Source: an uncultured Bacteroidota bacterium
GTDB taxonomy: Bacteria; Bacteroidota; Bacteroidia; Flavobacteriales; Flavobacteriaceae
Length of the DNA stretch: 64,000 bases
NCBI GenBank assembly: GCA_913062555.1
Contig: CAJXVU010000011.1
Location: 1 to 64,000 of the forward strand
Reading direction: 5' to 3'
The notes below the pieces were generated by a model that did not search any database, had not been told where the DNA came from, and worked only from the letters and a program-made list of their open reading frames with translations. Below, in pieces: positions 1 through 64,000 of the stretch. The position numbers and the translations under genes are program-made. The stretch's first letter is position 1. Each line of letters opens with the position of its first letter.

Positions 1-1737
1 GAAAAATCAGATCAAGGAAAACTTGTCGGTTTTATGGGACCAGCTTCAAAAGGAGTCGCAACATTACCCATGCAAAATATTGTAGTTACCGGCAGTACTA
101 TTAATTATACGATTCATTCAGAAGGAAGTTATTCTGGGCAGATTTCAGCATCTGGAATAACAGGCACCTGGACTTCTGGCAGTGGCAAACAACTTGTCCT
201 ATATATGGCAAGAACATTAACAAAAGCACAGCTTAGTGAACGGTTTGAAAAAACCGAAAGTGCTAAAGATATTCATCAGAGCATTAAGCTAGGAGACGTA
301 GCGGCGGTGAAGGCTTTTTTAGAGGAAGGAAATGACATTAATAAACTTTATGGAAAAGGACAGACCTTACTTTTTGATGCTATTAAAGGGGATAGATCAA
401 ATAAGGTTGCAACCTATTTATTAGAGAATGGTGCCGACGTAAATTTAGTTACTGAGGGTATAACTCCATTAATGTATGCCGTAGCTTATCAAAACCTAAC
501 CATTGTTAAAGCACTTATTAAACATAAGGCAGATATAAATTATATGAGTAACGAAAAGCAATCCGCGGTAATTTTTGCAATTATAGGAAGAAACCCAGAG
601 GCTTTACAATTATTAATAGACCAGGGTGCAGATCCTAGTATAAAAATCGAAGGGGACTATTCTGCTATCGATTTAGCAAAAGAAGAAAATATTCGTGAAA
701 TATTAGAAGTACTTCATATTCCCTACGAAGGGGTAAGCGATGGCCCATATATTATTAAAACAGAAAACGAGCACACTGCTATTTGGGTCTATAAAGGTAT
801 TAAATACAGTCAAGAAATAGATGCAACTAAAGCACAAACAATTGAACACAATAGGCTGAGTGCAAACCTTTGGGGTAAAGAATCTGTAGAGGTAACACAA
901 TTGGACTATCAGGGAGATTTCAAAATTGCCGCCGTGAGTGATATCCATGGCCAGTATGATGTTTTTATCGACTTATTGAAAAATAATGACATTATAGACC
1001 AGCATGGGAAATGGAATTTCGGTACTGGACATTTTGTGGTTGCAGGCGATATTTTCGATAGAGGTCCACAGGTTACTGAAGTATTATGGTTTTTATATGA
1101 TTTAGAAAAACAAGCCGAAAGCCATGGAGGTAAATTACATGTATTATTAGGAAATCACGACGTGATGGTACTAAACGGAAATTTACGATCTGTACATCCA
1201 AAATATATGGAGATTGCTAAAATAGTAGACCATCCATTCAATACCCTATTTGCTAATGGATCTGTTTTAGGCGATTGGTTACGAACCCGTCCTGTCCTAG
1301 TAAAGATCAATAATATCTTATTCACCCACGGCGGATTACATCCAGATTTTACAAATAAAGGCTTGTCTATGGAGGATATCAATCGAGAATTCAAAAAACA
1401 GTTGATAGAATCTGAATTACCAGAAAAACGAAACGAGCTTGGAAACTTTCTTCATAAGGGACATGGACCTATATACTATAGAGGTTACTTTCAGGGTGAG
1501 CTTGCTACTGATGAGCAAATAGATGAACTATTAAAGCATTTTCAAATCACGAATATTGTGGTTGGTCATACTACACATCGACAGATTGAAACACGCTATA
1601 ACGGAAAAGTCATTGTAATCGATGCAAATATGAAAAGTGGAAATGCTGGTGAAATCCTTTTCTGGAAGTCTGGAGGATTTGTTCGCGGAACTCTTACTGG
1701 AGAAAAATTATCCTTAGAAACTGAAGTGAATAAATAA
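1..1737 (+). CDS. Ankyrin-repeat / calcineurin-like phosphatase fusion (5' partial)
   Basis: The reading frame is open from base 1, so the gene starts upstream; the first in-window Met is at 34. The first ~60 residues resemble the small beta-rich domain that precedes many secreted bacterial hydrolases (the G-x-I-x-G-T-W pattern). Counted from Met34, residues ~78-225 form about four ankyrin repeats (N-G-A-D-V-N, K-A-D-I-N, Q-G-A-D-P). Residues ~297-540 are a metallophosphoesterase domain with DIHGQ (303-307), GDIFDRG (338-344), GNHD (373-376) and later metal-binding His in THGGLH and VGHTTH. This is closest in style to Shewanella-like protein phosphatases, so protein or phosphoester dephosphorylation is likely. 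The ankyrin repeats probably select a partner. Substrate and cellular location are unknown because the N-terminus is missing. Confidence 0.85.
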   Translation, partial: EKSDQGKLVGFMGPASKGVATLPMQNIVVTGSTINYTIHSEGSYSGQISASGITGTWTSGSGKQLVLYMARTLTKAQLSERFEKTESAKDIHQSIKLGDVAAVKAFLEEGNDINKLYGKGQTLLFDAIKGDRSNKVATYLLENGADVNLVTEGITPLMYAVAYQNLTIVKALIKHKADINYMSNEKQSAVIFAIIGRNPEALQLLIDQGADPSIKIEGDYSAIDLAKEENIREILEVLHIPYEGVSDGPYIIKTENEHTAIWVYKGIKYSQEIDATKAQTIEHNRLSANLWGKESVEVTQLDYQGDFKIAAVSDIHGQYDVFIDLLKNNDIIDQHGKWNFGTGHFVVAGDIFDRGPQVTEVLWFLYDLEKQAESHGGKLHVLLGNHDVMVLNGNLRSVHPKYMEIAKIVDHPFNTLFANGSVLGDWLRTRPVLVKINNILFTHGGLHPDFTNKGLSMEDINREFKKQLIESELPEKRNELGNFLHKGHGPIYYRGYFQGELATDEQIDELLKHFQITNIVVGHTTHRQIETRYNGKVIVIDANMKSGNAGEILFWKSGGFVRGTLTGEKLSLETEVNK

Positions 1738-1764
1738 GACTAATCAATTAAAAAATTTACAGAA

Positions 1765-2445
1765 ATGAAAACTAAAATATATAATTATTTAAACAAACCC
1801 TATGTAGTGATTTTAATAATGATCATTGCGCCAATATTTGGGTTTATTGATAGAAACTTCGTCTTTTTTTTCGGACTAGGTATTGCCTTTCTAATTTTAT
1901 GGGGAAGCAATTTTGATTGGTCAAAATTTGGGATTGGAAAAAAAATTAGCTGGAAAACAGTTTTAAAGAGTTTGCTAATAACGGTACTACTTTTTATTGG
2001 TTTTGACATACTACTGGACCCCATACTAAAAATGTTTCTTGGCGAATATGATTTATCATCTTTAGATCATGTTAGAGGTGACCTTGGAGGGTATATAGCT
2101 TTAATGATCATAGTGTGGGTATTTGCTGCGTTTGGTGAAGAGTTTCTATTTCGTGGTTATTATATGAAAGCATTAGCTGAGTTATTAGGTAATAACAATA
2201 AGGCTTGGTTACTCTCAGCAATTACTACTTCAATCTATTTTGGCGTATCTCACGGTTATCAAGGAACTATTGGAATGGTGTCTTCATTTTTGTGGGCTTT
2301 CTGTATTGCAATGATATTCAGTAAAAACAGGAATAACTTACTATTACTTGTGATAGTTCATGGATTATATGATACTGTAGGAATAACACTCCTTTATTTA
2401 AATAAGGATCATATTATTTCTGATTGGGTGCAACAATTGTTTTAA
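1765..2445 (+). CDS. CPBP-family intramembrane glutamic protease
   Basis: This is a 226-residue polytopic membrane protein with hydrophobic segments throughout. It has the three motifs of the CPBP (CAAX protease / bacteriocin-processing, Abi/Rce1-like) family: the EExxxR box GEEFLFRG with Glu125-Glu126, an F-x-x-x-H box with His163 in GVSHGYQG, and a final His199 in VIVHGLYD. The expected activity is intramembrane proteolysis; the substrate cannot be predicted. It begins 27 bases after the phosphatase gene and may be co-transcribed with it. A second, unrelated-in-detail CPBP protein lies at 23312-24169. Confidence 0.87.
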   Translation: MKTKIYNYLNKPYVVILIMIIAPIFGFIDRNFVFFFGLGIAFLILWGSNFDWSKFGIGKKISWKTVLKSLLITVLLFIGFDILLDPILKMFLGEYDLSSLDHVRGDLGGYIALMIIVWVFAAFGEEFLFRGYYMKALAELLGNNNKAWLLSAITTSIYFGVSHGYQGTIGMVSSFLWAFCIAMIFSKNRNNLLLLVIVHGLYDTVGITLLYLNKDHIISDWVQQLF

Positions 2446-2632
2446 ACTATTATTGCTTTTTCACAATCAAATCCGATTAAAAAGAATTGCCAAAAACTTG
2501 TATAATCAAAATCGCAGGTTGTAATAGATACATGACTGATTTGCTATCACCGATTCGTCACTTTACTAAAATTCTTAAGGTAAATTACCATCAATCTAGC
2601 AAATCTATTTTTAAACTCTAAATAATAAATAT

Positions 2633-2652
2633 TATATTTAACTAGAAATCAA
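2633..2652 (+). promoter_or_regulatory. Putative promoter/leader of DUF6090 gene 1
   Basis: A 20-base block starting TATATTTA (a TAnnTTTG-like -7 box) is identical to the block at 8197-8216. Both lie exactly 25 bases before the ATG of a DUF6090 gene. Promoter function is inferred from the match to the Bacteroidota consensus. Confidence 0.4.
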
Positions 2653-2676
2653 CTAGCTACACTCCTATTTAATCCT

Positions 2677-3411
2677 ATGATAAAGTTCTTTAGAAAAATT
2701 AGGCAACAACTTCTGACTGAAAACAAAATCAATAAGTATATATTATATGCAATTGGTGAGATTGTGCTTGTGGTTATTGGAATATTGATTGCGCTAAGTA
2801 TTAATAATTGGAATGAGACTAAAAAATTGCGTAATCGGGAAACTAAACTTTTGAGTGAATTAACATTAAATCTTGACACAAACATAATAAACCTTGAAAA
2901 GGATATAAAAACACAAAAAAGAGGGCTTTGGTGTATTAATTACATTATCGATCATGTGGATCACAAAAGACCTTTTAATGATTCCTTGCCTAACTATTTG
3001 CAAATAGCAAATCAAGCACCAGATGTAGTGTTGACCTCATCCGCTTTTGAAACTTTGAAATCTTCAGGAATAGAATTAATTGAGTCCGATTCATTAAGAA
3101 AGGAAATAACCCATTTGTATGAAGTAGTTTACCCTACCCTCATGCAAGAAACACGAAGACTGGAGGACCAAGTATGGTCGACCGCTGTTGTTCCTTTGTA
3201 TCAAAAACATTTTAGAAATGATATTAAAAGTAATATATGGATTCCTAATGATTATGAGACCTGGTTGAAGGATAAAGAATTTATTAATATGTTGAGTTTT
3301 AGAGGAAGATTAAGAATACAGTCAACAGATCGAAAAGAGAAGGTTGCCAAACAAACTATAGCAGTTCAAAAATTAATAAAGGAAGTACTAAATAAACGAA
3401 ATCCTGATTAA
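2677..3411 (+). CDS. DUF6090 family membrane protein (paralogue 1)
   Basis: A 244-residue protein. The N-terminus MIKFFRKIRQ is basic and probably amphipathic. It is followed by one transmembrane helix (about 23-41, ending in the A-L-S-I-N-N-W-N-E boundary motif) and then a ~200-residue, mostly helical, presumably periplasmic domain. The first ~48 residues are nearly identical to the proteins at 8241-8987 and 14811-15530, while the remainder is highly divergent. I recognise the family as DUF6090 of Flavobacteriia, with no known function. It stands alone between a CPBP protease and a radical SAM gene. The ATG start is supported by the conserved N-terminus. Confidence 0.85.
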   Translation: MIKFFRKIRQQLLTENKINKYILYAIGEIVLVVIGILIALSINNWNETKKLRNRETKLLSELTLNLDTNIINLEKDIKTQKRGLWCINYIIDHVDHKRPFNDSLPNYLQIANQAPDVVLTSSAFETLKSSGIELIESDSLRKEITHLYEVVYPTLMQETRRLEDQVWSTAVVPLYQKHFRNDIKSNIWIPNDYETWLKDKEFINMLSFRGRLRIQSTDRKEKVAKQTIAVQKLIKEVLNKRNPD

Positions 3412-3446
3412 ACTGATTCAAAAAAATTTGAAAAACTTACCAAGGT

Positions 3447-3567
3447 CACAAAAACTGAGTATGCTTTAATTGTTGAAGTGGTAAAATTGATCAACTTCAT
3501 GCTGAACTTGTTTCAGCATCTCATAATATTTATAACGGGCTTACTTAATTGTAGACCCTTTTTTAGT
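3447..3567 (+). repeat. Dispersed intergenic hairpin element, copy 1
   Basis: Bases 3498-3525 (28 nt) are identical to 7918-7945 and contain the hairpin TGCTGAA-cttgt-TTCAGCA. About 15 bases further on is a second hairpin (GGGCTTAC / GTAGACCC, one mismatch) ending in a T-run. The ~40 bases before (3447-3487) also resemble 7870-7905 and 21091-21129. The second hairpin plus T-run could terminate the DUF6090 transcript that ends at 3411. Confidence 0.6.
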
Positions 3568-3661
3568 TACACCTATTCACAAATGATAGCAGCCTACTAG
3601 CAAATTTATGTATCGGTGCAGAGATCACCTCTAGTGTTGAAATATAAAACGAATTAAACCG

Positions 3662-3669
3662 TACCTTTG
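3662..3669 (+). promoter_or_regulatory. TAnnTTTG promoter box, probably leaderless
   Basis: TACCTTTG ends 6 bases before the ATG at 3676, with a TTG at 3637-3639 at about the -33 position. With a start site ~6-7 bases after the box, the mRNA would begin at or next to the ATG. The same spacing is seen at 43940-43947. Confidence 0.6.
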
Positions 3670-3675
3670 CACTCT

Positions 3676-5622
3676 ATGCAAACTAAAAAACTTTCAGATT
3701 GGTTACCAACAACAAACAAAGAAGTAAAAATTCGAGGTTGGGAGGAGCTAGATGTTATATTATTTAGTGGAGACGCTTATGTAGATCATCCTTCATTTGG
3801 ACCAGCTGTTATTGGTCGTATTTTAGAAAGTTATGGATTAAAAGTAGCTATTGTTCCGCAACCAAGTGTGAACGATGATTTGCAGGATTTCACAAAACTA
3901 GGAACGCCAAAATTATTTTTTGGAGTTACTGGTGGTTGTATGGATCCAATGGTGAGTAATTATACGGCCAGTAAAAAACGCAGAGATAAAGATGCTTATA
4001 CACCAAATGGTGATAAAGGATTTCGACCTGATTACGCCACATCAGTTTATTCAAGTATTTTAAAAGATAAGTTTCCAGATATTCCTATTTTAATAGGCGG
4101 AATTGAAGCTTCTCTGCGTCGTGTAACGCACTACGATTATTGGAGTGATAAATTAATGCCAAGTATTTTAGAAACTTCTAAAGCAGATATGTTGGTTTAT
4201 GGTATGGGAGAACAACCTTTGCGAGAAGTTGTTGAGCTTTTGCAAAAAGGAGTCCCTTTTTCAAGTTTAAAAACCATAAAACAAACCGCCTTTTTAATAA
4301 ATAAAGATGAAATCATTCCTAAAAATAAAAATTGGGACGATGTAGAAATTCATTCACATGGTGTTTGTATCAAAAACAAGAAAAAGTTTGCCTCTAACTT
4401 TAAAGTTATAGAACAAGAATCAAATAAACTTAAAGCAAGACGAATTTTTCAAGGCATAAAAGACAGAACATTGGTGATAAACCCACCATTTCCAACGATG
4501 TTAGAAAAGGAAATTGATGAATCTTTCGATTTGCCTTATACACGTTTACCACATCCAAAATATAATAAACGCGGACCGATTCCTGCGTTTGAAATGATCA
4601 AATTTTCTATTAATATTCATCGTGGTTGTTTTGGAGGTTGTAGTTTTTGTACAATTTCGGCACACCAAGGAAAATTTATTGCAAGTCGTAGTGAAGCATC
4701 CATTTTAAAAGAAGTGGATATCGTTGCCAACATGCCCGATTTTAAAGGCTATTTATCAGATATTGGAGGCCCTTCAGCTAATATGTATAAGATGAAAGGG
4801 AAGATACAATCCATTTGCGACAACTGCGTGGCTCCTTCATGTATTTCGCCTGTAATTTGCAGTAATTTAGATACGTCTCATAAACCGTTAACTAAATTAT
4901 ATCAAGCTGTAGATAAACATCCTAAAATAAAAAAATCATTTATTGGAAGTGGTATTCGTCACGATATGTTAGTGCCAGAATTCAATAAGAATGCTGACCC
5001 AAAAGAATTAGATGATTATACGGAAGAAGTGATGACAAAGCATATTTCTGGGCGTTTAAAAGTGGCTCCAGAACACACCTCTGATCCCGTCTTAAAGTTG
5101 ATGCGTAAACCTTCATTTAAATATTTTCATAAGTTTAAAGAACGTTTTGATAAAATCAATATAAAGAAGAACTTGAAGCTTCAGTTAATTCCATATTTTA
5201 TTTCAAATCATCCCGCTTGTGAAGTTGAAGATATGGCAAATCTTGCCGCTGAAACTAAAGATATGGGGTTTCAGTTAGAACAAGTACAAGGTTTTACCCC
5301 TACGCCAATGACGGTTGCAACCGTTATTTATTATAGTGGATATCACCCTTATACACTAAAACCAACCAAAACTCCAAAATCTAAAAAAGAAAAGGATGAA
5401 CAACATCGTTTCTTCTTTTGGTATAAAAAAGAAAATATAGATTGGATTAGAAAAACCTTGAATAAAGTAGGTCGAAAAGATTTGGTAGACGTGTTAGTGC
5501 CAGAAACTAATTCTTGGAAAAGCATTAAGCCTAAAAACGTAAAAAACACGTTTGATGATGCGATTCCTTCCAGTTATTCTCGTCGAAAATCCAAACATAA
5601 ATCTAGAAATAAGAGGCGCTAA
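3676..5622 (+). CDS. ygiQ: YgiQ family radical SAM protein
   Basis: A 648-residue cytoplasmic protein. The N-terminal part matches the YgiQ family (WEELDVILFSGDAYVDHPSF). A radical SAM core carries CxxxCxxC as GCFGGCSFC (Cys318, 322, 325), which should bind the [4Fe-4S] cluster that cleaves S-adenosylmethionine. Additional Cys (CDNCVAPSC) and a Lys/Arg-rich tail follow. The family is widespread and its substrate is not established. A TTG nine bases upstream is in frame, but I chose ATG 3676 because the promoter box TACCTTTG overlaps that TTG. The pseudouridine synthase gene follows 29 bases downstream. Confidence 0.93.
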   Translation: MQTKKLSDWLPTTNKEVKIRGWEELDVILFSGDAYVDHPSFGPAVIGRILESYGLKVAIVPQPSVNDDLQDFTKLGTPKLFFGVTGGCMDPMVSNYTASKKRRDKDAYTPNGDKGFRPDYATSVYSSILKDKFPDIPILIGGIEASLRRVTHYDYWSDKLMPSILETSKADMLVYGMGEQPLREVVELLQKGVPFSSLKTIKQTAFLINKDEIIPKNKNWDDVEIHSHGVCIKNKKKFASNFKVIEQESNKLKARRIFQGIKDRTLVINPPFPTMLEKEIDESFDLPYTRLPHPKYNKRGPIPAFEMIKFSINIHRGCFGGCSFCTISAHQGKFIASRSEASILKEVDIVANMPDFKGYLSDIGGPSANMYKMKGKIQSICDNCVAPSCISPVICSNLDTSHKPLTKLYQAVDKHPKIKKSFIGSGIRHDMLVPEFNKNADPKELDDYTEEVMTKHISGRLKVAPEHTSDPVLKLMRKPSFKYFHKFKERFDKINIKKNLKLQLIPYFISNHPACEVEDMANLAAETKDMGFQLEQVQGFTPTPMTVATVIYYSGYHPYTLKPTKTPKSKKEKDEQHRFFFWYKKENIDWIRKTLNKVGRKDLVDVLVPETNSWKSIKPKNVKNTFDDAIPSSYSRRKSKHKSRNKRR

Positions 5623-5651
5623 TTATAGGCTATCCTTCAAGAAACTTGCCA

Positions 5652-6338
5652 ATGCCGAAGCTTGTAGTATTACATGAAAACAACGATTATCTAGTGGTAA
5701 ACAAAGCTGCTGGACTTATTAGTGAAAAAAGTCCTTACGAAGCAGTGACTGTTGAGACTCAAGTTTTCAATCATCTTTTAAAACATAAACGTAAGCCCTA
5801 TATTGGTATCATACATAGATTAGATCGCGTAACAAGTGGCGTATTAATTCTGGCAAAGAAAAAAAGTGTTCTGGTAGTATTTAATACTCTATTTAGTAGT
5901 CGTAAAGTTCAAAAAACATATTTAGCAATTGTTAAAAACAATCCAGCAAAGAACAAAGGAACCTTAGTAAACTTTCTGATAAAAAATAACAAAGAAAAAA
6001 AGGCAGATATCGTCCAATCAAAATCAAAAGACGCTTTAAATTGCTCGCTTTCCTATCAAGTTATAGGCAAAAACGATTTCGGTTATCTTTTAGAAGTTAA
6101 GCCAAAAACTGGTCGATTCCATCAAATACGAGCCCAATTAGCAAATATAGGACTTCCTATTATTGGAGATGAAAAATATGGTTCAGATCAAGAGTATTTA
6201 CCGCTGTCTATTTGCCTTCATGCTTGGAAATTAACATATGAAGTCTCTGGTTCTGCAGCATCTAAGACCTTCGAAGCACCTTTACCTAATAACGTTTTTT
6301 GGACATTTAAAAATACAATTAAATCCGATTGGGAGTAA
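5652..6338 (+). CDS. RluA-family RNA pseudouridine synthase
   Basis: A 228-residue protein that converts specific uridines in rRNA or tRNA to pseudouridine. The signature HRLDRVTSG contains the catalytic Asp58. It is preceded by the V-V-N-K-A-A-G-L motif, and the late K-P-K-T-G-R-F-H-Q-I-R motif is complete. The protein has no S4 domain, as in the small RluA/RluC/TruC-like types, so the target site cannot be named. I use ATG 5652 rather than a TTG six bases earlier. It follows ygiQ by 29 bases in the same direction and is probably co-transcribed with it. Confidence 0.9.
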   Translation: MPKLVVLHENNDYLVVNKAAGLISEKSPYEAVTVETQVFNHLLKHKRKPYIGIIHRLDRVTSGVLILAKKKSVLVVFNTLFSSRKVQKTYLAIVKNNPAKNKGTLVNFLIKNNKEKKADIVQSKSKDALNCSLSYQVIGKNDFGYLLEVKPKTGRFHQIRAQLANIGLPIIGDEKYGSDQEYLPLSICLHAWKLTYEVSGSAASKTFEAPLPNNVFWTFKNTIKSDWE

Positions 6339-6394
6339 TATTGTAGATTGTAGCAAATAAATCACAGATTGGTGTCTAAATGTTCTACGTAATA

Positions 6395-6883
6395 ATGAAA
6401 AAATACTTTTTAATAATACTTATGATTTCGCTATTTACTTGTACGACAACAAAAGAGATATCACAAGCAAAACCATATACCGATTTCAAAATTGTAAATA
6501 CGCCACTCAAAGTGGAAAACAAGACCTTATCATTAAATGAGCTTCGGTTTTATGAAATTCAATCAGCAATGGATGGCATGAAATTGATGTATCAAAATTA
6601 TGGGAAATGGAACAAAAAAATAAAAGGTAAACATCAACAAAATATTGAAAGAATTATTTGGCAGAATATTAAACTAATTGATGGAGACATTAAGACTTTT
6701 ACAGTCATTGCAGATGGAACTGAAACTATGACTAACTATTTTGCTTGCCTTATGGTTTTTGATTCAGAAGAAAAGGATTGCTTCAAGACCGGACATCCAT
6801 ATAAAGAAAAATTAACTGAATTATTTGTGGACAAAATGAGTAGAATAGATAAAAAGACTTCAGTTTATAGATTGTTTAGATAA
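6395..6883 (+). CDS. Small putative lipoprotein, function unknown
   Basis: A 162-residue protein with a type II signal peptide (MKKYFLIILMISLFTC) and lipobox Cys at residue 16. An earlier in-frame ATG at 6380 would place five extra residues before the signal and is less likely. The mature part is mixed alpha/beta, with no domain that I recognise. A hairpin terminator follows about 50 bases downstream. Confidence 0.6.
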   Translation: MKKYFLIILMISLFTCTTTKEISQAKPYTDFKIVNTPLKVENKTLSLNELRFYEIQSAMDGMKLMYQNYGKWNKKIKGKHQQNIERIIWQNIKLIDGDIKTFTVIADGTETMTNYFACLMVFDSEEKDCFKTGHPYKEKLTELFVDKMSRIDKKTSVYRLFR

Positions 6884-6934
6884 CTAACGACTAACAACAC
6901 TGATTATATTCTAAATTAAAAATCACCAATTTGA

Positions 6935-6961
6935 GGAATCCCGACACTGGATTCTTTTTTT
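6935..6961 (+). terminator. Rho-independent-type terminator
   Basis: Stem GAATCC (6936-6941) pairs with GGATTC (6949-6954) across a 7-base loop, followed by seven T. It lies ~50 bases after the lipoprotein stop at 6883. Its layout resembles the hairpin + T-run parts of the dispersed elements at 3.5, 7.9, 17.4 and 18.4 kb. Confidence 0.6.
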
Positions 6962-6965
6962 GTTC

Positions 6966-7110
6966 ATAGCCTATTGTATAATTAGCCATGCACCAATTGG
7001 CCAATTCGCTAAAAATGTCTACAGGAAATTTATTTAACGCTTTGTCCGTTTTTTATAGATTTCCTAGTCGCATATAATAGAAATGCTAGCATCTTAACTG
7101 TCACTAATGT
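6966..7110 (+). repeat. Intergenic repeat, copy 1 of 2
   Basis: This stretch aligns over ~140 bases with 7986-8122, sharing blocks such as ATTCGCTAAAAAT, TTAACGCT and GTCACTAAT in the same order. No coding potential is visible. It directly follows the terminator at 6935-6961. Confidence 0.5.
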
Positions 7111-7151
7111 CTCACTTTGAGGATTAGAAATAAATTTCGACAAGCATTATA

Positions 7152-7700
7152 TCAATTCAGTTTCTGAGGTCCTTGAGAGTTATGATGTATCAGCCAGTGT
7201 TCATCCTGGATGGATTTATAAATAATCTTATAATTCATCCCATCTTCGAGCAAAAATTTAATGGTTTGAGCCATCAATAAAAATTCTTCTGATGAATCGC
7301 TAACTCTTAAAATATTATATATAGAATTAGCGGGAATAGCCATGCCCTTTGACATAGGTGAATGAGAGTAACTTTTTATGCTGTCCAACTTTGGAGCTAA
7401 AAAGACCAAGAATTTATACATTTTATTATCAAAATCAATTAAATTGTAAGTAGTGTCTTTATAAGTAACATTAACCGATTCAATTATTGCTGGCCCTACA
7501 CCATGATTCTGTAAATTTAGTTCAAAGACAGGAGCAGCTGAATTAGTTGTGGTGGCCACTGTGAGGTAAGGCAAAATAGACAGATAGTTCTGCTTGCGCA
7601 TTAAGTTAGTCTGATATATAAAAATAAGTAAAGTAAAAAAACTCATACTCATTGCAGAGATACTAAGCATTTTTTCGGAATTCCATTTAATTTTTGACAT
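7152..7700 (-). CDS. Hypothetical membrane-anchored protein
   Basis: A 182-residue protein with one N-terminal transmembrane helix (about residues 10-30, ending Q-T-N-L-M-R-K-Q) followed by a ~150-residue soluble domain. The region L-N-L-Q-N-H-G-V-G-P-A-I-I resembles beta-rich domains of other single-pass hypothetical proteins, but I cannot assign a function. It is the only minus-strand gene before 11.1 kb and is flanked on both sides by copies of intergenic repeats. Confidence 0.65.
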   Translation of the reverse strand: MSKIKWNSEKMLSISAMSMSFFTLLIFIYQTNLMRKQNYLSILPYLTVATTTNSAAPVFELNLQNHGVGPAIIESVNVTYKDTTYNLIDFDNKMYKFLVFLAPKLDSIKSYSHSPMSKGMAIPANSIYNILRVSDSSEEFLLMAQTIKFLLEDGMNYKIIYKSIQDEHWLIHHNSQGPQKLN

Positions 7701-7869
7701 AAGCGTTTTATATAAGTCCTAACTCAAATGTACTAAAAATCTTCAGATAGCTGTGTTAGAATTACTTGAATGATGCTCAGGTTTTCATGTTAGGAATATG
7801 TGCGATCTAAAAACACAAACTGCACAAAAGTAATATTGTCCCACAAAAATTGCTCTTATAAGGCTCACC

Positions 7870-7978
7870 AAAACTGAAGATGCTCTAATAGTTGAAGTTG
7901 TAGAATAACAAAAACGTCATGCTGAACTTGTTTCAGCATCTCATATAGAATAAGGAATCTCAATACGAGGTTACTTTT
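7870..7978 (+). repeat. Dispersed intergenic hairpin element, copy 2
   Basis: The block 7918-7945 is identical to 3498-3525. It is followed by the hairpin AATCTC-aatac-GAGGTT and seven T (about 7952-7977). No plus-strand gene precedes it, so it is not an ordinary gene terminator. Confidence 0.6.
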
Positions 7979-7985
7979 TTTATTT

Positions 7986-8122
7986 ATAGACTATTACATA
8001 ATTACTCCCCGCGCCAACAAGCACATTCGCTAAAAATATCCACAGGACATTTTCTTAACGCTCTGTCCCCTTTTTCATACCTCATAGTAGCAAATGCGAG
8101 CATATTTACGGTCACTAATTTG
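7986..8122 (+). repeat. Intergenic repeat, copy 2 of 2
   Basis: Aligns with 6966-7110 in the same orientation. As in copy 1, it directly follows a hairpin + T-run. Confidence 0.5.
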
Positions 8123-8196
8123 TTGCTTTCCTAAAATATTGAAGACAAATCACAGCCAATCAGTATAGTTAGTATTCAATTCTGAATAAGAATTAC

Positions 8197-8216
8197 TATA
8201 TTTAACTAGAAATCAA
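8197..8216 (+). promoter_or_regulatory. Putative promoter/leader of DUF6090 gene 2
   Basis: A 20-base block identical to 2633-2652, at the same 25-base distance from the start codon. It begins with the -7-like box TATATTTA. Confidence 0.4.
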
Positions 8217-8240
8217 ACAGATACTCACCCATTCATTTCT

Positions 8241-8987
8241 ATGATAAAATTCTTTCGGAAAATCCGTAAACAATTAATATCGGAGAACAAGTTCAGCAAA
8301 TATTTAATTTATGCAATTGGAGAGATATTATTGGTAGTAATTGGAATTTTGATCGCTATTCAATTAAACGAATCCCGAAATAATAGCTTTAAACATAAAC
8401 AAAAAGAAAATATCTTAAAGACATTGCAGTTGGAATTTCAATCGAATCTTTCACAACTTGATACTGTCTTGTATTATAATCAAAAAATAATAAATGCTTA
8501 CCCAAAAGTAATTGAGCAAATTAAATCACAACATATAGTTACAGATGAAAAAAAAGTTCGTGAAATGATTACAGATTTAGCTTATACTTGGTCTTTTAAT
8601 TCAAGTAACGGTTCACTTCGCTCAGGAATTTCATCTGGAGAAATTCATTTAATTAATAGTAATCGTCTTATAGAATTATTATTTAGCTGGGAAGATGTTG
8701 TAAAAGATTCATATGAGGAAGCTAATCAATTAAGAACACATCAATATGGTGCTATGCACATTTACCAGGACTATTTTAGAATTGGAGATCTCTGGGCAGG
8801 AATTTTTTCGGGATTAGACAGCAGAAATTATACACCGGACTTTCAGGGTTTGTTTAAAGATATATCATTTGCAGATTATGCGAGCATAAGATTTATATAT
8901 TCCACCGATTATGTAACTGAATTGAATGTTTTGAAGAGTCAGAATTTGGAAATTATGGAATTGATTGATCAAGAATTGTCAAAATAA
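8241..8987 (+). CDS. DUF6090 family membrane protein (paralogue 2)
   Basis: A 248-residue protein. Residues 1-45 (MIKFFRKIRK..., then Y-A-I-G-E-I-L-L-V-V-I-G-I-L-I-A) repeat the basic head and single transmembrane helix of paralogues 1 and 3. After N-E-S-R-N-N the sequence diverges almost completely, though it remains helical and charged. The topology is probably N-in with a ~200-residue periplasmic domain. The amidohydrolase gene starts 39 bases downstream in the same direction, so the two are likely one operon. The function of DUF6090 is unknown. Confidence 0.85.
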   Translation: MIKFFRKIRKQLISENKFSKYLIYAIGEILLVVIGILIAIQLNESRNNSFKHKQKENILKTLQLEFQSNLSQLDTVLYYNQKIINAYPKVIEQIKSQHIVTDEKKVREMITDLAYTWSFNSSNGSLRSGISSGEIHLINSNRLIELLFSWEDVVKDSYEEANQLRTHQYGAMHIYQDYFRIGDLWAGIFSGLDSRNYTPDFQGLFKDISFADYASIRFIYSTDYVTELNVLKSQNLEIMELIDQELSK

Positions 8988-9026
8988 CGAAAATCTAACA
9001 CGCTTAGACACAATAAACACGAGCAT

Positions 9027-11027
9027 ATGAGAACAATACCAATACTATTAATTCTATCAGTAATTACACTGTCCTGCAGCAAGACTGAGCAAACAACTAA
9101 TTATGAAAATTTAAAATACAACTTGTATTTTGGAGACAATAAGGCAGGCTATTTTGAAAGCTCTTTAGCTATTGACGGTTCTTATCAATATGTATTTGAA
9201 TATAATGATAGAGGTAGAGGTCCTCACTTAGAAGAATCAATATGGTTAAATCAAGATGGTCTTATTGAAAAAATTCAAATCCAAGGCCATAATTATTTAA
9301 AAGATACCGTCACTGAGACATTTAGTCTAAGTCAAAATGAAGCAAAATGGGAAAGCACTTCAGAAAATGGAAGTTCCAAACCACAGCATAACGCATTTTA
9401 TGTTGGTGTTAATAGCGCTTTTGGAAATACCGAATTGCTTATCCGGAAAATGCTGAGCAGTCCTGACAACTCAATTAACCTATATCCCAGCGGGAAATTA
9501 AAAATTACAGCTGTCGATAATATTCAAGTCAATGACAGTCTAAATCTAAAACTTATTGAATTCGTTGGGTTTGCTTTCACTCCAAATTATTTTTGGTTTG
9601 ATATGGATGATCGCTTTTTTGCAGCACCTTCTTCGTGGCTCTCAGCAATTAGAGATGGCTATGAACCTATCTCGCAAAAGCTTTTTGAAATACAGACGGC
9701 CAAGGAAAAAGAGTACTATGCTAAAACAGCCGAGGCACTTACAGAAATACCTGAAGGACGTGTCTTGATATCAAATGTGAACCTATTTGACGCCGAAAAT
9801 GGTAGCATGCTCAACAATAGGTACGTCATATTGAATGGCAATAAAATCGAAAATATCTTAGAGAATGACACCAACCTTCCAGAGGTAACCAAAATTATTG
9901 ATGGGACCAATAAAACTCTACTTCCTGGTCTTTTCGATATGCACACCCATATGGATCGATCTGGGGGCATTTTAAACCTTGCAGCTGGAGTTACTTCAGC
10001 CAGAGATTTGGCAAATTCTTTTGACTTACCAGAAATCAAAGAAGAGTTTGACAATAACACTGTGATAGGTCCTAGGATTTTAATAATGAGTGGTTTTATA
10101 GATCAGGCAGGTCCATATGCAGGTCCAGTGGGTAAAATAATTAACAACCTCGAAGAAGGGATTGAAGCTATTGAATTCTACAAAGAAAGAGGCTACCAGC
10201 AAATTAAGTTATATAGTTCCATAGATCCTGACTGGGTAAAACCACTTGCCGAAAAGACACATGAACTTGACATGAAGTTAAGTGGCCATATTCCATCCTT
10301 TATGCATGCCGATCAAGCCATAAAAGATGGCTATGATGAAATTCAGCATATCAATATGCTCGCTTTGAATTTCATGTCGGATACCCTCGACACTCGAACA
10401 CCTCTACGGTTTTCAATGATTGGAGAACAAGCACATACCATTGATTTCGAGGGCGAGGAATTCTTGACTTTTGTCAAACTTCTCAAAGATAAAAATATCA
10501 TTATAGACCCTACGGTTTCCTTTTTTGAAGGGATGCTAGCCACTAAGGCTGGACAACCAGACCCTCAATTTGAAGAAATCCTTGACCGACTACCAATTCA
10601 AGTGAAAAGGGGGTTTTATTCTGGAGGATTACCAATCCCTGAAGGAAAAGAAAAACAATTCAAAGACTCATTTGACAAGCTCCTCGAAATGATAAAAATA
10701 CTGTATGAAAATGGGATCACTATAGTTCCTGGGACTGATGCGCTGCTTGGATTTGGACTCCACAAAGAACTTGAAAATTATGTGAAAGCTGGGATTCCAG
10801 CTAGTGATGTCCTTAGAATGGCTACTATCATTTCTGCTCAAGTCACCGGCCATGCCGAGACATTAGGATCCATACAAATAGGCAAGCTTGCGGATGTCAT
10901 ATTGATTGATGGCAATCCACTGGAAAATATAAGTGATATTAGGCGTGTCGAACTTACCATAAAAAATGGTTACATCTATAATGCCCGAGCTCTATATGAA
11001 GCCATTGGCACCAAGCATTTTAAATAA
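9027..11027 (+). CDS. Amidohydrolase-family lipoprotein with extra N-terminal domain
   Basis: A 666-residue lipoprotein (lipobox Cys17). Residues ~25-235 form an N-terminal domain I do not recognise, with features of a beta-rich carrier or sensor domain. Residues ~245-655 are a metal-dependent amidohydrolase TIM barrel of the imidazolonepropionase/prolidase-like group. The ligand set is complete: His306-x-His308, Lys394 (candidate carboxylated Lys in Q-I-K-L-Y), His421, His441 and Asp571 in PGTDA. It is expected to hydrolyse an amide or peptide bond outside the inner membrane. It probably forms an operon with DUF6090 paralogue 2. A second amidohydrolase lies at 13247-14680. Confidence 0.85.
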   Translation: MRTIPILLILSVITLSCSKTEQTTNYENLKYNLYFGDNKAGYFESSLAIDGSYQYVFEYNDRGRGPHLEESIWLNQDGLIEKIQIQGHNYLKDTVTETFSLSQNEAKWESTSENGSSKPQHNAFYVGVNSAFGNTELLIRKMLSSPDNSINLYPSGKLKITAVDNIQVNDSLNLKLIEFVGFAFTPNYFWFDMDDRFFAAPSSWLSAIRDGYEPISQKLFEIQTAKEKEYYAKTAEALTEIPEGRVLISNVNLFDAENGSMLNNRYVILNGNKIENILENDTNLPEVTKIIDGTNKTLLPGLFDMHTHMDRSGGILNLAAGVTSARDLANSFDLPEIKEEFDNNTVIGPRILIMSGFIDQAGPYAGPVGKIINNLEEGIEAIEFYKERGYQQIKLYSSIDPDWVKPLAEKTHELDMKLSGHIPSFMHADQAIKDGYDEIQHINMLALNFMSDTLDTRTPLRFSMIGEQAHTIDFEGEEFLTFVKLLKDKNIIIDPTVSFFEGMLATKAGQPDPQFEEILDRLPIQVKRGFYSGGLPIPEGKEKQFKDSFDKLLEMIKILYENGITIVPGTDALLGFGLHKELENYVKAGIPASDVLRMATIISAQVTGHAETLGSIQIGKLADVILIDGNPLENISDIRRVELTIKNGYIYNARALYEAIGTKHFK

Positions 11028-11155
11028 AGTCGGTCTAAAATATGATGTTGTACTAGTCTCAACGTGCCTATTTTAAACAGCATTGAAAAATTGATAATTT
11101 ATTAGTTATTAAACACCTCTAGAGGCAGGTCCTATATCTGGACGTTCTAGTTAAT

Positions 11156-11653
11156 TTAATTTTCAACATTAGGAGCTAAAACACTATCTGTGACTGGGTT
11201 ATTGTCTTGTGGAGCCACAGGCACAAATGATTTTTTAGGATACACTAAATAAAACAATAGTGCAAAACTAATTAAGAGAATTGTAATAATTACAATCCAG
11301 AATCTTCTTGTTCTTTCTTTGAGATTAGTTTCTGATTCGATTTCACTAGTAAACCTGTATCCTTTCTTTACGACAGTTTCAATCATCCGCTTTTCTTTAT
11401 TGGTGTCATTTAGTAATTTTCTCAAATGTGAAATTGATTGATTTAATGCATCATCTGCACCACCATAATTATCCCAAACTTCAGAGATTAGTTGATCTCG
11501 TGAAACTACATCAGGGCTATTATTTACTAAAATTTGTAAAACTTGCATTATGCGTGGTTCTACTTTCTTTTTAATAGAAGTATTATCATCATTCGTTGAT
11601 ATTATTTCATTTGTATCAAAACAAATTTCTAATCGATCGGAAATCTTTACCAT
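11156..11653 (-). CDS. Membrane-anchored winged-helix regulator (CadC/ToxR-like)
   Basis: A 165-residue protein. Residues ~25-105 form an OmpR/PhoB-type winged-helix DNA-binding domain (P-R-I-M-Q-V-L, S-R-D-Q-L-I-S-E-V-W, I-S-H-L-R-K-L-L, ending T-V-V-K-K-G-Y-R-F). One transmembrane helix follows (about 119-138), then a periplasmic tail of only ~25 residues. This is the CadC/ToxR layout without a sizeable sensor domain, so sensing may depend on a partner protein. It is transcribed divergently from the alpha/beta hydrolase at 11790, which is a plausible target. Confidence 0.85.
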   Translation of the reverse strand: MVKISDRLEICFDTNEIISTNDDNTSIKKKVEPRIMQVLQILVNNSPDVVSRDQLISEVWDNYGGADDALNQSISHLRKLLNDTNKEKRMIETVVKKGYRFTSEIESETNLKERTRRFWIVIITILLISFALLFYLVYPKKSFVPVAPQDNNPVTDSVLAPNVEN

Positions 11654-11789
11654 TTATATCATTTTCTTTTTCAAAGCTAATATTTATTTAGAATGTAATT
11701 GTACTGGATAGAAAATAAAAAGGTATTCCAAAGGTTTTTTAAATTCAACTTCGATGAATCCCTTCTACTTTTGTTTAAAACATAATAAA

Positions 11790-13103
11790 ATGAAAAAAAT
11801 TAAACATATTAGCTTAATCCTATTAAGTATTAATTCCTTATACGGACAAAATATAAACGGAAGATATGAAGGAGCAGTTTCACGAGACGGCTCAGTTCAA
11901 CTGGTGAGTTTTGATTTTTATAATGAAGAAGGAATTCAAAAAGGCACCTATGAAATTCCAGAGAATGGTTTTTTTGACGTGCCCATTGATGACATTAAAT
12001 TAATCAATGACACATTACATTTAAAGTTTTATTTTGGGAACTTTTTTTGCTTTATAAGCGAAAATAAAAAAGAAATAACAGGTATAAGCGAAAAATGGAA
12101 TCCTAAAATACGTCTACATATAAAAGAGTCCTATAAAAAGGAAAAACCTTATGCACAAAAGAATATAACATTTCAGAATGGAGATATTCAACTTTCAGGA
12201 ATGCTATACAAGCCTAGAATTGAGATGAGAAATACTGAGAAATATGTCATCCTTGTACATGGATCTGGAGCTCAAGATCGCTTTTCCCCATACTACATTT
12301 CATTAGCTCATAGGCTTTCACTGGAAGGATTTGGGGTGTTACTATATGACAAAAGAGGAACAGGTAAATCTTCAGGCAATTTTGAAACAGCCTCTATAGA
12401 AAATCTCGCCGACGACGCCGTCGCTGCCTATAACTATTTAAAGGCATTAAATGGAAGAAATCAAATTGAAGTTGGCTATCTTGGAACAAGCCAAGGCGGT
12501 TGGATTGCTCCACTTGCTGCAAAAAAAGTTGGAGATTGTGATTTTCTTATTCTAAATGTAGGGCCTGCTGTTTCCGTATTCAAGCAAGATTTGCATCGTG
12601 TTGAATATTCTATGAATGCTGATGGATGGAATCAATCTGATATTGACTTGGCAGTTGCTTATACAAAACTTTACTTTCAATTCGCCACGGATAAAAAAGA
12701 GAATATATGGTCTAAACTTCAAGATTTAATTTTAGAAGTTAAGCATAAGAAATGGGTTGAATATGTAAATATTCCCAAAAACAAGGATGATTTTGATTGG
12801 TGGACAAATAACAATTATGATCCAGAAACAACGCTAAAGAATCTTAATTGCAGAACATTATGCTTATTCGGGGAGTTTGACCCTCTTGTCCCTCCGAAAG
12901 AAAATGTAAAATTAATGACTGAATATTTAACAACATCAAAAATTAAGCATGAAATTAAAGTAATTCCAGGGGCTCTTCATGACATGAAATCCTTTCAAGG
13001 TTTAAATGGGGATAATTGGAATTGGCCAGTTGTCTTCTGGGAATGGCGTTCTGAACCTGACGAGTATATGGACAGTATTATAAAATTTTTAGATAAAAAC
13101 TAA
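11790..13103 (+). CDS. Secreted alpha/beta hydrolase
   Basis: A 437-residue exported protein with an N-terminal signal peptide (MKKIKHISLILLSINSLYGQ). An in-frame ATG 36 bases upstream would add a hydrophilic stretch before the signal, so I use 11790. Residues ~25-120 form a beta-rich accessory domain. The alpha/beta hydrolase fold follows, with oxyanion region V-H-G-S-G-A-Q-D, nucleophile elbow G-T-S-Q-G-G (Ser234), acid G-E-F-D-P and base in G-A-L-H-D-M. This is the layout of secreted esterase/S9-like hydrolases; the substrate is unknown. It is transcribed divergently from the CadC-like regulator. Confidence 0.85.
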   Translation: MKKIKHISLILLSINSLYGQNINGRYEGAVSRDGSVQLVSFDFYNEEGIQKGTYEIPENGFFDVPIDDIKLINDTLHLKFYFGNFFCFISENKKEITGISEKWNPKIRLHIKESYKKEKPYAQKNITFQNGDIQLSGMLYKPRIEMRNTEKYVILVHGSGAQDRFSPYYISLAHRLSLEGFGVLLYDKRGTGKSSGNFETASIENLADDAVAAYNYLKALNGRNQIEVGYLGTSQGGWIAPLAAKKVGDCDFLILNVGPAVSVFKQDLHRVEYSMNADGWNQSDIDLAVAYTKLYFQFATDKKENIWSKLQDLILEVKHKKWVEYVNIPKNKDDFDWWTNNNYDPETTLKNLNCRTLCLFGEFDPLVPPKENVKLMTEYLTTSKIKHEIKVIPGALHDMKSFQGLNGDNWNWPVVFWEWRSEPDEYMDSIIKFLDKN

Positions 13104-13246
13104 CGACAATACGCACGAACTACATTGCTAATACATGCCTACTTACGAAAATTTTAGAGGATTTACTATCCAGTTTTTATTTACTAAATTGCACGCTCAA
13201 AAAACACATCGAAAATATACATCAACGCTTAGTGATAATTAGATAA

Positions 13247-14680
13247 ATGAAATTATTAAAACGAATTATTAAAATTGTCTTCATACTCATTGGAGTCCTG
13301 TTAATTACAATTGTTATCATCCTTGGAATTGATGCTCAAAAAACCAGTTATTTGAAAGTCAAAAAGAATGAGTTTGCAAATAATGATTCTTATCTTATTA
13401 TCAACGCGAATATTATCCCAATGCATCAAGACACTATTTTAATTAATAAAATGGTGTATATCAAAGATGGTATAATCCAAACCATTGCAGACAGAATTGA
13501 AATCAAAGACGTTGAAATTATTGATGCAAAAAACAAATATCTAAGCCCAGGCCTTATAGATATGCATGTGCATGTATGGGATAGATATGAACTTGGTTTA
13601 TATCTATCTAATGGCGTTACAGCGGTGCGCAATTTATGGGGTATGCCCATGCATTTAAGAATTAAAGATGCTATAAATAATGACGAAATTATTTCGCCTA
13701 TGTTTTTTACTACGGGGCCTAAACTAACCGGTCCAGAATTTATAGGAGATGATAATTTAAACTTAACAAATCCCAATGAAGCAATAGAAAAAGTGATTTC
13801 ATATAAAGATAGAGGTTACGATTTTATTAAAACCTACTACGGTTTAACACCAGATATATTTGATGCCGTTGTAGAACAAGCAGCGAAATCAAACATGGAT
13901 ATTGTTGCACATCCTTCACCAAAAGTGCCTTATGATTATCATTTTAATCCACAAATAAAATCTATAGAACATGCTGAGGAGATTATACAACAGCCATTAA
14001 ACTATAGTTTAGATACCATTAAATTAAAAGAGATAATTAATGGTTTTGAAAAATCAAAACACAGTTCCTTTAGTCCAACTTTAACGGTTTACAATAATAT
14101 TTATCAAATGCTCATTGATGATAATATTTTAACATCAGAGCGACTACAATTAATGAATCCACTTATTAAGAAAACAGATAGTAAGGCTCAATTTGATAGG
14201 TGGTATAATACTAAACAGGACGATTATTCTATTGTTGAGACCATAAAAAATCAACATAATTTTCATTTAAATATTCTTAAAAAGCTTCATGAAGCTGGCA
14301 CAACTATTATCTGCGGTACTGATGCAGGAATAGGCGTAACTGTTCCAGGGTATTCTATTCATCAAGAACTGGCTTTTTACAAAGAAGCTGGGCTCTCCAA
14401 TTATGAAGTTTTAAAAACAGCCACGGTGAATGCTTCTAAAACCCATTCCGTTATGAGTAATATGGGAACCATTGAAGTTGGCAAAGTTGCAAATCTAATA
14501 TTAATTGAGAATAATCCTTTATTAGACTTATCCGCATTGCAAAACCCCTCAACTGTTTTCATAAAGGGTAAAAAGTTAAATAGAGAGACACTTAATCATT
14601 TTGAAAATCAGGCAAGAAATAGAAAAAACTTAATGGCTTCTGCTCTGCGATACCTAGAAAATTTGGTGTTTGAAAAATAG
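13247..14680 (+). CDS. Membrane-anchored amidohydrolase
   Basis: A 477-residue protein with an N-terminal transmembrane segment (about 8-28), not a lipobox. The amidohydrolase domain has ligands His107-x-His109 (DMHVHV), Lys195 (F-I-K-T-Y), His222 (AHPSP), His242 (IEHAEE) and Asp359 (GTDAG). It belongs to the same imidazolonepropionase-like subgroup as the lipoprotein at 9027-11027 but lacks its extra N-terminal domain. Hydrolysis of a small amide or dipeptide in the periplasm is inferred. DUF6090 paralogue 3 begins 130 bases downstream. Confidence 0.85.
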   Translation: MKLLKRIIKIVFILIGVLLITIVIILGIDAQKTSYLKVKKNEFANNDSYLIINANIIPMHQDTILINKMVYIKDGIIQTIADRIEIKDVEIIDAKNKYLSPGLIDMHVHVWDRYELGLYLSNGVTAVRNLWGMPMHLRIKDAINNDEIISPMFFTTGPKLTGPEFIGDDNLNLTNPNEAIEKVISYKDRGYDFIKTYYGLTPDIFDAVVEQAAKSNMDIVAHPSPKVPYDYHFNPQIKSIEHAEEIIQQPLNYSLDTIKLKEIINGFEKSKHSSFSPTLTVYNNIYQMLIDDNILTSERLQLMNPLIKKTDSKAQFDRWYNTKQDDYSIVETIKNQHNFHLNILKKLHEAGTTIICGTDAGIGVTVPGYSIHQELAFYKEAGLSNYEVLKTATVNASKTHSVMSNMGTIEVGKVANLILIENNPLLDLSALQNPSTVFIKGKKLNRETLNHFENQARNRKNLMASALRYLENLVFEK

Positions 14681-14781
14681 CCTATCGCTAATAAGGTATA
14701 TTGCTCATACGTGCTTTAGTAATAAATTTAAATACTAACACGAAGGCCTTCACGACGCCATCCTAATTTAATTTATTATCA

Positions 14782-14789
14782 TACCTTTA
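14782..14789 (+). promoter_or_regulatory. Putative -7 box of DUF6090 gene 3
   Basis: TACCTTTA lies 21 bases before the ATG. The following AACTAGCTAC (14794-14803) also occurs in the leader of DUF6090 gene 1 (2651-2660). Confidence 0.35.
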
Positions 14790-14810
14790 GAGAAACTAGC
14801 TACTATTCTA

Positions 14811-15530
14811 ATGATAAAACTCTTTAGGAAAATTCGACAACGACTAATTACTCAAAACAAGTTCAGTAAATATTTACTATATGCCATTGGTGAAATTGTG
14901 CTTGTTGTCATTGGGATTTTGATTGCGTTGAGTGTCAATAATTGGAATGAATCATATAAGGTTAACAAAAATATAGCGACCCTACTCAAAGACTATCGAG
15001 CCGATTTAGTGATGGACACCTTAATGTTATCTGCTTTTATAGACAATGGCAAAACTAGAATTGAAACTGAACAAAAAAACATTAGCAGAATGAGTGGTCC
15101 AAACGCAACTTTGGATACGGTAAAACATATTGCCAAGTACGAACATGATCCATTCATCAATATTATAGAAAAGTATAGCAGTAAAAATACTTTCAATTCT
15201 ATGATCGGAACCTCTGCGTTTAAATTATTAGATCAAGTATTGAAACGAAAAATATTAAACCTTGATGTATATCAAACAATAACCTTGAATGAAAAAATGA
15301 TTAATCAATATTTTGAATTAACAAGGGAATATACGCTCGACTATCCCTTTGGAGACAACCTTGGTTCGGGATATTTAAATGAGATTTCATGGAAAATTCA
15401 AAACGAAAGAGATTTTGTAGTGAAATACACTGCGATGTGCACTTTTAAAACCCTCCTAATATTCACAAAAATAAACAGTTACACTAAAGCCATGCAACTC
15501 ACAAAACAGTTGATATCAGAATTGGATTAA
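14811..15530 (+). CDS. DUF6090 family membrane protein (paralogue 3)
   Basis: A 239-residue protein with the same N-terminal module as the copies at 2677 and 8241: MIKLFRKIRQ, one helix Y-A-I-G-E-I-V-L-V-V-I-G-I-L-I-A-L, boundary S-V-N-N-W-N-E. It then has its own divergent helical domain of ~190 residues. It sits between an amidohydrolase gene and an alpha/beta hydrolase lipoprotein gene, all on the plus strand. That neighbourhood parallels paralogue 2. No function is known. Confidence 0.85.
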   Translation: MIKLFRKIRQRLITQNKFSKYLLYAIGEIVLVVIGILIALSVNNWNESYKVNKNIATLLKDYRADLVMDTLMLSAFIDNGKTRIETEQKNISRMSGPNATLDTVKHIAKYEHDPFINIIEKYSSKNTFNSMIGTSAFKLLDQVLKRKILNLDVYQTITLNEKMINQYFELTREYTLDYPFGDNLGSGYLNEISWKIQNERDFVVKYTAMCTFKTLLIFTKINSYTKAMQLTKQLISELD

Positions 15531-15625
15531 TATATTTCTGATGAAAATTCTAAAAACTGAATTAATTAGTATTACCAATTATTAAAAGCAAACACTTTAA
15601 TAGTTAACTCATAAAAAAGAAACCA

Positions 15626-16585
15626 ATGAACCCAATTTTTAAAATGCCATCCATATTTATTATTTTGTTCTTAGTGACACTATCCTGTAAAACAGAGCAT
15701 AATGATATTGAAGTAACAAAAATCATCTCAAACACCATTGAAAAAACATCGCTAATAAAACATACTGTATTATCAGAAGGACATCCAATGGCTGTATGGG
15801 AAAAGAAAATTGATAATCCTAAAGGGCTTATTCTTTTTGTACATGGCCGTACATGGAGTGGTGTTCCCGATTTCGATTTACAAGTAGATGGTGAAGATTT
15901 ATCTTTAATGGATGGATTGACCGCAAAAGGCTACACAACATATGCTGTAGATTTAAGAGGGTATGGAGACACCCCAAGAGATGCTACAGAATGGGCCACT
16001 CCCAATGTTGCTTCAAACGACATTCTCAATGTTTTAAAATGGATTTCTGTTCAAAATAACAATATCAAGGTTCATTTATTTGGATGGTCTATGGGGTCAA
16101 CATTAACCTTATTAGCAACTCAAAAAAATGCAAATGATATTGCAAGCTTGACGGTATTTGGATATTGGCAAGACTTAGATTTTGAGATTCCTGAAACTCC
16201 AAAAGATTTTCAGTTACAAAAAAGTGTAAATACCGCAGAGAATGCGGCAAGTGATTTTATAACGCCTGGGAGTATCAGTCAAAAAGCTATCGATACTTAT
16301 GTAAAAATGGCATTAGAAAGTGACCCTATCAGGGCTGATTGGAAAGATGGAAACGAATATAATAGTATTGATCCCGCATTAATCACAACCCCCGTTCTAA
16401 TTTTACAGGGAGAATTTGATCCCGTTTCACCTACAGAAAATCAAGCAAAATTATTCACTCGACTCAAATCTTCAGATAAAAGTTGGGTGGTTATTTCAGG
16501 TGGAGACCATGCTGCTTTTATGGAAACACCAAGAAAACATTTCATTCATTCATTTACAGAATTTATCAATAGATTTAATGACTAA
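15626..16585 (+). CDS. Alpha/beta hydrolase lipoprotein
   Basis: A 319-residue lipoprotein (lipobox Cys21 in L-V-T-L-S-C). Motifs are oxyanion loop F-V-H-G-R-T-W-S, nucleophile elbow GWSMGS (Ser155), acid in G-E-F-D-P-V-S-P and base in G-G-D-H-A-A-F. The catalytic triad is complete. The substrate is unknown; an esterase, lipase or lactonase role is possible. It follows DUF6090 paralogue 3 by ~95 bases and may share its transcript. A strong hairpin separates it from the convergent repeat-protein gene. Confidence 0.82.
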   Translation: MNPIFKMPSIFIILFLVTLSCKTEHNDIEVTKIISNTIEKTSLIKHTVLSEGHPMAVWEKKIDNPKGLILFVHGRTWSGVPDFDLQVDGEDLSLMDGLTAKGYTTYAVDLRGYGDTPRDATEWATPNVASNDILNVLKWISVQNNNIKVHLFGWSMGSTLTLLATQKNANDIASLTVFGYWQDLDFEIPETPKDFQLQKSVNTAENAASDFITPGSISQKAIDTYVKMALESDPIRADWKDGNEYNSIDPALITTPVLILQGEFDPVSPTENQAKLFTRLKSSDKSWVVISGGDHAAFMETPRKHFIHSFTEFINRFND

Positions 16586-16600
16586 TGGTTTAATAAGAAA

Positions 16601-16628
16601 AAACCAGTAATTAAATAATTACTGGTTT
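16601..16628. terminator. Hairpin terminator between convergent genes
   Basis: The near-perfect palindrome AAACCAGTAATTA / TAATTACTGGTTT (13-base arms) is preceded on the plus strand by an A-run. It therefore reads as a hairpin plus T-run for the minus-strand gene at 16651-17217. The same palindrome recurs at 17638-17665 as part of the tandem duplication. Confidence 0.75.
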
Positions 16629-16650
16629 AAGTATATATATTCAGGTCTGT

Positions 16651-17217
16651 TTATTGGTTAACACTAACCGCGACGATGCTTTTTTCCATGCCTTTATAAG
16701 GATTAAAATTGTAAGGTAAATAAGCCTTGGTATTAAAACCTATTTCTATGGCTTCTTCCATTTCTATTAATTCAATAGTAGACCAATCTAAATCGTCTTT
16801 CCCTTTTAAAGCATTAAAGTTTTTTGGTAGATACTTAGACGTATCAAATCCTAATTCCACTTCTTCTTCTATTTCAATCAATTCGATTGTAGACCAATCC
16901 AAATCGTGCATTCCTTTTAAGGGATTAAAGTTCGCTGGTAAACACATTGTGGTATCAAAGCTTAATTCTACTGCCTCTTCTATTTCAATAATCTCAATAT
17001 CATTGATCTCAAGAGCTTCAGTATTTGTATCGTCTACACTGGAAAAAAGTAATTTTTCCAATTTGTATTGTTCACTACTCATATTATTATTTAATGAGTC
17101 ACAGTCTTTGTTAATTTTAGCGGTGATATTCAATGTAAATAATACGCTAAGTAAAAAAGTTAATAGGTATTTGCTATTATTTTTTATGTCGGTTTTGTTT
17201 AGTTCTATTGTTTTCAT
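16651..17217 (-). CDS. Secreted acidic 37-residue-repeat protein A
   Basis: A 188-residue exported protein. After a 17-residue polar head comes a hydrophobic signal segment (about 18-33). Residues 75-188 are three tandem repeats of 37 residues (75-111, 112-148, 149-185 plus end), with consensus E-L-I-E-I-E-E-x-V-E-L-G-F-D-T, Y-L-P-x-N-F-N-x-L-K-G and D-L-D-W-S-T-I. The repeats are very acidic and alternate hydrophobic residues as in beta strands. I recognise no named domain and no sorting signal. About 23 of 188 residues differ from protein B by my count, and repeat 2 is almost unchanged. A binding or surface role is conceivable but not shown. Confidence 0.75.
   Translation of the reverse strand: MKTIELNKTDIKNNSKYLLTFLLSVLFTLNITAKINKDCDSLNNNMSSEQYKLEKLLFSSVDDTNTEALEINDIEIIEIEEAVELSFDTTMCLPANFNPLKGMHDLDWSTIELIEIEEEVELGFDTSKYLPKNFNALKGKDDLDWSTIELIEMEEAIEIGFNTKAYLPYNFNPYKGMEKSIVAVSVNQ
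16654..16995 (-). repeat. Three 111-bp coding repeats in protein A
   Basis: In-frame 111-base units (16885-16995, 16774-16884, then 16773-16654) encode the 37-residue repeats. Blocks such as GACCAATC(T/C)AAATCG recur on the plus strand once per unit in the first two. Confidence 0.8.
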
Positions 17218-17369
17218 TATTCCTGTAATTAAGTTTGATTGATACTATATAGACGACCATAATTTACAATTGTTACAGTACTATGCTTTGCACAATAGCA
17301 AATTAACAAACTTTAACACATAAGACACAGATAACCAACTCCTCACGATCAGTCCAAATAGAAAAGAAT

Positions 17370-17426
17370 GAGTTTCAACAGCTTATAATATGGATAAAGG
17401 AACCTCAAGACAGGGTTCCTTTTTTG
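17370..17426 (+). repeat. Dispersed intergenic hairpin element, copy 3
   Basis: The segment AGTTTCAACAGC...ATATGGATAA aligns with the segments after the shared 28-base block at 3.5 and 7.9 kb. It is followed by a perfect hairpin AAGGAACC (17397-17404) / GGTTCCTT (17414-17421) and T-run. No plus-strand gene lies upstream, so it is not an ordinary terminator. Confidence 0.55.
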
Positions 17427-17637
17427 ATTGTAGAATCTCTTTTTATTCCCCTACTTGCTGAATGGCCCATAAATTTATCCTGAGATCTTGCACTGTACTT
17501 TGACACTGATCAGTAACCAATCAGAAATGAAGGACTTAAAATGCCAATCAGACATATTTTATACGCACTATTTTGTTGAAAATCTATACCTATTTACTTT
17601 CAGAGACAAGTTTGGTTTAATATCATATAAAAAGAAA

Positions 17638-17665
17638 AAACCAGTAATTAAATAATTACTGGTTT
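17638..17665. terminator. Hairpin terminator of repeat-protein gene B
   Basis: Same 28-base palindrome as at 16601-16628. Here it has A-runs on the left and T-runs on the right, so it could act on both strands. Confidence 0.72.
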
Positions 17666-17687
17666 TTTGATATAAATTCAAGTCTTC

Positions 17688-18254
17688 TTATTGGTTAACA
17701 CCAACCACGACGATGCTTTTTTCCATGCCCTTATAAGGGTTAAAATTGTAAGGTAAATAAGCCTTGGTATCAAAACCTATTTCTATGGTTTCTTCTATTT
17801 CTATTAATTCAATAGTAGACCAATCTAAATCGTATTTCCCTTTTAAAGCATTAAAGTTTTTTGGTAGATACTTAGACGTATCAAATCCTAATTCCACTTC
17901 TTCTTCTATTTCAATCAATTCGATTGTAGACCAATCCAAATCGTGCATTCCTTTTAAGGGATTAAAGTTTTCTGGTAAATATATTGAAGTATCAAAAGTC
18001 AATTCTACTGTCTCTTCTATTTCGATAATCTCAACATCATCGATTTCAAGAGCTTCAGTATTAGAATCATCTACATTGGTAAAAAGTAATTTTTCCAATT
18101 TGTATTGTTCACTACTCATTCTATTATTTAATGAGTCACAGTCTTTATATATTTTAGCCGATATATTCAATGTAAATAATACGCTAAGTAAAAAAGTCAA
18201 TAGGTATTTGCTATTCTTTTTTATGCCGGTTTTGTTTAGTTCAGTTGTTTTCAT
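17688..18254 (-). CDS. Secreted acidic 37-residue-repeat protein B
   Basis: A 188-residue paralogue of protein A from the tandem duplication, the same length and without gaps. It has a signal segment at ~18-33, a ~40-residue linker containing M-S-S-E-Q-Y-K-L-E-K-L, then three 37-residue repeats (75-188) ending I-V-V-V-G-V-N-Q. Replacements relative to A cluster in the N-terminal linker and repeat 1, whereas repeat 2 and flanking residues are nearly unchanged. This may reflect constraint or gene conversion. Function unknown; it is presumed exported to the periplasm or outside. Confidence 0.75.
   Translation of the reverse strand: MKTTELNKTGIKKNSKYLLTFLLSVLFTLNISAKIYKDCDSLNNRMSSEQYKLEKLLFTNVDDSNTEALEIDDVEIIEIEETVELTFDTSIYLPENFNPLKGMHDLDWSTIELIEIEEEVELGFDTSKYLPKNFNALKGKYDLDWSTIELIEIEETIEIGFDTKAYLPYNFNPYKGMEKSIVVVGVNQ
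17691..18032 (-). repeat. Three 111-bp coding repeats in protein B
   Basis: Same arrangement as 16654-16995, offset by 1037 bases. Confidence 0.8.
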
Positions 18255-18944
18255 TATTCCTGTAATTAAATTTGATTGATACTTAATAGACGACCATTAA
18301 TCACAAATGTTACAGTACTATGCTTTGCACAATAGTAAATTAACAAACTTTAACACACAAAGCACAGAGAACCAACTTCTAAAGGCAAATTCATATAGAA
18401 AAAGATAAGTTTAAACAGCTTATAATATGGAGAGTAACCTCGTGTTGAGCTTCATTTTTGATTCCAGAATCTCTCCATATTATGCCGAGACACCTCGTAC
18501 ATGAGTTTATCCTAAGCACTTCCTTTGTAAATTTTGCTTATAACCAAACATTGTTGAAGGGCTTAAAATGCCTTAGAGACTTTTTTTACACGCTGTCCTT
18601 CTATCTGAGCGAAATAAATTTTGCAAAACAAACCTATACCTAATATCTTTATAACATATCTGTTTTGCTAACCATACTATGAAAAAATATTTTAACGATT
18701 ATTCTGAAAGTATAATGCTTGACATTCAATGATTTAGAAACACTATCAGGACTACGCCAAAATGTTGTCGACAAAAGTTTAGAAAACACAAAATAGGGCG
18801 AATAAAAAGCACTGGAAGTTAGCTGTTTTATGAAAATCAAACGATTATTAACGTTGTTGGTCGAATTATTTGGTATTTCATCGGAAATGGCTTAGATTTA
18901 CGCTATCATTTAATATTTACTTTGAAGCCCCATTTCAAACTATC
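18255..18944. other. Gene-poor spacer before the hybrid kinase
   Basis: This 690-base region contains the duplicated upstream region of gene B (18255-18440) and hairpin element copy 4 (18408-18459). The remainder, ~18650-18944, has no recognised structure. Short ORFs here (for example 18458-18643) have no signal peptide or recognisable content, and I do not consider them genes. Confidence 0.55.
18408..18459 (+). repeat. Dispersed intergenic hairpin element, copy 4
   Basis: AGTTTAAACAGCTTATAATATGG matches copy 3 in most positions (shown here in pieces: AGTTTAAACAGC, then TTATAATATGG). The hairpin has decayed to AACCTC / GAGCTT before a five-T run. Confidence 0.45.
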
Positions 18945-21035
18945 ATGACTAACTTTGATCGCATAAATAAAAAGGGACTAATGATTCCCACAGTTGCTTT
19001 TGTTTTGCTTCTGATTCTTACTTTAACCATATGGAATGAATTAAGAACATCTCATAAGCAACAAATAAAAGAGAATCTGGTGCAAACTGGAAAATCAACC
19101 TCTCATAAATTTCAGTCCATTCTCAATCACGACATAGAAGGATTAGAAAACCTTAAAATGAGATTAGAATTTACAGACGGAAACCATTTTCAATTTTGGG
19201 AAAGAGATGCACGATTACTACTTGATCAAAACCCTTCTTTTCATTTTATTGAATGGATTGATTCCTCGATGATAATAAGAAACATTGTCCCATTAAAAGA
19301 AAATATACAAGCCCTTAATTTAGATATTTCAAAAGTAGAATACCGTAAAAAAGAATGGATTGAGCATACTCAAGATAGTGTTACGAATATAACGCCATGG
19401 TCCAAAATGACACAAGGGGGGCATGCCTTTTTAATTGACGTCCCTGTATATTTTGAAAACAAATTTCAAGGAACAATCACGGCAGGTATGGATTTCACAA
19501 ACCATCTTAACAATTTCGCAGAGGATTTGGATAAGTATGAGATAGAAATGAGAGATTACCAGGGCACACTTTTTTATGCCTTTAATACACAAGACGAAGC
19601 CAATAAAACCAACGAGTATGTTTATGAAGAATCCATTTTGATCGATGCCCTTCATTTAAAATACTGGAGCTTTAAAATCTACCCCACCAAAACACTTTTT
19701 TTAACAGATCGGTCTATTTTTATAAACTATTTTTTAGTGGCAGGTATCTTATTATCAATGTTAATAGGTTCACTTATTTATTTTTACCTAAGGGCAAAGG
19801 ATGAAGTTTTAAGAACAAATGATTTCAATAAAGCCTTAATAAAATCGAATCAAGATTTAAACACCGAGCAAGAAAGAGCAGAGAAAGCTTCTAAAGCAAA
19901 AACTGAATTCTTAGCAAATATGAGTCATGAAATTAGGACGCCACTTCATGCCATTTTAGGATTTGTTCAAATTTTAAAGGACAGTCAATTAAACAAAACT
20001 GACATGGGACATATTGCCCTGTTACATAAGTCGTCAAAGAGCCTTCTGTCTATTGTAAATGATATTTTAATAATAGACAAAATAGAATCAGGTAATATTA
20101 AATTAGAAGAAGTACACTTCAATCCATCAGAAGAAATCAAAGGATTAATAGACACTTATAGGCATCTGTTTTCTGATAAAAACCTTTATTTAAAATCTGA
20201 ATTTAAAACCCCTTTTGGCTTAAATGTTATAGGTGATCAAAATAAATTGGCACAAATTGTCACTAACATCATTAAAAATGCCTCAAAATTCACATTTAAA
20301 GGAGGGGTATTTATCACTTATATTGAGGAACTTATTGGCAATCAATTAAAAGTAAAAATAACTTTTGAAGATACCGGAATAGGCATCCCAGAAAATAAGA
20401 TGAATACTGTTTTTAACCGGTTTGCCCAAATAGACAGTAGTTTTAAAAAGCAACATGAAGGCAGTGGACTCGGTTTAGCCATTAGTAAAGATCTTGCATC
20501 AAAATTAGGCGGCTCAATAACGGTTAACAGCACGGTAAACCAAGGTGCTACATTTGAAGTTTCGGTACTATTTGAAGTATTAGAAACTCACCAAAATCTC
20601 AATATTGAAGAAACTTACAAAAACCTCGATCTCTCTCATTTAAAAACCTTGATTGTAGATGATAATAAAATAAACATTGCCATCCTCAAAAAGATTCTAG
20701 AGAATGTTAATATAGAAGTTGACATTGCCTTTAACGGTAAGGTTGCGGTTGAAAAAGTCAAAACTAAAAATTACAACATGGTCTTTATGGACATCCACAT
20801 GCCAGAAATGGACGGTTTTGAAGCAACCCAACTAATTAGAAAATTTAATACAGATCTCAAGGTCTTTGGCTTATCGGCTAACGTAACTTCAGAAGCTATG
20901 GATAAAGCTCTTGATAGTGGAATGAACAATTATTTAACCAAACCATTCACAAAAGAACAACTTTACAATCTTATATTGATCACTTTGGAATATAATGAAT
21001 TAAAGGGCGAAACTTTTTCTACAAATGAAATCTGA
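18945..21035 (+). CDS. Hybrid sensor histidine kinase with receiver domain
   Basis: A 696-residue protein. It has two transmembrane helices (about 12-29 and 260-281) enclosing a ~230-residue periplasmic CHASE-like sensor region. A HisKA domain follows with phospho-acceptor His328 (N-M-S-H-E-I-R-T-P), then an HATPase domain with N-I-I-K-N-A-S, D-T-G-I-G-I and G-S-G-L-G-L. A C-terminal receiver domain has V-D-D-N and phospho-acceptor Asp616 in F-M-D-I-H-M-P. There is no output DNA-binding domain, so phosphate must pass to an unlinked partner. No response regulator or Hpt gene is adjacent. I chose ATG 18945 over an in-frame TTG at 18870, which adds a poorly supported extension. Confidence 0.9.
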   Translation: MTNFDRINKKGLMIPTVAFVLLLILTLTIWNELRTSHKQQIKENLVQTGKSTSHKFQSILNHDIEGLENLKMRLEFTDGNHFQFWERDARLLLDQNPSFHFIEWIDSSMIIRNIVPLKENIQALNLDISKVEYRKKEWIEHTQDSVTNITPWSKMTQGGHAFLIDVPVYFENKFQGTITAGMDFTNHLNNFAEDLDKYEIEMRDYQGTLFYAFNTQDEANKTNEYVYEESILIDALHLKYWSFKIYPTKTLFLTDRSIFINYFLVAGILLSMLIGSLIYFYLRAKDEVLRTNDFNKALIKSNQDLNTEQERAEKASKAKTEFLANMSHEIRTPLHAILGFVQILKDSQLNKTDMGHIALLHKSSKSLLSIVNDILIIDKIESGNIKLEEVHFNPSEEIKGLIDTYRHLFSDKNLYLKSEFKTPFGLNVIGDQNKLAQIVTNIIKNASKFTFKGGVFITYIEELIGNQLKVKITFEDTGIGIPENKMNTVFNRFAQIDSSFKKQHEGSGLGLAISKDLASKLGGSITVNSTVNQGATFEVSVLFEVLETHQNLNIEETYKNLDLSHLKTLIVDDNKINIAILKKILENVNIEVDIAFNGKVAVEKVKTKNYNMVFMDIHMPEMDGFEATQLIRKFNTDLKVFGLSANVTSEAMDKALDSGMNNYLTKPFTKEQLYNLILITLEYNELKGETFSTNEI

Positions 21036-21509
21036 TCGGTACATCTTTGCCAATATTGAGCGAGCTGATAATATCGTTTAAACAATATCTCCAAACCTGA
21101 AGCGAATTTAATTATTGAAGTGGTTAAATCATATATCCCATAATTCCTGCGTTTGCCTAAATGGAACACCAAAGAGACCTGAGCTTCATCATTCTTAAAA
21201 GGAATCTAATTGCGAAACTCCTTATTTAAAGCACCTTAGCCTCCACAAAAATTACTACATTAAAATTTATTAGATTAGCGGTCTATAACTAATTGAAATA
21301 TATCCAAATTTGGAAATAATCACGCTAACAAACAGATCCAATTAATAGTAATAAATAATGAAATTATGAGTTAATCTATTGAAGAGGAATATTATCTCTC
21401 TTATATAGAAAATCCAGAGATATGGTCTGCTCTCGGTTCTCATTTCGAAACATTAAAAAAACTTGGAAACCACACATTAACACAATTAACACAAGGATAA
21501 TTACACTTT
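21036..21509. other. Spacer with a partial repeat and a broken small ORF
   Basis: Bases 21091-21129 resemble the sequence that precedes hairpin element copies 1 and 2 (3447-3487). Near the end, 21366-21500 is a 45-codon frame interrupted at codon 3. The remaining sequence shows no recognisable structure. Confidence 0.45.
21366..21500 (+). pseudogene. Small ORF interrupted by a stop at codon 3
   Basis: The frame reads ATG AGT TAA, then 41 sense codons (S-I-E-E-E-Y-Y-L-S-Y-I-E-N-P, E-I-W-S-A-L-G-S-H-F) and TAA at 21498-21500. The desaturase ATG follows 10 bases later. The residue composition looks protein-like. It could be a small gene inactivated by one change, or a two-codon upstream ORF in the leader of the next gene. 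I do not recognise the peptide. Confidence 0.3.
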
Positions 21510-22523
21510 ATGAAAGAGAACCCTTTAACTATGGAAATGCTGTTAGATCAGCTCATAAACCTCAACTTTATTGAGCTTGCCGCTATCCCAATGATTCTTC
21601 TTGTTTTATTGGAATGGATCCTTACTATTGTTAAAAAAAAAGAATATTATGACGGTCTAGACACGCTATCTGCTACCTTTATTGGTCTTGTAAACGTTGG
21701 TATTTCGGCTGTTTTAAAAATAGGGATTTATGGGATTATTCTATTCTTTTATAATGCTGTTCCTTGGAGCATCCCTAGAGAATGGTGGGCTTATATTCTT
21801 TGTATTATTTCAATTGATTTTTGTAGATACTGGTCACATAGATTAACGCATGTTAATCGCTTTTGGTGGGCAACTCATGTTACCCATCACAATTCAGAAA
21901 AATACAACTGGTCTGTATCTTTCAGATTAGGCTGGACCCAACACATTAAAATCATATTCTTTATTCCTGTTGCATTAATGGGTTTTGACCCTATTCTTTT
22001 TTTTATATGTCATCAAGTTGAAGTACTTTATCAGTTTTGGATTCATACTGAATATATCAGAAAACTACCTGCTCCAATTGAATATATTTTTACGACGCCT
22101 TCACATCACAGAGTTCATCATTCAAGAAATACTAAATATCTTGACAAGAATTTTGGTTCGACCTTTATCATTTGGGATAGATTATTTGGAACCTTTCAAG
22201 AGGAGGAAGAACAAGCCGATTATGGGATAACCAAACCAATCAATTCATATAACCCCATTACCTTGAATTTTCACGAATGGAAGGATATGATGTTTGATGT
22301 CATTAAAAGTAGGTCATTAAAAGAGGCCTATGCAATGATGTTTACAAGTCCCGCTAAATTAGAAACTGTTAAGGCTGAATTCAATTATTTGTATCTAAAG
22401 AAATCTGAACAATTAAATAAGGAAGAGGTTAATTCCATTATAATTAATAAGGTCGAAAAAGTAGAACCAATAATCGTTGAAAACTTACAAGAAAACAAAA
22501 AACTAGTAACCACAAAACACTAA
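21510..22523 (+). CDS. Sterol desaturase / fatty acid hydroxylase family protein
   Basis: A 337-residue integral membrane di-iron enzyme. Hydrophobic segments occupy residues ~20-40, 60-85, 95-115 and 150-175. The histidine clusters HRLTH, HVTHH, HTEYI and HHRVHH are all present. The family uses O2 and electrons to hydroxylate or desaturate lipid chains, and in bacteria also acts on carotenoids or ether and ornithine lipids. The ~75-residue C-terminal tail is charged and lysine/glutamate rich, with a possible coiled coil. The substrate is unknown. Confidence 0.87.
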   Translation: MKENPLTMEMLLDQLINLNFIELAAIPMILLVLLEWILTIVKKKEYYDGLDTLSATFIGLVNVGISAVLKIGIYGIILFFYNAVPWSIPREWWAYILCIISIDFCRYWSHRLTHVNRFWWATHVTHHNSEKYNWSVSFRLGWTQHIKIIFFIPVALMGFDPILFFICHQVEVLYQFWIHTEYIRKLPAPIEYIFTTPSHHRVHHSRNTKYLDKNFGSTFIIWDRLFGTFQEEEEQADYGITKPINSYNPITLNFHEWKDMMFDVIKSRSLKEAYAMMFTSPAKLETVKAEFNYLYLKKSEQLNKEEVNSIIINKVEKVEPIIVENLQENKKLVTTKH

Positions 22524-22683
22524 GCTTAATAATAGAACATTAAGAAGTCCAGTAAGGTCTCCCTCTCATTTTGTGTAGTTTACATAGCATGCGGCTCTAA
22601 TTTACATAAGCTATATTTCAATTAATTGATATTTATTCACTATCTTAATACGAAGTCAATTTAACCCATTAAAATCATAAAAA

Positions 22684-23178
22684 ATGATTTTAACAGCTAT
22701 TAAACCAACCATAAACAAGGTAATAAGAGTTTTGTTTATAGGGCTTTTAGTGTTTTCTCAAACGCTATATAGTCAAGATATGAATGAAAATTTAGTGAGT
22801 TTTCATGAAAACTGGACAGAATTCGATGTTTATGAAGGTGGTTTAAAAGGCGTCAGAATTCATACCAAATTCACTGTTTACAATTTAAAAGGAATTTCTA
22901 GCAAACTTGCCATAGCAATAGAATATCAAACAGGAGAAAAGATTTATGCCATCAATAGTAATTATAAAAGCACCAACGGACAATTGACAATATATAAGAC
23001 ACTTAACCTTAATTATGATTCGTCATTATTTAACGATGTTTCTCTTTTTTTACCATATAAAGAGATGAATTTAGGTTATGGTAAGCATGACATACGGTTT
23101 CATGTTGATTTGCTGTATGGAAATAATTCTGAAAACAATATCCATATGAACTATTACAATTGGAATTACACTGAATAA
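22684..23178 (+). CDS. Secreted single-domain beta-rich protein
   Basis: A 164-residue exported protein (signal peptide ending ...LYSQ at about residue 31). The mature part contains F-D-V-Y-E-G-G-L-K-G-V-R-I-H, F-T-V-Y-N-L-K and F-L-P-Y-K-E-M-N-L-G-Y-G. From memory this resembles a beta-rich domain attached to caspase-like or TPR proteins in many Bacteroidota, here standing alone. That family link is low confidence. It is unlikely to be an enzyme; a binding role is a guess. Confidence 0.6.
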   Translation: MILTAIKPTINKVIRVLFIGLLVFSQTLYSQDMNENLVSFHENWTEFDVYEGGLKGVRIHTKFTVYNLKGISSKLAIAIEYQTGEKIYAINSNYKSTNGQLTIYKTLNLNYDSSLFNDVSLFLPYKEMNLGYGKHDIRFHVDLLYGNNSENNIHMNYYNWNYTE

Positions 23179-23311
23179 AATATACTATTGAGCACATCTC
23201 CTACCCTTTGTCCTATACTTCCCAATAAATTTACTCACCATTATTCTTCAAAATCAAAATGAAAAAAGTGTAACAATTGCCTGAATTTCATATCATTAAT
23301 AAAAACGATTG

Positions 23312-24169
23312 ATGAAAAAATTTATTAGTGAATCTCCTGTTTGGTCATTTTTAATAATAAACTATTTAATTTCATGGTCCTTTTTATATCCTAGCTATCA
23401 ACTCATTCTAAAAAATGATGGCATAACACCACTTGCTTTTATTGGAATTATTGGCGCATACGGTCCAACAATTTCAGCAATTATAGTTCAATATATTTTA
23501 GATAAGAAAAAACTGAAAGCCTTATTAAAACGTTTTATAAAAGTAAAATCCAATCTAAAACTCATTTTATTTGTCATTATTATCCCTGTCTTATTTTATG
23601 CACTAGCCTATCTATTTTCAATACTTCTATTCGAGGGCGATTTAAGTTTTAATTGGATCTTGGGAATCACCAATATGCCATTATGGTTTTTAGCAGCTTT
23701 ACCTTTTGGCCCTCTCGGTGAAGAATTAGGATGGCGCGGTTTTATGTTACCTAAACTATTGGAAAAACATTCAGTACTAAAAAGCACCGTTTTGGTTGGA
23801 TTGGCCTGGGGTGTTTGGCATTTTGCTTCATTTACATTTCCTGGCGCTGCTATACCAAGTTTTTTTAAGGTTTCAGCCGGGACAATTTTACTCTACTTCA
23901 TGAATACCATTGCTTTAAGCTTCGTCTTCACCTACGTCTATATTAAAACCAATGGCAGCGTGTTTTATGCCATTCTCCTTCACGCATTTTTTAATGCTGC
24001 CGCTAATATTGTTCTAGACTTCTTTGGTGAAACTGATAATTTTCCAATATTAGTATCTGCTTATATTATAAACATAATCTTGGCCGTTTTATGTGGATAC
24101 CTTCTTGTTAACAAAACAAAGGGTAGCATTCCTTTTGTATATCATAGTCTAAACAATTCCAAATTATAA
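23312..24169 (+). CDS. CPBP-family intramembrane protease
   Basis: A 285-residue polytopic protein with ~8 hydrophobic segments. The CPBP motifs are G-P-L-G-E-E-L-G-W-R-G (EExxxR), W-G-V-W-H-F (His) and L-H-A-F-F-N-A-A (His). It belongs to the larger 'type II CAAX endopeptidase' branch and differs from the shorter CPBP at 1765-2445. ATG 23312 is preferred over the TTG three bases earlier. Substrate unknown. Confidence 0.87.
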   Translation: MKKFISESPVWSFLIINYLISWSFLYPSYQLILKNDGITPLAFIGIIGAYGPTISAIIVQYILDKKKLKALLKRFIKVKSNLKLILFVIIIPVLFYALAYLFSILLFEGDLSFNWILGITNMPLWFLAALPFGPLGEELGWRGFMLPKLLEKHSVLKSTVLVGLAWGVWHFASFTFPGAAIPSFFKVSAGTILLYFMNTIALSFVFTYVYIKTNGSVFYAILLHAFFNAAANIVLDFFGETDNFPILVSAYIINIILAVLCGYLLVNKTKGSIPFVYHSLNNSKL

Positions 24170-24333
24170 AAACAATATAGTGCAAGTTTTAATTGCTGAT
24201 TTTTAATCCCTTTTTTTGTTCCTGATCTTTCAGATATAGTATAAATTCATTAGTTTAGAGGAGCAATAATGTTTATGCTATGCAAGTCTATTTCCAATTG
24301 TTCTTATTCCCTTTTAATTAAAAACCATTTACA

Positions 24334-24780
24334 ATGAACACACCTTTTAAACTACTCTTTTCACTTTCCCTCCTTTTATTGAGCTGTAACACACAAGAAT
24401 CAAAGAATAATGTCGAAAAATGGAAGGTCGAAGTGACTCAAGTTGAGCTCGATTTTAACGATTTGGCTCAAAAAATAGGGCTTGCAGATGCGTTCTATGA
24501 ATACGCAGCAAATGATGGGGTGATTAGAAAAAGTGGGAAATTAGTTGAAGGCAAACTTGCCATACAACAATGGATTAAAAATGATGTCAGACCAAATGAA
24601 ACCCTCACTTGGAAACCTACTTTTGTAGACGTGAGTCAATCGGGGGATTTAGCTTATACTTATGGTGATGCCACTTTTACTTTTATAGACTCCTTAGGAA
24701 ACAAGAAATCTAGGACCAGTGTTTATCATACGGTTTGGAAAAGACAAACAGATGGTCAGTGGAAATTTGTATGGGATTAA
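24334..24780 (+). CDS. SnoaL/DUF4440-like (NTF2-fold) lipoprotein
   Basis: A 148-residue lipoprotein (lipobox L-L-L-L-S-C, Cys18). The mature part matches the NTF2-like/DUF4440 pattern: an N-terminal helix pair (D-L-A-Q-K-I-G-L-A-D-A-F-Y-E-Y-A), G-D-L-A-Y-T-Y-G-D-A and the closing strand Y-H-T-V-W-K-R, D-G-Q-W-K-F-V-W-D. Such domains bind small molecules or act as minor enzymes. There is no clear operon partner. Confidence 0.78.
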   Translation: MNTPFKLLFSLSLLLLSCNTQESKNNVEKWKVEVTQVELDFNDLAQKIGLADAFYEYAANDGVIRKSGKLVEGKLAIQQWIKNDVRPNETLTWKPTFVDVSQSGDLAYTYGDATFTFIDSLGNKKSRTSVYHTVWKRQTDGQWKFVWD

Positions 24781-25093
24781 AATGATAAATTAGTAATGCA
24801 TAAATTATAGCCAATAATAGTTTAAAAGGATGTGTTTGTTATTTCCAAAAATGATACATCCCTAAGGATTTAACTTCGAGCCGCGGTGCTCACCAACAAG
24901 ACAACGAGTATTTTCTTCCGATTAACAGATTTTCCTTTAAATAAACTTTCCGAGTATTAGAAATATCGTCTTTACACTATTTTCGCGCTTTCATCATTTA
25001 TATGTAATGTAAAAACTACAATTAATAGATAAAAGTAATATTTTATTTACAATACACCTAAATTCCCAAATTCAAAAAAAGTCAATACCTATT
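24781..25093. other. Spacer without recognised features
   Basis: About 313 bases of AT-rich DNA. Only a weak imperfect inverted repeat (GGATGT...ACATCC near 24828-24870) is visible. I see no RNA gene or promoter I would defend. Confidence 0.4.
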
Positions 25094-25279
25094 ATGAATA
25101 TAAAAAAAATAATTCGCAAAATATTCGGCCCTAATTTTCTGCCATTTTATCTGATAACAATATTTGTGATTTACCGGTTTTCAAAGCAATTAATTGATAA
25201 TACCTATTTATTAATTGGCTATTTCATATTCTCATTGCTTATACTTTTAGTGCTCCATGAAATGGAGAAGAAGCAATAA
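25094..25279 (+). CDS. Small two-helix membrane protein (tentative)
   Basis: A 61-residue ORF with a basic head (M-N-I-K-K-I-I-R-K-I) and two hydrophobic helices (about 15-30 and 37-55), ending M-E-K-K-Q. The composition is typical of real small membrane proteins, but there is no family match from memory and the flanking spacers are long. It may be real; treat as tentative. Confidence 0.4.
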   Translation: MNIKKIIRKIFGPNFLPFYLITIFVIYRFSKQLIDNTYLLIGYFIFSLLILLVLHEMEKKQ

Positions 25280-25449
25280 AAACACGCCACTTTTATTAAT
25301 AATATCAACGCTTCTTTAAGCCGCTAGTATCTTGAAACGCCTTCCAAGTCCTAATTGTAAATCTTAGGTAAATATGTGTATATTTAAACTTTAAATCTTG
25401 CTTAAAAAGTTTTAAGCAATGCTATATACACCACTAAACGCTATAAAAC

Positions 25450-26703
25450 ATGAGTCACCAATCTGCTCCCAAACGTCATTACCATATTGTATTATTGGTA
25501 ATGCTGGTCTTTTTTGTCATTTCATTTATTACTAATATTCTCAATTCAATTATTGTCGATGTCAAAGAGAGTTTTGATTTAAGTCTTGCCATGACGGGTC
25601 TTTTACCATTTTCATTTTTTATCGCTTATGGGGTCATGTCCATTCCAGCAGGATTCTTATCTGAAAAATATGGCAATAAAGCACTCCTTACTTTCTCGTT
25701 TGTATTAATGACTCTGGCGGCAATAGTCTTTGTACTTGCTCCAAGTTACGTGGTTTTTAGTTTTACCCTGTTTACGCTGGGAAGCTGTATGGCCATTTTA
25801 CAAGTTATTATAAATCCCATGTTACGCATTGCTGGAGGAGAAGAACATTTTGCTTTCAATTCTGTAGCAGCACAATTGGTTTTTGGAGCCGCTTCTTTTG
25901 CTAGTCCGCATTTGTATAAATACTTAGTCGATGATAGCTCTTCTGAAAACTTAGCCGCTTATTTAAGAAGTTTTGTTCCCGAAAATTTACCTTGGGCGTC
26001 ATTATATGTTGTTTTTGCTGTACTTTCATTTCTATTATTAATCATAGTTTTAATTACCAAATACCCTAAATTCGAAAAAGCCGAAGACGAAAAATCTGGT
26101 GATTCAAGTTCTTATTTAGATTTACTCAAAAACAAATACACGCTCCTGTTTTTTATTGGCATTTTTTGTTATGTAGGTATAGAACAAGGAATTGGCAATT
26201 GGATTTCTCAATTTTTATCAGAATATCACCAAATAGACCCACAAACTGGAGGGGCTAATACGGTGGCTTATTTCTGGGCCATGTTAACTTTTGGCTGTCT
26301 GCTAGGTCTAGTATTATTAAAAGTAATGGATAGCCGTAAATTACTAATTGCAGCCACGATCGCCACTATTGGTTGTTTGATATTGGCCCTTACAAGCTCG
26401 GCGCAAATAGCTTTAGTTGCTTTTCCTTTATTAGGCTTTTGTATTTCGGTAATGTGGTCTATTATTTTCTCATTAGCACTTAACTCTGTGAAAGCACACC
26501 ATGGCTCCTTATCTGGAATACTGTGTACTGGAATCGCTGGCGGTGCAATTATGCCATTAATAGTTGGTCTTATTGGAGGGGCCACATCACTAAAAACAGG
26601 CATGTTCTTTTTAATACTGCCTTTAATTTTTATTCTATCTATTGGGTTTTGGGCGAAACCTTTAATTACGAACAAAACCATAGGTTCAAAAAAAGACAGT
26701 TAA
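25450..26703 (+). CDS. FHS-type sugar MFS transporter (FucP/GluP-like)
   Basis: A 417-residue, 12-helix transporter. The N-terminal half fits the fucose-glucose/galactose-H+ symporter group (Y-G-V-M-S-I-P-A-G, followed by the loop L-S-E-K-Y-G-N-K). The stop TAA overlaps the ATG of the next gene by one base (TAATG). Since the downstream gene is a ROK sugar kinase, the pair should import and phosphorylate a hexose or amino sugar. The sugar cannot be identified from sequence alone. Confidence 0.88.
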   Translation: MSHQSAPKRHYHIVLLVMLVFFVISFITNILNSIIVDVKESFDLSLAMTGLLPFSFFIAYGVMSIPAGFLSEKYGNKALLTFSFVLMTLAAIVFVLAPSYVVFSFTLFTLGSCMAILQVIINPMLRIAGGEEHFAFNSVAAQLVFGAASFASPHLYKYLVDDSSSENLAAYLRSFVPENLPWASLYVVFAVLSFLLLIIVLITKYPKFEKAEDEKSGDSSSYLDLLKNKYTLLFFIGIFCYVGIEQGIGNWISQFLSEYHQIDPQTGGANTVAYFWAMLTFGCLLGLVLLKVMDSRKLLIAATIATIGCLILALTSSAQIALVAFPLLGFCISVMWSIIFSLALNSVKAHHGSLSGILCTGIAGGAIMPLIVGLIGGATSLKTGMFFLILPLIFILSIGFWAKPLITNKTIGSKKDS

Positions 26704-27539
26704 TGGAAACATATTTAGGTGTTGATCTTGGTGGAACAAACTTTAAAGTTGGTTGTGTTACCGATGGCAAAATTATTTCTGAGGTGTATAGTTCGGTGCA
26801 TCGTACTATTGGTGAAGCCGAATTAATTCAAACACTATTTGAAACCATTGACCAGGTAATTACGGCTAATGTAAAGGCTATAGGTGTTGGTGTTCCTGGG
26901 ATTTTAGACCCTGATTCGGGTGTAATATATGACATTCAAAATTTGCCTATGTGGAAAGAAGTTCCTTTAAAACAGCTGTTAGAAGAACGGTATAAGCTTC
27001 CTGTATTTTTAAATAATGATGCCAACTGTTTTGCCAAAGGCGAAAAGGTATATGGCCAAGGAATGCCCTTCGCCAATTTTATTGGACTATCTATTGGTAC
27101 CGGTTTAGGCATGGGTATTATTATTAACCATCAGTTGCATAATGGCGTACTGTGTGGTGCTGGTGAGATAGGAATGGTGACCTATAAAGAGAGCATAATT
27201 GAACATTATACTAGTAGTCTGTTTTTTGAACGAGAATATCAGCAAAGTGCAAAATCACTGAGCGAATTGGCGATTCAGGGAGAATCAAAAGCGCTATTAG
27301 CATTTACAGAATTTGGAACACATTTAGGACATGCTATCAATAACATTTCATATATGTATGCCCCTGAAGCAATTGTTCTGGGTGGGTCCATCACTAAAGC
27401 TTACCCCCTATTTAAAACAGCAATGGAAAACACCATAGCGACATTCGCTTACCCCAAACAAATTGAAAATTTAAAAATTGAAATATCCACTTTAAGTGGT
27501 ATCGCTATTTTGGGAGCTGCAGCCTTATGTATCAAATAA
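26703..27539 (+). CDS. ROK family sugar kinase
   Basis: A 278-residue cytosolic kinase. The phosphate-binding motif is D-L-G-G-T-N-F-K. The catalytic Asp is in L-N-N-D-A-N-C-F-A, and the ROK loop is I-G-T-G-L-G-M-G-I. The usual CxCGxxGCxE zinc motif is missing: the C-G-A-G-E-I-G-M region goes straight into M-V-T-Y. It is therefore a short zinc-less ROK enzyme, likely glucokinase- or fructokinase-like. ATG 26703 gives the conserved N-terminus; the frame is open further upstream but overlaps the transporter gene. It is translationally coupled to the transporter. Confidence 0.88.
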   Translation: METYLGVDLGGTNFKVGCVTDGKIISEVYSSVHRTIGEAELIQTLFETIDQVITANVKAIGVGVPGILDPDSGVIYDIQNLPMWKEVPLKQLLEERYKLPVFLNNDANCFAKGEKVYGQGMPFANFIGLSIGTGLGMGIIINHQLHNGVLCGAGEIGMVTYKESIIEHYTSSLFFEREYQQSAKSLSELAIQGESKALLAFTEFGTHLGHAINNISYMYAPEAIVLGGSITKAYPLFKTAMENTIATFAYPKQIENLKIEISTLSGIAILGAAALCIK

Positions 27540-27695
27540 ATGGCCATCCAATAACAATTAGCACATCAGAGGCTTTGTAAAGCTAATGTTCAAACCGCTT
27601 TCTTGTTAAAGCGAATGAAATTATATTGTCCTTCCTTTTAGTTTTGTATTTTTAAAAATTGTAATCGCAAATAAAATAAAGATTTATATATACGT

Positions 27696-29231
27696 ATGAA
27701 ATTAAAATCACTCATCTGCACATTTATTTTTGCTATGCTTTTTCTAAATAGCTATGCTCAAATAAGTACTTCTGAAAACATTAAAGTACAAATTAGAACC
27801 GAAGGCTTTCAAAATTCTCAAGCGATGCCAATGCTAAGTGAGCTATCAGATATTTACGGACAACGATTAACTGGATCTCGGGAATACTTGGCGGCCGCCA
27901 AATGGATTCGAGAAAAAATGCAGTCTATAGGACTCGATAAGGTCAAATTTGAGAATTATTGTAAAGAATGTCGAGGATGGAGTATTAAAAGTTTCAATGT
28001 CGAAATGGTCGGACCTAACTATATGAATATATCAGCTTATCCGTTAGCAATGAGTAAAAGCTCTCAAGGTATTGTTGAAGGTGAAGTTATTCATATTTCT
28101 AGTTTTAGAGACATGAAATCTGTTAGATCTAAATTTGCAGGAAAGCTCAAAGGGAAAATCATTTTATTAGGACAAGATCCTAAACAACGTGCATTAACTG
28201 GCGATATATCAAAAACTTATAGTGACCAAGATTTAGAGACGATGGAAAATCAAATCGTTTCTAAAAATAAACAAACACCATTACCAAAACTTCTAAAATC
28301 ATGGGAGACTAGTGATGTGAGAGATAAAGAATTTCTTCAATTTGTTGAAAAAGAAGGTGCACTTGCTGTATTAAAAACAAGTGCCACGTTACTTGGCAAT
28401 TTACATCCCGATGGTACTTATTATTATAAGAATGGCGATTACAAGCCATTACCATATTTCACGATCATGCCAGAGCATTTTGGAAGAATGTTACGTATGT
28501 TAAACCAAAATGTTAGTCCCAACATTCGGTTAAATCTCGAAACAGAATTTTATAAAGAACCAGAAAATAATGTCAATATTATCGGAGAAATAACCGGAAA
28601 TGATCCCCAACTAAAATCGGAGAGCATATTAATTGGTGCGCATTTTGACTCTTGGCATTCGGGAACCGGAGCAACAGATAATGGGGCTAATGCAATTGTA
28701 TTAGTAGAGGCTCTAAGAATTTTAAAACAAATAGGTTTTAAACCAAAAAGAACAATAAGAATGGGTCTTTGGGGTGGTGAAGAGCAGGCATTTATTGGCT
28801 CTGTATCTTATGCTAAGAAACATTTTGGCGACCTCAACAAAAAACCAAATAAGGCCTCTACCAAGGTTTCTGCCTATTTAAATTTAGATAACGGTGCTGG
28901 TGCTATAAGAGGCCTTTATTTACAACAAAATGATTTGGCAAGACCTGTTTTTAAGCAAATTTTTGACCCTATAGTCAATCTAAGTAATGGCGCTTTAACT
29001 ATTGAGAATACCTTGTCCACAGATCATGAGACCTTTGATCATTATAACATTCCTTCGTTTCAGTTCATACAAGATCAGCTCACTTATTATAATGTGACCC
29101 ATCATACCCAGTTGGATGTATTAGAATATGTGCCTGAAAAGGACATTATGAAGAATGCTGTTATATTAGCTTGGACCATATATGCGCTTTCAGAAATGGA
29201 GGAAAAAGTGCCAAGAAAAAACAAGAAATAA
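27696..29231 (+). CDS. Secreted M28-family zinc peptidase
   Basis: A 511-residue exported peptidase (signal peptide ending ...NSYAQ, residue 22). A PA-type insert covers about residues 120-260. The M28 zinc site is complete: His316 (GAHFD), Asp328 (bridging, GATDNG), Glu362-Glu363 (GGEE), Asp398 (L-D-N-G) and His444 (S-T-D-H-E). The layout resembles plasma glutamate carboxypeptidase / carboxypeptidase Q. It probably releases amino acids from peptides outside the inner membrane. Monocistronic in appearance. Confidence 0.9.
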   Translation: MKLKSLICTFIFAMLFLNSYAQISTSENIKVQIRTEGFQNSQAMPMLSELSDIYGQRLTGSREYLAAAKWIREKMQSIGLDKVKFENYCKECRGWSIKSFNVEMVGPNYMNISAYPLAMSKSSQGIVEGEVIHISSFRDMKSVRSKFAGKLKGKIILLGQDPKQRALTGDISKTYSDQDLETMENQIVSKNKQTPLPKLLKSWETSDVRDKEFLQFVEKEGALAVLKTSATLLGNLHPDGTYYYKNGDYKPLPYFTIMPEHFGRMLRMLNQNVSPNIRLNLETEFYKEPENNVNIIGEITGNDPQLKSESILIGAHFDSWHSGTGATDNGANAIVLVEALRILKQIGFKPKRTIRMGLWGGEEQAFIGSVSYAKKHFGDLNKKPNKASTKVSAYLNLDNGAGAIRGLYLQQNDLARPVFKQIFDPIVNLSNGALTIENTLSTDHETFDHYNIPSFQFIQDQLTYYNVTHHTQLDVLEYVPEKDIMKNAVILAWTIYALSEMEEKVPRKNKK

Positions 29232-29498
29232 CCCGTTTAATATTTAATATTAGACCCCTGAAGCACTTAAAAATTGATAAAATGCCAGCACGGGGTAAGC
29301 AATTCCATTTACAATCAAGCGAGAAGCTTGTAATTAGTCATTAGTATTATGATGGAACTTTGAGGCTCCTACAATTCAATCCAAAAGTATAACAATTGAC
29401 TACATTTCTGTTTTATTTCTTAATTCATCTCCATAAATTTACTATTTAATCAATTAGTTGTAAATTTATTATATCAATCAAAACCAACACTTTACATT

Positions 29499-30962
29499 AT
29501 GAATTACAAATTTATATTCGCATTAGTTGCTACAATACTAATCACATCTTGCAAATCCAATCAAACAACAGACCCTTCCGAAGAGATAAATACCATTGAA
29601 AATGGTCTTTTAAAATCACTCCAAGTAAAAGGAGAATCTCCCATAAATTTAAACATACTAGATCGTATGGCTCATCACAAAGTTCCTGGAGTCAGTATTG
29701 CAATAGTTGAAAACGGGGTTATAAAATGGGCAAAAGCATATGGTATCGCAAATACCAATACCGGACAAGAAGTTGATATAAACACACTTTTTCAAGCCGG
29801 CTCCATTAGCAAACCATTAGCAGCTTTATCAGCTTTAAAATTGGTTGAAGAAGGGAAGCTGGATCTAGACAAAGACGTTAATAGCTATTTGAAAAACTGG
29901 AAAATTCCAGATTCTAAATTTACAGAAACTGAAAAAGTTACTTTAAGAAGATTGCTCACCCATACTGCAGGAATGACTGTCCATGGATTTCCAGGGTATA
30001 CTCAAAAAGATTCATTTCCTAGTATAGAAATGGTACTCAATGGTAAAGGGAATACATCTGCCATATTTGTAGATACAATTCCTGGAAGTATTTGGCGCTA
30101 TTCAGGTGGTGGTTATACGGTTATGGAAAAACTGGTTGAAGATGTAAGCGAATTACCCCTTGAGGACTATATGATCAAAAACATATTAGTTCCAATGCAA
30201 ATGAGCAATAGTACTTATGACCAACCTTTACTAAAAAGCAGGTATGCTAATGCCAGTGCTGCCTATTATGGTGATGGAACTATTGTAGAAGGCTTATGGC
30301 ATAATTATCCAGAACAAGCTGCTGCTGGTTTATGGACCACTCCAACTGATTTAGCTAAGTATTGTATCGAGATTCAAAACATTATTACTGACAAAAAGAA
30401 AGGCGTCCTTTCCAAAGATATTGTTGAACAAATGCTAAGTAAAGACAAAAATAATTGGGGACTAGGCCCTTCTTTACGATGGGAAAATGACTCTTTAATA
30501 TTTCAACATGGTGGTAAAAATGCAGGATTCACAAATGACTTAATGGCTTTCGCATATAGCGGAAATGCAGTAGTTGTAATGACAAATGCCGATAACGGCG
30601 GAAAACTTATTGGTGAAATATTACGATCGGTATCTCAATATTATAATTGGGGTACACATCAAACAAAAATTGTAGAAACCATTAGTTTACCAATTGAAGA
30701 TCTCGGCAAGTTCACTGGTACTTATAAGTTAGATTTTCAAGTCCCTGACATCGGTGATTATTTAATAGATATTTCTATAAAAGATAAAAAGCTGTTTGTA
30801 ATGGATCCTAATAATGATGACTCCAATGTTTTGACACCTCAAAACGCTTTAAAATTTATTGATTTAGACAAGGGCGATGAAGTAGAATTCCAAACAACAG
30901 ACGACGCTAAAATCGGTTTACTTTGGAGTGGTCGATTTCAATTTTATAAAGTGGAAGAATAA
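29499..30962 (+). CDS. Serine hydrolase lipoprotein (class C beta-lactamase fold)
   Basis: A 487-residue lipoprotein (lipobox I-T-S-C, Cys18). The catalytic S-x-x-K is Ser102-I-S-Lys105 in A-G-S-I-S-K-P. Tyr202 in R-Y-S-G-G-G is the YxN-equivalent, and the third motif is H-G-G-K-N-A-G-F. A C-terminal beta-rich domain (~400-487) follows, as in many Bacteroidota esterase/D-aminopeptidase homologues. Resistance to beta-lactams cannot be inferred from the fold. A shared terminator separates it from the repeat-protein gene. Confidence 0.88.
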   Translation: MNYKFIFALVATILITSCKSNQTTDPSEEINTIENGLLKSLQVKGESPINLNILDRMAHHKVPGVSIAIVENGVIKWAKAYGIANTNTGQEVDINTLFQAGSISKPLAALSALKLVEEGKLDLDKDVNSYLKNWKIPDSKFTETEKVTLRRLLTHTAGMTVHGFPGYTQKDSFPSIEMVLNGKGNTSAIFVDTIPGSIWRYSGGGYTVMEKLVEDVSELPLEDYMIKNILVPMQMSNSTYDQPLLKSRYANASAAYYGDGTIVEGLWHNYPEQAAAGLWTTPTDLAKYCIEIQNIITDKKKGVLSKDIVEQMLSKDKNNWGLGPSLRWENDSLIFQHGGKNAGFTNDLMAFAYSGNAVVVMTNADNGGKLIGEILRSVSQYYNWGTHQTKIVETISLPIEDLGKFTGTYKLDFQVPDIGDYLIDISIKDKKLFVMDPNNDDSNVLTPQNALKFIDLDKGDEVEFQTTDDAKIGLLWSGRFQFYKVEE

Positions 30963-31039
30963 ATTATCTGTAATAAAATCTTATTTAAGCTAAATTGATT
31001 TACTCATAAAAATTTTACAAGCATAGATATAAAATGTAA

Positions 31040-31070
31040 AAGCCAGCAATTATAAAAAAATTGCTGGCTT
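31040..31070. terminator. Bidirectional hairpin terminator
   Basis: AAGCCAGCAATT (31040-31051) pairs with AATTGCTGGCTT (31059-31070) across a 7-base loop. It lies between convergent gene ends (30962 and 31097). Confidence 0.75.
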
Positions 31071-31096
31071 CAAATCTTTATTAAAATCTTAGCAAA

Positions 31097-31723
31097 TTAA
31101 TAAAGACACACTACTACTTCTTGTTGACATTTCATGTCCTTATATGCATTAAACCCTTCTGGCAAATATGCCGTGGTATCAAATCCTAATTCTACGTCTT
31201 CTTCAAGTTCTACTAATACAATAGCATTCCAATTTAAATCGTACTTTCCACTTAAAACATTAAAGTCTTCTGGTAAATATGCTTGAGTATCAAATCCTAA
31301 ATCTACATCTTCATCAAGTTCCACTAATTCAATAGCATTCCAATCTAAATCATGCTTTCCTTTTAAAGCATTAAAGTCTTCTGGTAAATATGTTTTAGAA
31401 TCAAATCCTAGAGTTACGTCTTCTTCGAGCTCTATTAATTCAATAGTATTCCAATCTAAATCGTGCATTCCTTTTAAAGCATTAAACCCTTCTGGTAAAT
31501 ACGCCTTAGAATCAAACCCTAATTCAATTTCTTCATCCTCTTCAATCACTTCAATATTTGTGATGTCAAATTCTTCAGAAGCTAACAGGTTAGTGTTTTC
31601 AAAAAGAATGGATTCTAATTCTAATTCTTCAATTGTTTTTAAAGAATGGTCTGGTATTTTTTCAACCATGGCCGCAGCATTCATAATAAATAGTGCGCTA
31701 AATAATAAAGTTAATCGGTACAT
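31097..31723 (-). CDS. Secreted acidic 37-residue-repeat protein C (four repeats)
   Basis: A 208-residue paralogue of proteins A and B, ~13 kb away. It has a short signal peptide (about 1-18, ...M-N-A-A-A), an acidic linker and four 37-residue repeats (58-94, 95-131, 132-168, 169-208). The consensus is E-L-x-E-L-E-E-D-V-x-L-G-F-D-T/S, Y-L-P-E-x-F-N-A-L-K-G, D-L-D-W-N-A/T-I. The last unit departs after Y-K-D-M and ends in a Cys-containing tail. The change in repeat number between paralogues suggests repeat gain or loss. Function unknown. Confidence 0.75.
   Translation of the reverse strand: MYRLTLLFSALFIMNAAAMVEKIPDHSLKTIEELELESILFENTNLLASEEFDITNIEVIEEDEEIELGFDSKAYLPEGFNALKGMHDLDWNTIELIELEEDVTLGFDSKTYLPEDFNALKGKHDLDWNAIELVELDEDVDLGFDTQAYLPEDFNVLSGKYDLNWNAIVLVELEEDVELGFDTTAYLPEGFNAYKDMKCQQEVVVCLY
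31100..31552 (-). repeat. Four 111-bp coding repeats in protein C
   Basis: Tandem 111-base in-frame units encoding the 37-residue repeats. The plus-strand block TTCCAATCTAAATC(G/A)TG recurs in two of them. Confidence 0.8.
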
Positions 31724-31873
31724 AATATTTTTGTTTGTTTGTTTCGCTTTTACATTTATAAGGACGTTACAAAAACAAAAATGTTACGTTTGTTTAGAAA
31801 TTTTTAACTAAATTAAATTCTTTTTAATTCTTTTTTAAGAGATCCCAATTGAAACGTTAAATTTTTAAGAACT

Positions 31874-32698
31874 TTAAGGCAGTAGAACATTGATTTTATC
31901 ATGATACAATTTAAAATCAATTAAATTATTATGTCCTGCATTTTTGATAATGCTAAAACTAGTTTTATCCTTTGGTGATGAATTAAAAAGTCGCTCACCA
32001 GAACTAAAAGGCACTACATAATCATTTGTACCATGAAATATATGTATATCGCAAGTCACATTACTTATAAATTGATGTGTAGGGAATTGATAACTCATCA
32101 TTAATGACACAGGCATAAAAGGAAACCTTGTTTTTGCGACATCCACAATGCTAAAATATGGCGTTTCTAATATGAGTTGTTTAGGGCTATTATTTGCAGC
32201 AACCTTCGCCGCAATAGCAGTTCCTAATGATCGTCCGTAGATCGTGATTTTATTTTCAGGATAGTGCTCTTTCAATAACGAATAGCATATTTGTGCATCA
32301 TCATAAAGTGCCGTTTCACTTAAAGTTCCAGTACTTTTACCATAACTCCTATAATCCATAACAAATACGTCGTAATTTTTTCCAACAAAATATTCGGCAA
32401 TAGTTCCCCATTTGGATAAATCGCCTGCATTCCCATGAAAATACAAAATAACACCTTTGCTGTCTTTAGCTTTAAAATGTACAGCGTTAATAATGGCATT
32501 ATCTTTTGTATCTAGAAATAATTCTTCAAAAGGATGTGAAAAATTGAATCTATAATCTTGAGCTAAAACTGTTGGTCTAAATAATAATTTTTCCTGAAGA
32601 ACATATAATGATGTACCAATCATAACATATAAACCTATTATTATTACAAACGCTTTTTTAAGCCTTTGCTTTATTGTTTTTTGCCGAGTGTATGACAT
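31874..32698 (-). CDS. Membrane-anchored alpha/beta hydrolase (tandem copy 2)
   Basis: A 274-residue protein with one N-terminal helix (about 16-33), then an S33/BEM46-like alpha/beta hydrolase. Motifs are F-H-G-N-A-G-D-L (oxyanion), GRSLGT (nucleophile Ser), H-G-T-N-D (Asp) and A-G-H-N-N (His). Its start lies inside the end of the upstream paralogue (41-base overlap, different frame), implying translational coupling. It probably acts in the periplasm or at the membrane surface. Substrate unknown. Confidence 0.85.
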   Translation of the reverse strand: MSYTRQKTIKQRLKKAFVIIIGLYVMIGTSLYVLQEKLLFRPTVLAQDYRFNFSHPFEELFLDTKDNAIINAVHFKAKDSKGVILYFHGNAGDLSKWGTIAEYFVGKNYDVFVMDYRSYGKSTGTLSETALYDDAQICYSLLKEHYPENKITIYGRSLGTAIAAKVAANNSPKQLILETPYFSIVDVAKTRFPFMPVSLMMSYQFPTHQFISNVTCDIHIFHGTNDYVVPFSSGERLFNSSPKDKTSFSIIKNAGHNNLIDFKLYHDKINVLLP

Positions 32699-33533
32699 TA
32701 ATACTTGTAGTTGAAAAATCTATTGAATTTAATTTTGCATTGATAATTTCTTCCATAATTTGGTGATAAGACTCAAAATTATTTAAATCTTTATGTCCTC
32801 CTCCAATTATAGTATGTAACCTTGTTAATTTGGGTTTAATTTGAGAGAGCTTAACACTGCTTTTATAAGGAATTAATTTATCATTGGTACCATGAACAAT
32901 ATGAATAGGACATTGTACATATTTTAACCATTTATAGGTTGGCAACGGGTACTTTATCAATATAGACAGTGGCATAAATGGCATATAACGTGCCGTTACC
33001 TTTGTTAAACTATAATAAGGGGCATCTAGAATGAGCATTTTAGGATTATTAATAGACGCCAACTTTGTGGCAAACCCTGACCCCAATGAACGGCCATAAA
33101 CGATGATGTTTTCTTCTGAAACCCGTTCTTTTATCTTGGTATATACTTCTTGTAAATCGCGTTTAATAGCCTTTTGTGAGCGGCGCCCCGTACTTTTACC
33201 AAACCCGCGATAGTCTATCATGAACACATCATAACCATGTCTTGTAAAATCGACAGCAAACTTGCCCCAACCCTTTATACTCTTTGAATTCCCTTTTAAA
33301 TATAACACCACCCCTTTTGGGTCTTTAACTCGAAATCGGAGACCATTAATCACAGCACCATCACGGGTTTCTAGATTATACTCTTGTGTTTCTTGATTTT
33401 TGTAAAAAAATTGAAAATCTTCAGGTAGTTTTTCTGGTTTAAACAACAAATAATCCTGAACATAGTAAATAACGATACTTATCACCAAATATGTAATTGC
33501 AACAATTATTAGAATTTGTAACCAATAAGGCAT
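32658..33533 (-). CDS. Membrane-anchored alpha/beta hydrolase (tandem copy 1)
   Basis: A 291-residue paralogue of the next gene. It has an N-terminal helix (about 5-25), then Y-L-K-G-N-S-K-S (where the family usually has H-G-N, so the first His is replaced by Lys), GRSLGS (Ser), H-G-T-N-D (Asp) and G-G-H-K-D-L (His). The triad is complete despite the change in the oxyanion loop. First gene of a two-gene minus-strand operon. Confidence 0.84.
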   Translation of the reverse strand: MPYWLQILIIVAITYLVISIVIYYVQDYLLFKPEKLPEDFQFFYKNQETQEYNLETRDGAVINGLRFRVKDPKGVVLYLKGNSKSIKGWGKFAVDFTRHGYDVFMIDYRGFGKSTGRRSQKAIKRDLQEVYTKIKERVSEENIIVYGRSLGSGFATKLASINNPKMLILDAPYYSLTKVTARYMPFMPLSILIKYPLPTYKWLKYVQCPIHIVHGTNDKLIPYKSSVKLSQIKPKLTRLHTIIGGGHKDLNNFESYHQIMEEIINAKLNSIDFSTTSINVIHSAKNNKAKA

Positions 33534-33740
33534 CTCTTAAATGTTTTTCTATTCACACAAGATATAAAACTTTTCAATAGTATTAGTTTCAATTAGATAA
33601 ACAATAAATACTCAGGTTTAATCATTTCTAGACCAGTAATAAAGGGTTTTGATAGAATTTTATGACTTCATATCGAATTTATAAGTTTCAACCATTTTTT
33701 TTCACTAAATTCATCCTGCTATTATAAAACGCCCCTATCG

Positions 33741-34997
33741 ATGAAACGTATTTTTATTCTAATCTTTTTAATTGCCAGCTTTACGTCTTGTGAAGATGAC
33801 TCCGACGATGTCATCATTATTTGTGATACGCCTTCAGGGCTCACAAGCACAGAAATCACTCATAATAGTGTGCTTTTAAGCTGGTCAAATTTAAATGAAA
33901 TTAAAGCCGTTACCATTGAATATGGACTCAATGGCTTTCAAACTGGAACAGGAACTATAGTCACCACATCAGACAATTCAATTACTATAGAAGATTTAGT
34001 GCCTAATATGGCCTATGAATATTACATTTCGGCAAATTGCTCAGTTGATAATGTAAGCATGTCCAGCGATGCCAAAAGTTTCAATACAGAGGTTAGTCCA
34101 GTGGTCGCACAGTTTTTACCGAAACTCTCTCAACTGAATATTTTTACTGGTGATTTAGGTGAATTAACCCCGAGTACAAATACTTTTAAATACGAATTAA
34201 GTACAGAACTATATTCAGATTATGCACATAAATTACGTTTAATATCGCTTCCAAAAGATGAAGCGATGGTTTATGATGGCGATGGGCTTCCTATTTTCCC
34301 TGATGGCACCGTTATGGCTAAAACATTTTATTATAATCTAGATGAAACCAATGCTGCTGCAGGTAAAAAAATTATTGAAACTAGAATTTTAATTAAGCAA
34401 AGTAATATCTGGCATTTAGGAAATTATGTTTGGAATGCCGCACAAACTGAAGCAACTTATGATGAAGATTCACATATTGTTCCAGTAACTTGGATTGATG
34501 CACAAGGGGTTGAAAAATCTGTAGACTATAAAGTTCCAGATTATCCATCTTGTGTAACGTGTCATCAAAATAGTGGTAGAAGAACTCCAATAGGTCCAAA
34601 ATTACGATCGATGAACTTTGACGTTAATAATACAAATCAACTTCAGCAGTTTATTAATGATGGGCATTTGACAAATGCGCCAAATCCCTCGTCTATTAGT
34701 GCTTTACCAGATTGGGAAGATACAAATTTCACTCCTGAAGAACGAACAAGAGCATACTTTGACATGAATTGCGCACACTGCCATTCTCCCGGAGGTCATC
34801 ACAATATGAACTTTTATGAAGCCATGGACCTGAGGCTCGAAACGCGTTTTAGTGAAACTAATATTTATGATTACAGGTATAGTATCATGACTAGAATTCA
34901 AACAAGTATTCCTGGATATAGCATGCCTTTTTTAGGTGTAACTACTCCACATACGGAAGCTTTACAGTTAATCATTCCATTTTTAGAGTCGCTCTAA
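33741..34997 (+). CDS. Di-haem c-type lipoprotein with fibronectin III domain
   Basis: A 418-residue lipoprotein (lipobox F-T-S-C, Cys17). Residues ~29-116 form a fibronectin type III domain. The C-terminal ~290 residues match the HNE_0200/SO_2930-type family (TIGR03806, from memory), with two CxxCH haem motifs: CVTCH (271-275) and CAHCH (344-348). The signature G-P-K-L-R-S-M-N lies between them. Such proteins often sit near surface carbohydrate- or beta-helix-related proteins; here it is followed by a metzincin. A redox or electron-transfer role at the outer membrane is inferred. Confidence 0.85.
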   Translation: MKRIFILIFLIASFTSCEDDSDDVIIICDTPSGLTSTEITHNSVLLSWSNLNEIKAVTIEYGLNGFQTGTGTIVTTSDNSITIEDLVPNMAYEYYISANCSVDNVSMSSDAKSFNTEVSPVVAQFLPKLSQLNIFTGDLGELTPSTNTFKYELSTELYSDYAHKLRLISLPKDEAMVYDGDGLPIFPDGTVMAKTFYYNLDETNAAAGKKIIETRILIKQSNIWHLGNYVWNAAQTEATYDEDSHIVPVTWIDAQGVEKSVDYKVPDYPSCVTCHQNSGRRTPIGPKLRSMNFDVNNTNQLQQFINDGHLTNAPNPSSISALPDWEDTNFTPEERTRAYFDMNCAHCHSPGGHHNMNFYEAMDLRLETRFSETNIYDYRYSIMTRIQTSIPGYSMPFLGVTTPHTEALQLIIPFLESL

Positions 34998-35151
34998 TAA
35001 AATTTTAACCCAGATTACACATTAAAAACTCCTTTTTACATTACCTTTTAGTCTTAAAAATTTGTTAAAATATTACTAATTTTTAAGACTAGAAATGGTT
35101 CTACCAGCTGCTTTTCTTATTTTCACTAGCTAAACTTAAAACCAAGCAAAA

Positions 35152-37617
35152 TTGAAAAACTCTTCTATTAAAGTTTTACTATTAGCACTTACACTTATAG
35201 TAACTTCTTGTAACACTGCAAAAAAAGCTGCCGAAGCAGAAGCCGCGAAGAAAACAGCGACAAAGCCTAAACCAAAACCGCCTAAAAAAGGAGATATCCA
35301 ACCTTATAATAAAGTAATTACAAAAAAGGCGAAAACGGACGAAGGATTATTTAAGGTGCATCAAATTGATGACAAATATTTTTACGAGATTCCAGATTCT
35401 CTTTTTGAAAGAGAAATGTTAATGGTAACTCGTATTGCTAAAACCGCTAACGGTATTGGTTTTGGTGGAGGAAAACAAAACACTCAGGTATTGAGATGGC
35501 AAAAGAAAGGCAAAAAAGTAGCCTTACGTGTTGTTTCTCACAATATTGTTGCTGATGAAGAACTTCCAGTTCATGAAGCCGTCGTTAATTCCAACTTTGA
35601 ACCGGTACTATACACCTTCCCAATTAAGGCATATAGTAAAGATTCCACAAGTACTGTAATTGATGTTACTGATTTATTTGCGAAAGACATAAAAGCCTTA
35701 GGATTGCATCAAAGAAGTAGAAAAAGGTACAAGGCCACTCGTTTGGAAGCCAATAAATCATTTATTGAAAGCGTAAAAAGCTACCCTTTAAACATTGAAG
35801 CCAGACATGTAAAAACTTATGCTGCTAGTGCTGCTCCATCAAATTCAAGTACAGGAGCTATATCTGTTGAAATAAACAACTCCATGGTGTTATTACCAAA
35901 AACACCAATGAAGCGTCGTCACTTTGATCAACGCGTTGGTTGGTTTGCCAGAGGTCAGGTAGATTATGGTTTAGATGACCAAAAAAGTAAAGTGATTAGA
36001 TATCTTGATCGCTGGAGATTAGAAGTTAAAGATGAAGATCTTGCTAAATTTAAACGTGGTGAACTTGTTGAACCAAAAAAACAAATTGTCTATTATATAG
36101 ATAGAGCGACCCCAAAAAAGTGGCGTAAATATATAAAACAAGGTATCGAAGATTGGCAGGTTGCTTTTGAAGCTGCTGGATTTAAAAATGCCATCATCGC
36201 CAAAGACCCTCCTACTAAAGAACAAGATCCTGAATGGTCACCAGAAGATGTGCGCTATTCTGTCGTACGCTATTTAGCCTCTCCAATTCCAAATGCCAAT
36301 GGCCCTCACGTAAGTGACCCACGTTCTGGAGAAATATTAGAATCTGATATCAATTGGTATCATAATGTAATGAGCTTATTACAAGGCTGGTTCTTCGTTC
36401 AAACTGCAGCAATAAATCCTGAAGCACAAATGGTAGGATTTAAGGATGAGGTAATGGGTGAACTCATCAAATTTGTATCATCTCACGAAGTTGGACACAC
36501 TTTAGGATTGCCTCACAATATGGGTAGTAGTAGCGCTTATAAAGTTGAAGACTTACGAAGTGCAGAGTTTACTAAAAAATATGGTACAGCACCATCAATT
36601 ATGGATTATGCACGATTTAACTATGTAGCGCAACCTGGCGACGAGGGTGTTGCTCTGATGCCAAATATTGGTGTCTATGATAAACATGCTATACGTTGGG
36701 GATATCGTCCTATTATGGATGCAAAAACCGCAAGCGACGAAAAGAAAACATTGGATGGATGGATTTTAGAACATGCTGGAGATCCAATGTATCGTTTTGG
36801 AAGAAGACAAGGTATTGATCCAACAGCTCAAACTGAAGATTTAGGTGATGATGCTATAAAAGCAAGTACTTATGGTATCGCCAATTTAAAACGTATTGTA
36901 CCAAACCTAATTAAGTGGACCTCAAAGGACGGTGAAACTTATGGTGATTTATCGGCAATGTACGGGCATGTTGTTTCTCAGTTCAATAGATATATGGGAC
37001 ATGTTGCAACAAACATAGGTGGTGTTTACCAATACACTAAAACGTCTGACCAAGCAGGTGATGTATTTAGTAATGTGGATAAATTACATCAAAAAAATTG
37101 TTTGAAATTTATTAATAATGAATTATTCAAAACACCGTCATGGTTAATTGATAAAGATATTATTAACAGAACTGAATTTAATGGTGTTACGGAACGCATA
37201 AGAGGTATCCAAGTAAGAACTTTGAATAATATTTTAGGCCTTACTAGAATGATGCGAATGATAGACAATGAAACCTTAAATGGTTCAAGTTCATATACTT
37301 TAATGTCTATGATGAATGATTTACGCAACGAAATTTGGTCTGAATTAAGATCTGGTAGAAGCATCGACACTTACCGTAGAAATCTACAACGAGCTCATGT
37401 TGAGCGTTTGGCTACTTTAATTGAATCAAAAGACGTTAGAGGTTTTAGAGGGACAGTAACTGTAAAACAATCGGATATTATTCCTGTGGTTCGTGGTGAA
37501 TTAAACAGAATTAAAAGAAGCGCTCAAAATGCTGTAGGTAGTGCTCCTAATACCATCACAAGATATCACTTACAAGATATTGTTAAACGAATTGAATCTA
37601 TTTTAGATCCTAAATAA
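35152..37617 (+). CDS. Zinc metalloprotease lipoprotein (DUF5117/metzincin type)
   Basis: An 821-residue lipoprotein (lipobox I-V-T-S-C, Cys20), followed by a Lys/Pro/Ala-rich spacer (~25-50). DUF5118/DUF5117-type domains span about 50-420, then the metzincin site S-H-E-V-G-H-T-L-G-L-P-H with His445, Glu446, His449 and His455. A ~350-residue C-terminal domain follows. The start is TTG at 35152: no ATG exists before the lipobox, and the signal peptide begins exactly there. It is probably a surface or periplasmic protease. A strong terminator follows. Confidence 0.9.
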   Translation: MKNSSIKVLLLALTLIVTSCNTAKKAAEAEAAKKTATKPKPKPPKKGDIQPYNKVITKKAKTDEGLFKVHQIDDKYFYEIPDSLFEREMLMVTRIAKTANGIGFGGGKQNTQVLRWQKKGKKVALRVVSHNIVADEELPVHEAVVNSNFEPVLYTFPIKAYSKDSTSTVIDVTDLFAKDIKALGLHQRSRKRYKATRLEANKSFIESVKSYPLNIEARHVKTYAASAAPSNSSTGAISVEINNSMVLLPKTPMKRRHFDQRVGWFARGQVDYGLDDQKSKVIRYLDRWRLEVKDEDLAKFKRGELVEPKKQIVYYIDRATPKKWRKYIKQGIEDWQVAFEAAGFKNAIIAKDPPTKEQDPEWSPEDVRYSVVRYLASPIPNANGPHVSDPRSGEILESDINWYHNVMSLLQGWFFVQTAAINPEAQMVGFKDEVMGELIKFVSSHEVGHTLGLPHNMGSSSAYKVEDLRSAEFTKKYGTAPSIMDYARFNYVAQPGDEGVALMPNIGVYDKHAIRWGYRPIMDAKTASDEKKTLDGWILEHAGDPMYRFGRRQGIDPTAQTEDLGDDAIKASTYGIANLKRIVPNLIKWTSKDGETYGDLSAMYGHVVSQFNRYMGHVATNIGGVYQYTKTSDQAGDVFSNVDKLHQKNCLKFINNELFKTPSWLIDKDIINRTEFNGVTERIRGIQVRTLNNILGLTRMMRMIDNETLNGSSSYTLMSMMNDLRNEIWSELRSGRSIDTYRRNLQRAHVERLATLIESKDVRGFRGTVTVKQSDIIPVVRGELNRIKRSAQNAVGSAPNTITRYHLQDIVKRIESILDPK

Positions 37618-37640
37618 TAAACTTAAAATACCAAATAAAA

Positions 37641-37669
37641 AGGCTTCAATTTAATTGAAGCCTTTTTTT
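37641..37669 (+). terminator. Rho-independent terminator
   Basis: AGGCTTCAAT (37641-37650) pairs with ATTGAAGCCT (37654-37663), followed by T7. It lies 24 bases after the metalloprotease stop. Confidence 0.85.
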
Positions 37670-37779
37670 GTTTTAAACCCCGGAGTATTGAACCACGAGG
37701 TTTAAGGTTAGCTAACCAATCATCAAACAAAAACTAATACTTTTTGAATAATTTTTGCTATGACCAGCAATACTCAAAT

Positions 37780-38262
37780 TTATTGGTCTTCATTTTCCTT
37801 GTTTTCAATATACTGTACATCTCTGGTGTTTTTTTGTACTGCAATAGCCGAGAATATACTCAGTAAAAATGACATGCCATAAAAGCCCTTCTCACTCAAT
37901 AGTAAATCGGCATTCCAAAGTCCAATAATTAACAATACAATGGAAGCACAGGTTGTAAACCAACTAATACTATAATACAAATCAGTTACAGGAACCCCTT
38001 CCAACCGGTCTCTAACTGATTTTTGGACTGAAATAACAGAGAACAATCCAAACAATAAAATTGTAAAATAGTAGCCTTGTTCATTGAGTTGCATCTCAGC
38101 ATTCCATAGGCCAATACAATAAGAAGTAACGCCTATTAATAAAGTAGCCCAGGAAGCACCAATAAATGCTGCCGTAGGTTTTTGATCATACGGTTTAGGA
38201 GCCTCAGCTTTCGCCGTGTCCTTTAAATTTTCTTTTCCCGAAACTGTTGTTTGATAATCCAT
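37780..38262 (-). CDS. yiaA: YiaA-like inner membrane protein
   Basis: A 160-residue protein with two copies of the YiaA/YiaB two-helix domain. Each copy contains the hallmark G-L-W-N-A-E/D-x-x-L and G-x-Y/F-Y/G with a following Q-K-x-x-R-D. Four transmembrane helices lie at about 33-50, 60-78, 97-115 and 124-142. The family has no established function. I use the ATG at 38262; an upstream in-frame ATG (38301) would add a non-conserved stretch. Confidence 0.88.
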   Translation of the reverse strand: MDYQTTVSGKENLKDTAKAEAPKPYDQKPTAAFIGASWATLLIGVTSYCIGLWNAEMQLNEQGYYFTILLFGLFSVISVQKSVRDRLEGVPVTDLYYSISWFTTCASIVLLIIGLWNADLLLSEKGFYGMSFLLSIFSAIAVQKNTRDVQYIENKENEDQ

Positions 38263-38412
38263 TTTCTTTTGTTTTAATGATTCAGGACAAAAATGCAACA
38301 CTAAAAGAATTTCCGAAATACAAGTTTCACTTAATACTGACGATATATTATTTAATTATATTAGATAAAAGTTTATATTTAAACTATAGTTTCAAATAAT
38401 ACTGACGATTTA

Positions 38413-39927
38413 ATGACAGATCTAAATGCAATAATATTATCATTTTCTACTGAAGAACAGCGGCAATTTATTGGTTTTTTAGAAAAAAAGAATAAGCGTA
38501 ATGACATAAAAAACATATTATTATTCAAACTTATTGTAAAAGACAGCCTCAGCTCTAAAGAAATATGCTTAAAACTATACCAATCCAACAAACAGAATGC
38601 ATATCACGCATTGAGAAAACGCCTTTACCAATCCTTAATAGACTTTATTGCAAACATGAGTTTGGAAGAAGAAAGTTCTATTGAGATGCAAATTATAAAA
38701 TACATATTAGCATCGCGGAGCTTCTTGCATCATAAACAGTATATCCTCGCTTATAAAATATTAGATAAAGCAGAAACATTAGCTGAAGAACACTATTTAT
38801 TTCCGCTCTTAAATGAAATTTATCATACTAAAATTCAATATGCGTACTTAAACCCTTATGCCGATATCGAAATCCTTACCCAAAAGTTTCAAGACAATCA
38901 GAAACAACATTATTTAGAAGAACAATTAAACATTGTTTATGCAAAAATCAGGCAAACACTTCATAAAATAGATCACAAAAAAGATATTGTAAATTTTGAA
39001 AATATTTTAGAGAACACTTTAAGGGAACACCAGATTGATATTCAAGATTCTTTGTCATTTAAATCATTATATCAACTAATGACAATTGTAAGTATTTCTG
39101 CTTTTGTAACTAATGATTATTTACGCATAGAAAAGTTTCTAATTGATGCCTATAAATCCATACAAACACATAATCCACGAAACAAACAATTATATTACCA
39201 TATTCAGGTATTGTATTTACTAGCCAATACACTCTTTAGAAATAAAAATTTTGAAGAATCTCAACAATACTTAGAAAAAATGCATGTTGCGATGCAACAT
39301 AACAAACGTAAATTCTACAGTTCTTTTCTACTGAAATACAAACTATTATTGGGGTTGAATTATAATTATTCAAACCAGCAAAATCAGGCCATATCAACAA
39401 TTTCTCCATTTATCACCCCCAATCATCAAGACACAGAAGCACTGCTAAATCTTCATTTGAGTTTAATAACATTTTATTTTCAAAAAGGTGAATTAAAAAA
39501 AGCGCAAAGTATATTTTCAAAATTCTATCATACCGACAATTGGTATGCACAGAAAATAGGAATTGAATGGCTTATTAAAAAGAATTTAATTGAAATCTTA
39601 CTACATATAGAACTCGGAAATGTAAATTTAGTTGACTCACGGATTTTAAGTTTTAAAAGAAGTCACTTTGGCTACTTAAAGCGTATCAATCAGGAACGTG
39701 CAATTACTTATCTTTTACTTGTGGAGACCGTTTATAAGAACCCAGAACTGGTAAGTCAGGTTAAATTCCATGATCAAGTCAAATCGTCTTTTAAATGGAT
39801 CAACCCCCTTCAAGAAGATATTTTTGTCATGAGTTTTTATGCATGGCTAAAAAGCAAAATCGACAACAAACCCCTATACCCCACCACCTTAAGCCTTATC
39901 GCTGAGGTTCAAAATGTTAATTCATAG
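38413..39927 (+). CDS. Large alpha-helical (TPR-like) cytoplasmic protein, unknown
   Basis: A 504-residue protein with no signal peptide or membrane segment. It is almost entirely helical, with repeated pairs of amphipathic helices (e.g. Y-I-L-A-Y-K-I-L-D-K-A-E; N-F-E-E-S-Q-Q-Y-L-E-K; G-E-L-K-K-A-Q-S-I-F), as in TPR solenoids. An N-terminal ~90 residues (S-K-E-I-C-L-K-L-Y, A-Y-H-A-L-R-K-R-L-Y) looks like a helical module used for binding. I recognise no enzyme motif. It could be a scaffold protein; function unknown. Confidence 0.7.
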   Translation: MTDLNAIILSFSTEEQRQFIGFLEKKNKRNDIKNILLFKLIVKDSLSSKEICLKLYQSNKQNAYHALRKRLYQSLIDFIANMSLEEESSIEMQIIKYILASRSFLHHKQYILAYKILDKAETLAEEHYLFPLLNEIYHTKIQYAYLNPYADIEILTQKFQDNQKQHYLEEQLNIVYAKIRQTLHKIDHKKDIVNFENILENTLREHQIDIQDSLSFKSLYQLMTIVSISAFVTNDYLRIEKFLIDAYKSIQTHNPRNKQLYYHIQVLYLLANTLFRNKNFEESQQYLEKMHVAMQHNKRKFYSSFLLKYKLLLGLNYNYSNQQNQAISTISPFITPNHQDTEALLNLHLSLITFYFQKGELKKAQSIFSKFYHTDNWYAQKIGIEWLIKKNLIEILLHIELGNVNLVDSRILSFKRSHFGYLKRINQERAITYLLLVETVYKNPELVSQVKFHDQVKSSFKWINPLQEDIFVMSFYAWLKSKIDNKPLYPTTLSLIAEVQNVNS

Positions 39928-40001
39928 TTAAAAAAACTACTACATTTAAACCTTCCTTAAATCTGTAAGTCCTAAATACATAACATCAAAAACTAAAACA
40001 G

Positions 40002-40502
40002 ATGAAGAAATTAATGCTAATAGCGATGGCTTTTGTAATGCTCCAAGCAAATGCACAAGACCATAAAAAGGAACATGTAAAAAAAGACAAAAAGGAACGC
40101 GTGCATAAGCCTATGGATTTTACTCCAGAAGAGATGGCGACTTTACAAACCAAAAAAATGGTTTTAAGACTTGATTTAACAGCAGCACAACAACAACAAA
40201 TTCACAAAATTAATCTTGCAAACGCTAAAGAGCGCAAAGCCAAAATGGAGGCTTATAAAAAAATGCGAGCTGATAGTAAAGGCGAAAAACCGTCCAAAGA
40301 AGCTCGCTATAAAATGATGAATACAAGGTTAGACAAGCAAATAGCACTTAAAAAACAAATGAAGGACATCCTCACAGAGGAGCAGTTTAAAAAATTTGAA
40401 AAAGGAGCCAAACAAAAGCATATGAAGCAGCGGAAACAAATGAAACAACGAAAACAAATGAAACACCGTGTGAAAAAACAAAGATCAAGACGATCTGAGT
40501 AG
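40002..40502 (+). CDS. Secreted basic Spy/CpxP-like protein
   Basis: A 166-residue exported protein (signal peptide ending ...ANAQ, residue 19). The mature part is Lys/Arg/Gln rich, with L-D-L-T-A-A-Q-Q-Q-Q-I and a later I-L-T-E-E-Q-F, the paired L-T-x-x-Q motifs of Spy/CpxP-type periplasmic chaperones. The C-terminus is low-complexity (repeated K-Q-R-K-Q-M). A periplasmic chaperone or stress role is inferred. Confidence 0.75.
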   Translation: MKKLMLIAMAFVMLQANAQDHKKEHVKKDKKERVHKPMDFTPEEMATLQTKKMVLRLDLTAAQQQQIHKINLANAKERKAKMEAYKKMRADSKGEKPSKEARYKMMNTRLDKQIALKKQMKDILTEEQFKKFEKGAKQKHMKQRKQMKQRKQMKHRVKKQRSRRSE

Positions 40503-40520
40503 TTAATTGATTAGTTCAAA

Positions 40521-40548
40521 AAAAGCATTGCTAGACAGCAATGCTTTT
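40521..40548. terminator. Bidirectional hairpin terminator
   Basis: AAAAGCATTGCT (40521-40532) pairs with AGCAATGCTTTT (40537-40548). It is flanked by A- and T-runs, between the Spy-like gene and hemL, which converge. Confidence 0.85.
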
Positions 40549-40582
40549 TTTATTTTACAAGTTTACGTTTTTTTGAAATTAA

Positions 40583-41869
40583 CTATAAATTTCTAGCAAC
40601 TTTTTCCATTGCATTAATAGTCTCATCAAGATCTTGATAGGTCAATGCATCCGTAATAAACCAAGTTTCAAAAGCACTTGGAGCGATATAAATGCCTTCG
40701 TTCAAAAGACCATGAAAAACCGTTTTAAAGGCGTCATTATTTCCTCGTGCTGAAGAATCAAAATCTATAACTGCCTCTTTATCAAAATGCACCGATATCA
40801 TAGATCCTACTCTATTTATTGTATGATCAACATCCAATTGCGTTAATACCTTCGCTATGCCTTTATGAAGATATTTTGTCTTCGCCTCAAGTCTACTAAA
40901 CAATGTTTCATCGCTATCAATTGAACTAAGCATTGCCAATCCAGCCGCCATTGCTAAGGGGTTTCCACTTAAAGTACCCGCTTGATATACTGGTCCTAAT
41001 GGTGCTAAATGATTCATTATCTCATTACGAGCGGCAAATGCACCAACAGGTAATCCACCTCCTATAACTTTACCAAAACAAACAATATCCGATTTAATGC
41101 CAAATAATTCCTGAGCCCCACCTTTAGCCAATCTAAAACCAGTCATCACTTCATCAAAAATCAATAATATATTATTGGCATCACACAAATCTCTTAAGCC
41201 TTGTAAAAATCCTTCTTTTGGAGGAATACAGCCCATATTTCCAGCTACAGGCTCTAATATAATACAAGCAATTTCATTTGTATTGGCAGCAATAAGCTGA
41301 GCGACATTCTCTAGATCATTATAAGTAGCCAATAAAGTGTCTTTTGCAGTCCCCTCAGTAACTCCCGGACTATTAGGGCTCCCAAAAGTAACGGCTCCAC
41401 TTCCTGCCTGAATTAAAAACGAATCACTATGTCCATGATAACAACCCGCAAATTTTATAATTTTATCTCTACCAGTAAACCCTCTAGCCAATCGAACAGC
41501 GCTCATACATGCCTCAGTTCCAGAATTCACAAATCGGATTTTATCAATATTTGGCACCATCGAAACGGCCAATTCAGCGATTTCAGTTTCAATGACTGTT
41601 GGCATTCCAAAAGAAGTCCCTTTTTTTGCTTTTTCAACAACTGCATTTACTACAGGTTCATAAGCATGACCTAATAACATTGGTCCCCAAGAATTAATAT
41701 AATCGATTAAACGATTTCCATCTTCATCATATAAATAAGCCCCTTTGGCTTCTTTTACAAATATTGGCGTTCCGCCTACAGCTTTAAATGCTCTAACTGG
41801 TGAATTCACACCCCCAGGAATCACCTTTTCTGCTGCTGCAAATAATGAGCTACTTCTAGTATATTTCAT
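40583..41869 (-). CDS. hemL: Glutamate-1-semialdehyde 2,1-aminomutase
   Basis: A 428-residue class III aminotransferase-fold enzyme converting glutamate-1-semialdehyde to 5-aminolevulinate in haem synthesis. Motifs: [31 protein letters not shown] and PLP-binding Lys267 in F-G-K-V-I-G-G-G. The length is typical. It is the last gene of a four-gene minus-strand operon and begins two bases after the stop of the glucosaminidase gene. Confidence 0.96.
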
Positions 41870-41870
41870 T

Positions 41871-42668
41871 TTAATTTTTTTCGCTTGGTTTGATTTTTAA
41901 AACCTGACCAATACTTAGTTGCGTATCCCGCAACCCATTCATGGATTGTAAGGTTTTAACTGTGATATTATATTTTCTAGAAATGGAATATAAAGTATCC
42001 CCTTTAACTACAGTATATGTTTTGTTTATCTTGTTTCTTTTGCGTTTTTTACTTGGGTCATCAAACTTATCTAGCCGATAACGTTCAATTAAACTTATCA
42101 GTTTTTGAGGATATTTTTTATCTGTAGCATAGCCGGCACGACGCAAGCCTTTAGCCCATGCTTTATAATCATCTTTATCAAGTGTAAATAAATTCGCATA
42201 GCGTTTTCTGTTGGCCAAAAACTCAGAATGATCTCTAAAGGAACGACTCGGACTTTTATATTTTCTGAAACATTCTTGTGCCTTATCATCATCATAATAA
42301 ACTTTGGCACCGGTCCAATCATGACATTTAATTCCAAAATGATTATTCGCTTTAACTGCAAGCCCCCCCCTTCCTGATCCAGATTCTAAAATACCTTGTG
42401 CCAATGTAATACTTGCAGGAATTCCGTATTTTTTCATTTCGGCGACAGCCAAATCCTTATACACAGCAATATAATCCGCCGTATTTTTAATTACAGGAAC
42501 AGTATTCCTTTTGGGAGTCTCAATTTTATTTTCTAAGTCTTTTTTAGCCTCCCTAAACTTTTCTATCTTAGCTTTAGATGCTTTTCGCTCCGCCCTTCTT
42601 CGTGAGCCACAACTAAAAACAAACATTGCCATTAGGCAAATCAATAGTATTTTTTGTGTTCTTATCAT
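41871..42668 (-). CDS. Glucosaminidase lipoprotein with LysM domain
   Basis: A 265-residue lipoprotein (lipobox C20). The mannosyl-glycoprotein endo-beta-N-acetylglucosaminidase-like (GH73) domain covers ~65-205, with catalytic Glu95 in Q-G-I-L-E-S-G-S-G and the N-N-H-F-G-I-K-C stretch. A C-terminal LysM domain (about 218-261) binds peptidoglycan. It is expected to cut glycan strands during growth or division. The gene contains a G8 tract (plus-strand C8 at 42363-42370) just after the catalytic Glu. ATGA overlap (4 bases) with the preceding deaminase-like gene. Confidence 0.9.
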
Positions 42669-43576
42669 TCAATAATTGCTAATCCTTTTTGTTTTAAACG
42701 AGCATTCATTCCCGTTATTCCTTGCAAGCCCCCAGTATGAATTGCTAATATTTTAGATCCTTTTTTAAAAAATCCCCTTTCAATTAATTTATAAACGCCA
42801 AACATTAGCTTTCCAGTATATACAGGATCCAATGGTATGTTTTGTGTTTTCTTAAATGCATTGATAAAATCAATCAATTCTTCATTCACTTTTGCATAGC
42901 CACCAAAATGAAAATCCGTTATTAATTCCCAATTTTTTTGGTTCACAAATTTACTAATATTGTGCGATAAAAAATCACCTTTCAAGGCAGGAAATCCTAA
43001 TATTTTCTGATGTTGCTGCGCACTGTTAATAAGCCCTGAAATAGTCCCTCCTGTCCCTACGGCACAGCACACATAATCGAAACCCTTATCGGTAGTTGTC
43101 AAAATCTCTTCACATCCTTTAACCGCCAAATCATTTGTTCCTCCTTCGGGAACTAAATAGAATGTTCCAAACTCCGCCTTCAAACTATCTATAAATTCGT
43201 CAGTATGTTTTTCTCGGTAGGCACTTCTACTAATAAACTTAAATTGCATGCCACAATCTTGAGCAAATTTTAATGTAGGATTCGTATAAATCTTATCAAA
43301 TAACTCATCTCCTCGAATTAGTCCAATCGTTTTAAATCCAAATTGGTGGCCAGCAAAAGCTACCGCAGCTATATGGTTTGAAAACGCTCCTCCGAAACTT
43401 AGTAATGTATCATTATTTGCAGCCTTAGCTGCTTCTAAGTTATACTTTAATTTTCTGTATTTATTCCCAGAAATAAAAGGATGAATGTGATCTTCTCTTT
43501 TTAAATAAAGATCAATCCCAGAAGAATCTGGTAACTCGATGTGCTGATTAATACTATGCTGAAGGTTAAAAATCAT
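42665..43576 (-). CDS. PLP-dependent ACC deaminase / D-cysteine desulfhydrase family enzyme
   Basis: A 303-residue fold-type II PLP enzyme. The PLP Lys is Lys39 in S-G-N-K-Y-R-K-L. The A-F-S-N-H substrate/PLP phosphate region and the G-T-G-G-T loop are present. Activity on 1-aminocyclopropane-1-carboxylate versus D-cysteine cannot be told from sequence alone; D-cysteine desulfhydrase-like is common in non-plant-associated bacteria. It overlaps the next gene by 4 bases and the preceding one by 11. Confidence 0.85.
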   Translation of the reverse strand: MIFNLQHSINQHIELPDSSGIDLYLKREDHIHPFISGNKYRKLKYNLEAAKAANNDTLLSFGGAFSNHIAAVAFAGHQFGFKTIGLIRGDELFDKIYTNPTLKFAQDCGMQFKFISRSAYREKHTDEFIDSLKAEFGTFYLVPEGGTNDLAVKGCEEILTTTDKGFDYVCCAVGTGGTISGLINSAQQHQKILGFPALKGDFLSHNISKFVNQKNWELITDFHFGGYAKVNEELIDFINAFKKTQNIPLDPVYTGKLMFGVYKLIERGFFKKGSKILAIHTGGLQGITGMNARLKQKGLAIIE

Positions 43577-43904
43577 TGGCGCGAATATACTTTAAAAATC
43601 CCCAAGTTCTTCGAGATTTTAAATATTCAAAATCGCATTCATTAGAATAGGCCTCACGCTCAAATGACACATTTCTATAAGCCGTTTTCCAGTCCTTATA
43701 TTGTAACAATCGGAAAAAGAATTCAAAACAATACAACACATAAAAAGGAAAGACTAACAACTCTAATTGTTGCTTCAAATGTATATGTTCATGATTTACA
43801 AGTGCTTTATCCAATTTTAAGCTAGTATTCTTCAAGAAAACGAATGGAAAAATAGCTAGGCCAGTATAACCTTTAGGAATTAAATATTTTGAAATTAAAA
43901 TCAT
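43566..43904 (-). CDS. Small membrane protein with HExxH-like motif
   Basis: A 112-residue protein with a hydrophobic segment at the start and another at about 58-72. H-E-H-I-H-L-K-Q-Q contains an HExxH zinc-peptidase pattern, followed by F-E-R-E-A-Y-x-x-E (possible third ligand). It resembles flavobacterial hypothetical proteins with a conserved zinc site, but activity is not shown. The start is ATG 43904 (a TTG lies six bases before). First gene of the operon leading to hemL. Confidence 0.72.
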   Translation of the reverse strand: MILISKYLIPKGYTGLAIFPFVFLKNTSLKLDKALVNHEHIHLKQQLELLVFPFYVLYCFEFFFRLLQYKDWKTAYRNVSFEREAYSNECDFEYLKSRRTWGFLKYIRANDF

Positions 43905-43926
43905 ATACAAACAGCTTCAAAAATCA

Positions 43927-43939
43927 ATGTAATTTACAT
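43927..43939. promoter_or_regulatory. 13-bp palindrome between divergent genes
   Basis: ATGTAATTTACAT is a perfect palindrome (central T) centred between the starts of the minus operon (43904) and the DUF5522 gene (43954), immediately before the promoter box 43940-43947. A regulator-binding site is possible. Confidence 0.3.
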
Positions 43940-43947
43940 TATCTTTG
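43940..43947 (+). promoter_or_regulatory. TAnnTTTG promoter box, probably leaderless
   Basis: TATCTTTG ends 6 bases before the ATG of the DUF5522 gene at 43954, the same geometry as at 3662-3669. Confidence 0.6.
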
Positions 43948-43953
43948 CGACTT

Positions 43954-44121
43954 ATGAAGGAAATTATTCCGATAGAAGAAGGAGATTATTATTTAACCCC
44001 TGAAGGCTATCGGTGTTTTACAGAGCAATATCATTTAAAAAGAGGCTATTGTTGCGAAAGCAACTGCCGACATTGTCCTTACGGTTATAATCAAAAGACC
44101 AATAGTATAAAAAAGACATAA
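43954..44121 (+). CDS. DUF5522 family small Cys-rich protein
   Basis: A 55-residue protein: M-K-E-I-I-P-I-E-E-G start, then Y-L-T-P-E-G-Y-R-C-F-T-E, L-K-R-G-Y-C-C and C-R-H-C-P-Y-G-Y. The Cys cluster C-C-x4-C-x-x-C matches DUF5522, probably a small metal- or iron-sulphur-binding protein of unknown role. It has its own TAnnTTTG promoter and is transcribed away from the hemL operon. Confidence 0.9.
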   Translation: MKEIIPIEEGDYYLTPEGYRCFTEQYHLKRGYCCESNCRHCPYGYNQKTNSIKKT

Positions 44122-44252
44122 ATTTGGATTTATTTTTCATGACATATCGCATTAAAGTTGCTCATACGCATCATCGGATAGATATACGATATCCTTAGTT
44201 TAATGATTTATTCAATGGGTGAATATATTATTAACTTTTTAGATTAACATAC

Positions 44253-46238
44253 ATGAGTTTTCAAAATCAAATATTAGAAGGAATTCCAAATCAATTACCT
44301 CCAGTACAATCATACGACACATCTATTAACCACGCTCCCAAGCGAAAAAACATTCTATCTCCCGCGGAGAAAAAACTAGCTTTACGTAACGCATTGCGCT
44401 ATTTTGACAAAGCAAATCACGCCGAACTTATTCAAGAATTTAAGCAAGAACTTGAAACTTATGGGCGTATTTACATGTATCGTTTACGTCCCACTTACAA
44501 AATGTATGCGAGACCAATAGAAGAATATCCCGCCAAATCAAAACAAGCGGCGGCTATCATGCTCATGATCCAAAACAATTTAGATTATGCCGTAGCTCAG
44601 CACCCGCATGAATTGATTACCTACGGTGGTAATGGGGCTGTATTTTCAAATTGGGCTCAGTATAGGTTAACGATGAAATATTTAGCAGAAATGACTAATG
44701 AACAGACCTTAGTCATGTATTCTGGTCATCCTATGGGTTTATTTCCATCTCATAAAGAGGCGCCTAGAGTTGTAGTCACAAATGGGATGATGATTCCTAA
44801 TTACTCCAAACAGGATGATTGGGAAAAATTCAATGCATTAGGTGTTACCCAATATGGGCAAATGACCGCTGGAAGCTATATGTATATTGGCCCTCAAGGT
44901 ATTGTTCATGGTACTACTATTACTGTACTCAATGGGTTTAGAAAAATTAAAAAATCCCCAAAAGGAAATCTCTTTGTAACCTCGGGGTTAGGAGGAATGT
45001 CGGGAGCACAGCCTAAAGCAGGAAATATTGCTGGGTGTATTACCGTTTGCGCAGAGGTTAATGAAAAAGCAGTTCATACACGTCATTCTCAAGGATGGAT
45101 TGACGAAGTTTATTCAGATTTAAATGATTTGGTAACTCGTGTTAAAGAAGCTCAATCTAATCAAGAAACAATTTCAATTGCATATCATGGTAATATTGTA
45201 GAAGTTTGGGAAAAATTTGATGAAGACCATATACATGTCGATTTAGGAAGTGATCAAACTTCATTGCATAATCCGTGGGCTGGCGGTTATTACCCGGCTG
45301 ACATTTCTTTTGAAGCTGCCAATGATATGATGGCAAACAATCCAGAATTATTTAAAGAGAAAGTACAAGCAACCTTGCGCAGACATACTGATGCCATAAA
45401 TAAACACACAGCAAAAGGCACCTATTTCTTTGATTATGGAAATGCTTTTTTACTGGAAGCATCACGGGCAGGTGCTAATATTATGGCCGAGAATGGGATC
45501 GATTTTAAATACCCGAGCTACGTACAAGACATCATGGGACCTATGTGTTTCGATTATGGTTTTGGGCCTTTCCGTTGGGTTTGTGCTTCTGGGAAACCAG
45601 AAGATCTAGCCAAAACAGATGCCATCGCTTGTGAAATTCTTGAAGGCATCAAGAAGCATTCTCCAAAAGAAATACAACAGCAAATGGCTGATAATATTCA
45701 ATGGATAAAAGGGGCTCAGGAAAACAAATTAGTAGTTGGCTCACAGGCAAGAATACTTTATGCAGATGCTGAAGGCCGTATGAAAATTGCCGAAGCCTTC
45801 AATAATGCAGTTGCTCAGGAAGAGGTTGGATATATTGTTTTGGGCCGTGATCACCACGATGTATCAGGTACTGATTCGCCGTATAGAGAAACTAGCAATA
45901 TCTATGATGGGTCACGCTTTACAGCTGATATGGCCATTCAAAACGTTATTGGTGATAGCTTTAGAGGCGCCACTTGGGTAAGCATCCATAATGGTGGTGG
46001 CGTAGGTTGGGGCGAAGTGATAAATGGGGGATTTGGTATGGTTCTTGATGGTAGTAAAGATGCCGAAAGGCGACTAAAGTCAATGCTTTTTTGGGATGTT
46101 AATAATGGAATATCTAGACGGAGTTGGGCAAGAAATGAAGAAGCTGTGTTTGCAATAAAACGAGCGATGGAAACTGAGCCTAATTTAAAAGTTACCTTAC
46201 CAAATAGTGTTGACGACAACTTATTGGACTCGTTATAA
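44253..46238 (+). CDS. hutU: Urocanate hydratase
   Basis: A 661-residue enzyme converting urocanate to imidazolonepropionate in histidine degradation, using tightly bound NAD+. The NAD-binding region is G-L-G-G-M-S-G-A-Q-P-K-A-G, and the conserved G-P-M-C-F-D-Y-G-F-G-P-F-R-W contains the active-site Cys. It is longer than the ~560-residue proteobacterial type, as in many Bacteroidota. No hutH, hutI or hutG is adjacent. Confidence 0.95.
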   Translation: MSFQNQILEGIPNQLPPVQSYDTSINHAPKRKNILSPAEKKLALRNALRYFDKANHAELIQEFKQELETYGRIYMYRLRPTYKMYARPIEEYPAKSKQAAAIMLMIQNNLDYAVAQHPHELITYGGNGAVFSNWAQYRLTMKYLAEMTNEQTLVMYSGHPMGLFPSHKEAPRVVVTNGMMIPNYSKQDDWEKFNALGVTQYGQMTAGSYMYIGPQGIVHGTTITVLNGFRKIKKSPKGNLFVTSGLGGMSGAQPKAGNIAGCITVCAEVNEKAVHTRHSQGWIDEVYSDLNDLVTRVKEAQSNQETISIAYHGNIVEVWEKFDEDHIHVDLGSDQTSLHNPWAGGYYPADISFEAANDMMANNPELFKEKVQATLRRHTDAINKHTAKGTYFFDYGNAFLLEASRAGANIMAENGIDFKYPSYVQDIMGPMCFDYGFGPFRWVCASGKPEDLAKTDAIACEILEGIKKHSPKEIQQQMADNIQWIKGAQENKLVVGSQARILYADAEGRMKIAEAFNNAVAQEEVGYIVLGRDHHDVSGTDSPYRETSNIYDGSRFTADMAIQNVIGDSFRGATWVSIHNGGGVGWGEVINGGFGMVLDGSKDAERRLKSMLFWDVNNGISRRSWARNEEAVFAIKRAMETEPNLKVTLPNSVDDNLLDSL

Positions 46239-46361
46239 TCATTAATAAAATTATTTTAGTAGTCATTTTGCGCTATTGGAACAAAATCACCTATACCCTC
46301 CATCTCAACATTAACAACGTTGTATCTGATGGGGCAATCACTGGTTTAAAAATTAATTGTT

Positions 46362-46904
46362 ATGAAAAACACCTTTAAAACATTATCCATCACATTAGTC
46401 CTTGCAATTGTAACATCTTGCGTCTCGGTAAGAGTCGCTTCCGATTATGACAAGGATGCAAATTTTAACACCTATAAGACATTTGCCTTTTTTAAAGCAG
46501 GCGTTGATAAAGCAGAAATAAGCGATTTAGATAAACGTAGAATTCTACGTGCTATAGAAATTGAATTAACTGCCAAAGGATTTACCAAATCGGAAAATCC
46601 AGATCTTATGGTAAGTATATTTACGAAATCAAGAGAAAAAGTTAATGTTCACCGTTTTGGCTATAGTCCTTATGGCTATGGTTGGGGCTGGAGTCCTTGG
46701 TATTGGAATAATTATAATTCAGTATCACATTCAACTGAAGGCACTTTATACATAGATCTTATTGACGCCAATAAAAAAGAGCTTGTTTGGCAAGGCATTG
46801 GTCGTGGATATATTTCTCAAAGCATGCAAAAGAAAGAACATCGGATTAAAGAATTTGTTCAGAAAATCCTTGAAAAGTATCCTCCTGGGGCTGCTGCACA
46901 ATAA
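46362..46904 (+). CDS. DUF4136 lipoprotein
   Basis: A 180-residue lipoprotein (lipobox V-T-S-C, Cys20). It has the DUF4136 pattern: D-Y-D-K-D-A-N-F-N-T-Y-K-T-F-A-F, then an aromatic/Gly-rich stretch (Y-G-Y-G-W-G-W), then E-G-T-L-Y-I-D-L-I-D and L-V-W-Q-G-I-G. Function unknown; common in outer-membrane-associated proteins of Bacteroidota. A large inverted repeat follows. Confidence 0.88.
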   Translation: MKNTFKTLSITLVLAIVTSCVSVRVASDYDKDANFNTYKTFAFFKAGVDKAEISDLDKRRILRAIEIELTAKGFTKSENPDLMVSIFTKSREKVNVHRFGYSPYGYGWGWSPWYWNNYNSVSHSTEGTLYIDLIDANKKELVWQGIGRGYISQSMQKKEHRIKEFVQKILEKYPPGAAAQ

Positions 46905-46913
46905 AGTTATAAT

Positions 46914-47000
46914 AGTCATTTCGAATGAAGTATGAAGTCACATCAATCATTTTGGACTCTGAGACTGAGACTTCTCGATTATACTTCAGTCGAAATGACT
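46914..47000. repeat. Large intergenic inverted repeat between convergent genes
   Basis: Outer arms 46914-46933 and 46981-47000 are inverted with one mismatch in 20 (AGTCATTTCGA... / ...TCGAAATGACT). An inner GAAGTC/GACTTC pair extends the hairpin. It separates the convergent DUF4136 and permease genes. The arms match a repeat type I recall from many flavobacterial genomes. Confidence 0.75.
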
Positions 47001-47042
47001 TTATCGATTCTTTAAAGCACGTACTCCTATTAAAAAATGTAA

Positions 47043-48137
47043 TTAACGCTTCACATCTAAAGCATCACGTAGGGTATTACCAATAAGCATAAAAGCCATT
47101 ACCAAACTCATAATACAAATCCCTGGGATTAATGCTAAATAGGGCTTGCCAAGAATAATATAATTGTAATGATCTTTAATCATTGCCCCCCAACTTGCCA
47201 TTGGTGGTTGCGCACCAATGCCTAAAAAACTCAATCCGCTTTCTATTAAAATAGCTGCTGCGAAGTTTGCTGCTGAAATTACAATTACGGGAGCCATAAT
47301 ATTTGGCAATATATGTTTTGTTATAATCCTAATATCTGAAAACCCTAAGGCTCTGGCTGCCGTGACATATTGCATTTCTTTAGCGCTAATAATTTGGCCT
47401 CTCACTACTCTAGCTACCTCAACCCACATGGTCAATCCTACAGCAATAAACACTTGCCAAAACCCTTTTCCAAGTACTAAAGTAATTGCAATTACCAATA
47501 ATAAGGTGGGTATAGACCAAGTCACATTGATAATCCACATGATAAAGGCATCTGTTTTACCTCCAAAATATCCTGCTAAACTTCCTAAAGAAATTCCAAT
47601 AACCAATGAAATAAACACAGCTACAAAACCAATAAAAAAGGAGATTCGAGCGCCAACAAGAATTCTACTTAACAAATCGCGCCCATATTTATCAGTTCCA
47701 AAAACGAAAGTTTTTTCAGAAATAAAAGCTGACACATCAGCATTAGGAAATTTATCCAATGCTAATGTTTTTTGAAGCCCTTCTAAACCATCGGAAGCAT
47801 ATTCGATATAACTAATGCTATGTTCTTCAATTATATATTTAGAAATTGGGATTTCATCGTCACCACTTCGAGTGCCAAAAAACATAATATCGAACCAGCT
47901 TTGATCTGTCTTTATAGTAGAAGGCAAGGTTAATATAGTGACCTTAAACCCTGGTTTTTTAGAATGAATAGATAAATGCATTTGATTTGCATTTTGAGAG
48001 CTATCCGGTGCAATGACATAAGCAAATACAGAAAGAAGACCAACTGTTACAATAAACCAAAAACTCAAAACGCCCCAAAAGCTTTTCTTAAACTTTTGGA
48101 GCGCTAAACCTGTTAATGAGGTACTGGTTTCACCCAT
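47043..48137 (-). CDS. Orphan OppC/DppC-type ABC permease
   Basis: A 364-residue inner-membrane permease subunit. The N-terminal helix (about 20-40) is followed by a ~100-residue periplasmic insert, the G-T-D-K-Y-G-R-D-L-L-S-R motif and five further helices, with the EAA-type loop A-R-A-L-G-F-S-D near residue ~257. OppB, ATPase and binding-protein genes are not in the window. It starts 5 bases after the prc stop codon and is probably co-transcribed with it. Transported peptide unknown. Confidence 0.87.
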   Translation of the reverse strand: MGETSTSLTGLALQKFKKSFWGVLSFWFIVTVGLLSVFAYVIAPDSSQNANQMHLSIHSKKPGFKVTILTLPSTIKTDQSWFDIMFFGTRSGDDEIPISKYIIEEHSISYIEYASDGLEGLQKTLALDKFPNADVSAFISEKTFVFGTDKYGRDLLSRILVGARISFFIGFVAVFISLVIGISLGSLAGYFGGKTDAFIMWIINVTWSIPTLLLVIAITLVLGKGFWQVFIAVGLTMWVEVARVVRGQIISAKEMQYVTAARALGFSDIRIITKHILPNIMAPVIVISAANFAAAILIESGLSFLGIGAQPPMASWGAMIKDHYNYIILGKPYLALIPGICIMSLVMAFMLIGNTLRDALDVKR

Positions 48138-48142
48138 CTAAA

Positions 48143-50278
48143 TTAATCCTTAACGTTTGATGCTAGTTTAGTTTTTACCGCATAAGACATTTTAAGGTCG
48201 TTAAGCACATTAAGTGCTTCTTCCATATAAACATCCTTACTTAAACTTACATGCCAACGGTCTCGTTTTATTTTCAATGTTGAATCTTGCTTCATTAAAG
48301 CAACCTCATATGGCAAAGACTTAAATGTTAAGTCAGTTTTATATTCTGACAGTTTTTCAAAACGCTTTGCTTCATTTTGGTTAGCATCTAGTTTTGCTTT
48401 GTATTGATTGTAATTCAATGAATACTCATCTCTATCTCTAATTTTCTTTATCCATTTTGCATTTTCATCAATTAGCTTTAATTGATCACTATTCTGCATT
48501 CTCGCGTTACTCTTCTTTATTGTAGTTTCATAATCAAAATAACTATCCCAAGGTTTATAAGTGGCAGCTTCAATTTTATCCCAAGGTAAAGGATTATCTT
48601 GATCCTTTTCACCAATATCAATATAACTATAACGGTTAGGAACAACGACATCACTTTTAACACCTTCTAATTGTGTAGATCCACCATTAATTCTATAAAA
48701 TTTTTGAGTTGTAAACTTAAGAGCTCCTAAATCGCCATTGGTATTACTCTTCACCATTCGGTTTAAATCTAAAACATTCTGAACCGTTCCTTTACCGTAA
48801 GTTTGTTTACTTCCAATAACTATTGCTCGTTTATAATCTTGCATAGCAGCCGCCAAAATTTCAGAAGCTGAAGCTGACAATTCATTAACTAATATTACGA
48901 GAGGACCATCCCAAATAATTGAGCGATCCTTATCACTTAACACTTCTTTTGGCTCTCCAGTAGAACGTACTTGTACAATAGGACCTTCTTTTATAAACAA
49001 CCCAGCCATATCAACTACTGTTTTTAAAGAACCTCCTCCATTATTTCTCAAGTCCAAAACAAGACCTTCCATGCCCTGCTCTTTTAAACGAACAATCTCT
49101 TTTTTAATATCACTAGCTGCATTACGCTTATTGTAATCTTTAAAATTTACATAAAACTTAGGCAGATTAATAACTCCAAACTTTTTATCATTCTTAATAA
49201 CAGTTGATGATTTCGCATAGGTTTCTTCAAGCTCAATCTCATCCCGAGGAATCCATAGGTCGCTTATTGTTCCATCTACTTTTTTAAGAGTTAAAATAAC
49301 TTTGGTTCCTTTTGGTCCTTTGATAAATTTAACGGCATCATCCAATCGCATCCCTACAACATTTACAGCTTCATCTTCATCTTCTTGTCTCACTTTTAAA
49401 ATGATGTCTCCAACTTCAAGCTTATTTTGTCTCCATGCAGAACCTCCAGAAATAATTTCACTCACCGTGATATTATCCATACGTTTTTGAAGTCTCGCAC
49501 CAATCCCTTCATATTTTCCAGACATTGCCACATCAAAACGATCCTTATCTTCTGGAGCGAAATAAAATGTATGTGGATCAAACTCTTCTACAATAGCATT
49601 GATATATACTGAAAACCAGTCTTTACGTTGTCTATCATCAATAAAATCGTATAATTCATCCAAAGAACGTAAGGTTGCGGTTCTCGCTGCTTCTTCTAAC
49701 TCTGAATTAGATTTTGTTTTGGTATCAGCATTATTTTTTAAATCATTCTCTTGTCCAGTAACCAAATCATGATAATTAGCAATTGCAGAAAATTTAAGCT
49801 GTTTTCTCCAACGCTCTTTCATTTCCTTTTTTGAGCTTACGTATGTTACTTTATCATAATCGGTATTAAACGATTCTTCAACAGTAAAATTGAATGTCTC
49901 AGTTAAAACTTCTTTATAAATAGCTCCAGATTCTTTAATACGTTTTAAAAGGCGTTGATGAGTTAAATTAAAGAAGCTCACATCAAAAGCCAATATTTGA
50001 TCATCAAGTTCTGTTTTGTATTTTTCAAATTCCTTTAGATCCGACTGGTAAAAATAGCGTTTAAAAGGGTCTATTTGATTTAAGTAATCTTGAAAAACAC
50101 CTTCAGAGAAAGCATCATTCATATCTTTAGGATCGAAATGACCTTGTTCTAGCACATAACTAATCAGTTGTACTAAAAGTTTGTCCTTATCGTCACCTTC
50201 AAACGTTTTACTTGTAAAACTGCATGAAGCGAATGCTAATAGTAAGGTTAGCAGTAAAATATTGTATTTCCTTTTCAT
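48143..50278 (-). CDS. prc: Tail-specific protease Prc (S41A), lipoprotein
   Basis: A 711-residue periplasmic protease (lipobox A-S-C, Cys19). An N-terminal helical domain (~25-220), a PDZ domain (~250-330) and an S41 catalytic domain are visible, with Ser/Lys dyad in E-L-S-A-S-A-S-E-I and T-Y-G-K-G-T-V-Q. The C-terminal DUF3340-type region completes the Prc/Tsp layout. It degrades proteins recognised by C-terminal tails and affects envelope maturation. First gene of an operon with the OppC-type permease. Confidence 0.92.
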   Translation of the reverse strand: MKRKYNILLLTLLLAFASCSFTSKTFEGDDKDKLLVQLISYVLEQGHFDPKDMNDAFSEGVFQDYLNQIDPFKRYFYQSDLKEFEKYKTELDDQILAFDVSFFNLTHQRLLKRIKESGAIYKEVLTETFNFTVEESFNTDYDKVTYVSSKKEMKERWRKQLKFSAIANYHDLVTGQENDLKNNADTKTKSNSELEEAARTATLRSLDELYDFIDDRQRKDWFSVYINAIVEEFDPHTFYFAPEDKDRFDVAMSGKYEGIGARLQKRMDNITVSEIISGGSAWRQNKLEVGDIILKVRQEDEDEAVNVVGMRLDDAVKFIKGPKGTKVILTLKKVDGTISDLWIPRDEIELEETYAKSSTVIKNDKKFGVINLPKFYVNFKDYNKRNAASDIKKEIVRLKEQGMEGLVLDLRNNGGGSLKTVVDMAGLFIKEGPIVQVRSTGEPKEVLSDKDRSIIWDGPLVILVNELSASASEILAAAMQDYKRAIVIGSKQTYGKGTVQNVLDLNRMVKSNTNGDLGALKFTTQKFYRINGGSTQLEGVKSDVVVPNRYSYIDIGEKDQDNPLPWDKIEAATYKPWDSYFDYETTIKKSNARMQNSDQLKLIDENAKWIKKIRDRDEYSLNYNQYKAKLDANQNEAKRFEKLSEYKTDLTFKSLPYEVALMKQDSTLKIKRDRWHVSLSKDVYMEEALNVLNDLKMSYAVKTKLASNVKD

Positions 50279-50404
50279 TTAATCAATTCTTTAGTGTTGG
50301 GTGAATTTTCATCTAAATTAAAGAAAAAATTATGCCAATAATTAAGTTAGGATACTAATTTTTTGTTAAACAAGACAAAATAGGTATTTCATAGCGAATT
50401 TATC

Positions 50405-50412
50405 TACTTTTG
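50405..50412 (+). promoter_or_regulatory. Putative promoter box of surE
   Basis: TACTTTTG fits TAnnTTTG and lies 25 bases before the surE ATG at 50438. Confidence 0.45.
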
Positions 50413-50437
50413 TAATTAATAAATTACATCATAACAA

Positions 50438-51214
50438 ATGCATAAAAAACCATTGATATTAATCACCAATGATGATGGCATAACTGCACCAGGAATTCGG
50501 ACATTAATTAAAGTAATGAATACTATTGGTGATGTTATTGTTGTTGCACCGGATAGTCCACAAAGTGGCATGGGTCATGCCATAACTATTGACACAACTC
50601 TACATTGCAAGCAAGAGCACATTGATGATGGTCCACAAACTGAATATAGCACCTCTGGCACCCCTGCTGATTGTATTAAACTTGCAGTACGAGAAATTAT
50701 TGGTCGGAAACCAGATTTATGCGTGTCGGGAGTTAATCATGGATCAAATTCTTCCATCAATGTGATATACTCTGGTACTATGAGTGCTGCCATTGAAGCA
50801 GGTATTGAAGGTATTCCTGCTATTGGGTTTTCGCTATTAGACTATAGCTGGGAGGCCAATTTCGAGCCCATCGAAGCATTCATAAAATCAATTACAACAA
50901 AGGTTCTTGAAAAAGGTTTACCTCATGGAATAGTGCTCAATGTTAATTTTCCGAAGTTAGAGAAGGATGCTATCAAAGGGTTTAAAATTTGCAGGCAGGC
51001 AAATGCCAACTGGGTTGAAGAGTTTGACAAACGAAAAAACCCTCAGGGTAAAGATTATTATTGGCTTACAGGGAAATTTGTTAATTTTGACAAAGGAGAA
51101 GACACAGATGAGTGGGCCTTAAAGCAAGGTTACATATCGGTAGTTCCTGTGCAGTTTGATCTTACAGCACATCATTTTATTCAACAATTAAATACATGGT
51201 CATTAGATGATTAA
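50438..51214 (+). CDS. surE: 5'/3'-nucleotidase SurE
   Basis: A 258-residue survival protein with the metal-binding N-D-D-G-I motif near residue 11, then S-T-S-G-T-P-A-D-C and V-S-G-V-N-H-G-S-N. It dephosphorylates nucleotides and is linked to stationary-phase survival. The last 8 bases overlap the next gene. First gene of a surE-51207-lpxB set. Confidence 0.95.
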   Translation: MHKKPLILITNDDGITAPGIRTLIKVMNTIGDVIVVAPDSPQSGMGHAITIDTTLHCKQEHIDDGPQTEYSTSGTPADCIKLAVREIIGRKPDLCVSGVNHGSNSSINVIYSGTMSAAIEAGIEGIPAIGFSLLDYSWEANFEPIEAFIKSITTKVLEKGLPHGIVLNVNFPKLEKDAIKGFKICRQANANWVEEFDKRKNPQGKDYYWLTGKFVNFDKGEDTDEWALKQGYISVVPVQFDLTAHHFIQQLNTWSLDD

Positions 51215-51488
51215 AAAAGATATTATTATAGGTATTATAGTGGGCTTAATTGCTAATGCCATTGGCGTATTTATTACAGCAAACATTTTAGGAGGAGGCG
51301 ATTCTTTTTCAACTGTAATTGAAGCGGCAATAGCTGAAGGCTTTATAGGTAAACTAGTGAGCTTAGGCGCTGTTCTAAATTTAATTGTATTTTTTGTTTT
51401 TATAAAGAAGAAACAGGATTTTAGAGCAAGAGGTGTTCTATTAGCCACTATTTTGGTAGCTATTCTCACATTTATTATTAAAATATAG
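51207..51488 (+). CDS. Small three-helix membrane protein
   Basis: A 93-residue protein with hydrophobic helices at about 5-28, 50-67 and 76-92, and a polar loop G-G-G-D-S-F-S-T-V-I-E-A. It overlaps surE by 8 bases (different frame), suggesting coupled translation. I recall a similar gene between surE and lpxB in other Flavobacteriaceae. Function unknown; a link to envelope or lipid A synthesis is only positional. Confidence 0.75.
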   Translation: MIKKDIIIGIIVGLIANAIGVFITANILGGGDSFSTVIEAAIAEGFIGKLVSLGAVLNLIVFFVFIKKKQDFRARGVLLATILVAILTFIIKI

Positions 51489-51577
51489 CTTAAAATAGGG
51501 TTCACATGAAAGTATAGAACAAATTAAATGAGCATTATTTTATCTCAACTAATTTTAAAAACGATAGGCATATATAA

Positions 51578-52693
51578 ATGAAATACTACATTATTGCTGG
51601 GGAGGCATCCGGAGACTTACATGGTTCCAATTTAATGAAGGCGTTATTAAAACAGGATTTAAACGCTGAATTTAGATTTTGGGGAGGCGACCTTATGCAA
51701 AATGCTGGAGGCACTTTAATAAGACATTATAAAGATTTAGCGTTCATGGGCTTTCTAGAGGTTCTGATGAATTTGAGAACCATCACAAAAAACTTAAGTT
51801 TTTGCAAAGATGATATTGAGGCTTATAAGCCTGATATCTTAATTTTTATTGACTACCCTGGATTTAATTTGCGTATTGCAAAATGGGCAAAGCAAAAAGG
51901 AATAAAAACGCATTATTACATTTCACCTCAAATTTGGGCATGGAAAGAGAGCCGCATAAAAGATATTAAGCGCGATATTGATAAAATGTATGTCATTCTG
52001 CCGTTTGAGAAACCTTTTTATGAGGACAAACACAACTACCCTGTTGAGTTTGTTGGCCACCCCTTAATTGATGCTATTGCGGAAAGTGTTCAAATTAATG
52101 AATATGAATTTAGGGCGGAACACCAACTCAATGAAAAACCAATAATTGCATTATTGCCTGGAAGTAGAAAACAAGAGATTAAAAAAATGCTTTCGGTAAT
52201 GCTAAGTGTTGTCAACGAATATCCCGATTATCAATTTGTAATTGCCGGTGCTCCTAGTCAGGAATTTAGTTTTTACGAATCCTTTTTAGACAATCACAAT
52301 GTGCATTTTGTAAGTAACAAAACCTATGATTTACTTAGTGTTTCTACTGCGGCTTTAGTCACCTCGGGGACAGCAACACTAGAAACTGCTTTATTTAAGG
52401 TTCCTGAAGTCGTTTGTTACAAGGGCAGTTGGCTCTCCTATCAAATAGGAAAACAACTCGTTAAAAACATAAAATATATTTCTTTAGTAAACTTGATTAT
52501 GGATAAGGAAGTTGTCACTGAACTTATTCAAAATGACTGCAATACGAGGCGTCTTAAACAAGAACTAGATACGATTCTAGATGCATACGAACGCACAAAA
52601 TTCTTTCTTAATTATTATGATCTCGAAAAGAAGCTTGGCGGGAAAGGAGCTAGCGAAAAAGTTGCCAAGCTCATTTATAATGCTTTAGGATAA
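51578..52693 (+). CDS. lpxB: Lipid A disaccharide synthase
   Basis: A 371-residue glycosyltransferase joining UDP-diacylglucosamine and lipid X in lipid A synthesis. The hallmark motifs are G-E-A-S-G-D-L-H, D-Y-P-G-F-N-L-R, Y-Y-I-S-P-Q-I-W-A-W and S-G-T-A-T-L-E. Peripheral membrane enzyme. It is in line with surE and the small membrane protein. comEC follows ~100 bases downstream. Confidence 0.96.
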   Translation: MKYYIIAGEASGDLHGSNLMKALLKQDLNAEFRFWGGDLMQNAGGTLIRHYKDLAFMGFLEVLMNLRTITKNLSFCKDDIEAYKPDILIFIDYPGFNLRIAKWAKQKGIKTHYYISPQIWAWKESRIKDIKRDIDKMYVILPFEKPFYEDKHNYPVEFVGHPLIDAIAESVQINEYEFRAEHQLNEKPIIALLPGSRKQEIKKMLSVMLSVVNEYPDYQFVIAGAPSQEFSFYESFLDNHNVHFVSNKTYDLLSVSTAALVTSGTATLETALFKVPEVVCYKGSWLSYQIGKQLVKNIKYISLVNLIMDKEVVTELIQNDCNTRRLKQELDTILDAYERTKFFLNYYDLEKKLGGKGASEKVAKLIYNALG

Positions 52694-52796
52694 CTTATTT
52701 CTAAATAGCGCATCACACCTACTCTTATTTATTTTTTTCTGGGAGTTCAAGGTTATATATAAATTTGATATGTAAGATATTTACTATCTTAAACAT

Positions 52797-54830
52797 ATGA
52801 AATTACTTAATTTTAGTATTCTTAAGCTTACTTTATTTCTCATCATTGGAATCCTACTAGGGAATTATATAAGTGGTTTTCTGGTAGAATCAGTACTAAT
52901 ATCTATTGCTTCACTACTTGTCTATGGCTTTGGGGTATACATTGCATACCGGCAATTACAACAAGCATTTTGGGTTGGTATTGCGTTAATGATTGCAATG
53001 ATAAGTTTAGGTATTGTAAGCTTAAAACTTCACGAGCATTATAATTTTAAAAACCACTATTCAAAGCATCATAAATTACACAAGGACAGTATTTATAAGA
53101 TTCAATTTAGTATAAGAGAAATTTTAAAATCTGGTAACTATCGAGACAAATATGTTATAAATCTCCTGAAAGTCGATACTAATAAAGTTTCAGGAAAATT
53201 ATTATTAAATATCACAAAAGATTCTTTAGCCCTTCATTTGGAAATCGATGATGTTTATATGTCTAAAATGCACTTCAGTACTATTAAAGCACCATTAAAT
53301 CCATCACAATTCAATTACAAAAATTATGCAAACAAAAAGCATATTTACCATCAACTCTTCACCACATACAAAACACTTTTCAAAATAGATTCGGTAAAGC
53401 ATAGCCCATATGGATATGCCGCATTAATACGAAAAAAGATCAATCTCAGCCTAGAGCCTTACGGTTTTAAAACCGATGAAATTGCTATAATAAATGCCTT
53501 ATTACTTGGACAGCGACAAGATATGTCAGCAGAAATTCACAATAACTATGTACGCGCTGGAGCAATTCATATCCTCGCTGTTTCGGGTTTACATGTTGGT
53601 ATTTTATTAATGCTATTAAACTATATTTTTCAACCCTTAGAATATTTCAAATATGGCAAACTCATAAAAACCATCCTCATAGTTAGCATGCTTTGGTTTT
53701 TTGCTGTTTTGGCTGGATTATCGGCTTCTGTTGTAAGAGCCGCAACAATGTTTACCGTAGTCGCCATTGCTATTAATTTAAAAAGACCAACAAATGTGTT
53801 TAACACTTTAGCCATATCCATGTTTGTATTATTATTATGTAAACCAAGCTTCTTATTTGATGTTGGATTTCAATTAAGCTATCTCGCTGTTTTTGCTATA
53901 GTTACTATTCAACCCATGTTATTTAGCTTGTATAGACCACGGTTTAAATTAGACCTACTAATATGGAATGTTTTAACGGTCACATTCGCTGCTCAATTAG
54001 GAGTACTCCCTATTAGTTTATATTACTTCCATCAATTTCCAGGCTTGTTCTTTCTTTCAAATTTAGTCATCATTCCGTTTCTTGGAATCCTATTAGGCTT
54101 TGGCATATTTATTATAATATTCGCTTTACTTAATTTACTCCCGCAGGTAATAGCAAGCTTTTTTGGAAAAATCATAAGTGCAATGAACGCTTTTGTAGAT
54201 TGGATATCACACCATGAGGATTTCTTATTTCAAAACATTTCATTTAATGGCTTTCAACTTATTCTAAGTTATCTGTTTATAGTATCAAGCATATGCTTAA
54301 TTAAAAGCAAAGCCTATAAAAATATTATTTCGTTCTTAATTGTAGTGCTACTTTTTCAAGGCTATCTTTTTATTAATAGCTATCAGTCATCAAATAACAC
54401 TTTTATTATTTTTCATAAAAGTAGACATAGCATCTTAGGGATACTTCAGAATAGACAATTAAAACTCTATCATAATGTTTCAATGATTACAAATGAAAAG
54501 CTCATCAATAATTATAAAGTCGATAAAAACTTAGAGATCATAACATTGGATACCATCCGGAATGTCTATACCTTCAAAAACAAAACATTACTAGTAGTGG
54601 ATAGTTTAGGTATTTATAAGATTAAATCATTTAAAGCAGATTTTGTTTTGCTCCACAACTCACCAAGAATAAACTTAGCAAGATTAATAGATTCCATAAG
54701 TCCAGAATTAATTATTAGTGATGGCAGTAATTTTAAAAGTTATCAGGAACGATGGGCAAAAACATGTAGCATAAAAAAAACCCCTTTTCATCAAACTAGT
54801 GAAAAGGGAGCCTTTATTTATAAGTATTAA
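52797..54830 (+). CDS. comEC: ComEC/Rec2-family DNA uptake channel (no MBL domain)
   Basis: A 677-residue membrane protein. An N-terminal helical segment, a soluble OB-like domain (~105-230) and a competence domain with A-V-S-G-L-H-V-G-I-L and L-S-A-S-V-V-R-A-A are visible. About ten helices in total. The C-terminal ~150 residues are soluble, but no HxHxDH metallo-beta-lactamase motif is present, so the nuclease-like domain of longer ComEC proteins is absent. A minus-strand terminator for the next gene lies inside the last ~20 codons. Confidence 0.88.
   Translation: MKLLNFSILKLTLFLIIGILLGNYISGFLVESVLISIASLLVYGFGVYIAYRQLQQAFWVGIALMIAMISLGIVSLKLHEHYNFKNHYSKHHKLHKDSIYKIQFSIREILKSGNYRDKYVINLLKVDTNKVSGKLLLNITKDSLALHLEIDDVYMSKMHFSTIKAPLNPSQFNYKNYANKKHIYHQLFTTYKTLFKIDSVKHSPYGYAALIRKKINLSLEPYGFKTDEIAIINALLLGQRQDMSAEIHNNYVRAGAIHILAVSGLHVGILLMLLNYIFQPLEYFKYGKLIKTILIVSMLWFFAVLAGLSASVVRAATMFTVVAIAINLKRPTNVFNTLAISMFVLLLCKPSFLFDVGFQLSYLAVFAIVTIQPMLFSLYRPRFKLDLLIWNVLTVTFAAQLGVLPISLYYFHQFPGLFFLSNLVIIPFLGILLGFGIFIIIFALLNLLPQVIASFFGKIISAMNAFVDWISHHEDFLFQNISFNGFQLILSYLFIVSSICLIKSKAYKNIISFLIVVLLFQGYLFINSYQSSNNTFIIFHKSRHSILGILQNRQLKLYHNVSMITNEKLINNYKVDKNLEIITLDTIRNVYTFKNKTLLVVDSLGIYKIKSFKADFVLLHNSPRINLARLIDSISPELIISDGSNFKSYQERWAKTCSIKKTPFHQTSEKGAFIYKY
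54773..54808 (-). terminator. Minus-strand terminator inside the comEC 3' end
   Basis: CCCTTTTCA (54782-54790) pairs with TGAAAAGGG (54800-54808) over a 9-base loop. Next to it on the plus strand is an A8 run (54773-54780), so on the minus strand it reads as hairpin then T8. It would terminate the thioredoxin-like gene ending at 54834. Confidence 0.75.
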
Positions 54831-54833
54831 TCG

Positions 54834-55382
54834 TTATTGACTAAACTCTGCTTTAAACGCTTTATAATAAGTATTAAAAGCGTCTTGTGTGGTTAAGGTT
54901 TTATGCTCATCTTTTTTAAACATTTTAAGATACAACTCCAATTGTTGTGGTTTTTTGTATCCACTTAACGGCACAATAAGTTCTAACTTTTCATCTAAAA
55001 ACACAATTGTTGGGTAGGCTTGAATTCTAAAATATCTCGATAATTCATGAGCACTATTTCTTTTATTTGCTCTCGCTGGATCATAATTTGGATTTGTATA
55101 TGCCTTCCCTTTAAAAGTGACATCTTCGTTACCTTCTGCATTAAATTTTACAGCATAATAATTTTCATTTACATAGTCTGCCACATCTTTATTTTGGAAA
55201 GTGTTTCGATCTAGCATTTTACAAGGGCCACACCAATTGGTATACATGTCAATCATAATTTTCTTCGGTGCTTTCTTCTGAAGCTCAACAGCTTCTTCTA
55301 AACTTACCCAATTAATCTCCTGCGCTATGCCATTAACTGTAGTCAACACCACCAACAACACTATATATCCTATCTTTTTCAT
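54834..55382 (-). CDS. Secreted thioredoxin-family protein
   Basis: A 182-residue exported protein (signal peptide ending ...NGIAQ). The thioredoxin active site is W-C-G-P-C, Cys51 and Cys54, followed by a DsbD/thioredoxin-7-like fold (F-N-A-E-G, Y-P-T-I-V-F-L-D). A periplasmic disulphide reductase or isomerase role is likely. The stop lies 3 bases from the comEC stop (convergent), and its terminator lies in comEC. Confidence 0.88.
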   Translation of the reverse strand: MKKIGYIVLLVVLTTVNGIAQEINWVSLEEAVELQKKAPKKIMIDMYTNWCGPCKMLDRNTFQNKDVADYVNENYYAVKFNAEGNEDVTFKGKAYTNPNYDPARANKRNSAHELSRYFRIQAYPTIVFLDEKLELIVPLSGYKKPQQLELYLKMFKKDEHKTLTTQDAFNTYYKAFKAEFSQ

Positions 55383-55469
55383 AATCGTATTTGTTGTAAA
55401 TTTAATACCTAACTTACAAAATTGGTGCTAGTTAGGCGTATTTTGCATTTAATTTAACAATTAAATCGA

Positions 55470-57083
55470 TTAACGGACGCCATGCATCATTTTTTTCATC
55501 CATGGATTAATAATAATTAAGATTAGTCCTACCAGTCCAGGAATTAGTGTAAATATCAAAAAGAATATGGACATTGAATATTTATCTACAATAATATCAA
55601 TATACCCTCCAACCAATTGTGCTAAAAAATTTCCCGCCGCAATTGCCAAATACCATACACCGAACATTGTACCAATTTTTTTGGCTGGGACTAATTTGGA
55701 GACATAGGATAAGCCAACCGGAGATAAACACAATTCACCCATGGTATGAAACAAATACGCCAATACTAGCCAAATTAAACTTACTGATGCCGTCTCTGCT
55801 CCACGTGGTATAACACTAGCCCCCCAAGCTAACAATCCGAATCCAATAGCTAACAATATCATTCCGAGTCCAAATTTCATTGAAGCCGAAGGATTGTATT
55901 TACTCTCCCACCATTTGGAAAAAAATGGTGCTAGGCCAATTATGAATAAGGAATTTAAAATTAAAAACCATGAGGCTTCAATTTCTGCATTGTCTTTAGG
56001 TAAGATCACGGTTAGTTTCCAAATCGCAATACCCCAAATTCCCAAAAAACTGATCCCCAAAACAATATTTGAAAGCGATATTTTTTTAAATGTTTGACTA
56101 AACAAACGCAATAGCACCCAGGTAATTATAGTCAATGGCACAATGGTTATTAAAGTATCTACAATTTTAAAGGACAAAGCAGAGTTCCCAATTAAGGTAC
56201 GCTGCGTAAAATCTCTAGCAAAGAGTGTCATAGAACCACTGGCTTGCTCAAAAGCCGCCCAAAAGAACACCGTAAGAAAAGCTAAAATCCCCACTACGAT
56301 ATAGCGATCTCGTTGGACAATTTTATCCTTATCCTGTATTACTTTCTCATGATTCTTATTAAATACATTTATAATCAATTTCAAAATCCAAGTCGCAGAA
56401 TCAATTAACCCTTTTAAAATATCATAGAGACCTTGGACTACAGTTATCCGTTCTTTAGGTGCTTTTCCTATTTCTCCAAAAATGCTTCTACCAAACCAAA
56501 ATTGCAGCATTCCCAGAAACATAAAAATTCCAGCTAATCCAAATCCCCAAGAATAACTCAAATTAGAGGCTAAAAATCCACATAGTAATACCCCTAAGAA
56601 TCCTCCGGCATTTACACCCATGTAATATATAGTGAATGCACCATCTTTTTTATCTGGAAATTTATCATATAGACCACTTACAACCGATGTTAAATTTGGT
56701 TTAAACAAACCATTACCAATAATTAACAGGGCTACTCCAGTATAAAACATAAACTCCGTTTCAAATGCTAAAGAGGCGTGACCTAAAGTCATGGCTAAGG
56801 CTCCAAAAGTCACTGCTTTTTGATAGCCCGTAAATTTATCGGCAATCCAACCACCTATTATTGGTGTTAGATACACAGAACTCGTATAGATTCCGAGTAG
56901 ACCTAATGCTCGCTCATTACTCCATTCCCAACCGCCTTTTAGTAAAGGTGCTGTTAAAAACAAAACGAAAATGGCACGCATCCCGTAATACGAAAACCGC
57001 TCCCACATCTCGGTAAAAAACAATACAAACAAGGCAGGCTTGTGTCCTAATAAACTAAACTCATTACTGTTTGATGTACTCAT
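55470..57083 (-). CDS. POT-family proton-coupled peptide transporter (copy 2)
   Basis: A 537-residue, ~14-helix transporter. The PTR2/POT hallmark E-M-W-E-R-F-S-Y-Y-G-M-R-A is at the N-terminus, and the second motif F-T-I-Y-Y-M-G-V-N-A-G-G-F is present. Takes up di- and tripeptides with protons. Second gene after its paralogue 70 bases upstream. Confidence 0.93.
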   Translation of the reverse strand: MSTSNSNEFSLLGHKPALFVLFFTEMWERFSYYGMRAIFVLFLTAPLLKGGWEWSNERALGLLGIYTSSVYLTPIIGGWIADKFTGYQKAVTFGALAMTLGHASLAFETEFMFYTGVALLIIGNGLFKPNLTSVVSGLYDKFPDKKDGAFTIYYMGVNAGGFLGVLLCGFLASNLSYSWGFGLAGIFMFLGMLQFWFGRSIFGEIGKAPKERITVVQGLYDILKGLIDSATWILKLIINVFNKNHEKVIQDKDKIVQRDRYIVVGILAFLTVFFWAAFEQASGSMTLFARDFTQRTLIGNSALSFKIVDTLITIVPLTIITWVLLRLFSQTFKKISLSNIVLGISFLGIWGIAIWKLTVILPKDNAEIEASWFLILNSLFIIGLAPFFSKWWESKYNPSASMKFGLGMILLAIGFGLLAWGASVIPRGAETASVSLIWLVLAYLFHTMGELCLSPVGLSYVSKLVPAKKIGTMFGVWYLAIAAGNFLAQLVGGYIDIIVDKYSMSIFFLIFTLIPGLVGLILIIINPWMKKMMHGVR

Positions 57084-57114
57084 AAATTATATTTTAGAAA
57101 TGATATAAAATAAA

Positions 57115-57142
57115 AAAGCCTTACATTTTTATGTAAGGCTTT
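57115..57142 (-). terminator. Hairpin terminator between POT genes
   Basis: AAAGCCTTACA (57115-57125) pairs with TGTAAGGCTTT (57132-57142). On the minus strand it is followed by T6. It lies after the stop of the upstream POT gene (57154), so the two transporters may be separate or partially read-through units. Confidence 0.8.
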
Positions 57143-57153
57143 CAATATTTTTA

Positions 57154-58683
57154 TTAATGAATGTTCCCCATTAATTTTTTCATTAACGGTCCAAACAGCA
57201 GCACTACCAGACCGGCTCCTATGGAATACTTAGCAATTAAACTAAATCCATCAATATATACTTGCAAGGTTTCTAAGCCCCCAACATTAGCATCTGTACT
57301 TTCTATAGCCAATTCTTTTGAAATAAATCCGACAATTTGAAATGCATAAGCTGAAGATAAGAACCAGATTCCCATCATAAATGCCACGATACGTTTTGGT
57401 GATAAATCGGTGATTTTGGATAAACCAACTGGTGACATAAATAATTCCCCTACCGAAATAATAAAGTACATTGCCAATAAATAATACATTGGTACCATTC
57501 CATCCTCATTAGCAGATCCACCACTCATAGCGAGTATGTAAAAACTCACCCCTGCCAATACCAAACCTAATCCAAACTTATAAGGTGTTCTTGGGTTTAA
57601 TTTCTTTTTAGATAAATAACCCCATAATAATGAAATAGGAATCGCCAGAATAATAATAAACATGGAGTTGAACGAATTTGTTTGACTTGCGTTAAAGAAA
57701 ATCAAATCCACATTTCTCGATGCAAATAATGTAATCACACTACCAGACAGCTCATGAAAACCCCAGAATAAGGTCATAAAGAAGGTAATCAATACAGCCA
57801 TAAATAATTTCTTACGCTCATCAAGTTTCGCTTTATACATAATATATCCCATATAAACCAGCACCGTAACTCCTATAATTTTAAAAAGCAATCCTACGAG
57901 GGTTTCATCCCCTAAAATTGATTCTCCTCCGGCTATAGCCTTATATGAAGATAAAAAATAAGCAATTAATGGCGTTGTCAACACAGCAACTATTGGTACG
58001 AATGTTTTTTGTGGAATTCCCAATATTTTCTTTTCATAAACTTCTGGGTTTGGAGGTAATCCTTTGTCTCCAAATACATTCTTTTTAATACCACTCCAAA
58101 AGAATATTAAACCTGTTAACATCCCTATTCCTGCAAGACCGAATCCATAATGCCATCCATAAGCTACAGCTAACCAACCACACAAAAGAGGTGCGACCCA
58201 TCCGCCAATGTTTATTCCCATGTAAAAAATAGTAAATCCAGAATCTTTTCTTGGATCTCCATCTTCATATAGAGAGCCGACAAATGTTGAAATATTTGGC
58301 TTAAAAAAACCGTTCCCTACAACGATAAGTGCAAGCGCTAAAAAGAAAGCTATATCATTTTCAATAGCCAATACAAAGTGGCCAATTGCCATTAAAATCC
58401 CTCCCAAAAAGATAGAGCTTCGCATTCCTAAAATTTTATCAGAGACACTCCCACCAATAACCGTCGAAGCATAAACCAATGATCCATAAGAGGCGTAAAC
58501 AACTGCGGTTGCAGTATCTCGCTCTACTAAGGCCTTAAAAATTTCCTGAACCATATAAAGCGTCAATAACGCTCTCATACCATAGAAACTAAATCGTTCC
58601 CACAGCTCTGCAAAAAATAAATAAAATAATCCCTTAGGATGCCCGAAGAGTTCGTTTTGATTAGTCATAGGTGAATCTGCCAT
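57154..58683 (-). CDS. POT-family proton-coupled peptide transporter (copy 1)
   Basis: A 509-residue paralogue of the next gene: E-L-W-E-R-F-S-F-Y-G-M-R-A, F-T-I-F-Y-M-G-I-N-I-G-G-W and about 13-14 helices. Tandem POT pairs are common in peptide-using Flavobacteriaceae. The hairpin terminator follows its stop. The start is ATG 58683, from which the conserved ExxERF motif is correctly placed at ~30. Confidence 0.93.
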   Translation of the reverse strand: MADSPMTNQNELFGHPKGLFYLFFAELWERFSFYGMRALLTLYMVQEIFKALVERDTATAVVYASYGSLVYASTVIGGSVSDKILGMRSSIFLGGILMAIGHFVLAIENDIAFFLALALIVVGNGFFKPNISTFVGSLYEDGDPRKDSGFTIFYMGINIGGWVAPLLCGWLAVAYGWHYGFGLAGIGMLTGLIFFWSGIKKNVFGDKGLPPNPEVYEKKILGIPQKTFVPIVAVLTTPLIAYFLSSYKAIAGGESILGDETLVGLLFKIIGVTVLVYMGYIMYKAKLDERKKLFMAVLITFFMTLFWGFHELSGSVITLFASRNVDLIFFNASQTNSFNSMFIIILAIPISLLWGYLSKKKLNPRTPYKFGLGLVLAGVSFYILAMSGGSANEDGMVPMYYLLAMYFIISVGELFMSPVGLSKITDLSPKRIVAFMMGIWFLSSAYAFQIVGFISKELAIESTDANVGGLETLQVYIDGFSLIAKYSIGAGLVVLLFGPLMKKLMGNIH

Positions 58684-58983
58684 AAATTTTATATGTTAGT
58701 TAGAATTATAATGAGAATAAAATCGATTTTGAAAAACGAAGAAAAATGAAAACGAGATCTGTTTAAATATCATTTGTTTGAATAAAGAGTGCTTATTTTA
58801 ACAATACCGTAAAATAAGATCGATTTTTGCTGTTGCAATGTAAAAAAACACATTGATTATCACAACTCTTTTTTCTTAATACAGGCAAATGCTTCGTAAA
58901 CAAGTGAGAATTTAACAATTACAAATGGTATTCTTCTATTAAGAAAACAAGAATAGTATCTTTGTGTCTCTAATCATAAGTTA
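58684..58983. other. Divergent promoter region
   Basis: 300 AT-rich bases between the POT gene and HMG-CoA reductase. It contains the TATCTTTG box at 58957-58964. No ORF or RNA gene is recognised. Confidence 0.5.
58957..58964 (+). promoter_or_regulatory. TAnnTTTG promoter box
   Basis: TATCTTTG, 19 bases before the HMG-CoA reductase ATG at 58984. Confidence 0.55.
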
Positions 58984-60306
58984 ATGAGTAAATCTATTTC
59001 CGGTTTTTCTAAATTATCGAAATCTAAAAAAGTTGACTGGATAGTTGATTCTTATTTTTCTAATAAAGAAGACGCCAAGAATATCATAAAGCAATATTGG
59101 AATACGAATGACAAATTGCAACAGCTGCATGATGAGTTCATTGAAAATACAATCACTAATTATTATTTGCCTTTAGGCGTTGCTCCAAATTTCCTTATCA
59201 ATGGGACTTTATATACCATCCCAATGGCAATTGAAGAGAGCTCTGTTGTTGCAGCCGCTAGTAAGGCTGCTAAATTCTGGTTGAATCGTGGCGGATTTAA
59301 AACCGAAGTTATTTCAACTATAAAAGTTGGACAGGTGCATTTTATGTATCAGGGGAATTTTGAATCCTTAAATGCTTTCTTTAATTTGGTTAAGCCTCAG
59401 CTTATTGATGCTACCGATTACATCACCAAGAACATGGTAAAACGCGGTGGTGGCATCATTGATATTCAATTAATAGACAAAACTGAAGCTATTTCGGGGT
59501 ATTACCAATTACATGCTACGTTTGAAACCATGGATGCAATGGGAGCCAATTTTATAAATTCATGTTTGGAACAGTTTGCTCAAACTTTTAAAATACAGGC
59601 CCAACAATTTGATGGTTTTACAGCTGCTGAAAAAAACATAGATATCATCATGAGTATATTGTCCAATTATGTTCCTGAATGTCTGGTTAAAGCTGAAGTA
59701 AGTTGTAAAGTAGAAGAATTGAATGCCCATAGTGATATTTTGCCCGAAGAATTTGCTGCTAAATTTATTCAAGCCGTCAAAATCGCCGAAATAGAGCCTT
59801 ATAGAGCGGTGACTCACAATAAAGGCATCATGAATGGAATAGATGCTGTAGTATTAGCTACAGGAAACGATTTTAGAGCTGTTGAAGCTGGCGTACATGC
59901 TTATGCTTCACGAAAAGGGCACTATACCAGTTTAACCCATGCCACTGTGGAAAATGGCATTTTTAAATTTTGGATTGAAATTCCATTAGCTTTAGGCACA
60001 GTAGGTGGCTTAACAGGCTTACACCCTCTTGTTAAACTTTCTCTAGAACTCTTAAAAAAACCCTCGGCAAAAACACTAATGAGTATTGTTGCTGTTGCCG
60101 GATTGGCTCAGAATTTTGCCGCTTTGAATTCACTCACTACAACGGGGATTCAGCAAGGACATATGAAAATGCACCTCATGAATATCTTAAATCAATTCAA
60201 TGCTAATGCTGAAGAAAAAGCCACTTTAGCAACACATTTTAAAACCAACCCAGTAACACATAGTGCTGTTGTTGAAGCACTCCATAAACTTAGAGTTAAC
60301 AATTAA
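58984..60306 (+). CDS. mvaA: Hydroxymethylglutaryl-CoA reductase (class II)
   Basis: A 440-residue class II (bacterial) HMG-CoA reductase. Conserved E-E-S-S-V-V-A-A-A-S (catalytic Glu region), N-K-G-I-M-N-G-I-D-A-V-V-L-A-T-G-N-D (Lys/Asp), and the late Q-G-H-M-K-M-H (His) are present. It makes mevalonate for isoprenoid synthesis. The GYDIA kinase gene follows after 5 bases. Confidence 0.92.
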   Translation: MSKSISGFSKLSKSKKVDWIVDSYFSNKEDAKNIIKQYWNTNDKLQQLHDEFIENTITNYYLPLGVAPNFLINGTLYTIPMAIEESSVVAAASKAAKFWLNRGGFKTEVISTIKVGQVHFMYQGNFESLNAFFNLVKPQLIDATDYITKNMVKRGGGIIDIQLIDKTEAISGYYQLHATFETMDAMGANFINSCLEQFAQTFKIQAQQFDGFTAAEKNIDIIMSILSNYVPECLVKAEVSCKVEELNAHSDILPEEFAAKFIQAVKIAEIEPYRAVTHNKGIMNGIDAVVLATGNDFRAVEAGVHAYASRKGHYTSLTHATVENGIFKFWIEIPLALGTVGGLTGLHPLVKLSLELLKKPSAKTLMSIVAVAGLAQNFAALNSLTTTGIQQGHMKMHLMNILNQFNANAEEKATLATHFKTNPVTHSAVVEALHKLRVNN

Positions 60307-60311
60307 AAGTT

Positions 60312-61274
60312 ATGAGTCATGAGTTAGCAGAAAAGATTTATCAAAGCCATGGTAAATTATTAATTACAGGTGAATATGTCGTTCTTGACGGCGCAGTATC
60401 TCTTGCTATCCCAACAATTTATGGACAGTCCCTAAATGTTGCTCCCATTTCAGATTCAAAATTAATTTGGAAAAGCATCGATCATAATGCAAATCTTTGG
60501 TTTGAAGCTGAATATTCAATTGATGAGATTACTTTAGGCTCCACAATTGCACTCAATAACATTTCCCGTACTTTATTACAAATTTTAAAAGCAGCAAGGG
60601 AACTCAATCCTAGATTTTTATTACAACCAAACGGCTATAAAGTTACCACGATACTCGATTTTCCTAATAATTGGGGTCTTGGAACATCTTCAACACTCAT
60701 TAACAACATTGCTAATTGGGCAAATGTAAACCCTTACGAATTACTTGCTTTAAGCTTTGGTGGAAGTGGCTATGACATTGCTTGTGCCAAGCATCATACG
60801 CCAATTACTTATCAATTACATGAGCGAGAGACACCGAAACAAGTTCAATCTGGAGTTGAAAACAGAACCGTTACCTCGGTGAATTTTAATCCTGTTTTTA
60901 ATAATCAGTTATACTTTGTGCATTTAAATAAAAAACAAAATAGCCGTGATGGTATTTCTCATTATAATGCGCATAAATCTAATTTGAGCAATCGCATTAT
61001 AGAGGTCAGCGACATTACTTCTAAAATAATAAGTTGTTCTAAGCTTGAAGATTTTGATCGATTAATAGAAACTCATGAGCAAATCATTGGATCTATTACA
61101 AATCAGGTTCCTGTAAAGCAGCGACTATTTAAAGATTTTAATGGCTCTGTAAAAAGTCTTGGAGCCTGGGGTGGCGATTTCGTGCTGGTAAGCGCTGTAG
61201 AAAGCCCAAAATCCTATTTTAAAGCCAAGGGCTATGAAACTATCATTGGCTTTAATGACATGGTTTTAAAATAG
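60312..61274 (+). CDS. GYDIA-family GHMP kinase
   Basis: A 320-residue GHMP kinase whose hallmark is S-G-Y-D-I-A (near residue 154), with the ATP motif N-W-G-L-G-T-S-S-T-L and an N-terminal G-E-Y-V-V-L-D-G. It is positioned with HMG-CoA reductase, as in many Bacteroidota, and probably phosphorylates mevalonate or phosphomevalonate. Exact substrate not established from sequence. A shared terminator with the next, convergent gene follows. Confidence 0.88.
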   Translation: MSHELAEKIYQSHGKLLITGEYVVLDGAVSLAIPTIYGQSLNVAPISDSKLIWKSIDHNANLWFEAEYSIDEITLGSTIALNNISRTLLQILKAARELNPRFLLQPNGYKVTTILDFPNNWGLGTSSTLINNIANWANVNPYELLALSFGGSGYDIACAKHHTPITYQLHERETPKQVQSGVENRTVTSVNFNPVFNNQLYFVHLNKKQNSRDGISHYNAHKSNLSNRIIEVSDITSKIISCSKLEDFDRLIETHEQIIGSITNQVPVKQRLFKDFNGSVKSLGAWGGDFVLVSAVESPKSYFKAKGYETIIGFNDMVLK

Positions 61275-61330
61275 CTTAACTAATAATGCTAATATTAAAC
61301 AATTATTAGTTCGATTGAATTAATTTAAAA

Positions 61331-61362
61331 AAAAAGCCTCACAATGTGAAGCTCTTTTTTTT
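61331..61362. terminator. Bidirectional hairpin terminator
   Basis: An AGC/GCT plus TCAC/GTGA stem with one mismatch, flanked by A- and T-runs, between convergent gene ends 61274 and 61378. Confidence 0.7.
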
Positions 61363-61377
61363 TATACACTATTTTGT

Positions 61378-63528
61378 TTAGTAGAATGTTGCTCTGTTAT
61401 CATCAATTTCAGAAGCCTCTTTTAAAGCTTCATATAAGGCTGTATTAACAGCAGCTGCTTTTGCATTTCCAATTCTATTCGCAGCAGCTTGATAGTTATC
61501 TAATCCGGCAGCTGGAGTTATTTTTGTGACTTGTATTACAAATACACCACTAACACCATCGATTACCTGAGACATCTCTCCTTCTTCAAGTCCGAATGCA
61601 GTACCAACAACTCTAGGCTCTCTTCCAGCACCAGAAAGTGTTATATTTTTCATATTAATACCTGCAGCAGTTTTTACGGCTTGATTCTGACTTGCAGCAA
61701 TATCTTCTAGAGTTGTTCCAGATAAGCCTGCTCTAATAAGTTCAGCTTTCTTTTCTTTTCTAACTTCAGGAAGCGCTGAAACAGACGCTTTTTCTGAACT
61801 CATAACTCCTTTTTTATTCTTAGCTGTTAACCTCACAACAGCATATCCACCATCTTGAATATTAAATCGTTTAACATCTCCCACTTTAGAATCGTCATCA
61901 AAAGCCCAACGTACTATCGCACGTTGATATCCCAATCCAGGAATACTTTCATCTAAAGCTCCCATATTACTCACAGGTCTAACTGTATAGTTATTTTCTT
62001 TTGCAACTTCATTAAAATCACTCTCTGCAACCGCAATTTCAAATTTAGAAGTTTGATTAAATGCATTATCTATAGTTTGCTCAGAAGCTTCAATAACCTG
62101 GGCAAGATTCCCAAGTTTAACTGCTCTTTGTTTTGCTCCTTGAGTTAAAATTTCAATAATATGAAATCCAAAATCTGTTTTAACCACATCCAAAGATCCT
62201 TTAGCATTATCAAAAGCAAATGCTTTAAATTCAGGAGCCATTCCAGAATTATATGCAAACTCAATTTCACCGTCTTTTTCATTACTCACAGTATCTGATG
62301 ACAAATCTAATAAGCTTTTAAATTTTGATCGGTTCCTTTTTACAACCCTTAAAATACTATCGGCAGTAACTTTAGCCTCAGCTTCAGTTTTTGTAATAGA
62401 AGGAGCTGCACTTGTTGCACCTGCAAATGGAATTAAAATATGTCTTACTTTAACTGAATCAGCAATTTGCTTAACATCAATAAGCTTACTGATTTTATAC
62501 ATGTTTCCATCTTTATATGGTCCATATAACTCCCCTTTTTCTAAATTAAAAAGACTATCTGCAACAGCAGTTGGCAATACATTTTTAAACACAAAATCAT
62601 CATATAATTTTAAGGCTGAGTTCACACTTAAATATCCTTCGTGATCTGTTGTGTTTTTAAAACCTATAACCGTTTCATTTGCTTTAGTAATATCATTATA
62701 TTCAACTTTATCGTCTAATAATGCCGTTAAGTTACTTTGAATATTTGTTTCATCTTCTAATGATGGTTCTTCCTTAAAATGTACAAAATTAATATTTCTT
62801 GAAGCTTCAACCTCATATTGACTTGGGTTTCTGTTTACATAACTAGCAATATCAGATTTAGTTACGGTTACCAAACTATCTGGAATTGAACTGTAAGGGA
62901 CTTGCACAAATTTAACATCTACTCTATCATTTTCTAATTTGTAATCCAGCTCTCCTTCAGCAAGCGTCCCAATAACACCAGCTTTAATCATATTAAAATA
63001 AGTATTCTGACTTCCAGTAATAGCAATATTATTTTCGTAAGTCGTCCAAGCTTGATAATTAATAGGAGAACCTCCCAATATAGATGTTTGTGGTGATATC
63101 GCTTTTAAATTAGCAATAAACTCATTCAATTTATCTTCATCAAAAATACCCGCTTCATTTTTAAACTCTTCAAAAGACCCTAAGTTGGTTCTTAATAAAT
63201 CACGCATTTGTTCTCTTTCAACAGAGATGCCTAAAGCATCATATTGCGAGCTCATTACTGCTTTATTAACTTCTTGATCCCAAACTCTATTCATTGCCTG
63301 AGTATTCGTTAAAGTACCTCCAAATTGACGTTGAGCGGCCTCAACCTTATTCATAAAATCGTCTCTTTCTATATCTTCGCCATTAATTGTAGCGATTACA
63401 TTTTGAGATTTACTTGAAAATCCATCACTGTTTTTAAATAGATCGGCTAATACGAATGAAAATAACGCCATAGCGATTATGAATATTAGAAATAGTGATC
63501 GTTGTCTGATTTTATTTAAAATTGCCAT
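61378..63528 (-). CDS. ppiD: PpiD-type membrane-anchored peptidyl-prolyl isomerase
   Basis: A 716-residue periplasmic folding factor with one N-terminal helix (about 12-30) and a SurA_N-like chaperone domain (D-G-F... to ~200). A central parvulin domain, K-V-R-H-I-L-I-P-F through F-G-F-H-I-I-E, covers ~355-465. A long C-terminal chaperone region follows. Length and layout match flavobacterial PpiD. It helps outer-membrane protein folding. Confidence 0.92.
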   Translation of the reverse strand: MAILNKIRQRSLFLIFIIAMALFSFVLADLFKNSDGFSSKSQNVIATINGEDIERDDFMNKVEAAQRQFGGTLTNTQAMNRVWDQEVNKAVMSSQYDALGISVEREQMRDLLRTNLGSFEEFKNEAGIFDEDKLNEFIANLKAISPQTSILGGSPINYQAWTTYENNIAITGSQNTYFNMIKAGVIGTLAEGELDYKLENDRVDVKFVQVPYSSIPDSLVTVTKSDIASYVNRNPSQYEVEASRNINFVHFKEEPSLEDETNIQSNLTALLDDKVEYNDITKANETVIGFKNTTDHEGYLSVNSALKLYDDFVFKNVLPTAVADSLFNLEKGELYGPYKDGNMYKISKLIDVKQIADSVKVRHILIPFAGATSAAPSITKTEAEAKVTADSILRVVKRNRSKFKSLLDLSSDTVSNEKDGEIEFAYNSGMAPEFKAFAFDNAKGSLDVVKTDFGFHIIEILTQGAKQRAVKLGNLAQVIEASEQTIDNAFNQTSKFEIAVAESDFNEVAKENNYTVRPVSNMGALDESIPGLGYQRAIVRWAFDDDSKVGDVKRFNIQDGGYAVVRLTAKNKKGVMSSEKASVSALPEVRKEKKAELIRAGLSGTTLEDIAASQNQAVKTAAGINMKNITLSGAGREPRVVGTAFGLEEGEMSQVIDGVSGVFVIQVTKITPAAGLDNYQAAANRIGNAKAAAVNTALYEALKEASEIDDNRATFY

Positions 63529-63709
63529 TTGTAATTAAAAATTTATAAACCCTGAAGGGTATTTAACAAAATTGATCTATTATACCCCCAAAATTTACAG
63601 GAATACGATGATCGTTGATTAATATTGATAAAAATATCGTGCGCGAAAATACCATTTTCTGCTTAATAATAAAAGGAGAACAACGGATAATTGCTTTAAT
63701 ATAGGATTT

Positions 63710-64000
63710 TTAATCGTCTTTTAGAATTTGAAGCGATACTAGGTCAATTTTAGTATTAGACACCTCAAGAATCGTAAATACGAAATTTTCAATTATGACC
63801 TTCTCATTTTGTTCAGGAATTTCTTCAGTACAATTTACTATTAAACCACCAAGTGTCTCATAGTTTTCATTTTCAGGAAGGTTAAATTTATAAGTTTCGT
63901 TTAAATAATCAACATCCAGTCTTGCAGAGAGATGATATTCTTGATCGTTAATTTTTTCTTCAAGAAGTCTAATCGTATCGTGCTCATCTTCAATTTCACC
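63710..64000 (-). CDS. CorC/HlyC-type (CNNM) protein C-terminus (5' partial)
   Basis: The last 96 residues of a minus-strand CDS continuing past the window. The sequence G-E-I-E-D-E-H-D, then L-S-A-R-L-D-V-D-Y-L-N, Y-E-T-L-G-G-L-I, and F-V-F-T-I-L-E-V-S-N-T-K-I matches the transporter-associated (CorC_HlyC) domain at the end of hemolysin-family/CNNM membrane proteins, which in this group include GldE. The gene lies upstream of ppiD in the same direction. Confidence 0.85.
   Translation of the reverse strand, partial: GEIEDEHDTIRLLEEKINDQEYHLSARLDVDYLNETYKFNLPENENYETLGGLIVNCTEEIPEQNEKVIIENFVFTILEVSNTKIDLVSLQILKDD

Follow-up and report, generated by a model that had tools for sequence, protein, structure and literature searches.

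Displaced lysS 3' ends as probable insertion scars in a Flavobacteriaceae genome, and a candidate enzyme for CGTC-tagged REP palindromes

Introduction

The 3' end of lysS (lysyl-tRNA synthetase) harbors integrative and conjugative elements or genomic islands in Streptococcus (PMC4701971) and the vanD islands in Enterococcus (PMC8301612), and these Firmicutes islands carry direct repeats of the gene end, 13-17 bp long and near the stop codon, at their far side (PMC4701971; PMC8301612). In the orphan-immunity arrays of T6SS, serial insertions displace the old 3' end of an effector gene downstream (PMC5361080; PMC9711863). CGTC-tagged REP palindromes were surveyed in 2013, and no associated enzyme gene was found (PMC3733652). 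In the RAYT-REP system, a small enzyme gene, a tyrosine transposase, is flanked by GTAG-tagged REPs of its own class.

The window analyzed here is the first 64,000 nucleotides of contig CAJXVU010000011.1 (C11 below) of an uncultured Flavobacteriaceae bacterium (GCA_913062555.1), in which a first-pass annotation had described four intergenic hairpin sites as a dispersed family of structured RNAs or REP-like units. We consider it highly probable that these sites are insertion scars, that is, displaced lysS 3' ends stacked behind an insertion hotspot. As in the Firmicutes islands, the lysS 3' end would be the target and the gene end is directly repeated at the far side; unlike in those islands, the segment that is repeated or replaced measures ~230 nt in the class with integrases or ~55 nt of coding sequence in the class of the window, and the window has several layers stacked up but no integrase. 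The serial displacement of an old 3' end resembles that in the T6SS arrays, but here the gene is an essential housekeeping gene and the cargo is unrelated to it.

Displaced lysS ends in the window

The four sites were confirmed at 3498-3567, 7918-7978, 17370-17426, and 18408-18459 (sites 1 to 4), each with a hairpin and T-run behind it, and only site 1 has a plus-strand gene end ahead of it, that of the gene that stops at 3411. The stretches 3498-3525 and 7918-7945 indeed share one 28-base sequence, CATGCTGAACTTGTTTCAGCATCTCATA, without a mismatch, with 0 such matches expected by chance. The following features were assigned, with identities and E values from a whole-genome search.

3436 to 3529, plus strand: copy 1 (site 1), the last ~50 nt of the lysS coding sequence, with the frame kept but the stop lost, and the REP palindrome; 86% to the lysS 3' end on contig C58, E 1.7e-25
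3537 to 3564, plus strand: terminator hairpin GGGCTTAC/GTAGACCC with T-run
6934 to 7047, plus strand: lysS terminator and downstream region behind gene 6380-6883, overlooked by the first-pass annotation; 84% to the lysS 3' region, E 1.7e-28
7846 to 8068, plus strand: copy 2 (site 2), the C-terminal codons of lysS including its stop (7846-7908), then REP, terminator, and downstream region; 83% to lysS, E 1.4e-52
16591 to 18627 (right limit approximate), no strand: tandem duplication of two ~1.03 kb units
17372 to 17425, plus strand: site 3, displaced lysS terminator region; 80%, E 1.5e-6
18409 to 18459, plus strand: site 4, tandem-duplicate partner of site 3, in register via the ~1.03 kb duplication
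18870 to 21035, plus strand: hybrid histidine kinase, directly adjoining lysS in several relatives
21080 to 21129, plus strand: the most strongly decayed remnant of a lysS tail, ~48 bp past the kinase, weak alone and overlooked as such before
31874 to 64000, no strand: conserved block trailing lysS in relatives

The left edge of copy 1 is at about -54 relative to the lysS stop. At sites 1 and 2, the similarity reaches ~50 bases upstream into lysS codons (KLTKVTKTEYALIVEVVK; RLTKTEDALIVEVVE and stop), and at site 2 it also extends ~100 bases downstream, continuing more weakly to ~8100. Each ~1.03 kb unit holds a minus-strand gene for a 188-aa repeat protein (16651-17217 and 17688-18254) followed by the displaced terminator; the same repeat-protein gene is found in locus L229, between lysS and a second lysS tail. 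The palindrome is absent from sites 3 and 4. The 16 bases of the core claimed to be common to all sites are, taken alone, not significant at sites 3 and 4 (4 matches versus a shuffle mean of 1.9; 4 reached in 13 of 100 shuffles). Site 3 is supported instead by its longer alignment to the lysS terminator, and site 4 is not independent evidence because it is the tandem-duplicate twin of site 3. Pair counts over the four sites would be non-independent, since two form one duplication and all derive from a single gene end, whose successive displaced copies account for the sequence that the sites have in common. The likeness formerly reported at ~21091-21129 is real but weak (NISKPEANLIIEVVK versus VTKTDDALIVEVVE in lysS); in the relative G084, a lysS-tail remnant lies ~53 bp behind the same histidine kinase, which apparently marks the original gene beside lysS.

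Throughout the 3.8 Mb genome, lysS-tail copies were found only at 3.4-17.4 kb of C11, all on the plus strand, besides lysS itself, which is on the minus strand of C58; the sites are thus not dispersed. Their divergence grows with distance from lysS (86%, 84%, 83%, 80%, then weaker). Because the conserved block at 31874-64000 follows lysS in relatives, the contig was located downstream of lysS, and the window's genes trail lysS in order in G008 and Pontimicrobium aquaticum (LysS 91% identical). Judging from synteny alone, the window appears to lie directly downstream of lysS, with the gene just off its left end; the ends of C58 and C11 do not overlap, and their junction is unsequenced in this 89%-complete draft genome.

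The hairpins said to change in sequence while keeping their pairing turned out to be intrinsic terminators of lysS. A G+C-rich stem with a T-run behind a gene end was found at lysS 3' ends, at 6933-6957, and within site 3 at 17396-17422. Intrinsic terminators were present at the lysS 3' ends of 101 of 165 relatives, versus 14 after shuffling, with the same sequence types as among the window hairpins, and the one at 3537-3564 is of the type seen in G005 and in the Flavobacteriaceae locus L291. Terminator-like sites as such are not commoner in positions 1-20000 than in shuffled sequence (10 versus 9.7), and the sharing of lysS 3' UTRs among distant genomes was mostly uninformative.

The REP palindrome in the lysS end

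3495 to 3525, plus strand: CGTC-type REP with head CTTC, containing the 28-mer (definition from PMC3733652)
7915 to 7945, plus strand: CGTC REP with intact CGTC head

The 28-mer appears by its sequence to fit the published CGTC-REP superfamily (PMC3733652), known from Bacteroidetes, in which the head is CGTC (or TGTC/CCTC) and a stem of 8-9 bp starting with A-T encloses a 4-5 nt loop. CGTC stands at 7915 and in lysS on C58, and CTTC at 3495; ATGCTGAA-CTTGT-TTCAGCAT forms an 8-bp stem beginning AT with a 5-nt loop. The outer pairs covary, being complementary at -1/+1 in 26 of 35 cases (9.6 shuffled) and at -2/+2 in 32 of 35 (19.3 shuffled), so the proposal of a REP-like unit was upheld for the 28-mer, while that of a structured RNA was not, an Rfam scan having yielded nothing at gathering thresholds. 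The palindrome is multicopy and dispersed: five exact REP cores are present in the organism's own genome, and cores occur in 17 of 60 relatives. The stem is followed by CTCA/TCTCA, versus a short unpaired tail that mostly fits CCA in CGTC REPs, and, unlike the REPs of PMC3733652, the window REP sits as a passenger within the 3' end of lysS. Its head is not the GTAG of RAYT-REP, and no RAYT was among the Pfam-scanned window genes.

Duplicated lysS tails in other Flavobacteriaceae

Downstream duplicates of lysS tails were found in about ten other Flavobacteriaceae. Tail-only duplications affect 9 of 166 lysS genes versus none of the 723 genes that are conserved in 10 or more loci (p 2e-7). The lysS count is inflated, as tail matches were themselves the reason for including some genomes (the unselected rate is ~3%, 2/78 in the named set). 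Some 1550 other genes gave three candidate tail copies, none a clean 3'-terminal one. One to three ordinary genes lie between copies; the histidine kinase gene is a lysS neighbor in seven loci, and the repeat-protein gene in L229 and L240.

The left edges of the copies vary widely (-231, -219, ~-155, -124, ~-100, ~-96, -59, and ~-55), and a single att core was therefore rejected for the small cassettes. Such variation is unexpected of integrase-type recombination at one att core unless the edges were eroded. A seemingly sharp right boundary at +162 vanished on realignment, as the similarity runs past it.

Some relatives carry integrases at this position. The island of G002 comprises a tyrosine integrase, HTH_17, Phage_CRI, cargo with weak PADLOC matches, and a second lysS tail at 88%. 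G177 has a broken integrase immediately ahead of a second tail that starts FFPQMRPE. In G184, an integrase and a DRT gene, a reverse transcriptase strongly matching RT_UG13a in PADLOC, lie behind lysS on a contig that stops before any second tail could show. Only three integrases close to that of G002 were found behind ~168 lysS genes, and one distant integrase lies 7 kb away in L184. The functional lysS tail of G177 shares 91% identity with that of G184, which has the same integrase, whereas the displaced tail of G177 shares 92% identity with that of G137. In G177, G005, and L229, lysS is mosaic, the gene end having been replaced by the element's copy, and all three switch at about -255 to -195, near the codons FFPQMRPE ~231 nt before the stop; low concordance is not unique to the tail, as the N-terminal region of LysS is also poorly concordant with the rest. 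Both the window and about ten relatives have direct repeats of the lysS 3' end on the distal side. Tests of window genes up to 48 kb turned up no integrase, so the window was not filed as an intact integrative element. Searches of phage and plasmid records for the lysS tail, and of viral contigs for the G002 integrase, returned nothing and thus no free form.

Proposed origin of the displaced ends

We propose that foreign DNA would have been inserted repeatedly behind lysS, that each insertion would have brought a fresh 3' end of lysS with its terminator, and that the previous 3' end, still carrying a REP and a terminator, would have been shoved downstream and then decayed. The process may have started by site-specific integration into the lysS 3' region, with the integrase genes since lost from the window. 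The window copies start at about -54 to -57, not at -231, owing either to crossover at a second position, to erosion, or to illegitimate recombination assisted by homology. As the window is without an integrase, we infer its recombination step: an integrase-type step has about an even chance, homology-facilitated illegitimate recombination is somewhat less likely, and there is a slight chance of another process.

Homology-facilitated illegitimate recombination as a rival to site-specific integration, in which incoming DNA with a donor lysS end and its neighbor gene would pair on its left with the lysS already present and join on its right to the old lysS tail at a random position, would need no integrase, and we regard it as possible rather than probable. 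It accommodates the variable left edges and the cargo of one to three ordinary genes, the inserted kinase and repeat-protein genes adjoin lysS elsewhere, in seven and two loci respectively, and the T6SS arrays with displaced 3' ends are a published parallel (PMC5361080); however, it should strike other conserved genes too, with 0 cases in the 723 controls, and three mosaics share one switch point. Duplication of the lysS end on the spot, with no foreign DNA involved, would explain the tandem sites 3 and 4 and the near-tandem tail copy without cargo in G036, but we find it improbable given that differing, unrelated genes lie between copies and that lysS tails are mosaic with other lineages. Still less credible, and very unlikely, is the original view of a dispersed REP or structured-RNA family landing in intergenic spaces: the 28-mer is a true REP with covarying pairs, but the similarity runs into lysS codons and terminator, the whole element has no other copies in the genome and no Rfam match, and sites 3 and 4 lack the palindrome.

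A candidate enzyme for CGTC-tagged REPs

We are inclined to think that CGTC-tagged REPs have an enzyme, a small GIY-YIG nuclease whose gene lies between two matching REPs, and that this system includes the 28-mer of sites 1 and 2. REPs flank all five alphaproteobacterial GIY-YIG genes on both sides, versus 1 of 206 other genes on the same stretches, and 14 of 30 Flavobacteriaceae loci have matched palindromes on either side, versus 1 of 600 controls. The nuclease and palindrome sequences diverge in step (Mantel r 0.52), and at two Sphingobium empty sites there is a single REP where a relative has REP-gene-REP. GIY-YIG genes with matching flanking CGTC REPs occur in several phyla. The nuclease would either spread the REPs or home into them. 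The arrangement resembles RAYT-REP in that a small enzyme gene is flanked by REPs of its own class, but the enzyme is a GIY-YIG nuclease, not a tyrosine transposase, and the tag is CGTC, not GTAG.

Conclusion

What seemed to be an RNA or REP family would thus become a readable history, in which worn copies of the end of an essential gene record successive gene captures at one spot, roughly datable by the decay of the lysS tails. A hotspot targeting lysS would be placed in Flavobacteriaceae, where lineages exchange tails and the cargo includes defence genes. Through the stray palindrome in the scar, a candidate enzyme emerges for CGTC REPs, which may answer a question posed as open in 2013.

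Displaced lysS ends in the window

Four intergenic hairpin and T-run sequences, as reported by the first-pass annotation, are present in the window (3498-3567, 7918-7978, 17370-17426, and 18408-18459; sites 1-4), and the 28-base identity between sites 1 and 2 is far above chance. The core proposed to be shared by all of them has, taken alone, no significance at sites 3 and 4; site 4 is a tandem duplicate of site 3. The palindrome, used as a query in a whole-genome search, matched the 3' end of lysS (lysyl-tRNA synthetase gene) on contig C58, and the lysS 3' region was aligned to the window.

Matches of the lysS 3' region in the window
3436-3529: lysS 3' region match, 86%
6934-7047: lysS 3' region match, 84%
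7867-8068: lysS 3' region match, 83% (E 5e-53)
17372-17425: lysS 3' region match, 80%

The LysS C-terminus is still readable in site 1 (KLTKVTKTEYALIVEVVK) and site 2 (RLTKTEDALIVEVVE*), a more decayed lysS tail lies at ~21080, 3' of a histidine kinase gene, and the divergence of the tail copies rises with distance from the left end of the window.

The 28-mer has an 8-bp stem, a 5-nt loop, and a CGTC head, with strong covariation in the pairs next to its fixed core. It fits the CGTC-REP superfamily, which has no dedicated transposase according to its authors (PMC3733652), while its tail deviates from the CCA consensus of that superfamily. The suggestion of a REP-like family is thus borne out for the 28-mer, but the sites themselves are lysS-tail copies, found at significant levels genome-wide only at the four matches listed above on the window's contig (C11) and at lysS itself; the remaining significant matches were to the palindrome alone, on contig C81. 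A structured-RNA family, also suggested, was not supported: the sites matched no RNA family, and their hairpins, which vary in sequence while pairing is kept, are lysS-type terminators. Within 170 nt, 101/165 lysS 3' ends have a terminator-like hairpin, compared with 14 after shuffling; the stems include AAGGATTTAC/GTAAATCCTT and AAGGAACC/GGTTCCTT.

Three DUF6090 paralogs lie in the inserted zone (2677-3411, 8241-8987, and 14811-15530), one ending just 5' of the tail copy at site 1 (3436..3529) and another starting just 3' of that at site 2 (7846..8068). Two duplicated 188-aa proteins (16730-18035) contain an internal 111 bp repeat; a different repeat protein occupies the equivalent position 3' of lysS in the relative G227. 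A second dispersed palindrome (CATTCGCTAAAAATGTC...GACATTT) occurs in the lysS 3' region (window 7003-7031 and 8024-8052; C58 1192-1220) and elsewhere (contig C34 6272-6300; relatives G005, G024, G025, and G026).

Placement and recurrence downstream of lysS

In the relative G008, lysS is followed by the genes of the window from 31.9 kb onward, in the same order. The closest LysS found (91%) is that of Pontimicrobium aquaticum, where lysS is followed by a kinase homolog and then by a block matching the window from 31.9 kb on. A homolog of the aminotransferase at 40583 lies within 10 kb downstream of lysS in 65 of ~166 loci. Judging from this gene order, C11 is located downstream of lysS (the junction itself is unassembled), and approximately the first 19 kb of the window, including the tail copies within them, were added between lysS and the kinase.

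Tail duplication recurs in relatives and is lysS-specific. A second same-strand lysS tail lies downstream in G002, G005, G036, G084, G177, G216, G227, L229, and L291, and a weak one in G135. A survey of 1719 genes in 167 loci yielded 9 lysS genes with tail-only duplication; three non-lysS candidates had 64-69% identity and no clean 3'-terminal copies. Clean tail duplication was absent from all 723 non-lysS genes that are conserved in 10 or more loci (p = 2e-7, which is optimistic because part of the genomes were chosen through tail matches); in a named set assembled without such selection, 2/78 had a lysS-tail duplication.

Integrases, mosaic lysS genes, and proposed mechanism

In G002, lysS is followed by a tyrosine integrase gene, then by genes for HTH_17 and Phage_CRI proteins, by cargo, and finally by another lysS tail (230 bp, 88%). 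The two closest relatives of this integrase (G184 and G177) likewise lie 3' of lysS; the contig of G184 ends inside the integrase gene, and in G177 a broken integrase is followed by a second lysS tail starting FFPQMRPE. The functional LysS tail of G177 shares 91% identity with the G184 tail, and its displaced tail 92% with the one in G137. LysS of G005 and L229 has its body from one lineage and its tail from another; at the DNA level the switch point in G177, G005, and L229 lies between about -255 and -195 (nt before the lysS stop), with a return switch near -60 in L229, close to where the window copies start on the left. Concordance along LysS is poorest at the tail.

The N-terminal part likewise shows poor concordance with the remainder of LysS (165 proteins, alignment columns 24-120), hinting at exchange or convergence there. 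Islands at the lysS end (loci L078 and L339) carry likely defense cargo: G184 has a DRT-type reverse transcriptase (RT_UG13a), and G002 encodes a 37-kD nucleoid-associated protein whose neighbors are unnamed.

The displaced lysS ends, their position and decay order, the lysS specificity, the mosaic lysS genes, and the integrases of some islands are shown by the data. We infer that each block was placed either by a reaction of the integrase type within the lysS 3' region or by homology-assisted illegitimate recombination, the latter being plausible because the small cassettes have variable left edges and carry no integrases. ICEs of Firmicutes are documented to target the 3' end of lysS (PMC4701971; PMC8301612), and sequential displacement is documented in T6SS arrays (PMC5361080).

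GIY-YIG nuclease genes between REPs

On C81 of the same genome (L044 2195-2733), a small gene for a GIY-YIG nuclease has the palindrome on either side. Two-sided palindromes were found in 19/30 Flavobacteriaceae GIY-YIG loci, 14 of them matching, versus 12/600 and 1/600 control ORFs, respectively; shuffling the palindrome partners gave a mean of 5.9 matches (maximum 11). Matching palindromes lay on both sides in 8/12 named records of other groups. A stricter CGTC search gave 5/5 GIY-YIG genes versus 1 of the 206 other genes within those 245 kb (p = 2e-9); in Bacteroidota this search succeeded on both sides in only 20/59 loci. Nuclease identity was correlated with palindrome similarity (r = 0.52, p <= 0.0005; 57 loci, host relatedness still included). 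In Azospirillum lipoferum (L422 23340-24020), a GIY-YIG gene separates sufB from sufC, and neither it nor a REP is present at this position in three relatives (L427-L429); Sphingobium TYG74 and TYG64 (L430, L432) have an empty site with one REP, and TomTYG46 (L426 24270-24780) has REP-gene-REP.

Matching two-sided CGTC-tagged REPs around small GIY-YIG genes occur in Bacteroidota, Alphaproteobacteria, Neisseria, and Aeromonas (loci L044; L351-L409; L410-L415, L420, L421; L422-L426). No paper on this link was found in a literature search whose scope excluded preprints and most subscription journals. CGTC REPs were previously without a known enzyme, and this lead may outweigh the lysS finding.
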